Positions 1-40,178 of a DNA stretch of 40,178 nucleotides are shown here, piece by piece. Below the pieces are notes generated by a model. It ran no database searches. It was not told the origin of the DNA and saw nothing but the letters and a program-made list of their open reading frames with translations. Made by a program: the position numbers and the translations under genes. This DNA is from Tilletiaria anomala UBC 951 (Eukaryota > Basidiomycota > Exobasidiomycetes > Georgefischeriales > Tilletiariaceae): positions 1 through 40,178 of the forward strand of contig NW_013546889.1 of the NCBI RefSeq assembly GCF_000711695.1, read 5' to 3'. Within the stretch, counting starts at the first letter, position 1; each line of letters opens with the position of its first letter.

Positions 1-94
1 TAACCCTAACCCTAACCCTAACCCTAACCCTAACCCTAACCCTAACCCTAACCCTAACCCTAACCCTAACCCTAACCCTAACCCTAACCCTAAC
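1..94 (+). repeat. Telomere repeat tract, left chromosome end
   Basis: About 15.7 perfect tandem copies of the hexamer CCCTAA run from the first base and break at the sequence ACAAAGAATGG. The C-rich strand reads inward from the left end, as expected for a left telomere with TTAGGG ends. No variant units are seen. The window therefore starts at, or within, a true chromosome end. Confidence 0.98.
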
Positions 95-1093
95 AAAGAA
101 TGGTGCAATACAGCAATTGTGTTCCTGTCTCAGCGGTAATGTTGGTCAAAGTGGACTAGAACGGCCTGTAGATTAACTCCCCTCAAAAAAGTCGACTGCC
201 TTGGGTATGCCTTTATGAAAATTGCTATCATTGATACATTGCAGTCTTCGGAGTACCACATCAGCAGTCACATTCAAATAAGCAGTCCAAGGTGTACTGC
301 ATCAGCCTATTCCTAGGTCTTGCTTCAGAGGAACAGGGGGACGCATGGCAAGAAAAGACGAAGGGCTGCAGTAAGACCAGTTGGGATGATGGCAATGCTG
401 GCAAAGGACATCTTGCGATATGCCTTGCCAAACTTGGCTCAGACAGTTCTCACCTAATATTGGAAATGACCCAGCATATGTGCCCGAGACTGCACGAGGG
501 TGCCAAAGGGCAGTGCTGCAGCTGACGCTGCCTGCAAAGTGTCTGTATGTACAGTTTACCCGTTAACCTTATGAAGCCTAACCAATGTGCACTGTAACCG
601 CACTTCTGGTATTGTTGTGCAAACTTGACATACAAACTATACCACAGTGCCCTGGCTATATCACAACCAGCACAGCCCGAGTAGAACACATCCATAGCAC
701 AGAGGACACAATTAGGCCGAGTGCAAGCAGAGGTACATTCAACCGTTCAACAGGGCTCCCCAAGTGGTATTGATAGTTCTGCGCTTTGTTGTTGTTGTTT
801 GCAAAGGCTCTCTGCTGGTCGGTGGCAGTTGTAATAGTGATTGCACCAATAGTTGGGGTCAATTTTTTTTCTTAGATTTACCAATTATTTTTGATTCGCG
901 GGAGTGTGTCAAGTTCAGAGGTTTTCGAGCTGCATTGGCTTTCTTTTGCGCAATCAAGCTCACTCTCTCCTGACCTGGTGCCGAGGTGCATTGGCGCCAA
1001 GCAACTGGAAGGCTGAAATGCTTTACTTCTCTGCAACAAGCGTTAAGCAACGGTAATATACATGGAGGGGTAATTGCATGGAGGACGAGGCTT
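95..1093. other. Subtelomeric spacer without a recognised gene
   Basis: About 1 kb separates the telomere tract from the 3' end of the first NRPS gene. Open frames here are shorter than 80 codons, lack the G/C-ending codon bias of the neighbouring genes and match no family I know. I see no RecQ-type helicase remnant of the sort often found beside fungal telomeres, and no clear transposon ends. A short GTT run near 786-800 and a T-run near 862-870 are the only low-complexity features. Confidence 0.6.
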
Positions 1094-1840
1094 TCAAGGC
1101 TTCGCGCTTTGTTCTTTGATCTGGATCCGAGTGTCACGGCCAAGGGCCACCGGCAGCGCAATGTCGGCCAGCTTGGTAATGGGCTGGTGCAAGATTGACT
1201 CGAGTTGCGAGTCGAGTAATATCTGGCGAAAGAGGGTATGAGGTTCGATGAAGATCCGTCGCTCGAGGCACGCGGCGCCAAACTCGAGCAGCGCATCGAC
1301 GTCGCGACGCTCGAGGATGTTAAGCAACGCCAGCACGCCAGCCACGCCACCATCTTTCCCTACACTACGCGCCCTGGCTGTAATCCCAGTTCCAACTCCA
1401 CCTGCACTGGCACGACCCCGCAAAGGGGTATCTTTGCAGTCGTTGGTGTACAGACAATAACGGCCGTAGCCGTGGCTTCCGTTGTCATTGTAGACAATGG
1501 CCGGCTCGTAAAGGCTGTTATTCAGTGCCGAGCTTGTGCAGCGCGAGGTCACCAGGCTGCTGCTGCTATTGCTGCTCTGGCTCCACATTCGGGGTGATGA
1601 CGAGCGAAACGACGTGCTACTGCTCGCCGAGCCGCTGTTCCAAGGTCCTGAGACTGACGCCGACATCGTTGCGCATTCGCAGCCCGTGCTGGGGCTCGAG
1701 ACGGGCCACGAAGGCTTTGATGACGTGCGCGCAGTTGGCGGCCTGTGTCCCACATGTCCCTGCTCCTGCGTCATCGTCGCTAACTCGGCACTGGAACCGC
1801 GTCGGCTGCTTCTGTTGCTCGAACACCACGTGTGTAGAGC
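1094..1840 (-). other. Disturbed 3' tail of NRPS-B
   Basis: In the long frame this stretch is at first serine-rich and unlike any NRPS domain. Between about 1617 and 1829 a neighbouring frame has strongly C/G-ending codons and a normal protein-like composition (segment AHVIKAFVARLEPQH), then meets a stop at 1617. Toward 1094 the original frame again looks like normal coding, ending in a leucine-rich segment (LADIALPVALG). An unrecognised intron, sequence error or real decay of the 3' end could each explain this. I see no consensus GTAAGT-type donor that resolves it. Confidence 0.55.
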
Positions 1841-4800
1841 CTCTCCCTCCAGAAACGTGGTCAGAATGTGTGCAAATCGGCTGAGAAAGCCAGCAACAAA
1901 CTGCACCGGTACCGTCTGCTCGTCAAAGTTAACGCACATCTCGAGGCGTCCGCGTCGCGCCGAGATGTTGAGCACGAGCGGCACGTCAAATGGATCGCTG
2001 CCGTCCCATGCCTCCAGCAGCTTGCTGTCCGACTTTGTCCTGTCATGCTTGTTGTCTTTGTCTTGGTCGAAATTGTCGTCATAATCTTGACCATGGCCAT
2101 TGTCGTCGTCTTCGTCGTCGTCAGAGTGGAGGTAGTTGCGGAAGTTGATGATGGCGTCAAATAGGTCCGTATGCTGGCGAGGCACAATGCCAGCACGTGC
2201 CAAGTCCTCGTAGGAGAGGTGTTCGTGTTGCGTGATGTTGGCTTGGGCCGCCTGAACCGTTCGGATCCACTCGATCATGTCCTGACCCTCGGCAGGCAGG
2301 AGCAGCTTACGCGGCACCAGGCTGATGCATGGTCCTACAACCCCCTCCAATCCCAACAGCTGGCCAGAGCGCCCCGCAAGCAGCTGTCCAATTGTAAGCT
2401 CGTTGTTGTTCACGTCAACCACGTCGGAGAGGGCTAGGGCAAAGCTCGAAACTACGGTGCTCGACAGATGGATCCCCTGCGTCTCAAGCCGCGCCATGGA
2501 CTGCACGTCAAACGTAATCACTCGTTCCAGCTCGGCCTTGCAGCAGGACCTCCTTGCAGCATAACCCGATCCCCAGACACGAACGTGCTGCTGCAACTTG
2601 CTCGGTCGCACGCCACCCAGCTCTCGTGTCCAGAATTCAAGCGCTTCGCTTCTCCTATCCTCGACCATTCTGACAAAGTCGCCAAACTCGGCCGGCCGAA
2701 ATGGCGGCATCGCGCAAAGCTCGGACGTCGATGTCGACGTCCAGGCAGCACTGCTATAGAGCTTGGAGAGCTCGGCCAGCTGCATTCGGACGGTCCATGC
2801 GTCGTCGAGTGCATGATGGATCGTCCAGAGTAGCATGTCGCCTCCACCGTCCGCAAAGCTAAGCAAACGAAAGTTGCAGAGCGGCTCGCTCGTCGTCCAT
2901 CGCTGAGAGGGGGCTCCATTGAGCGCATAGAGGAGCGCAGGCGAGTAAGCGTCAGCAGTTCCCGGCAGCTCGCGCTCCTCCCACTGCAGCTTGACATTGG
3001 CAAGCACTACCTGGAAGAGGCGGGCGCCGCCGTCCTCATCGCGTCCAAAGGCAAACACGGTGCGCAAAATGTCGTTGCGCTCGACGAGTTGTTCAAGAGC
3101 GGTGCGCAAGCGTGCACGATCAGTGTGCGGCGCAATCCGGTAGAGCTGCTGCACGTGGTAGCTGTCGGCAGCACCCACCATCGAGGCAAGTAACATGCGC
3201 TGCTGCGTTGATGTCGCCGGATAGCAAGCTTGCACGAGGCTGTCAGCAGCGGTGTTGGGGGCGTTGATGTCGTTGCTGCTCTGCAGCTCTCCCCGCTGGC
3301 TCTCGGCAAAGCTGCGAGCCACCTGGCTCCAAGACATCGGCATCTCAAGCTGGGTAGGCGGCATGGCCCGCGCCTCTACAGCCAAGTCGGCACCGATTCC
3401 TGTTCCAGACTGCCGGCTCGACAACAACTCGCACTGAGCCTCGATGGTGGCGTGTGCAGCAATGTCGGACACGCTCAGCCCAATGCCCAGTCGACGCAGA
3501 TGCGAGCTGAGTCGGATCGCCAGAATCGAGTCGCCTCCAAGAAAGCCAAACTCGACATTGGAGCTGATGCTCTTGCGATCCCGACCAAGCACGTGCGACC
3601 AGGCCTCCAGGACACTGGTCATCATTGGGCCCTTCGCCGATCTAGGGCCTTCTTTGTTCTTGTGGTTATCGTCGTCGGGGGTGCTCTTGCGTTGCGTCTG
3701 TGCGGTGCACCACGTCTCCAGGTGGCGTTGGTATACCTGATCGAGTTTGCGCTTGTCGAGCTTGCCGCTCGAGACCAAGGGTAGCTCAGCGAGCGCGATC
3801 CAAACTGTCGGCACCATGTAGCGAGGTAGCTCGGTCCGTGCTTGCACCGCGAGCTCCTGTAGTGCCTGCCGGCTGGACGACGTGTCGATCTCAATCTCCT
3901 GGGTGGTCGCGGGGCCTGTCTTCTTGATCTTGTTGGGCTCCTCCGATCGGCTGAAGCTGGGCTCGAAAACGACAAAGGCAACGAGCTCGTTACCCATCGC
4001 CTCGACGTCTACCGCGCAGATGGGCATCTGAGCCGAGGCTGAGCGCGTGAGTCCCACTTGAACCTCGCCGAGCTCGATGCGGAGGCCTTTGATGTTGACC
4101 TGGCAGTCCTTGCGGCGCAGGTACCGGAGTGCATTGAGCGCCGAGTCAAATACCACAAGGTCCCCACTCCGATAGGCCTTGGCTCCGTCCCGAAGCCTCA
4201 CAAATGCAGCAGCTGTGCGCTCGGGATCGCGAAAATACCCCTCGGCTATCTGGTCACCGCAAACCAGCAGCTCACCTGGGCAATCAAGCGCGCAGGGTTC
4301 GTTGTTGTCGTCCAGAACCAGGAGGCGCGAGGTGCCGAGGGCGTTCCCAATCAGCGAGGCGGGCATGTCAACAGTGAAGCGGTCCTGGGCACAACAGACA
4401 ACCGTGATCTCGGTGATGCCGTACGCATTGATCAAGCGCACGTGAGGCGCCCAGACGTTGCGAACGTCGTCGACCAGAGGCTCGCCCGACAGACACAGTA
4501 GATCGAGATGCCGAGCCTCGCTGGGCGTAAACAGCTTGGCCACCGTCGGCGTCGTCTGCAGCAACGTGACTCGCAGACAGCTCAGGGTGTCGCCCATCTC
4601 GGGAAGCATATCAGTCAGATCGCGCAGACAGAGGCACGCGCCAGACGCCAGCATGGTCAGGTCCCACACGCTCCAGTCAAACGAGAACTGCGAGAACTGC
4701 AGACACCGATGGGTCCACAGCGGCGCACCAAACGCGTTGCCACACTCTTGCTGTTGTCGCGTGCCATAAAGCGCCTGCTGCGCAGCGATGGATGCGGCCA

Positions 4801-7024
4801 CCGATCGATGCGAGACTTTGACGCCCTTGGGCGTGCCAGTTGAGCCGCTGGTAAAAAGCTGGTATGCGAGCCCGTCGAGCTCGGCGGTGCGGTCCAGGCA
4901 CGGCAGCTCAACAAAAGGGACGCCGTCGTCCGAGGACAAGGATACACACTCAAGAGATCCTTGGCCTTCGAGTTCGCGCACCCAAGCCTCGACGTTGATC
5001 ACTTCGACCTTGCGGCTGACCGACGAGTCGATGGTTCCGTTGGCGAGGAGGAGGTGCGAGTTGAGCTGATCGAGAATGCGATGGAGCCTGGCCTGAGGCT
5101 GACTCGGGTCGCAGGGTACGTAGGCGCACCTAAGCCAGAAGAGTGCAAGGATAAGGGCGACCGACGAGGCGCGTTTCTCGAGCGCCACCGGCACCAAGCT
5201 CCCGGGAGCTAGGGCTAGCTGGCGAGCGATACGCGCCCCAAGGCCAACTGAGATGCGATGCAGCTGCGAGTAGCTCCAAAACACGCCGTCGTACGTCTGG
5301 ATGGCCGCTTTGTGCGGCCAGGCACGGGCAATGCGCTCCACATGCCGGTGCAACGGCAGCAGCAGCGGAGGGGATAGCGACGGGTTTTCGCTGCTCGACT
5401 TGTGCATGGGGCCGGACAGGCCCAGCTGCGCCCGTGTGTCGTTCTCGGTGCGGATGTCGATCAAGCTGACCTGGTCGGTAGGGCTATGCTCCAGACGGTG
5501 CGCCAATTGCTGCAGCGCCTGGTAGGTTTGTCCCACAAATGACTCGGCGTGTGCACGAGCAAGATAGGCCGGGTCGTAGCTGAAATGTATGACGTAGCCT
5601 CCAGCGTCGAGCTGCACCTCGATCGAGACAGGGTAGGTGACGCTCATTTCGGCATCGAGAGGCTCGAGCTGCCAACCAACACGGTGGCCGCCGGCGTTGC
5701 CATCGCCATCACCGTTGCCGTTGGCGTCAAAGTTTTGAAACGCGAGGAGAACGTTGAATAGCGGGCTTCCGGGCCCAAGGCGTGCAGCAGCCTGGATGGC
5801 GTTAAGACCAACGTGCTCGTACTGGAGGGCCTCGAGAGAGCGCGAGTCGGCGTCGCGGATCAGCTGCTCGACAGAGGTATGGGATAGCGATAAGCGGAGA
5901 GGCAGTGTAGCTATGCAAGGACCGACGATGGCTTCGATTTGGGCCAGGGGAGCCGCGCGACCGGAGCTAGTGTAGCCCAGGACCACATCGTTGGAGCCCG
6001 AGCGGCGGGCGAGCACACATGCGAGGGCTGCTTTGAAGACCGACGCTGGGGTGACGCCAAACTTGGCGGCAGCTCGGGCGATTCCCGGATCAGCAAATCT
6101 GCGGCTTACCGTCTGCGATGCTTTGGCCGTCGCTTGCGCGCCGTTTGATCCGGTGTTCTGACAATCGAGCGGACGCGGCCATGCCGCAGGTTCCAGCTCG
6201 GCCAGCGCCCGTGACCAGTAGCTGCTCGCCGAGCTCAGCAGCTCGGGATCAAGACAATGGCCAACAAAGTCAGCAAAGGGTGTTGTTTCGGCCCGCCAAC
6301 CGTTGTCATTGTGATTACGTGGGTCTTCGCCTTCGTCATCATCGTTGATGTCGTTGTTGAAGCAATACAGTTGCTCCAGATCCCGGAGGAGCAGGTTCAT
6401 GGACCAGCCGTCATACAAGGCGTGATGGATAACTAGCGCAAAAACGGCGTCAGGCGAAGCAGGAGAGGATCGGAACAGTCCGGCCGAGAGCCAGAGCGCT
6501 GGCGTTGTGAACCACTCCCTGCGGCCCTCACCCCTGCGGTTGCCCTCAGCCTGGGGGTTGGCAGCCGCCTTTTGGGCAATGTGTGACGATCTTTGGCTCA
6601 TATAAATGTGCGCGTCTTGGACCGGGTCGGCCGAGGTCTCCTGCGTCTGCCAGGTGATGTTCTCCAATGCGATCGCCGGGTCAAGGACGACCTGGACGAT
6701 GCCGTCGGCGTGCGAGCTCGACTGGACAAAGGCCGTACGCAGGATCTCGTGCTTGGCGACGAGGCAGCGCCAAGCGCGCTCGAGGCGCGCGCTGTCAAGC
6801 GACCCGCCCCCGCTGCCCCCGTCGCCATCGCGCATCTTGATGCGGAAGAGTAAACGCGAGAGGTAGGGCATGTCTCCGCTGTGCTCCGAGTCAAGCTCTC
6901 GCAGCGTCAGCGCCACCAGGCCCGCCTGCATGGGCGCCAGCGGATACGCATCCACCACGGCCTCATCATCCAGCCCAGCAGCCCGCAATTCGAGCTCAAA
7001 AGCATCTTGGTCAAAATCGGCCAT
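1094..7024 (-). CDS. Non-ribosomal peptide synthetase NRPS-B (C-A-T-C)
   Basis: Single-exon frame of 1976 codons, transcribed toward the telomere; the ATG at 7024 has A at -3 and G at +4. Domains: a condensation domain at about residues 20-480 with IHHALYDGW near 199; an adenylation domain at about 560-1090 with FTSGSTGTPKG near 725, NAYGITE near 866 and SSGKLDK near 1088; a carrier domain with FLGGDS near 1163; and a second condensation domain at about 1265-1725 with IHHALDDAW near 1402. By-eye pocket residues of the adenylation domain are D,W,W,Q,C,S,A,V,V,K; I assign no substrate. There is no thioesterase or reductase. The terminal condensation domain may release the peptide, as fungal terminal C domains are known to do. 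An acidic loop (about residues 1630-1660) interrupts that domain. After residue 1725 the frame becomes serine-rich and coding-like sequence appears in another frame, so the true 3' end is uncertain. It probably accepts the chain from NRPS-A. Confidence 0.9.
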   Translation of the reverse strand: MADFDQDAFELELRAAGLDDEAVVDAYPLAPMQAGLVALTLRELDSEHSGDMPYLSRLLFRIKMRDGDGGSGGGSLDSARLERAWRCLVAKHEILRTAFVQSSSHADGIVQVVLDPAIALENITWQTQETSADPVQDAHIYMSQRSSHIAQKAAANPQAEGNRRGEGRREWFTTPALWLSAGLFRSSPASPDAVFALVIHHALYDGWSMNLLLRDLEQLYCFNNDINDDDEGEDPRNHNDNGWRAETTPFADFVGHCLDPELLSSASSYWSRALAELEPAAWPRPLDCQNTGSNGAQATAKASQTVSRRFADPGIARAAAKFGVTPASVFKAALACVLARRSGSNDVVLGYTSSGRAAPLAQIEAIVGPCIATLPLRLSLSHTSVEQLIRDADSRSLEALQYEHVGLNAIQAAARLGPGSPLFNVLLAFQNFDANGNGDGDGNAGGHRVGWQLEPLDAEMSVTYPVSIEVQLDAGGYVIHFSYDPAYLARAHAESFVGQTYQALQQLAHRLEHSPTDQVSLIDIRTENDTRAQLGLSGPMHKSSSENPSLSPPLLLPLHRHVERIARAWPHKAAIQTYDGVFWSYSQLHRISVGLGARIARQLALAPGSLVPVALEKRASSVALILALFWLRCAYVPCDPSQPQARLHRILDQLNSHLLLANGTIDSSVSRKVEVINVEAWVRELEGQGSLECVSLSSDDGVPFVELPCLDRTAELDGLAYQLFTSGSTGTPKGVKVSHRSVAASIAAQQALYGTRQQQECGNAFGAPLWTHRCLQFSQFSFDWSVWDLTMLASGACLCLRDLTDMLPEMGDTLSCLRVTLLQTTPTVAKLFTPSEARHLDLLCLSGEPLVDDVRNVWAPHVRLINAYGITEITVVCCAQDRFTVDMPASLIGNALGTSRLLVLDDNNEPCALDCPGELLVCGDQIAEGYFRDPERTAAAFVRLRDGAKAYRSGDLVVFDSALNALRYLRRKDCQVNIKGLRIELGEVQVGLTRSASAQMPICAVDVEAMGNELVAFVVFEPSFSRSEEPNKIKKTGPATTQEIEIDTSSSRQALQELAVQARTELPRYMVPTVWIALAELPLVSSGKLDKRKLDQVYQRHLETWCTAQTQRKSTPDDDNHKNKEGPRSAKGPMMTSVLEAWSHVLGRDRKSISSNVEFGFLGGDSILAIRLSSHLRRLGIGLSVSDIAAHATIEAQCELLSSRQSGTGIGADLAVEARAMPPTQLEMPMSWSQVARSFAESQRGELQSSNDINAPNTAADSLVQACYPATSTQQRMLLASMVGAADSYHVQQLYRIAPHTDRARLRTALEQLVERNDILRTVFAFGRDEDGGARLFQVVLANVKLQWEERELPGTADAYSPALLYALNGAPSQRWTTSEPLCNFRLLSFADGGGDMLLWTIHHALDDAWTVRMQLAELSKLYSSAAWTSTSTSELCAMPPFRPAEFGDFVRMVEDRRSEALEFWTRELGGVRPSKLQQHVRVWGSGYAARRSCCKAELERVITFDVQSMARLETQGIHLSSTVVSSFALALSDVVDVNNNELTIGQLLAGRSGQLLGLEGVVGPCISLVPRKLLLPAEGQDMIEWIRTVQAAQANITQHEHLSYEDLARAGIVPRQHTDLFDAIINFRNYLHSDDDEDDDNGHGQDYDDNFDQDKDNKHDRTKSDSKLLEAWDGSDPFDVPLVLNISARRGRLEMCVNFDEQTVPVQFVAGFLSRFAHILTTFLEGEALHTWCSSNRSSRRGSSAELATMTQEQGHVGHRPPTARTSSKPSWPVSSPSTGCECATMSASVSGPWNSGSASSSTSFRSSSPRMWSQSSNSSSSLVTSRCTSSALNNSLYEPAIVYNDNGSHGYGRYCLYTNDCKDTPLRGRASAGGVGTGITARARSVGKDGGVAGVLALLNILERRDVDALLEFGAACLERRIFIEPHTLFRQILLDSQLESILHQPITKLADIALPVALGRDTRIQIKEQSAKP

Positions 7025-7974
7025 CTTGACGGTTGAGTAACAAAGTAAAGTGTCTCAACGCCAAGTGTGAGTGCGGTCGTTGGTGGAGTCAATGGCAAGT
7101 AGGATAAGAAGGAACTAGAGCAACACGGTTTGGCAGAGGAGTAGCAGGCGAGGCGAGGCGTTGTCAATGTGCGAAAGTCCGAGGGACAGTCTACGTGCGG
7201 GGGCGGCGATGCCACCGACATGGGCTCAGCTTTTCTAGTCGATCGAATGGCTGGCTGGCGGTTGGAGACCGCAGCAGCAGCGAAGGGTGCAGAGCTCGAG
7301 AGTAACTCTCGAGCACAGGAAGGCCGCCGGTGTAGAGGGGGGGATGCTGACGCAGGGTCAACCAGTTTGGGCGGCGACGGATTGTGAAAGAGGCACCGAC
7401 AGTTGAAACTCGCATCGTAGTGAAGGGGGTACCATCTTAGTAAGTGAGCGAGGCAGTATGGTGCAAGGCCTGTCGCGCCCCTGTTGTCTTTGTGGCGGGC
7501 TTGTTCCTCGACGAACAACCAACACACATGCGCAGCGCTTCCTCATTATCTTCTTCGCCAATCTTGGTCGATTGCTCACTACCTCACTCACTCACACACC
7601 CAATTTACTCACTCACCAGTTTAGTAAGTACGTAATAGAACTTGACAAACCCAAGTTCACCTGCCTCTCATCGGTCGCAACAACCCTCATAGACCTACAT
7701 GCTGTACACGCCACGGCAGCGCGTGCTGGTGTGGCGGATCGTTGCATAAACCTTTGCACAGTGGTCGGTAGTCCATGATGAAACCATTTGCAGAAGGCCT
7801 CGTTCGGTGGTGCTCGTCTGCATCTGCATGTATCTGGAATTGCACTAGTCTACTGTACAGTCATGTGGCTACTCAATTGCTTGGATGATTCGCTGACCTC
7901 AATTGGCCCAGGATCTCATGTGTTTGTGTTTGTGTGTGCACACAGCCGTGCGACCGTTGTTGCGCCGACTCAGC
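7025..7974. promoter_or_regulatory. Intergenic region: NRPS-B promoter and ABC transporter 3' flank
   Basis: This 950-bp gap holds the upstream region of NRPS-B and the 3' flank of the ABC transporter; both genes lie on the minus strand. CTCA/CACA repeats at about 7573-7620 are of a type common in fungal upstream regions. An AGATAA site on the NRPS-B sense strand (TTATCT at 7546-7551) fits the GATA-factor consensus. A 10-bp palindrome ACTGTACAGT lies at 7852-7861. Frames in this interval have poor codon bias and I call no gene. Confidence 0.5.
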
Positions 7975-10900
7975 CTAGCTCGTTGCATGCTTTTGGCCGT
8001 CGCTGGTCGCAGGTGCCCGAGCGTCCTTTTGGTGTTCACGCGCCTGCAAGAGACGAGAGAGGAGGCCGCTCTGGTTGCCCAGCAACTCGTTGGGCGTGCC
8101 AAACTCGCCAATATGGCCGCGCTCCATGACGAGCACGTGATCAAATTCGTAAACACTGTCGAGGCGATGCACGACCGAGACCACAGTGAGCCTCCGCGCA
8201 AAGACGCGGCGGATCAGCTGCTGGACGCGCTCGTTGGTGCTCGCATCGAGCGACGAGTTGATCTCGTCGAGCAACAGCACCTCGGCGCGCGCGTTAGTCC
8301 TTGCCAGCACCAGCGCCCGCGCCAGCGCAAAGAGCTGCAGCTGACCCGGAGACAGCCATGCTGAATCGCTGTCAAATACCGTGTCTAGCCCCCGTGCGAG
8401 ACCCAGCACCGTCGATCGCAGCCCGACCTCATCAAGCGCCTCCAGTAGTAGCTCGTCGGTGTCGCCGCCGCCATTACTATTGCCCGAGCAGCGCCCCTCG
8501 ACATCAAGGTTCTGGCGTAAAGTCCGCCCTTGGATGATCAACGGATCCTGTGGAACCACAATGATCCGCGAGCGCACCTCTCGGAGCGCCAAGCTCTCGG
8601 CGTCACAGCCGTCAAGCAGCATCCTTCCGGCAGTACGGCCTAACAGACGCCCAATGGCAAGTAACAGCGTTGACTTGCCAGAGCCGGAGCGGCCGCAGAC
8701 ACCGGTATATGTACCCCTCGGCAGATCCAGGCGCTCGAGATAAAGGTCCGGCGCGCGCACAGTCTCGGGCGCATTCTCGCTGCTCTCCTTCCCTTGCTGG
8801 TCGCGCTGCTGCTCCTCGTCATACCACGCCGAGAAGCGCTGGAAGCTGATGGCAGCAGCTGTCGACGTCTCGTGCCTGTGGTCGTTGGGGCTAGCATTGC
8901 TGTTCCGAGCACTACCGAGACCGTGCTGCGTCTGCGTCTTGTCATCCTCCTGGCGCGTTTGAATGATCTCGGTGACACGCTCAATGGCTACAGCAGCGAT
9001 CTCGGCCTCCGTCCAGGATATGAGGCAGTTGTTGATCTGCTGTGAGATCTGCGTAGTCTGTGTGAGCGAGACGCCGACCAGCGCCACCATGCGCGTGCGG
9101 CGCAAGCCCACGCACAAAAGTATGAGCGAGACGTTGATGACGAGTGTGACCAGGTTGAGCCACGTCTGCAGCCAGCGGCGCACAGCATACACATGGTAGT
9201 AAGGCCTTTGCGAGCGCTCCACACAGGCATCCGCGTAGGCGAGCATCGCCTCTTGCACGCTAAAGGCACGCAGGATGGCGCCGCCGCCTAGGATATCGGA
9301 GGCGGCACCGTAGAGCGGGCTCTTAGACGCGATCTCAAGACGCCGCAGTTGCCGTGAGCTTGGAATGTAGAGCTTCCGCAACGCAACGCTCAGCAACACG
9401 AGCGCCGCAATTATAATCGCCAGGAATGGCGCAGAGGCAGTCATTAGGGCAAGGCTGCCAAGCAGAGTCAAAAGGTTCGAAGAAAAGTTGGACGCCTGCA
9501 CTGGCCAATCCCAATCAATCAGAAACAGGTCCTGCGAGAAGCGATTGAGAAGCCGGCCGGCGGGGTGGTCCTGGAAGAAAGAGAGTGGCGCACCAAAGAG
9601 TGCGCGCGCCTCGTCCGCATGCACCGCAAGGCTCGCGCGCGGCACGACCCAGAGCAGCCAGAGATAGAAGAAACCGACGAAGGCGAGCGCGGTGGCCATG
9701 TTGATGGCGCTGAATCCAACTATCCAGGCGCCAAAAGCTTGGCCAGGATGCACCTCGTTGGTGTGTGCCCACTTCTCGAGCACCACCTGCGCACCGACGC
9801 CGAAAGCGGCGACACCCACGTTGAGCGTCAAGACAAGTGCGATCGGGCCGTAGCCAGCTCGCTCCACCCACACCTTGTACGTCGGCCAGCCAATGGAGCT
9901 CTCAGCGACCTGCTCGAGCTCGGGGTCCTGTGCGCAGCTCTGTGTCGCTTTCTGGTCGCTTTTATCGACTGCCACTGCTGGGGCAGGCTTTTCGCTGCTT
10001 GGCCTGCGAACAGATCCCTGCGCCAGCTGAACTGCTTCAGTGTGAGCCTGAACCTCGGCTTCGGCCTCTGCCTCTGAGTCCGCCTTGCCCAAGGCTTCGT
10101 CGAGCTCAGACGCCCTGCTTCCTCGGTCTGCGTCCGGCAGCAGTGCAGGGCGAGCGTCGCAGCGGATGACGTTACCGCTAAAATCAAGCTCAATGTGCAG
10201 AGCTGAGCGAGAGATGATGCGGCTTGAGTTGGTCACCAGCACGACTGTCTTGGAGCACAACAGGCCTTTGACGGGCGCAAAGAGTGCATCGAATACATGG
10301 CGCTCGACGCGCGCGTCGAGCGCGCTGAAGGCGTCGTCGAGTAACACCACGGGCGCCGATCGCGATGCGTAGAGCGCCCGGGCAATGGCCACGCGCTGTC
10401 TCTGTCCGCCAGAGAGCGCCTTGGCAGGATGGCGATCGCCATCGTCCCAGCGCTCAAGATCGTGATCGAGCGCAACGGCCTCGAGCACGACGCGGTACCA
10501 GCTCGGATCCATGGCGCGGAACAGAAGGATGTTGTCGCGCACCGAACGAGACTCTTGCACCCAGCACGCCTGATTGACAAAGGGGATCGTCGCAAGTCGG
10601 TGTCGTGGCCAGTCGGCACCAAAGATGCCTTTAGCAAGCGGCAGCTCGCCGAGGAGCGCGAGCATGAGGCTCGACTTGCCGCAGTTGACCGGCCCAGAGA
10701 CAGTCGATAGCCGGCCGGCGGGAAAAGAGAGTGTCAAATCGGTGAAGACTACCCGCTGGGCTCCGCCGCCTGTCGGCCAGGCAATCGAGGCCGAGACAAG
10801 GTCGATCTGCGGGGCGGCCGGGAGCAGTGATATGAGCGACATCGAGGCTGTGGAGGGGGTATCGCTCTCCGGCTGCACGGTGGACGGCGGCAGCTCGAGG

Positions 10901-12804
10901 AAGTGCTGGATTCGGTCAAGGCTGGCGAGCGCCGAGAGGAGGATGGCGAAGCGCTGGCCGATCATGAGCAACGGAGTGCTGATCAGGTTGAGGGCTGAGA
11001 GAGCGGTAAAGATGGTCTGCGTGTCGAAGCGGGTTGTGTCCGGGTGAGAGCGGCGATCCACGAGCGCAAAGACAACAAAGGTGACGAGAAGGAGGGCGTC
11101 GGCCGCGAGGTTGGTGGCCGAAACGACGGCGCTGAGCTGGGAATAGTAACGGCGCATAGCCTTGACCTCAGCCTGACGAAACTCGAGCAGGGTGCGAAGC
11201 GAGACATTATCCCAGGCCATCATCTTGACCGTGCGGATTGCGCGGATGAGAGAGTCCGTAGCCTTGAGTCGCGAGTCGGTCACGGAGCTCCACGCCTTCT
11301 GGCGGTCGCCGAGTCCGCGGCTGACGAGGGGCGTGAGGACGAGGATTGCAAACGTGGTGACGAGGGGCGCCAGGAACGAGATGCCGATTTGAAGCCAGAG
11401 AATGTAAGCGCCAACGCCGATGATCACCAGGCCAGACCAGAGCTCGTGGAAAGGATCAATGCAAAAGATGACCTTCTCGACGTCGGTAGAGAGGAGGTTG
11501 GAGGCGGCGCTGGCACCGAGTGCGGTCGACTCGGCGTGGGCCAGATTGAGCGACTTGTGCAACACCGAAGATGTGAGTGCACCGCGCAGCATTGTCGAGG
11601 CCTGCGACACGGCGAAAAAGTACTGGCCTGTGGCAGCGGCGATGACGAAAAAGAGTAGACCGAAGGCACCAGCGATGGCCCAGCCAACAGCAGCCGCTTG
11701 CGGCGGCGGACTGGCAGCATCATGCCCTCGATATGAGTTGATGAAGCCAATTGTGTCCGAGATGAGGAAAGGTAAGCCCAGCTGTGCTGCAGTGAGGATG
11801 AGGCGAGGTAACGCCGGCTTGAGGATAGCGGGTACGAAGAAGGAGCGGAGGCAGGCCACAAGAAGGTGGCGTTGCGGTGAGTTCGACGAGGATCTTTGGG
11901 TAGCGGCATCAACTTCTGAATCGGTGTCAGCTTTCGCGCAAGTGTCCGGGTTTGGGCTGCTCGCGAGTAAGTTTCGAGCGAGCTTGGTCCTGAGTCGACT
12001 GGTGGCGTAACGCGGATGGAGTGGATCGAGCGTATCGAGCTCGATAGTCCCTTGGAGACCTCGTGCGAGGAGAGGAAAGACCCAGAAGAAGCCGAGACGG
12101 CTCAGAAACGTAGCTGATGCCTCGGGAGCACGCCAGTATGGGAGAGCAGATGACGTTGGAGAGGGGTTCGGGGGAGAAGGAGATCCCTCGGCATTGATGG
12201 ACTCTAACACAAGCGAGACACACTTGAGAGCCAGCAGTGTCGCAAAGAGACCGACAAAGGCCGGAACCGAATTGGCGAGGCCGAGCAGCACAAAGGTTCG
12301 GAGGCGGGCGGCGTCAAAAAGGATGGTTGCGATGAGAAACGAGGGAAGGAGAAAGTTTCCGCCCGTAACGCGAAGGCGCTCAAGCCATGAGGCACCGAGC
12401 TGGGTGAAGGCCGCCAGGAGCGAAAGAGCGAGTGCAGATGAAAATGAGCTGCCATCCAGGGTGAGCCTGAGCTGCGAGTCGTGCGCCAGTCTGGACTCGA
12501 TGAGGGTTATAAGCGCGACCTGGATAATGACAGCAGCGCCATTGGGTAAAGCCCGTAGCCCTAGAAGAAGGTCGGAACGAGCAGCGCCATGGGCCGCAGC
12601 GGCGGTTGCAAGCTTGGATGGCTTGCGCAGAAGGCGCGGCAGCCGAAAGAGAGCAAAGGTGGCGACGAACAGAGCGTTGGGTAGCACGCTCAACACCAGG
12701 TTCTCGAAGCGCACAGTGAAGTCGAAGGCGCGGCAGATGCTGTAGGCCGTCATCGCCCTGGAGGCAGACGCATCCAAGCAAAATGCATTGCGTCCGCTAG
12801 ACAT
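7975..12804 (-). CDS. ABCC-type (MRP-like) full ABC transporter
   Basis: Intronless frame of 1609 codons. The layout is that of an ABCC exporter with an extra N-terminal membrane domain: hydrophobic segments over about residues 1-230, a first transmembrane domain (about 310-640), NBD1, a second transmembrane domain (about 1000-1290) and NBD2. NBD1 has Walker A GPVNCGKSS near 705, signature LSGGQRQR near 797 and Walker B VVLLDDAFSALD; the D after Walker B replaces the catalytic glutamate, as is usual in ABCC NBD1. Its H-loop reads VLVTN, with N in place of H. NBD2 has Walker A GRSGSGKST near 1375, signature LSPGQLQL near 1486, Walker B VLLLDEINSSLD and the switch histidine in VSVVHR. NBD2 is therefore the likely hydrolytic site. 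Lying between the NRPS genes, it most likely exports the peptide or protects the producer, at the plasma or vacuole membrane. The ATG at 12804 has A at -3. Confidence 0.95.
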   Translation of the reverse strand: MSSGRNAFCLDASASRAMTAYSICRAFDFTVRFENLVLSVLPNALFVATFALFRLPRLLRKPSKLATAAAAHGAARSDLLLGLRALPNGAAVIIQVALITLIESRLAHDSQLRLTLDGSSFSSALALSLLAAFTQLGASWLERLRVTGGNFLLPSFLIATILFDAARLRTFVLLGLANSVPAFVGLFATLLALKCVSLVLESINAEGSPSPPNPSPTSSALPYWRAPEASATFLSRLGFFWVFPLLARGLQGTIELDTLDPLHPRYATSRLRTKLARNLLASSPNPDTCAKADTDSEVDAATQRSSSNSPQRHLLVACLRSFFVPAILKPALPRLILTAAQLGLPFLISDTIGFINSYRGHDAASPPPQAAAVGWAIAGAFGLLFFVIAAATGQYFFAVSQASTMLRGALTSSVLHKSLNLAHAESTALGASAASNLLSTDVEKVIFCIDPFHELWSGLVIIGVGAYILWLQIGISFLAPLVTTFAILVLTPLVSRGLGDRQKAWSSVTDSRLKATDSLIRAIRTVKMMAWDNVSLRTLLEFRQAEVKAMRRYYSQLSAVVSATNLAADALLLVTFVVFALVDRRSHPDTTRFDTQTIFTALSALNLISTPLLMIGQRFAILLSALASLDRIQHFLELPPSTVQPESDTPSTASMSLISLLPAAPQIDLVSASIAWPTGGGAQRVVFTDLTLSFPAGRLSTVSGPVNCGKSSLMLALLGELPLAKGIFGADWPRHRLATIPFVNQACWVQESRSVRDNILLFRAMDPSWYRVVLEAVALDHDLERWDDGDRHPAKALSGGQRQRVAIARALYASRSAPVVLLDDAFSALDARVERHVFDALFAPVKGLLCSKTVVLVTNSSRIISRSALHIELDFSGNVIRCDARPALLPDADRGSRASELDEALGKADSEAEAEAEVQAHTEAVQLAQGSVRRPSSEKPAPAVAVDKSDQKATQSCAQDPELEQVAESSIGWPTYKVWVERAGYGPIALVLTLNVGVAAFGVGAQVVLEKWAHTNEVHPGQAFGAWIVGFSAINMATALAFVGFFYLWLLWVVPRASLAVHADEARALFGAPLSFFQDHPAGRLLNRFSQDLFLIDWDWPVQASNFSSNLLTLLGSLALMTASAPFLAIIIAALVLLSVALRKLYIPSSRQLRRLEIASKSPLYGAASDILGGGAILRAFSVQEAMLAYADACVERSQRPYYHVYAVRRWLQTWLNLVTLVINVSLILLCVGLRRTRMVALVGVSLTQTTQISQQINNCLISWTEAEIAAVAIERVTEIIQTRQEDDKTQTQHGLGSARNSNASPNDHRHETSTAAAISFQRFSAWYDEEQQRDQQGKESSENAPETVRAPDLYLERLDLPRGTYTGVCGRSGSGKSTLLLAIGRLLGRTAGRMLLDGCDAESLALREVRSRIIVVPQDPLIIQGRTLRQNLDVEGRCSGNSNGGGDTDELLLEALDEVGLRSTVLGLARGLDTVFDSDSAWLSPGQLQLFALARALVLARTNARAEVLLLDEINSSLDASTNERVQQLIRRVFARRLTVVSVVHRLDSVYEFDHVLVMERGHIGEFGTPNELLGNQSGLLSRLLQAREHQKDARAPATSDGQKHATS

Positions 12805-13761
12805 GATGGCCGCCAGGAGCGCACGCAGCAGCCAAAGTGCGGGTCAATGATGGAGGTGATGGGAAGGGAGCGGAGCAGTAGTTTCGAGAGCAGGAGGACT
12901 AGGACGGCGGCGGAAGCATCTCTATGCAGCAGCCAAGCGCCTGCTTGCATCTTTAACTCAACCTGTACACAGTTGTAGGGACCACCTCGAGCCTGAGCCT
13001 GAGCTTGCCGAAAGGTTGTGTGTGATAAGAGCATTGAGTAGATGAAAGGGAGAGTATACTGGAGCAGAGTTGAGCAGAGCGCACAGATTAGAGAGCAGAG
13101 CCAAGGAGTTACACAGTGCATGCCCTTGGCGCTACGCCAACCGGGGACTTCGAGGGCGCATTCACTAAAATAGTGCAGACCGGCCTTCAACACCAACACT
13201 ACACTATGCATTATGAAAACCAGAAGGGCAAGAGGCCAAGGCGACGTCGCAGAACTTCCCTGTCGCAATGGCAATGGCAATCGCGCATTGCTACAACGAG
13301 CAATCAATGGATGGCGACCCTAGAAACGGGTCCATTGCCACTTGCGGTGTTCACTGATTGTACTGGGCTTGCGCAGCGCTATGACGTGTGGCGACTTGGG
13401 TCCGCCCCATTTAAGTGAGACAACTGCATGCTGATTTTAACGCTAGCGTTTAGGGTTTGGACTCCGACCCTCCGACGCCTTCGCCTACGTAGGAGAGAGC
13501 GACGCGTCTCGCTTGGATGCGCGTGATATCTGACTTTCCCCATTTCACACGCTGCCTTTGTCTAATTGGCAACTTCCCGTCGGTTGAGGCGCGCGTGTCA
13601 TGTGCAGGGCACACGAACGGAAAAGAGACGCTAATACAGTCTAACAGCGATTCATCTTCCCTCCCTCCGTCCCGCAACTCCGGTTCCGGTCATGCTGCGC
13701 CACATACAGATGATGTGCAGCAGCGCATTGCAATGGAGGCATGGTTGGTCTACATACAGGT
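12805..13761. promoter_or_regulatory. Intergenic region: ABC transporter promoter and regulator 3' flank
   Basis: This is the upstream region of the ABC transporter. It contains TGATAA at 13023-13028 (GATA-factor type), the palindrome AGTATACT at 13053-13060, also found in the NRPS-A promoter, and a perfect 12-bp palindrome AACGCTAGCGTT at 13439-13450. No frame in it has convincing coding character. Confidence 0.5.
13053..13060. promoter_or_regulatory. AGTATACT palindrome in the ABC transporter promoter
   Basis: This 8-bp palindrome is identical to the core of the 16-bp palindrome in the NRPS-A promoter and lies about 250 bp upstream of the transporter start. I found no copy in the NRPS-B promoter. 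Confidence 0.3.
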
Positions 13762-15097
13762 TTACCCAGCACCAGCGCAATCCGTAGCGGCCTGCACGAT
13801 ACTCGTCGTTGACCCGCGATGGGGGTGCTGCGAGATATTCAACGACGGCGTTGGCTCGATATCCCACCGCGCAAACGGCGCCAGGACCCGGTTCGGTGGC
13901 TTAACGCTTGACGAGGCTGCCGTGCATTGGACCAGGTCAAACATCATGCTCATCTCGAGCTCGCTACCGTCGCCCCCCAGGCTGCCGCGCCGCAGTCCAT
14001 CCTCGGTACTGGACTCGTGGCTGGTGCTCTCGCTTGAGCATCTACATCGCGATCCACCCACAGTTTGTCGAAATTCTGCGTGGTCCATCACCAAGGCATT
14101 CCACGTCTCGTTCAGTCTTGTGCATCCGATGCTGCTGCCGTGGTGGGCAAAACACAAGAAGCGCAATCAACTCACCTTGCTGTCGTCGCTTCTCGCCATG
14201 TCCACGAGCCATGATATGCGTGTTGAGGTGGTGTAGCCTGCCGTAGGCCTTCGAGCATCCAGGAGCGTTGCATTGGTATTGTCGATCCACTTCGTGCCAA
14301 CATCGCCGCTGCTGCTTACTCGACACCTGCCTCCTCGCCGCTCCCTGACACCCTTCGTACCTGGCCTCATGCACCCTGGAGCGCATCGCGTCGCTGGATA
14401 TGCTGCTCCTACTCCTGGTGTCGCTGCTACTGCTGAGACTCGCAAGAGTGCCCTCTGTATTGCAAGAGTCAGAGTGGGTGGACAGGGCCATTGGGCTTAC
14501 CTCGGACGCAGGTTGCATGCACGTATCCTGGACGATCAGTGCAAGGCCATTTGAGGACAGCGAGATCTGAGAAGGGCGAGCCATGCCATCGCTCATGATG
14601 TTAGGCGGCGCGTCCAAGGGCAGCGTATCAAGCGTGGGTGTTGTCAGAGCGGGCCCAAAGTACTGCAGACCGCTAGAACGGAGCTGGACCACGGCATCGT
14701 CGCTGCGTCCGTCGAGTAAACACAGTAGGCTGTTGAGCAGCGCTTCGAGGCACGTGTTCTTGGCCGCCGGCTGTGAGAGCTTCTGGTAGATGGTGGCCTC
14801 CCGCGGTGTCATGAGCTCGCTATGCTCCACCAGCCGGCCCGTGTCAACTCGGCAGAGATTCGCAAGCCGCCGATGCAGACACAGCTGCTTGAGCAGGTTA
14901 CTCAGACTAGCCTCAAGCTTGGGGCGCAGCTCAAGAAGCTCGAGGACCGTGCTCGTTGGCACCGACTCCATGACTGGGTTGGGCGATGCAACTTGTGATG
15001 GTGATAGCGAAGCCGACAATAGGACGTGGCGAATACAAAGGCAATGGTTGTAGCCACTGGAGATCTCTGAGGGAGAGGGGAAACGGGAGGTGTACAT
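13762..15097 (-). CDS. C2H2 zinc-finger transcription factor, Con7-like
   Basis: Two exons: 15097 (or 14971) to 14176, and 14075 to 13762, joined over a 100-nt intron with GTGAGT donor and GCAG acceptor. The product is 411 residues from 15097, or 369 from the ATG at 14971, which has the better context (G at -3 and +4). The finger is YQCNAPGCSKAYGRLHHLNT followed by a late His (C-x4-C-x12-H-x5-H), with arginines just before it and HGEKR after. This spacing and the KAYG-LxHLNxH core resemble the single finger of the fungal Con7 family. Splicing places EFRQ right after the finger, matching the PEEFKEIR-like continuation I recall for that family and supporting the intron. The middle is serine-rich and probably disordered. 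It lies between the transporter and the small protein gene and is the only DNA-binding protein in the cluster, so it is the likely pathway regulator, in the nucleus. Family assignment is from memory of motifs. Confidence 0.8.
14076..14175 (-). other. Intron of the zinc-finger regulator gene
   Basis: 100 nt on the minus strand, donor GTGAGTTG and acceptor CGCAG. Splicing falls inside a codon (phase 1) and rebuilds a glutamate. Downstream frame and codon bias continue well to a stop at 13762. Reading through the intron instead gives unconserved sequence and a stop near 14042. Confidence 0.75.
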
Positions 15098-15571
15098 GCA
15101 AGCAAGAATGTTCCCGCCTTTAATTTCAGCACGATTATACTGTTGTTTTTTCACGGCGCTATCTTTAAGGCTGCTTCTGAGAAAAGAACTCCCGCGTTCT
15201 GCGCTGCTACAGCGCAGAGGGTATGCAATGCAGCAGCTTGCCTTCCTTCCTACAGCTCGGGTTCAGCTCAATTCCGATTTCGTCAAGGTCACTCGTTGGG
15301 TGCTTAGCGATGTCCACATATTTTCACACTGCTATAGGTTTCCATATTCAACTCGCCCGGTTGTCACCGACCCACGGTGCCGGGTTTCTATCTGGTGTGC
15401 TCACGTGCAGATTGCAGAGCGGAGCAGTGTAGCCTAGACCAGCTAAGAGGAAGTCATAAAAGGGAATGGCTACAGGCGCCGGCTTATTTACTTGCGTGCT
15501 CGAGGCACGGATGGAGATTAGCGGACATGATGGATAAGTGAGCGATGCGATATGATGTGCTGTGGATGGAA
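15098..15571. promoter_or_regulatory. Intergenic region upstream of the zinc-finger regulator
   Basis: About 470 bp between the regulator start and the stop of the small two-exon gene, both on the minus strand. The part near 15125-15175 is AT-rich. I see no coding frame, no copy of the AGTATACT core and no other strong site. Part may be the regulator's 5' leader. Confidence 0.45.
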
Positions 15572-16148
15572 TCACATGCCCATTATTCTCCAGCGCTGTC
15601 CGGGTCCCCAGCTGTCCGAGAGCGTGAGTGTGCGGCCGCTCTCATCGACGCCCAGGAACTTGTTCGAATACTCCCTCTCTGTTGCGTCCGCGGCGATCGG
15701 CACCAGGCCAAACTATCGGCTCGCGCAGCAACAATCGACGCACACAGTGGCAGAGCCCAAAGGATCCAAAGAATCGATGGTGTTGTAGATAGCCGCAGCA
15801 AGCAAAGTCGACCGTCCGCCAGTCAAAGAAAGTATGTGTTTGTCGGTCTCGCGGCTTCCATGCTTCGCCTGCGTGGTCTCTACTCACTTCGGTCGGAGCG
15901 CGCTGCTCAACCCAGAGCACGTAGCGCTTTGCCTCGATCTCCACCTGAACTTCGGTAGGCTGGCCGTGTCGACCCACCAGACCATCGTCCTTGCAAAGGA
16001 AAAAGTCTTTGCCTGGGCGAAAACTGTTGTTAGCGCCTGCATAGACGCTCCCCTGCACGGTCTGCAACGAGACGAGCCCATCGGCACCGACACTGAGCTC
16101 GAGGCCGCATGACTGGCTGGGGCAGTATCGTCCGGAAGTGGTTGGCAT
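15572..16148 (-). CDS. Small two-exon protein of unknown function
   Basis: Exon 1 runs from the ATG at 16148 to 15888 and exon 2 from 15712 to 15572, giving 133 residues. The 175-nt intron has donor GTGAGT and acceptor GATAG, both in phase 0. Without splicing the frame degenerates; after it the end reads NKFLGVDESGRTLTLSDSWG and GQRWRIMGM. The sequence has short strand-forming runs separated by Gly/Asp turns (ELSVGADGLVSLQTV, KRYVLWVEQ, FLGVDESGRTLTLSD), which recall a beta-trefoil or other all-beta fold, though I cannot name a family. Two cysteines lie near the N-terminus (CPSQSC). The frame stays open upstream of the ATG for about 30 codons (segment NFFWQRLANSSQINLPF), so an extra 5' exon is possible. 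Position between the regulator and NRPS-A suggests cluster membership; a tailoring, binding or protective role is only a guess. Confidence 0.6.
15713..15887 (-). other. Intron of the small two-exon gene
   Basis: 175 nt on the minus strand with a good GTGAGTA donor; the TAG acceptor lies directly before an open frame that runs to the stop at 15572. The intron is longer than the others in the window and its branch site is not obvious, so a different acceptor remains possible. Confidence 0.55.
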
Positions 16149-16379
16149 GCTTGCTGGAAAGCCAATGAATGGCAGATTGATCTGAGACGAGTTTGCCAGT
16201 CGTTGCCAAAAGAAATTGCAGACCGATTCCTGCTGCTCCTCTCACCGCCATCCGTGTGCTGTGTCCCTTTTAACCCTTTCGAAGCCGTCAGGACCACCGC
16301 AAAGCCACTGAACGAACGAAGCAAGGAACGAATGGGCGGCGCCGGAGTAGCGGTGCTTGCAGCAATGGCAGTAGTACTT

Positions 16380-16860
16380 AAACTCAAAGTAGAATACGAA
16401 CAATGAAATATAAAATATGTGAATACAAGCAGCAATATTCTTGAAAGGTCTAAATAGGTAGTTTGTCTTTGTTTTTCTCTGAAATCGCGCAGTCTTAGCT
16501 TCAGGTTTTTACATATTTCGATGTGTTCAATTGTCGTTTTAGATTTGTTTGTTTCGTATTGTATACAGCTTTTTAAAATTGTGCGGACGATTGATGACTT
16601 CAATTCTGAACAAAAACATTATGTTTATTAGTATTAGTTTAGCAAAGAACGTTTCAGACAGCATTCTCACGATGCACTACATAACCCAAAACAAACACAT
16701 ATGGATATTCTTTCTTTGCTAGTAAACTCTCTACCATTTTTAGAAAGGTACTTGAACGATGGTTTCATGTTTGAAAAATTTTGAAATGTAAAACATCTTA
16801 TTTATCACTACCATTACCTGTTTGGTAGCAGAAGAAGATCTAACAAACATATATTGCATT
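16380..16860. other. AT-rich island
   Basis: Hand counts of three 60-base lines (from 16441, 16501 and 16741) give 63%, 72% and 73% A+T, against GC-rich coding DNA on both sides. No terminal repeats, transposase or reverse-transcriptase motifs are visible. It may be promoter DNA, or a decayed insertion too old to name. Confidence 0.6.
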
Positions 16861-17104
16861 GTATTGCATTGTATTGTATTATTGGATTGCATTGTAGTGG
16901 CAGTAGTGGTGTCGGCAGTAGAGCCGCTATTGCGGTGCTATCGGTGCAACTGAGAAACTTCGAAATCGGATCGGATCCGACCGTGCCGCACTGCGCTCGA
17001 CAGTCACCGGCAGCCCGATGCGTCAGCCACACACTAAATTGGGTTTGCACCGCACTGCGCTCACTCTGCACTCACCTCTGCGCTCACCTTACTACACGAC
17101 CATT

Positions 17105-17120
17105 ACCAAGTATACTTGGT
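17105..17120. promoter_or_regulatory. 16-bp perfect palindrome, candidate operator
   Basis: ACCAAGTATACTTGGT equals its own reverse complement. It lies 847-862 bp upstream of the NRPS-A start in the divergent promoter. Its core AGTATACT recurs at 13053-13060, about 250 bp upstream of the ABC transporter ATG. A dimeric activator could bind it; the binder is unknown. Confidence 0.4.
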
Positions 17121-17966
17121 TTTCACTACGACTGCTTTGACGTCTACGAGTAGTGCTTGCTGTACTGCAAGAACTGCAATGTCATGACTGCTGCCACTGC
17201 TGTTACCCCTGCTCCTCTTTTCTACTCTTACTGCGGCTGTGACTTCCAGCCATAGTTAGTGATCTTCCAACCATGCGCTTTTAGGGAAGGAAAACGACGG
17301 GCAGGTCGGCGGGCATGAACCAACGACAGCCACTGCGCCGCTCTAAGGCACGGTGCTGCAGTGCCCAGCGACCTGCTCGTTATTCACTAATCGTCGCAGA
17401 TCTCTCCGACGGTCCACTAGAGCCACGGTGGAGACCTGATCAATTCACCAAACTGGAGTTCTTCCGCCGCCGCTTCCCTTCCTTCGAGCCGGGAGAGGCA
17501 AACCCGTCATCCTTTTGGGCTCGTTGACCTCTAGTCCCTTCCCTCTGCGCTCAGCAGATGCCACACACTTTGCGGCTCACGCGAAGGGCGTCTGTGCCCA
17601 AGCTTACATCGACGGCTTGAACGGCAGCTGCTGAAGGAATGAGAGACGCAAGTGCTTGAACCACCCACCGCGAGTAGCTTCCAATTTGGTAAATCGAGAC
17701 AGACACTTTGAATATCTTTGCCTGCGTGGTTGCCTACCTTGGCCATGTCAGCTCTATCTCATCTCATCTCGATCCGGCCGCCGCAAGTCGCTGCCTCGAG
17801 AGGGATTGACCATTGACCAAAAAGCTTTGCCTCAGTTTGCCAAAGCATTATCTCTGTCGTCCATCGTACGCTGCCAACCCTCCAATTGACCTACCTCGCA
17901 CGTACTGGGTTACAGCGTGGCTGACCGACATAGACTCTGTCCCTTGTCTGCTCTGATCTGCTCTCG

Positions 17967-20900
17967 ATGATCAATCTCTCCGTCATTAACTCAACCATGG
18001 CAACCCCTGCTCCGTCTCTCGGGCACTTGGTGCACGATACCACGATCCAGGTCGCCCGCCTCGCCGCATTCCTCTGGTGCCAGGTCAACGCCGTTGCCGA
18101 AGTCGCGATCTGCATCTGCATGGAACAGCGACCCGAGTCCGCCGCCGAGCCACCTCAGCCTCACATCTGCAGCTACCACAATCCAGTCTCTGGTACAATG
18201 GGCGCTCTCTCTCTTACCACTTGCGAGACCCACGTCGACTTCAATCTCGTCGTGAGCGCACCGGCTGAGAACCAGGGCCTTGATCGCCCAACCCACCCAC
18301 CATGCAAGGCGCCCACCATCTATGTGGCGCAGCCACATGGGCAGCATGGCGGCGCGCTCGCATTTGCTGCCGAAGTGCTCAGGGGCCTGGACGGCGGTGT
18401 GTGCGCGGCAGTCGCGACCATGCTCAACCACGCCTTGGCTTGGCCCGAGCTGGGTGCGGTGTACCACACTGGCTCGACAGTGCCGCTTGTCCAGCATCTT
18501 GCCGACATCCTTGGTACATCGGTGTTTGCGCCGCCGAGCCGAGCCGAACACCGATTTTCGGCGCACACCGGCGGGGACTTCTGGCACGTGTTCTGTCGCA
18601 ACGTCGAGCGGCACTCGTGCAAGATTGCAATCCAGGAGGGCGACGAGACCTTTCTCACTTACAAAGACCTGTGGCAACTCGCCTGTAACACCGCCGTGCG
18701 CATTGGTGTTAAGCGCGACGAGTCGCACGCCGAAGTACCAGTGGTTGCCATCCTGGCAGAGCGCTCCATCGAGGCCATCGCGGGCCAGCTTGCAGCCATG
18801 GCTGCTGGGGTCGCGTTCGTATACCTTTCCCCCCAGCTTCCGCTCCCCCGTCTGCAGAGAATCGTCGATGATTGCGCGCCTCTGTTACTCATTCACACCG
18901 ACGCCGAGGCCGCCATCGCCCGTCAGCTGTCCCTGCCCTTGGACACATGTCTCCCCTCATCGCTGGCCTTTGCGCCGCCCTCGCCGCAAGGCCTCAAGTC
19001 GCTGTCAATGCTATCATACAGCCCTCAGGAACCCGCCTATCTGGTCTACACGAGCGGCACCACCTCGGTGCCCAAAGGTGTTATCATTCCTCGCAGTGCC
19101 CTCGCCTCATATCTGAAGGCCTCGCTCGGTCTTTGGGGACAGCGCTGGTACGATCGCCGCCTCGCTGTAGCAAGCCTCTTGTTCGACGTGTCCATCTGCG
19201 ACGTATTTGGCAGCCTGGCATGCGCCAGCTGCATCGTGCTACGCCCACAGGCTCGCCTCCTTGACGGCCTCGGCCGCCAGCTGCTCTCGGATAGGATCTC
19301 GTTCGTGCAGCTCACGCCGACGGTCGCCAGTCTTGTCAGCAATCCCAGCAGCCTTGCAAATGTCCGCACCATCATCCTATCCGGCGAGCCCGTCCCTCCA
19401 CGTCTTGCATCGTGGTTCGTCCAGCAGGGGATTGACGGCGTCTGGAACGGCTACGGTCCTTCCGAGGCGACGGTAGTCACACTTGCGCATCGCTTTGCGT
19501 CCAACACTCAACTCGGCTTCTCTCCCATCGGTCTGCCTTTGGGCGACACAAGGGCCGTCATCCTGGCGCCCGACACTGGTGAGGTGGTGCCGCGCGGCTT
19601 TGCCGGCCACCTTTGCCTTCTTGGCCCTCAGTTGGCGTTGGGCTATCTAAAGCGCCCCGAGCTGACCGGCGAGGCGTTTGTCGCCGAGGGAAGAGACAGG
19701 TACTATTACACGGGCGACCTCGCCCGCTTTCGCAGGGAGTCGGACTCGATCGAATGCATGGGTCGCCTGGACCGCCAGGTCAAGCTCAATGGCCTTCGCA
19801 TCCAGGTCGAGGAGATCGAAGCCTCGGCCAGAGAGGTGGTCGAGGCGTGTGCAGTCCTTGTTGTTGGGGTCGCACCGGCCAAGCTCGCGTGCTTCTATCT
19901 GCTACCCAAAGGCGAGTCCAAGAAACAGACAGAAGGTCTCTTACGCGCGCACCTCGAGCGAGACTTACCCGCCTACATGGTTCCTACCGTTCTCATGGCT
20001 CTGGAGGACTGGTCTATTGCCTTGACTCCTACTGGCAAAGTTGACGGCAACTCGCTCTGCCGCATCTGGCAGGCCTCGGTCTCGGCCCCGTTTGCGCAAA
20101 GCAACGACGACGGTAAAGATCCCCAATCTGGCGCGCCTCTGGATACCGCCGAGGAGGAGGCCATTGCAAACGCATGGGCGCAGGTATTGCCACCCCTCAG
20201 CGGTGACTGCTACAATGCGCGCCTCGACAAACACAGCAACATCTTTCAGGCCGGTGCCGACTCGATTGGTCTCATCCGCTTGTCGAATGTGCTGGCTCAG
20301 CTTGGCTGGTCCCTTGGCTCCGCCGAGATGCTCGAAACCGACGGATCGATCCAGGAAATGGCCTCTCGGCTGCGCATGGGCAGCGCCACCAACCAATCTC
20401 GAGCCGGCGCGGAAGAGCTCCAAGCAGCATACCAGCCTTGGTCTTTGGCACCAGGAGGCGGCACCACCACCACCATCAACGACCAGGAGCGCTTTACGGA
20501 TGCATTCCCTCTCCAGCTGTCGCAGCTGGCGATGCTTGCGGCCTCACTGCGGCATGAGGGTCCAGACGCTCCATATTCTGCGAGCTACTGCCTGTCGCTA
20601 CCCAGCGGCATAGATCTCGACCAGGTCGAGGCAGCGTGTACTGCGCTTGTGGGGCGGCATCCGTCTCTCCGCACTGTGTTCTTCAGCTCCGGCGAGGGTC
20701 TCTACCAAGCGGTCCTCAAACCAGGCCAGAGCCGCATACGCTTCACGCAGTCAAACGACGACTTGGATGTCAGCACGCCAGGTGTGCTTGTCTCTATCGG
20801 TAGCACCACGGTGCCTCTGAGATTCCACTTGGTTCGCCGAGCAGCGAGCCTCTGGATGCATATCCACCATGCGATCTTCGATGGCTGGTCTCTTAACATT

Positions 20901-23900
20901 ATTCTCGACGATCTCGAGGCGCTTTTGCAGGGGCCTCGACTTCCGGCGGACCAAGCGCTGTTGTCCGGATCTGAGTTCCCTGCATTTGTCGACCATAGCA
21001 AAAGGCTAAGGACGGAACGAGCCAAAGAGTCGCTCGACTTCTGGCGCAAGATGCTCGCACCACTTGAAGGCCTTCTGTGGCCGCCGCACCAGCGATCCGA
21101 TGGATCGCGTCCGAGGACGGACGCTCTTGTGCAAGCGAGATTGAAGTCGCCGCGGCTCGCCGCGGGCGCTCGCCGCGTGCATCCTCGAGCCACGCCGGCT
21201 ATCTTGGTGAGCGTTGCGCTTGCCATAGCGTTGAAGTACCACGCCCATGCCAAGGCTGCCGTCTTTTGGGCGGTCAGCTCTGGTCGCACCGAGTCTCCGT
21301 ACGCACACCGCGCCTCGGGCTGCTACGTTGCAACCTTACCTGTCAAGGTCGACTTGACCGGCAATGCGACGCTGCACGATATATTGGCCCAGGTCGCCGC
21401 GCAGCAGATCGAGGCTCTTCGCCACGAGCAGAGCCAACTTGACACCCAGCTTCGACCCGATCCTCAGTGTCTTTTGACGTTCCAGAACTTCCCCGCTCGA
21501 CAAACTCCGGCGCCTCAGCTACAGATTCGCTCCCAGGACATGGCCCGCGACTATACCCTCTGTCTGGATGCCTTCCCTTGCCCCGAGAATGGCATGATCA
21601 AATTTGACCTGCACTTTGTAAGTGTGCACACCCTGGCACCATGCTTTTTATTCCTGCCAAGATGCCGGGGCACTCATACTTGTCGTCGCATTCATGCATT
21701 TGACTGACCCTCGGCTGCGATGGTATCTCTCTGCCTCTCGGTCGCTCTTTCTCTTTCTTTTGCTATCCAACCTCCTGCCACACAGGACACAACGTTGGTC
21801 ACTGAGTCAGAGGCTGTGACGTTCCTTGAGCACGTCATTTATTTCCTTGATGCGCTATGCGAGTCATCGCCCGGAGATACGCTCTCGTCCGTTGCTGGTG
21901 CTCTGGCAAGGGAAGAAGGGGTCAACTTCAGCGCTTTGCACTCTTATCGGGACAATGCCGGTGCGGCACCGGCAGGTGATACGCAGGGGCTCTCCAGCTT
22001 CTGCTCGATCGTCGATGCATTGCTGGCAGCCGCAACGCGCGTTCCTCGCAAGATTGCGCTGTCGTTTGAAGACAGAGTGTTTCTCGAGTACCGGGAACTG
22101 GAGCAGCGCACTTCTGCCGTGGCTCTCGGTCTGGCCAAGCTCGGAGTCGGCCGAGGAGACACGGTCCTCGTGCGAATGGATCGGGGCATCGACCAGATTG
22201 TTGCAATCTACGGAGTCATCCGCTGCGGCGCGGCCATGGTGCCTCTGGACCCTGCCTTTTCTCAGGAGAGGCAGGAGTTCCTAGCCCGCGACTCTGGCGC
22301 CCGTATCGTGTTAGTGGAGTCCAAAGATGTCGAGCAAGCGCCCGAGCTAAGCGACGCAACGGTAAAACAGTTGTCTGAGGTCGAGACCGCCACAACAGTG
22401 CCCGGAGTTCTTGATTCAAGACGCTTGGAGATGATCCAACCCAACGACGTGGCATATCGTCTCTACACAAGTGGTACCACAGGCCAGCCAAAGGCCGTTG
22501 AGATCCCACACTCGGCGCTGATGAGCTTTGTCGAAGCGACGTCGCTCTATCGCCAGATGTGGACCTCGCGCCGCCTTGCTGTGGCCGCTTTCACGTTTGA
22601 TGTGAGCGTTCATGACTGGGCTGCGACGCTCAGTCTCGGCGCCACCTTGTGCATCTCGTCCTCGGACCGGCTCTTTGGCGATATCACACACACGCTCAAC
22701 ACGCTCCGGGTCAGCTCAGCACAGATGACGCCGACCGTTGCCTCGCTGATCGATGCAGAACGCCTACAGCATCTCGACACCCTCATCCTCTCTGGAGAAC
22801 CTTTGAGCGCGGCGCTACGCAATAAGTTTGTTGGCAAGCTCAACTTCTTCAACAGCTACGGGTATGTCTCGGTCTCCTTCTATAGCCTTGCCCCGCGTCA
22901 ATCAAGGCCACTCCTGACCTCTGTCTCTCCCTTTACTACTATGCCAACAGACCAACGGAGACAACGGTTGACGTCTGCTCGCATCGCTTTGAGCCTTCGG
23001 ACGTCGACGTACCTTTTGTGCCTATTGGACGCCCCATGGGGTTCAACGAGCTGCTGGTCGTCGATCCCGACACGCTACAACCAATGCCCCTTCTCTGTCC
23101 GGGCGAGCTTCTGATCGGCGGACCTCAGGTTGGCCTGGGCTACGCAAACCGCAGCGAGCTCACGAAGAAGCATTTCGTTCTGCATGCAGCCTGGCCTGGT
23201 GCCTCGGCTAAACGCCTATACCGCACCGGCGACCTCTGTCGGCTTCACCTCAACGGTCTCATGCAGCACATGGGACGCATCGACTCGCAGGTTAAGCTAC
23301 AAGGCAGGCGCATCGAAGTCGAAGAGATCGAGAGTGTCATCACCGCAGCTCTCGACACGCACCAGCAGCAGCAGCATGAGCTGCGTCGTCCACAGGTGTG
23401 CGTTAGCATTGTCGACAAGGGCGGCAGCCAATCTCTGGCTGCGTGGATCTCATACTCGACGGCGGCGAAAGGGCCCGTCGAGGGTGGGGCCACCATCACC
23501 TGGCTACCACAGGCCGAAGCCGAGCGGGTGTTGGAGCATTGCCGCCGCACTTTGCCCCGCTACATGGTGCCCAGGGATCTGTACCTTGTGCAAGACATGC
23601 CCGTCACCGCCTCCGGCAAGGTCGACCGCAGGGGCCTCGCACGCTCCACCCGGCTGGACCTCTCTTCGCCGCCCAGAGACGCAGACAAATCAGTATCTGA
23701 AGCCAATACACACGCAGCTCAGCGTGGTATTACCCGGTCGGCGCGCCGCAAGCCCTCCTCTCGCTTCGCCGGACTGCTCTGCCAAGCTTACACTAGTGTC
23801 TTTGACCGCTGGATCAACGACGAAAACGCCGACTTTTCCGAGCTTGGGGGCGACTCAATCAGCGTCATCCGGATTCTAGCCAGCCTGCGCTCGCTCCTTG

Positions 23901-26900
23901 CCAAAGGAGAGGAGCTTGAGCTTCGGCCAAGCCACTTCTTTCAGTTGCGCACGATCGGCGACCTGGCCGCATTCTGGAACCAGCAGACTACCAGACAAGC
24001 TGGTGGAAGCGGTGCCGATGACATCTGCGAACGCCGTGCCAGTAGCAGCGACGGCAACGCGAGCAATAGCACGCCAAGCGTCTCGACAGAAGAGGTAAAA
24101 TCTGCAGCGCACGTGGCATCGCTGAGACCCGAAGACATCGAGGAGGCGTATCCTGCGGTCCGCCTCCAAGAAGGTCTTGTGTCGTTATCGCTCCAGGATC
24201 CCTCACTCTACTTTGCCACATTCCGATGGAAGTTGTCGCCGGGCATCAACCCAGACCGAGTGCTTCAGGCGTGGACCACAGTTGTGTCCCGCCGACCGAT
24301 GCTGCGCACCGTGTTCGTCCCCTCTGACCATGGCCGCATCCTGCAGCTGGTGCTCAAGGCTTCGGCCTCGGCCTCGTCCACTGCCCCGCACCCCACCTCC
24401 TTCAATTGGGGTGTAGTCCCCCTCATGGCGACCATCGAACGTGGAGAGAGCACCTCACCGTCGCTGTCCCCCTCGCCGTCGTTTAGACTCGATATACATC
24501 ATGCGCTCTACGATGGCTGGACACTAAAACTGCTCCTGGCGGATCTATGCAGCGCCTACTACAACGAACTGTTGCCTGAGCGACCCAGCTTTGCCTCGGT
24601 TCAGGCGATCGAGGAGGCGAGCGACATGACCAAACATATGGCCTTCTGGGCACGCGAGCTCGAGGGCAGCCCCGTGCCCAACTGGCCGTGCAGGCCCCAC
24701 GCGCGCCTCAAGGCAGATCACCGGGCTACAGTCCACGTGGATGTCGCCCGGCTTGACCAGCTCGTGTCACAGGCTAGATTGAGTGCCGCCACCGTCGTGG
24801 AGACAGCGCTTGCTCTGGTAATGGCACGCTATGCCGATGCGCAGGATGTCATCTTTGACGTGGTCAGCAGCGGCCGATCGGGCGCTCGAAGCGTCGTGGC
24901 CAACATCGACCAGATCCTGGGACCGTGCGTTGTCACGTATCCGCTCCGTGTGCGCCTCGACAGGTATGCAAGCATTTCCGACCTCGTCCGAGGGCTGTTG
25001 CAGCACCAGTCGGACGAGCTTGTTCATCACGAAGCTGCCGGTCTGACCAATATTGTCAAAGCAGCTAAGCTGCCAGCCGCGCAGCAGATCTCGTCTACGC
25101 TTCTCACGCTGTCAGCCGAAAACGGCTCCAGAAGCAAGCAGCAGCCGCTCTTTGAGGGCGCAGTCACGTCCTCAATGCGGCGCAACTATGCCGTCTGTCT
25201 TGATGTCGACGTCGGCCCGGACGGGATCGATTTTGACGTACACTTTGATCCCGCCACCATCGTCAGGCAGGATGCGTGCCAACTGGCTGCACACGTCGGC
25301 CATGCCGTCTATGCCATCCTCACGTCGGGCGATACCTCACTGGACACCTTCCGTTTGTTTGGACCCGCGGACCAGCAGATCGTCTCAGATATGGAGCGCG
25401 ACACCCAGCAAAGATCGAACCAGCTGCAGCGCGAGCCACTGCTGCTGGCACACCAGTACCTCGAGGCTCACGCCCGCACGAGCCCCTCCAAGATCGCCCT
25501 CCAATACCAGGATCGTTTTATAACATATGCCGAGTTCGAACAACGCGCATCAATGCGTGCCAAGAGCATCCGTGTCCGACTAGTCGAGGCTAGCGGTAGC
25601 GGAAAGCAGCGGCTTCCGCTGGTACCCATCATCGCTGACAAGGACGATGACTTTGTCATCAACGCCTTTGCCGTTCTCAAAGCCGGGGGCGCATACGTTC
25701 CCATCAGTCCGTACTGGCCTTCGGGTCGGCGTAACGAGGTACTTCGACGCACCGCTGCAGCCTTTGCCATCACCAAGGCGGACCTGGTCGAACAACTGCG
25801 CCGAGAGACGAAAGGACAATGCGAGCCCCTGACAGCAGAGTGTCTAGAGCAGCAGCAGCAACAGCAGCATCAACCGTCGCTACAATCGAACGGGGATATC
25901 AGCCTGCCGTTCACGGCGCCTGACAATGCATCGGATCGCGTCGACTTCTACGGGCCTGACGAGGCGCGGCTGGCCTATCTGCTCTTCACCTCTGGCACGA
26001 CGGGCACTCCCAAGGGTGTTCAAGTCACGGCAAACAATCTGGCGGCATTCCTTCGAGGCGCTAGTCACCGCTACCAGCCGTACACAAGTGCCTGGACCCG
26101 GCGAGGCTCGTTCGCCGCCCAGACGTTTGACGTGTCGTGCCACGACATCTTTGGGGCCGTCGCGGCGGGCTCCAGCCTCTGCATGGCTCCGTCGCTCGAG
26201 ATGCAGCTCGACCTCCAGCACACACTCGAGGAGCTGCGTGTGAGCCTGATCCAGCTCACGCCGTCGGTGGCCCAAATCCTTGACTATACAGGCCTACCAC
26301 ACCTCCAGGCACTCATCACAAGCGGCGAGGCACTGCCCGCCAGCCTCGTCGTCGGCGTGACGCAGCACGTGCCCCTCTTCAACAGTAACGGCCCGACCGA
26401 GGCCACAGTCGACTACAGCAGCCGCCTCTACAGCGCTTTGCCATCCACACCCAACGAGGCAGTGGGGGAGTATCAAGAGCCGTGGGTCTCGGTGGGAACG
26501 CCCATAGGGTTCTCACGATTCTATGTTCTCGACTCCCAGCAACGCCTCTGTGCCACAGGTGAACCCGGAGAGGTCGTAGTGGCCGGTCCACAGGTGGCGG
26601 CTGGCTACCTCGACATGTCAGGCGAGACGGCCAAGGCGTTCTATAGGCATCCGCAGCTCGGAGACATCTATGCCACCGGTGACCGAGGCATCCTGCATGC
26701 CAACGGCGAACTGCAGCTTCTGGGACGTCGGGACGGACAGGTGAAGATCCGGGGACTGCGAATCGAGCTTGGCGAGATTGCCGCAGTCCTTGAACGCGCC
26801 ACTCTTGTGGCTGCTGCAGCCGTATACCTTGACCCAGACAATGCGGAGCAAATTGCGGCGTTCATTGCCACCAAGCACAGTGTCGGCGATCTGTCCAGTG

Positions 26901-29900
26901 ACCAGGTTGCCGCCAGGGTGCGTGTTGAGGCGGCGCGGTCGCTTGCGCCGTATATGATGCCGGCCAGCATCACAGTTGTGGGCACTGAGCTTCCCATTAC
27001 TTCCTCGGGCAAGGTCGATAAGAGCGCGCTCTTTGATGGCGAGCGCCGCACCCGCACCCAGCACCGAAACCGCCCGGCCATCGCCGTCCAAGAGCGTGCC
27101 AATCTTGAGGCCTCGGTCTCTGCCGCCCAACCCACTTCCTCTGTCGCTCCCACGGAGAAAGCACTCGAGGCCCAAACCGATCATACGACGCTGACGCCCG
27201 TACAGCAGGCGGTACGCAGCGCGTGGGCCAGTGTGCTCCAAGTGTCGGAACGAGTTCTCGACCTACACACGACGTGGTCTGCTGCGGGCGGCGACTCGAT
27301 CCAAATGATCCGTCTCTTTTCAGCGTGCCGCCGTGCCGGTATCTCTCTCTTGCCAGGCTCAGGAACAACGATATTTGAGCAGGCGCTGACGGCCAAAGTC
27401 GGAAAGGAACTTCTCAGTGGCTCTGCAGCCGCGCCTGGCTCTGGAGAGAGCGACACCGTCCGCAACGTGGTCCTCTCTCCGATCCAGCGCCACTTTTTCG
27501 CCAAGACTGGGCCGATCGACCATTACAACCAGTCAATGCTCCTGCAGCTGCACTCGAGCGTGGATTCGCTGCACCTAGCCAAGAGTCTAGATACCTTGGT
27601 GCGTCGTCATGCCCAGCTGCGAGCCAGTTTCACCCGCACCAAGCGAGGCCGGGTGATGCAGCACCTGCTTCCACCAGCGCAGGCGTTGGGCTGGCCCGTC
27701 AACACGGTCGGAGACCGAGAGATCGAGGACATCGACGAGATCAACCGTCTTCTGCAGCAACAGAGCGCCTCCCTCAAGGTGTTTGCCGAGCCACCGCAGC
27801 ATGCAAGCTCGCTTCTGGCCGCGCTTGTCTTTACTTTCCAAGGCCGGCGTCACGCCTTCCTTACCGCGCACCACCTTGTCGTTGACCTGGTTTCGTGGAA
27901 CGTTCTCCTCGATGCGCTTATGGAAATGCTAGCTGCCAGCGACAATGGTATCAGCAAGCGCGTCGCCGAGCAGAAGAAAGAGAAAGAGGCCAATTTTGCT
28001 GCTTTTTCCGCTGCAATGTTCAAGGAGATTAGGAGCGTCGTACTGCAGGGTGACGGACCTCGCTTCACGCAAGTCATCCCGGAGCAGCAGCAAGCGCATG
28101 GCGATGGCCATCCTATCAGTGTCGGCGAGTGGGAGACGTCAGTCTTCAGCATCGGTCCACTCAGTCAGTCATGCATTCGTCGCCGCCACCTCGAGACGCT
28201 CGACATCATGCTGGCGGCGCTTGCCTTGGCCATCCGCGAAACCAGGGGCGAGCACACGCCGGTGATTGCGCTCGAGGGACATGGCCGCGACGTTCTTCCA
28301 CCCTCATCCCAGGTCGAGCTCGACGCAGCGGTCGGCTGGTTTACCAACATCTCTCCTCTATCGCTCCCCACCTCAGACTCGTCGATCGAAGCTACCCTCC
28401 GAGGGATCCGCGACGCGAGACTCGCAGGCCTCGAACCTCTACTTGGCGCCGCCGAGCTCGGGGCGCTTGCACCTGCATCACAACATGCACCTCGCTGGCC
28501 GCTTCTCTTCAATCTGCACAGCAAAAGCGCAAGCAGCCCCACGCACGACGGTCCCTTTGAGCTCATGAGCACAGGAGCGTGCTCTGCCCGGGGCTTCCAG
28601 TGGACCGATGTAGGGTATCAAGCAGTGAGGGACGCGGCTCTGGCCATCGACGTCGAGCCGGATGTCCTAAACCCAGCCTCCTTCATCGTCGAGATGCATC
28701 ACCGATCCCACGCCAGTGACTCAGTCCAGTGTCTTGGTCTCGCACTGCAGACGGCCGTCATCGCCATTGATCGCCACAACCGTGAGGCCGTTTCCAAGCC
28801 CTTGACCTGCATTCCGGATCTCTGCCGCAGCGATCTTTTTCCGCATCTCATGCTGAACCGCGAGCAGTTTAATCGACTGACAAAAGACACGCTTCTCCAG
28901 GCAGGCATCAGGCTCGATCAGGTCGCTGATCTCGTCCGCGCTCTGCCAACGCAGCAGGCGCTGGTGTGGGAGACGCAGAGGGCGCCAGGTGCCTACATCA
29001 CTTCGCGCACGTTCAATTTCGCAGAAGGCGACGCGCCCAACGCGGTATGGCGCTTGCAGTCGGCTGTCGAGAGGCTCGTCGACGCCCACCCGATCCTGCT
29101 CCGCAGCCGCTTCGTTCTCGATCGCGACCTGGGGCTGCTCATTGCCGTCCTGCGAGCTGGGTGCGCTCCGACTGTATGGTTTGACCGCATGGATGACGAC
29201 GACAGCAGCGACGAGGCTCTCCAGCACGTCGGAGATCCCTTTCTGCAGCCGTTTGGCGTCGTGCTGCGTCGCCACGGGCCTCAGCGGCAGGTAGTTGCCG
29301 AGGTCCGCATCCACCACGCCCTCGTCGATGCATGGACAATGCACATCCTCGTCCAGGACCTTGGCGCGCTTTTGGTCGATCCCTGCGCCGAGCCCAATCG
29401 AGGTCGCTTGCAGTTCAAAACCTACCTACTCCAGATGGCCACAAAGGACCGCACGGTCTCGCGCTCTTTCTGGACTCGGCTGCTGCAAGACCTCAAGGCC
29501 GTCTCCTCCACGCCTGCATTTGCAGAACGCCGTAGAGCCTTGAAAGATTCGCGCCCGCTTGCTGCTAGAATGGCGCGTGTGCGCCAGCAGTTCTGCATAC
29601 CGCGCGACCAGCTCGAAGACACCGGCGTCTCGGAGTCAACCATATTCTTGCTCGCATGGGGAGTGGTGCTTGCCGCGCACTCGCGCCAACGCAGCGTCGT
29701 CACCGGTCTCATCCTGAGCGGCCGAGACGGCGCCATCCCTGGCATCGACAACATGGCTGGCCCTACCATCACGACGCTGCCGCTGCCCATCTCTCTCCGC
29801 GCTGACTGGGACCTGCAGAGCCAGCTACTTCAGCTTGAGCGTGCCGTTGCGCTTGTATCACAGCACGCCGACGTCGGTCTCGCTGAGGTTGCCAGCTGGG

Positions 29901-32900
29901 CAGGGTGGCCGGCAGATGCACTGACCAGCTTTGCTACCTTCCGCAACCTCCCAGGTGACGACGGCCGGACTGCCAGCGACTCGCTCGTGGAGCTTGAGGA
30001 GCTGGCCGAGGACAACGAGCAGGTCCCCGTCTCGGTGGCTGCAGGCGCTGGCACAGAGAGGCACTGGCTGGAGCTCAACTACAACTCGACTATGTTTGAC
30101 GCGCAGGAGGCTAAAGCACTGGCCAACGACACCTGCTCCATCTGGAAAAAGCTCCTGACCAAAGGCGGCCATAAGGACGTTGATGCGCTCATTGGTTTCG
30201 TCCAGCCAGTGCCACGCGCACCGGCGGCTGTTGCAGATCTGCACAGGCAATTCGACGGCATCGGCAGCCAATCCCCGGTCTCTGCTGCGGCGGGGACTGA
30301 GCCTAAGCCAGAGTTCAAGCTCTCCACAGAGCTTGGTGCGCAATTGGAGCAGAAATCAGCAACCACGGGCCTGAGGGAGCAGCTTGAGCGCATATGGTGC
30401 GATGTACTTGCGATTCCGGAACAGCGTTGTCCACACGACGTTCCTTTCTCCGAACTCGGAGGCAGCTCGCTCGCTTCGATGCGTCTGATTTCTGCTATGC
30501 GTAACGCTGGCATTAAGGCCAATGTGTCGGATCTCCTCCAGGCTAACACCATCTCGTGCCTGGCCACTAGGCTGCTCGGCAAAGCGCGCCAGCAAGACAA
30601 TGCAACACACGCTTCAACGAGTAAGATCAAACCGGGATTCACAGTGGTGTCGCGACAGGCTGAGGCAGACACTGCTGTGCTCGACTCCGCTTCCTGTCAA
30701 GAACCGGCTTCAGCGGCAGAAGACTCGCCGCCTGCTGACGCTGAGGCGTTCTCCACGTTCGAATGCACACCCGTCCAGCTGGCAGTTCTCAGTGCCGCGT
30801 CCGTTCACGACGATACTATCCAAACAATAACAGATGACAGCGACAGTGCCTCACCACTGCGCTCAACGCCGTACTGTGCCGAACTCACCTTCAGTGTCAG
30901 GAGCGACATCGACCCTGTGCGGCTGAAGAGGGCCTTCCATTGCCTGGTTGACAGCCACGACATCCTTCGGACGGCCTTTGTTGCCAGCGAAGGCGACAAA
31001 GAGGGGGGGGCAAGCTTTCGAGCGATTTGCTACCCGCCTGGATCGCCTCGAATTCCCAGTCTTGAGCTCGACACCACAACTTCGGCCCACCAGGATCCTC
31101 TACCCACGGCCACCGGCACGGTGGCCTGGAAGGCCGCGCTACAAGGAAGAAAGCTGGTGTGGCATATCTCACATGCCCTCTACGACGGTGCGACCCTCGA
31201 CATCTTCCTACGAGACCTTGACATTCTCTACACGCAGCTCGGCCTGCCTCATGCCGTCGGCGTCGCGGACCTCGGTGTGTCTAGACACAGCTATGCCAAG
31301 TTCGCCAAGGTTGCCAACCGGTGGGCCGACGACCAGGCCGCGGCTTCGTTCTGGTCGCAACGCCTTGCCGGTGCCTCCCTAACGCAGCTGTGGCCATCTG
31401 TGGCAGACAACGTGCCCTGTGCCACAAACCAGATCGAAATCGACTCTGAGGGAAGCCTCGAGACGGCAGCAAGTCGACTTGGCTGCCTGCCGGGTGCCCT
31501 TGTCCGCGCTGCCGTGGGCCTGCTCCTCTGCCAGCTCCATGAAACGGACCATGTCGTCTTTGACTGGGTCTCGTCCGGTCGGTCCGTGCCTGGCTTTGAT
31601 GAGACAGCCGGCCCCATGGTGGCGACCTATCCCGCGAATGTGACCATCAACCGCCAGGAGGACGACGCAGCAGAGACGATTCAGCAGATAGCTACCCGGA
31701 TTCAAGAGGAACTCATCCAAGAGATGCAGCACGAGCATTTCGGCATGAACCGCATCCTCCGAGCAGCAAAGCTCTCGGGGCAGCGCAGCCAGCTTTTGGT
31801 CACCTATCAAGCCCCCGCCGTACGTCGGCCGAAGGAACGCATCGTAGAATTCGAAAGAGGCTCTATGACGCTCGACTATGTTGTTTCGCTTGAGGTCCAA
31901 GATCGGACCGCCCTCGTGGGTCGCCCCTCGTTCCGTACCACGACGGTTTACGACGCCCAAGTCCTGTCACGCGGCGATGCCATCTCCTTGACCCAGCAGC
32001 TTGGCTATTTACTCGGCGCACTCAGCAAAGCTGCACCACTCGACACTGCCAGCTCCCCAAGCGCTCGCCTGCTGAGCCTCTCGATGGGCCCCACCGAGCT
32101 GGAGACAGCGCACGGGCTGTGCTCCGCAGATGCTCGACTGAGTGGGTCCTGGCCGCTCCTCCACGATCTCGTCATCCAGCAGAGCGTGGCGACACCTCGA
32201 AAAGTGGCGCTGCAGTTTAACGACGAGTTCGTCACCTACGCCCAGCTCGTGTTGAGAGCGCAATGGGTGGCAGACCACATCGTGGCAGCATTCGGCAAAG
32301 ATCGCCGCTCTGGCCGCCAACCTTGCATAGGAGTTAGTATGTCCCGCGGCATCGACATGGTCCTGGCTCTACTCGGGGTCCTCATGGCGGGGGCCGCGTA
32401 TGTACCCCTCGATCCGGACCTGCCCCATACACGATACCAGTTGGCGATCCGGGCGACCGGCGCCAAGCTAGTACTTGCCTCGCAGGACATTGTCTCGGCC
32501 AATGTCTCCCACGTAGACGCATCTGACGTCGAGTTTGTAACGTTGTCCGAGCTCGCCAAGAGAGCCAACCAACAGCAGCAGCTCCGAGAAAGACCCGACT
32601 CCATCACAGCCGTCGTCCAGCCCAACGATCTTGCATACGTGATCCCTACCTCGGGCTCGACAGGCACGCCCAAGGCCTGTGCAATCGAACACCGCAACGT
32701 TTCAGCGTTCCTCACGGCGGCGACGCGCTTCTACGGGCTGACGGCCTTCAGTCGCAAGCTGCAGGCGGCCAACTTTACCTTTGACGTGAGCGTGTTCGAC
32801 ATCTGGGGTACACTCTCTGTTGGTGGCTGCGTCATCCTGGCACCCAGGGGGGAGCTCTTTGGCGACATGGCTGGCGTCATCAACAAGACCTCCGCCACGT

Positions 32901-35900
32901 TCCTCGATCTCACTCCCACGCTCGCGTCTTTGCTCAGCCCTAGCAGCTTGCCCACTGTCTCCTCCATCCTCTTTGGCGGCGAGGCGCTCCCACGCAAGAT
33001 CCTCAAAACCTGGATATCGGAGCCCGGTGTCGCCGTCTTCAACGCTTCGGCGCCCACCGAGTGTGTTGTCAATGCCCTGGCACATCGATTCAACCGCTCC
33101 TCGGCCCATCTGCCGTACATCCCCATCGGCCGGGCACTCGGCCATTCCAGAATCTACCTTCTGGACAATCAGATGCGGCCCGTGCGATTAGGCCAAGTTG
33201 GCGAGATCTACATTGGCGGGCCGCAGGTCGGTCGCGGATACCTGGGTGACGAAGAAAAGACACGACAATCGTTCCTGCGGGACGTCACGATTAAGATAGG
33301 CAGAATCACGTTCCACGAGGAGCGCCTGTTCCGCTCTGGCGACACTGCCAAGCTGCACGGAGAGGGACTCGTTGAGCATCTCGGCAGACGAGACCACCAG
33401 GTCAAGCTCAAGGGACTCAGGATCGAGTTAGGCGACATCGAATCGCAGCTCTCGAGCTTGCCTGGCGTCCGACTGGCGGCCGTCCAGAAGGCTGTGGCGC
33501 CGGGCGGCGGCGGTATATTGTCCAAGGAGACCCTCATCGGCTTCGTCGAGCTCCAAGCTGCTCATGATGGGGGCCAAGCGGACGCTACAACCTCAGAAGC
33601 CCGGGTTCCCCTTGTCGAGCGTCTGCTTGCTGATCTGCAGCTACGTCTGCCGTCGTACATGGTCCCTGAGTCCATCGAGCTGGTACCGAACCTGCCTCTC
33701 ACGCCTTCGGGCAAGGTGGACCGGAAAGACCTCAAGAGGCTGGCCGATGCACTGCTCGCCAAGGCAGGTGCCAACAGGACCGACGCGATGAGGAGCGACA
33801 CCACCGCCCCCGAGGACGAAATTGAAGCCAAACTTGTCGAGCTGAGCGCCAAGATCCTCGGACACGCTGCCAAGCACGTCTCAACAACAGCGGGCTGGTC
33901 GCACCTCGGCGGCGACTCGATTGCTAGCATCCAGCTCATCTCTGCGTGTCGCAAGGCGTTTGGCACCCGTCTGGCGTTTGGAAGCGTCCTCCGATCGACG
34001 ACGCTGCGACAGGTGGCAGCCATGGTCCGACGCTCCACCAAAGCGACAACGGGCGCACAGAATGCCGATGCTGCATCGAGCTTGGAGCGCTCCGACTCTT
34101 CCAGGGCACTGTGCGTGCCTCTGACCCCTTTGCAACGGCGGTTCGTGCATCTCTTTGGAGCTGAAGGAGAGAGCGGGTTGGAACACTACTCTCAGTCTCA
34201 CCTGATCTCCCTCCGCGGCCGTGCAAGCTCCTGGACGCGCGAGGAGCTTGAAATGATGCTGCGCAACATCGAGGATCGGCATGCCGCGCTCTCGTGCACC
34301 CTTACGCCGCACGGCATGTCACAGGGCCTGCGGCCCCGCAGGCGCCTCACACTGCACCAGGAAGCGATAGCAACTTGCAAAGATCTCGGAGTCGTTTGCT
34401 CGGCCACCATCCACCGGGTCTCGCTCGCCGAGTCGCGCCTGTTTGAGGCGACACTGATCGAAGTGGGCGCAGGCAGCCAGAAGTTCGTAATGCTTACGGC
34501 ACACCACTTTGTTGTCGACATCGTCAGCTGGCAGATCATCCTGGGCGATCTTGCAAGCCAGCTTTCCAGCGGTCCAGCGATTTCTGCACTTGGACAGGCA
34601 ACCGACACGTTCCTCTCGTGGAGCCAGGACCATGACAAGCATCCGGGGCACATCACGAAGGTGTCAATACAGCCTCTGGAGCAGCTCAGCACCAGCAGCA
34701 GTTCAGCTCTGGCCCAAAGAGGCGGCGTTGTCTCTAACAGTCAAGAAGTCAAGCTCGACGTCGCATGGTTCTGTGCCAGTCGCGAGATTGACCTGGAGCA
34801 TCTGATGGTTGCGGCCCTCACTTGCTCGTTGCGAGACACAGCCACCTGCCGCATGAGCTGCACAGCGTCGTCGAGCGTGACCCTGGCCGTGGAAAGCCAC
34901 GGCAGGGAGCCGTGGCTGCAAGTTCAGGACGTGACCCGGACCGTCGGTTGGCTCTCGGCCTTCTACGCAGCAAGTTTGGACCTCTCGGCGATCGAAGACC
35001 CGATTACGGCCCTGGTGAGCGCCAAAGACGCTCTGTGCGTCGCCAAGCGCCGTGGCTACTGCCTGCCTGATGGTGAAGCTCTTTGGCCTGTTGTCATGAA
35101 CTACCATGGTCGTCGAGCTGCGTCGTTGGCAGCAGACTCAACTGTGTTTAACGATGTAGACCTCCCGACTCGCGAGGGGGGCCACGGTCTGGTGCGCGAC
35201 GCCATCATCAACGTTGAGATCGAGCTCTCCGCCGATGGCCGCAAACTCGATTGGACGGTCGAGGGGCCAGCCTGTCTCAACACTAAGGTCTCAGCGGTCT
35301 CTATGGGCATTAAGGCGGCTCTGAATACCATCATCATGCACGTTGCTCCCAGCAATCGACCATCGCGTCTTGGCCTGACGCTGGTCGACATCTCGGTGGA
35401 ACTGGATGCGCCGGCTTATGATGAGCTGCGCAAAGGTATCATTCCAAGCCTTGGCCTCGTGCCCTGGCAGCTCGAGCGCGTGACCGGATGCACACCACTG
35501 CAGACAGCACTTGTTGCGGCGGGAGATGGATCCGATCGCTATCGCAGCCATCGCGAGTACCAGGTGTCTGCCTCGCGCAATGTCACTTCGGCAGCGCTCG
35601 CTCGGGCTTGGAAGGCTGTGGTGCGCAGCACCGACGTGCTTCGCAGCCGATTTGCATATCATTCTACTCTCGGGCTGATGTGCCTGGTGCTTGCACCAAG
35701 TGAAGAGGCGTCAGTGTTCATCTCGCGGGATGCCACTGAGTACCAGGCGTGGCTGACCTTTCAGGGCGACCCGGGCCGGTCGCCTGTCGCTGCAGCGATC
35801 CTTGAGGACGAGTCGGGTATAGTGCAGAAGCTCTGCCTAGCAATCCACCACGCCGCCACCGACGCTTGGACCAACAACCTGATTGAGCAGGACCTGGTCA

Positions 35901-38836
35901 ATGCGTGCCACGCGGGGCCCGAAATGCTCTCGCCTTCGCCGAGCTTCCAGGCTGTGCTCGACTGGTACAAGAAGCAGGACCCCGCACAGAGCTGCGCATT
36001 CTGGACCGACTACCTTTCTGGCATGCCTGAGAGCCCGTGGCCTGTTGCAACCATCGAAGCGCGGCAGGCGTTGGTGGCTTCGTCGCCGCCCGTCTTTGAA
36101 CGCGCCTGGTCACGCACACCAGGCTGTGTATCGGCAGCGCTCGAGCGCATGGCGCAGCAGTTTGGAGTACTCGCCTCGGATCTGCTGCAGTTGACATGGG
36201 CCGTGTGCCTGCATCGCCGCTCGTTGCAGGACGTTGGTGCCGCACCTGCCGACGTCTGCTTTGGCATTGTGCTTTCAGGGCGAGACGTTGCCGTGGACAA
36301 CATTGAGGAGATCCGCGGACCGTGCATCCAGACGGTGGTCGCACGCTACACCTTTGAGCATACCGAGAGGGTGCACGACGTGCTTAAGCGCATGCAGAAC
36401 ATGCAGGACAGGGCCAAGACCCACGCCTGGGTCGGACTCGACGGAATCCTCAGGGCTACGCCAGCTGGCTCCATCCACGACCTCGTGCGCACGCTGGTCA
36501 CGTACCGCAACCTTCCAGGAGACAGCGACAAGGACGACAATATCAAGGGCGTGGCCAGAATGTTGCGTCAGGTAGACAGTGATGACCGCATCACCATCCC
36601 AATCTCAGTGACGGCCTATCCGGCCGGCGCTGGTGCCGACGCCGTCGAGTTTGACCTCCTCTACGATACAATGGCTGTGGCGCCTTGCGACGCGGTGTGT
36701 CTTGCCGACGAGCTGGCGCACACGTTCGTCGAGCTGATGAGAGCGCTCGAGTCTGGCAACAGCTTTGCCTCGGTCGAGCCACTTCCCGAGAAACAGATGG
36801 AGCTGGTGCAAAACAGCTGCACGAGCCGAGCCGATGCTACACTAGCGCCAGCCACAGACCTCGTATCTTTGCTGCTCGCCCAGACGCAACGGTACCCGAG
36901 CAAGATCTGCATCCAGCAGCGCGACACGTTCCTCACCTACCGCGACGTCGAACGCAAGAGCGAGCAGCTGGCGCGTCGCATCCGCAGGTACGGTCTGCCG
37001 CTCAACAGCATGGTCCCGCTCCGGTTCCACAAGGACCATCGCCTGCTGCTTGCCATCCTTGGCGTGCTGAGGGCTGGCCATGCTTACGTGCCCATCGATC
37101 CTGAGCTGCCCGAGCAGCGTCAGAACTTTCTCATTCAGCAGGTACAGGCGCGACTCGTGGTGCAGGACCAAGCATCGCATCCTGCGTTGCCACCCCTTGA
37201 CAAACTTCCATGCACCGTAGCCACCTTTGAAGCGCTCATGGGGGAAGCCGAAGCCGAGCAGTCAGCGGTGCACGACGAGGACGACGACCACGACTACGCC
37301 GCGTCGTTGCCTGTCCCATCTTTCGACGATGCGTGCTACGTAATCTACACCTCGGGCTCGACGGGAACGCCCAAGGGTTGCGTGGTCAAGCATGGCAACG
37401 TGGCGCAGTACTGCACAAGTTATGCATCTGCCAACGCGGTACCCTCGGACTGGACAGACCGCACGCTTACTATCAGTAACACGAGCTTCGACGCCTCGAT
37501 CTGCGAGTACTTTGTCTCTCTCGTAACGGGTGCCACGGTATGCTTTGCGACCAAAGATCAGATTCTCTCCGACCTGCTGGGCCAAGTCAACCATCTGCGC
37601 ATCACCACGGGCTTCATGACTCCTTCGCTCTGCCGCACCGCCGATTTTGCGGGTCAGGCGCCAACGCTCAAGCGCTGGTCGCTGGGCGGCGAGATGGTGC
37701 CAAGGGACCTTGTCGAGGCCCTGTCCAAGGGTGGCATCGAGGTCTACACCGGATACGGTCCAACCGAGACGACCGTCATGGTGGTCACAGGACGGCTTGA
37801 CACGGGCAATGTGGCTGGCTTCCTGCCGCTTGGACGACCCAACCCGGGCACCTTCCTGCGCATCGTCGATGGCTTTGGCCGCACGTGCCCCGCCGGAGCT
37901 ACGGGCGAGCTCATGATTGGTGGAGGCCAGGTTTCGGCTGGCTACCTGGACATCGAATCCGACAGCTTCTTCACGGACAAGAACGGAGTGCGGTGGTACC
38001 GGACCGGCGACTACGCCTGCCTGCACGGCGACGGCCGGATCCAGATACTGGGGCGCCGCGACGCGCAGATCAAGCTCCGGGGTCAGCGCATCGACCTGGG
38101 AGAGGTGGAGGCGGCCGCCACGTCGCTCGACGACGTCGCCGAAGCGGCTGTCGAGCTTGTGGGCGACACACTAGTGGGCGGTTTCTGCCCTGCGACCGGG
38201 CGCCACGCGCGAGAATGTACCCACGAGCTCAAGCACAATCTGGTGCAGCGGTGCCAGGAACGTGTGCCGCCGTTTGCGGTGCCCGAGCACTGGGTGGCAC
38301 TGGAGAGACTGCCGCGGACGCAGAACGACAAGCTGGATCGCAACGCGCTGCGCAAGTGGCTGGATGCTGCCATCAAGGCAGCGGCGCAGCGCCAAGAGGA
38401 GAAGAAGAGGACGACGACGACGGACGAGGCACCGCGGACCGAGCACGAGGAGCGCATTGCGCAGGCGTGGGCGCGAGCTCTGGGGATCGAGGCCGAGAGC
38501 ATCGGACTCGACGACAACTTTACAGCGCTCGGTGGCGATTCGATCAAGGCGGTGCGCGCGGCGACGTATCTGCGTGCCACGGCACCGAGCGACACCAGCA
38601 GCAGCGGCACCGTCAGCGTTGCAGCCATGCTGAGATGCCGCACCGTGCGAGCCTATGCCGTCGAGCTGGCGCGCGCCACCCGAGAGCACATCGCAGCGGC
38701 TGCGTCGCTCGTCAACGCCCACCCTGGCTCGGACTCTAGCCCCTCCATAACAGTGCTCAAGCCGGCCCGAACATCTTCACGAAGGATGCAGCGATTTGGA
38801 CTGCTGTCGCAGACGCGCAAGCCAATGATTGGCTGA
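17967..38836 (+). CDS. Giant non-ribosomal peptide synthetase NRPS-A (5 A, 6 T, 5 C, 2 E)
   Basis: Three exons (17967-21617, 21786-22861, 22951-38836) encode 6870 residues. The ATG at 17997 has a better context (A at -3, G at +4) and may be the true start. Approximate residues: N-terminal extension 1-200 (unrecognised); A1 205-695, T1 762 (AGADS); C1 845-1285; A2 1290-1800, T2 1874; C2 1975-2385; A3 2400-2930, T3 3022; E1 3080-3525; C3 3560-3980; T4 4078 (LGGSS); C4 4180-4605; A4 4645-5165, T5 5228; E2 5297-5720; C5 5750-6175; A5 6214-6705; T6 6769; then a 100-residue tail. There is no release domain at the C-terminus. Beginning with A and lacking an N-terminal C domain marks it as the starting synthetase. 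It probably makes a cytosolic, carrier-bound peptide of five residues, or six if T4 is charged in trans or by a neighbouring A domain, with two D-residues, then passes it to NRPS-B. Repeated A-T-C units recall ferrichrome synthetases, but two epimerisation domains and five A domains do not fit that family. Confidence 0.93.
18560..20390 (+). other. NRPS-A loading module: A1-T1
   Basis: A1 has VYTSGTTSVPKG, LLFDVSICDVFG, QLTPTVASL, NGYGPSE, YYTGDLA, NGLRIQVEEIE and PTGKVDG, so all main adenylation motifs are present. By-eye pocket residues aligned to GrsA-Phe are D,V,C,Q,I,S,G,V,V,K; no substrate assigned. T1 carries AGADSIG instead of LGGDS, with the phosphopantetheine serine kept. Confidence 0.8.
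21618..21785 (+). other. Intron 1 of NRPS-A
   Basis: 168 nt, donor GTAAGTG and acceptor CACAG, phase 0. It lies in the last third of C1 and joins FDLHF to DTTLVTESEAV, the usual run-in to the final helices of a C domain. Read-through gives a stop at about 21705. Confidence 0.9.
22862..22950 (+). other. Intron 2 of NRPS-A
   Basis: 89 nt, donor GTATGTC and acceptor CAACAG. It splits a glycine codon inside core motif A5 of A2; splicing rebuilds NSYGPTETTVD exactly, which fixes both sites. Confidence 0.95.
24120..28810 (+). other. NRPS-A module 3: C2-A3-T3-E1
   Basis: C2 has IHHALYDGWT near residue 2091. A3 has LFTSGTTGTPKG, FDVSCHDIFG, QLTPSVAQI, NSNGPTEATVD and SSGKVDK, with the same by-eye pocket as A2; a CAG-rich stretch codes a glutamine run near 25850. 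T3 has AGGDSIQ. E1 is an epimerisation domain: TAHHLVVDLVSWN near 3217, LEGHGRD and VGWFTNI. It should invert the residue loaded by A3. Confidence 0.85.
28840..30590 (+). other. NRPS-A module 4: C3-T4, no adenylation domain
   Basis: C3 has IHHALVDAWT near residue 3697 and follows E1, the place for a condensation domain that takes a D-residue donor. Only about 100 residues separate its end from T4 (ELGGSSLAS), too few for an A domain. T4 keeps the serine but has S for D just before it. Either T4 is loaded from elsewhere or the unit is skipped. Confidence 0.8.
30740..35390 (+). other. NRPS-A module 5: C4-A4-T5-E2
   Basis: C4 has ISHALYDGAT near residue 4315; the first His is Ser, while the second, catalytic His is kept. 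A4 has IPTSGSTGTPKA, FTFDVSVFDIWG, DLTPTLASL, NASAPTECVVN and PSGKVDRK; pocket by eye D,V,F,D,L,G,A,V,N,K. T5 has LGGDSIAS. E2 has TAHHFVVDIVSWQ near 5427, VESHGRE, RTVGWLSAFY and VMNYHG. Confidence 0.85.
35400..38690 (+). other. NRPS-A module 6: C5-A5-T6, ends on a carrier
   Basis: C5 has IHHAATDAWT near residue 5874. A5 has IYTSGSTGTPKG, FDASICEYF, TGYGPTETTVM, YRTGDYA and QNDKLDRN; pocket by eye D,A,C,F,S,G,G,V,M,K. T6 has ALGGDSIKA near 6769. The remaining 100 residues are Ser/Arg-rich with no catalytic motif, so the chain must leave T6 by another protein, most likely NRPS-B. Confidence 0.85.
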
Positions 38837-40178
38837 ACCAAAGGCCCCTTTAAGGACAGTGCAGTATTGCATGTACACAGCACATAGTAGTATGCAGTCA
38901 TCCCAACGTACGTACCATGGAAATGCATCAGTTGCAAATGGCATAGACGCTTGCTTTCACGATGCGCTTGCCCATGTTCCCGGCAGCCAAAAGAAGAAGC
39001 GCGCCGGACAAGCGTGATGTAGAGACCACTTGTGTTTGGAGCGGTGGCGAGGCCACGATGGGATACATCAGCACAAGGCATCGTCGATCAAGAGTGGATC
39101 TACGAAGGATGCATCGCGGGCAGCAGCAACATCATGGCGGGTGGCTCGGTAGACATCGATGCATTTGCCGGTGATGAGGTGCCGCATCTCAAGCTCAAAG
39201 CAAGGCCGATGCATGTCCGTGCTTCAAAGCTGTGCCACGCACAACCGACCCGCGGCGCCCTGTCGCACGTCTTGCCAGAATGCTGTGTCAGCGTGGGCTG
39301 GCTGCGTCATGGTCCATGCATGGCAAACCCCACATGCGCGCGCGTTGGCAGACACAGCACAACCTTTGCCATGTCATTACCGCTTCGCCTCGCCCCGTCT
39401 TGCCTTGACTCGGCTTTGCGAGCCTGCTTGCAAAACTGTGTGGCAAATTTTGTGCCGATCAAGAGGTGGTGGCCGAGGTAAGACCCAAGATTGAGCTACA
39501 TTCCGCTTCATCTTGTTATCTACTCCACGCTGTGCAACTGAAACCGGCCCAGCTCGACCTTTCCAAGCCCAACCCAGCCGAATCGGCCTGCCTCGACATA
39601 GAGTTGCCAAGGACGAGGTCCAATATCCAGAACGGCGCAGACTCTGCAACTCAGCCCAGTTGGGGTTGGCTTTGTGTCAAATCGATCGAGTCGGATACTG
39701 ACAAAGATCGCTCACATTTGTGTCGCCATTTGCCAAAAAGAAAAGCATTCCAAACTGTAATGCTTCGATACGGCCAAATTGTGTCGACTTTTGTGAATTC
39801 CTCTCACAAGTGTTGGCGTTTGTCCAAGCAGTCAATTTTAACCCAGACCAGTTGCGCCAGCTTTTGCCATAGTGAAACAGGGTTGACAATTGTCAAGCTT
39901 GACAAGGATTAACTCGAGCTTACACACACGTCGAGGGAGCCAAGTTTGACAGCACAGACAAATGTGCTGATCAGTTGTCGAAGCGATTGCGATTCGACAA
40001 TTGCCCAAGGAAGACAGTTCGAGGCAGACAAATTGCATTGATATTTTGTCAATGGAGTCGAGTTTGACGAACGCCATTTACATTTGTCTAGGCGACCATT
40101 CTTGACAGAGACATCTTCGCTGACATTTGTCAAAGCCACCGGGTTCGACAAAGATAATACGTTCCTCGAACCGCCGAG
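38837..40178. other. Right flank without a recognised gene
   Basis: About 1.3 kb after the NRPS-A stop. Open frames reach 149 codons but lack consistent codon bias, and no family is recognised. The first part should hold the NRPS-A terminator. From about 39660 the DNA is dense in GACA/TGTC half-sites. The next gene lies beyond the window. Confidence 0.55.
39661..40178. repeat. GACA/TGTC-rich degenerate repeat region with palindromes
   Basis: A hand count gives 12 GACA and 9 TGTC in 518 bp, against about 4 expected by chance. They include the perfect palindromes TTGACAATTGTCAA (39883-39896) and TTGTCAAGCTTGACAA (39890-39905), which overlap. Spacing is irregular, so this is a degenerate array or cluster of sites, not a clean tandem repeat. 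It continues to the window edge. Confidence 0.5.

Follow-up and report, generated by a model that had tools for sequence, protein, structure and literature searches.

Two Synthetase Genes near a Chromosome End

Two large nonribosomal peptide synthetase (NRPS) genes close to a telomere probably encode a functional pair, and their domain order and domain types lead us to read them, with rather more confidence than doubt, as a single peptide-building line divided between two proteins, in which NRPS-A would precede NRPS-B and the terminal condensation domain C7 would release the product. The window, meaning the whole stretch of 40,178 nucleotides under analysis, opens with a telomere array, which places the end of NRPS-B about 1 kb from the chromosome end.

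1..94, no strand: telomere repeat, (TAACCC) x 15.7, chromosome left end (Tandem Repeats Finder, 100% matches)
1094..7024, minus: NRPS-B gene, ATG at 7024 (ORF and Pfam; frame of the last ~240 codons uncertain)
7975..12804, minus: ABC transporter of the ABCC (MRP/YCF1) type with two ATPase and two membrane regions
13900..14971, minus: putative zinc-finger (C2H2) regulator with its ATG at 14971 and the finger at 14278-14210 (13900 is where the reading stopped)
17967..38836, plus: gene for NRPS-A (6870 aa) with two introns, 21618-21785 and 22862-22950 (ORF and spliced reading)

The two synthetase genes lie on opposite strands with their start codons approximately 11 kb apart, and GC3 is 0.705 for NRPS-A, 0.720 for NRPS-B, and 0.715 for the transporter. 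The first-pass annotation had proposed an exporter and a regulator between them. Both candidates are located there: the assignment of the exporter to ABCC is firm on sequence (43 of 43 distinct PDB sequences matched at E<=1e-80 are ABCC, MRP, SUR, or YCF1 entries), whereas the C2H2 protein, whose zf-C2H2 match (E=0.012) falls under the Pfam cut-off, is a weaker case and a probable regulator. Rfam and tRNA searches gave no matches, and IMG/VR scans with six peptides each from the transporter and from A6-C7 found no relatives.

Domain Organization of NRPS-A and NRPS-B

The two introns of NRPS-A are canonical GT-AG, and excision of both gives a single 6870-aa protein; removal of intron 22862-22950 restores NSYGPTETTV. 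An alternative possible start codon lies at 17997. The domain order is A1-T1-C1-A2-T2-C2-A3-T3-E1-C3-T4-C4-A4-T5-E2-C5-A5-T6 in NRPS-A and C6-A6-T7-C7 in NRPS-B, with all domain limits approximate, having been placed by hand from motifs and Pfam matches.

NRPS-A (plus strand)
18618..20126, plus: A1, initiating adenylation domain, code DVCQISGVVK
20154..20411, plus: T1, AGADSI
20499..21944, plus: C1, intron 1 inside
22122..23668, plus: A2, intron 2 inside, code DVHQISSVDK
23711..23968, plus: T2
24071..25423, plus: C2
25631..27133, plus: A3, code DVHQISSVDK, identical to A2
27146..27448, plus: T3
27476..28783, plus: E1, epimerization domain
28886..30253, plus: C3, post-E condensation domain, HHALVDAW
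30317..30559, plus: T4, carrier without its own A domain, LGGSSL, PP-binding 1.3e-13
30701..32053, plus: C4, motif SHALYDGAT
32171..33748, plus: A4, code DVFDLGAVNK
33770..34033, plus: T5
34061..35398, plus: E2, epimerization domain
35456..36793, plus: C5, post-E condensation domain, HHAATDAW
36836..38368, plus: A5, code DACFSGGVMK
38396..38668, plus: T6, final NRPS-A domain

NRPS-B (minus strand)
5615..6967, minus: C6, opening domain, motif HHALYDGW
3725..5347, minus: A6, code DWWQCSAVVK
3410..3637, minus: T7, LGGDSI
1820..3241, minus: C7, terminal condensation domain, motif HHALDDAW, clusters with C3 and C5

Condensation, AMP-binding, and PP-binding matches in both proteins are all above the Pfam cut-offs, from an AMP-binding match of 5.8e-130 covering two domains together down to weak yet accepted cases, among them T1, at 23.3 bits where the cut-off is 20.8, and E2, scored as Condensation at 40.2 where it is 30.6. 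As the first-pass annotation had it, NRPS-A opens with A-T and closes on a bare carrier (A1-T1 ... A5-T6), NRPS-B opens and closes with a C domain, and the pair holds six A domains, five in NRPS-A and one in NRPS-B; the coordinates it gave were also right. The C3-T4 unit inside NRPS-A is A-less.

NRPS-A has no release domain and NRPS-B no initiating A-T, so that each complements the other. This argues against two independent synthetases sharing a subtelomeric neighborhood, where NRPS-A would be released by an undefined or trans route and NRPS-B would make a small product of its own. Unrelated metabolite genes often gather at chromosome ends, and this, like the opposite strands and the distance between the start codons, would suit independence; we nevertheless consider that reading unlikely.

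Motif Conservation and the Ends of the Two Proteins

The Asp235 and Lys517 positions are conserved in six of six A domains. Altered motifs occur in A1 (SGTTS in the A3 motif), A4 (NASAPTE in the A5 motif), domain A5 (NDKLD in the A10 motif), and A6 (RRKDCQV in the A8 motif), so activity of every A domain is not certain. The core C3/E2 motif retains its second His and its Asp in all seven C and both E domains, with DA for DG in domains C3, C5, and C7 and SH for HH in domain C4. Five of the seven carriers have GGDSI, with AGADSI in T1 and GGSSL in T4.

In the tail of NRPS-B, from 1094 to about 1870, the coding-frame profile shows a weak coding signal and changes of frame, which may reflect introns or decay. 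Lying about 1 kb from the telomere, this tail is, together with the altered A-domain motifs, what would be expected of a decaying cluster whose NRPS-B 3′ end has been lost at the telomere and whose line is silent or broken. Set against this are long open frames (~6870 codons in spliced NRPS-A, ~1740 in NRPS-B, and ~1600 in the transporter) of similar GC3, and the retained His and Asp of the C3/E2 motif in every C and E domain; we hold decay to be improbable.

The search for a T domain beyond C7 was negative: a model made from all seven T domains of the window reached at best 0.6 bits over 332 distinct candidate tail translations, each longer than 15 aa, in a search run without a positive control and with a restricted set of donor motifs and intron lengths from 45 to 400 nt. 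Pfam matched no families in the unspliced tail. A C-domain remnant was not detected above shuffles either in the NRPS-A leader before A1 (31 of 149 scoring shuffles reached the leader score) or in the NRPS-B tail (56 of 135), with 200 shuffles made for each, and an A-domain model gave −4.9 bits for the leader and no match for the tail, against a best shuffle of 6.8. Given no detectable C or A remnant in leader or tail, and no T in the tail, the line appears to start with A-T and end with C. A structure model of the leader (pLDDT 39) was of no use.

Condensation Domain Types and the Order of the Two Proteins

Branching in the tree of the C and E domains is deep, the seven C domains sharing 19-28% identity. 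E1 and E2 form one clade (local support 1.000). C3 and C5, each located after an E domain, are sisters (0.955) and are joined by C7 (0.913); C2, which does not follow an E, adjoins this group (0.852), C1 and C4 pair without support (0.125), and C6 branches outside the C3/C5/C7 group, as expected since T6, which would precede it, has no E. This grouping favors the order NRPS-A to NRPS-B; the deep branching, the place of C2, and the unsupported pair of C1 and C4 count against the reading.

C7 itself sits after a module without an E domain, yet the domains closest to it in the tree are located behind E domains, an observation that runs against the favored reading. Fungal post-E "CT-DCL" domains may also terminate a synthetase, as described for HC-toxin synthetase in excerpts of PMC10212144. 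The structure model of C7 (pLDDT 65) has a C-domain fold, and Foldseek does not separate the subtypes, giving scores to chains with ordinary C, terminal C, and E domains alike.

The reverse order, in which C6-A6-T7-C7 acts first and passes its chain to A1-T1, would put the break between the proteins inside a C-A-T module. C7 and A1-T1 would then complete such a module, in keeping with the absence of a detected C domain or remnant ahead of A1. However, the line would finish on the bare T6 with no release domain, C6 at its start would be unexplained, and C7 would belong to the post-E group even though T7 has no E; moreover, fungal multimodular NRPSs end in a C domain more often than in any other (PMC2823734, as excerpted). 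We therefore find this order improbable.

In PDB comparisons covering four C domains (C2, C5, C6, and C7), McyB was the top match of C5 and C7, with fungal TqaA weak at 22 and 23 bits, and PvdL that of C2 and C6, with TqaA at 36 and 63 bits. E1 and E2 each matched 10 PDB sequences, from chains containing E domains; five are identified as E-containing, and we take the other five to be of that kind as well. Entry 3ite, presumably the fungal siderophore A domain of SidN, ranked low in the searches with A4 and A5, being last of the best 60 of 80 matches of A4 and 41st of 219 for A5.

Proposed Route of Synthesis

In the favored order, from NRPS-A to NRPS-B, A1-T1 would load residue 1, and C1 and C2 would add residues 2 and 3. 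These two are probably the same residue because the A2 and A3 codes are identical; substrate prediction from A-domain codes is described as performing poorly for fungi (PMC10212144, excerpts). Residue 3 would be turned to the D form by E1. T4 of the A-less C3-T4 unit would either be passed over or receive an extra residue through loading in trans. A4 would add a residue that E2 converts to D, and A5 the next one. The chain on T6 would then move across to C6 of NRPS-B, A6 would add the final residue on T7, and C7 would release the product, most likely via ring closure. The expected product is a hexapeptide (or heptapeptide) with two D residues, which the ABCC transporter would export, and the C2H2 protein may switch the genes on. 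The first-pass annotation had already put forward a single line initiated by A-T and closed by a C domain; this reading fits the domain types best, with joint action of the two proteins as its presumed part.

Comparison with Known Synthetases

The locus has, as judged from its sequence, the plan of a fungal multimodular synthetase, with E followed by a distinct C and a terminal C, laid over two multidomain proteins. HC-toxin synthetase and the "EAS" plan likewise have several modules, a separate C subtype behind each E domain, and a terminal C (excerpts of PMC10212144 and PMC2823734). Here C3 follows E1 and C5 follows E2, the subtype being named by resemblance only, and C7 would be the terminal C if it ends one line with NRPS-A; in contrast to that plan, the line occupies two proteins and includes an A-less C-T unit. 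The "EAS" group was confined to euascomycetes in the 38-genome study of Bushley and Turgeon in 2010 (PMC2823734, as excerpted).

Two NRPS genes in one cluster, as found here, are a feature of fungal two-NRPS lines. The fusaoctaxin cluster likewise has two (NRPS9 and NRPS5) and an ABC transporter, and makes one product (PMC6563249, in part). For fusaoctaxin, where NRPS9 is A-T, and for the ergopeptines, where the partner supplies the first amino acid, the second enzyme does no more than begin the chain, whereas here a C-A-T-C second enzyme probably finishes it. Some coprogen-type clusters have an additional A-domain NRPS gene (PMC10212144, excerpts).

The smut ferrichrome synthetases Sid2 and Fer3 are also multidomain, and their carriers likewise outnumber A domains. 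For the S. scitamineum homologues, InterPro lists three A domains and no E (PMC4246466). We agree with the earlier view that the present pair is not of the ferrichrome type: rather than three or fewer A domains it has six, five in NRPS-A alone; it has two E domains; and in place of terminal T-C repeats, NRPS-A ends in C-A-T and NRPS-B has A-T-C once. Ferrichrome-type synthetases have CT-A subtype C domains behind XGXDSL carriers (PMC10212144, excerpts), and the carriers here, compared apart from C subtype, are mostly GGDSI and lack that form.

There was no sign of recent transfer from bacteria, since the plasmid matches of A4 (931 records, all <60%; 35.9% for the best of five listed) are about as similar as the window's own A domains are to each other (26-36%). 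A six-peptide contig scan for bacterial relatives of E2-C5-A5-T6, a weak test, found one relative, at 28% identity, among 128 pattern stretches.

Implications

Most fungal NRPS products are made by one synthetase each (PMC6563249, as excerpted), and a plan of this kind on two multidomain proteins has rarely been described in fungi; going by the literature rather than by MIBiG or fungal genomes, the two-protein system seems to be undescribed. The telomere location would suit recent gain, loss, or silencing. The passing of a nearly complete chain between two giant proteins would raise the question of how fungal synthetases dock. The characterized nonribosomal peptides of the smut lineage are ferrichromes, so far as the excerpted sources describe them, and if the host is a smut, the locus would widen the range of E-containing multimodular synthetases to that lineage. 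More tentatively, and with doubt outweighing confidence, a smut-lineage basidiomycete may carry a telomeric, E-containing, ascomycete-style cyclic-peptide synthetase in two docking multidomain proteins with an A-less C-T relay, which would be the first such two-protein elongation line in the Basidiomycota and a peptide class new for smuts.

Two Synthetase Genes beside a Telomere

Besides a telomere, the window carries four genes of note, listed here.

1–94: telomeric array, (TAACCC) x 15.7, 100% matches
7024 (ATG) to about 1094, minus strand: NRPS-B, synthetase
12804 to 7975, minus strand: ABC transporter
from ATG 14971, minus strand: probable C2H2 zinc-finger gene
17967–38836, plus strand: NRPS-A, synthetase (alternative start ATG 17997)

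Given the array, the start of the window is a chromosome end, about 1 kb from the end of NRPS-B. NRPS-A consists of three stop-to-stop frames connected across GT-AG introns of 168 and 89 nt. The 89-nt intron, which is the second, shows GTATGT, a branch-like CTGAC motif and CAG; once it is removed, the A5 motif NSYGPTETTV is regained. With adenylation (A), carrier (T), condensation (C) and epimerization (E) domains numbered through NRPS-A and then NRPS-B (limits approximate, placed by hand), the spliced NRPS-A of 6870 aa reads A1-T1-C1-A2-T2-C2-A3-T3-E1-C3-T4-C4-A4-T5-E2-C5-A5-T6 and NRPS-B reads C6-A6-T7-C7. These orders show that the first-pass annotation had described the anatomy of both synthetases correctly; absent from it was the C3-T4 unit, a module without an A domain in which T4 (30317–30559) keeps its serine (LGGSSL).

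Neither the 215 residues ahead of A1 nor the region of NRPS-B after C7 showed C or A similarity above that of shuffled sequence, and a T domain was looked for after C7 and none seen. The NRPS-B tail (about 1870–1094, minus strand) has a weak coding signal that shifts to another frame and then back; these shifts near the telomere may be introns or decay.

Adenylation and Epimerization Domains

The equivalents of Asp235 and Lys517 (PheA numbering) are kept in all six A domains. Core motifs are altered in A1, A4, A5, and A6, which counts against full activity. A2 and A3 have an identical specificity code, yet the domains share 35% identity.

Ten-residue codes of the A domains
A1: DVCQISGVVK
A2: DVHQISSVDK
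A3: DVHQISSVDK
A4: DVFDLGAVNK
A5: DACFSGGVMK
A6: DWWQCSAVVK

Both E domains carry HHxxVDxVSW and the E(G/S)HGR motif, and they form a clade (local support 1.000) in an unrooted tree of the nine C and E domains of the window. Each matched 10 distinct PDB sequences, five with titles naming an E domain (four PvdL entries and one TycB3 entry); the other five (TycA, GrsA, bacitracin synthase 3) are presumably E-containing. The stretches matched in PvdL (by E1 and E2) and in bacitracin synthase 3 (by E1) lie ahead of those matched by C7. Inspected by eye, neither E1 nor E2 clearly shows the fungal E6 motif as given in PMC10212144.

Condensation Types and the Probable Order of the Line

In the same tree C3 and C5, both directly after E domains, are sisters (0.955) and are joined by C7, the terminal domain of NRPS-B (0.913); C2, not preceded by E, stands next to these three (0.852), and the pairing of C1 with C4 is unsupported (0.125). 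PDB matches, searched for C2, C5, C6, and C7, were headed by McyB for C5 and C7 (TqaA at 22 and 23 bits) and by PvdL for C2 and C6 (TqaA at 36 and 63 bits). The C4 motif SHALYDGAT fits the SHXXXDXX(T/S) pattern of LCL-A, a subtype restricted to fungi (PMC10212144 section 10). CT-DCL domains follow 78.38% of fungal E domains, and HC-toxin synthetase has one as its last domain (PMC10212144 section 11). The order NRPS-A to NRPS-B places members of the post-E C group behind each of the two E domains and in last position of the line, whereas in the order NRPS-B to NRPS-A the line would finish on bare T6. With NRPS-A leading, the mechanistic reading of a two-protein line is plausible, and we lean toward it.

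Neighboring Genes and Origin

The transporter is built of two membrane regions and two ATPase regions. Its PDB matches at E<=1e-80 amount to 43 distinct sequences, every one of them, YCF1 included, from the ABCC group. The zinc finger falls below the Pfam cut-off (E=0.012), with Cys/His spacing compatible with the C2H2 consensus. Coding-potential profiles (6900–8000, 12600–18100, 38600–40150) revealed no strong further gene; the only block flagged outside known genes, 15930–16049, lies in a frame (15884–16618) that matched 0 Pfam families, and no tailoring enzyme was found among the ORFs scanned in the window. An AT-rich stretch (16380–16949, GC 0.29–0.41) lies within the ~3 kb separating the zinc-finger gene from NRPS-A, and to the right of NRPS-A, 39700–40150 is non-coding and contains diverged repeats in which TTTGTC and GACAAA are frequent.

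GC3 is 0.705 in NRPS-A, 0.715 in the transporter and, counted through C7, 0.720 in NRPS-B. Among the best 5 of 931 records, plasmid A domains reached at most 35.9% identity to A4, no closer than the A domains of the window are to one another (26–36%); the search of genome contigs for bacterial relatives covered six peptides. Nothing in these searches points to a recent origin from bacteria. That the locus is fungal is indicated by its telomere, its introns, and the C4 motif.

Comparison with Known Systems

Sporisorium scitamineum is reported to have 26 predicted NRPS genes, two of which, with three A domains each, are described as siderophore synthetases (PMC4246466), and the wheat bunts one ferrichrome-like NRPS cluster of three modules plus NRPS-like clusters (PMC9172201). 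Ten NRPS cluster families, among them the described Fer3 and Sid2, emerged from a network that combined 16 Ustilaginaceae with MIBiG (PMC13208730); Ustilago trichophora has an NRPS-indole-PKS hybrid cluster (PMC5897528), and the accessible parts of further smut surveys give counts without this architecture (PMC8951962, PMC5897528, PMC6194002, PMC7870139). Basidiomycete NRPS products named in a 2020 review, as far as its accessible text goes, are ferrichromes and involutin (PMC7725599). Excerpts of other accounts confine the EAS subfamily to euascomycetes as of 2010, state that multimodular NRPSs of fungi most often end in a C domain (PMC2823734), and name as fungal two-NRPS lines known in 2019 fusaoctaxin and otherwise only ergopeptines (PMC6563249). 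Among the literature matches listed, no title or abstract opening mentions this architecture; the locus may have been listed earlier, for example in supplementary tables.

The finding is real, and the earlier claim that the line is distinct from a ferrichrome synthetase is upheld. The proposed line of T. anomala would work as do those multimodular NRPSs of fungi that contain E domains and end in C, but differs from them in being split over two multidomain proteins and in its A-less C-T unit.
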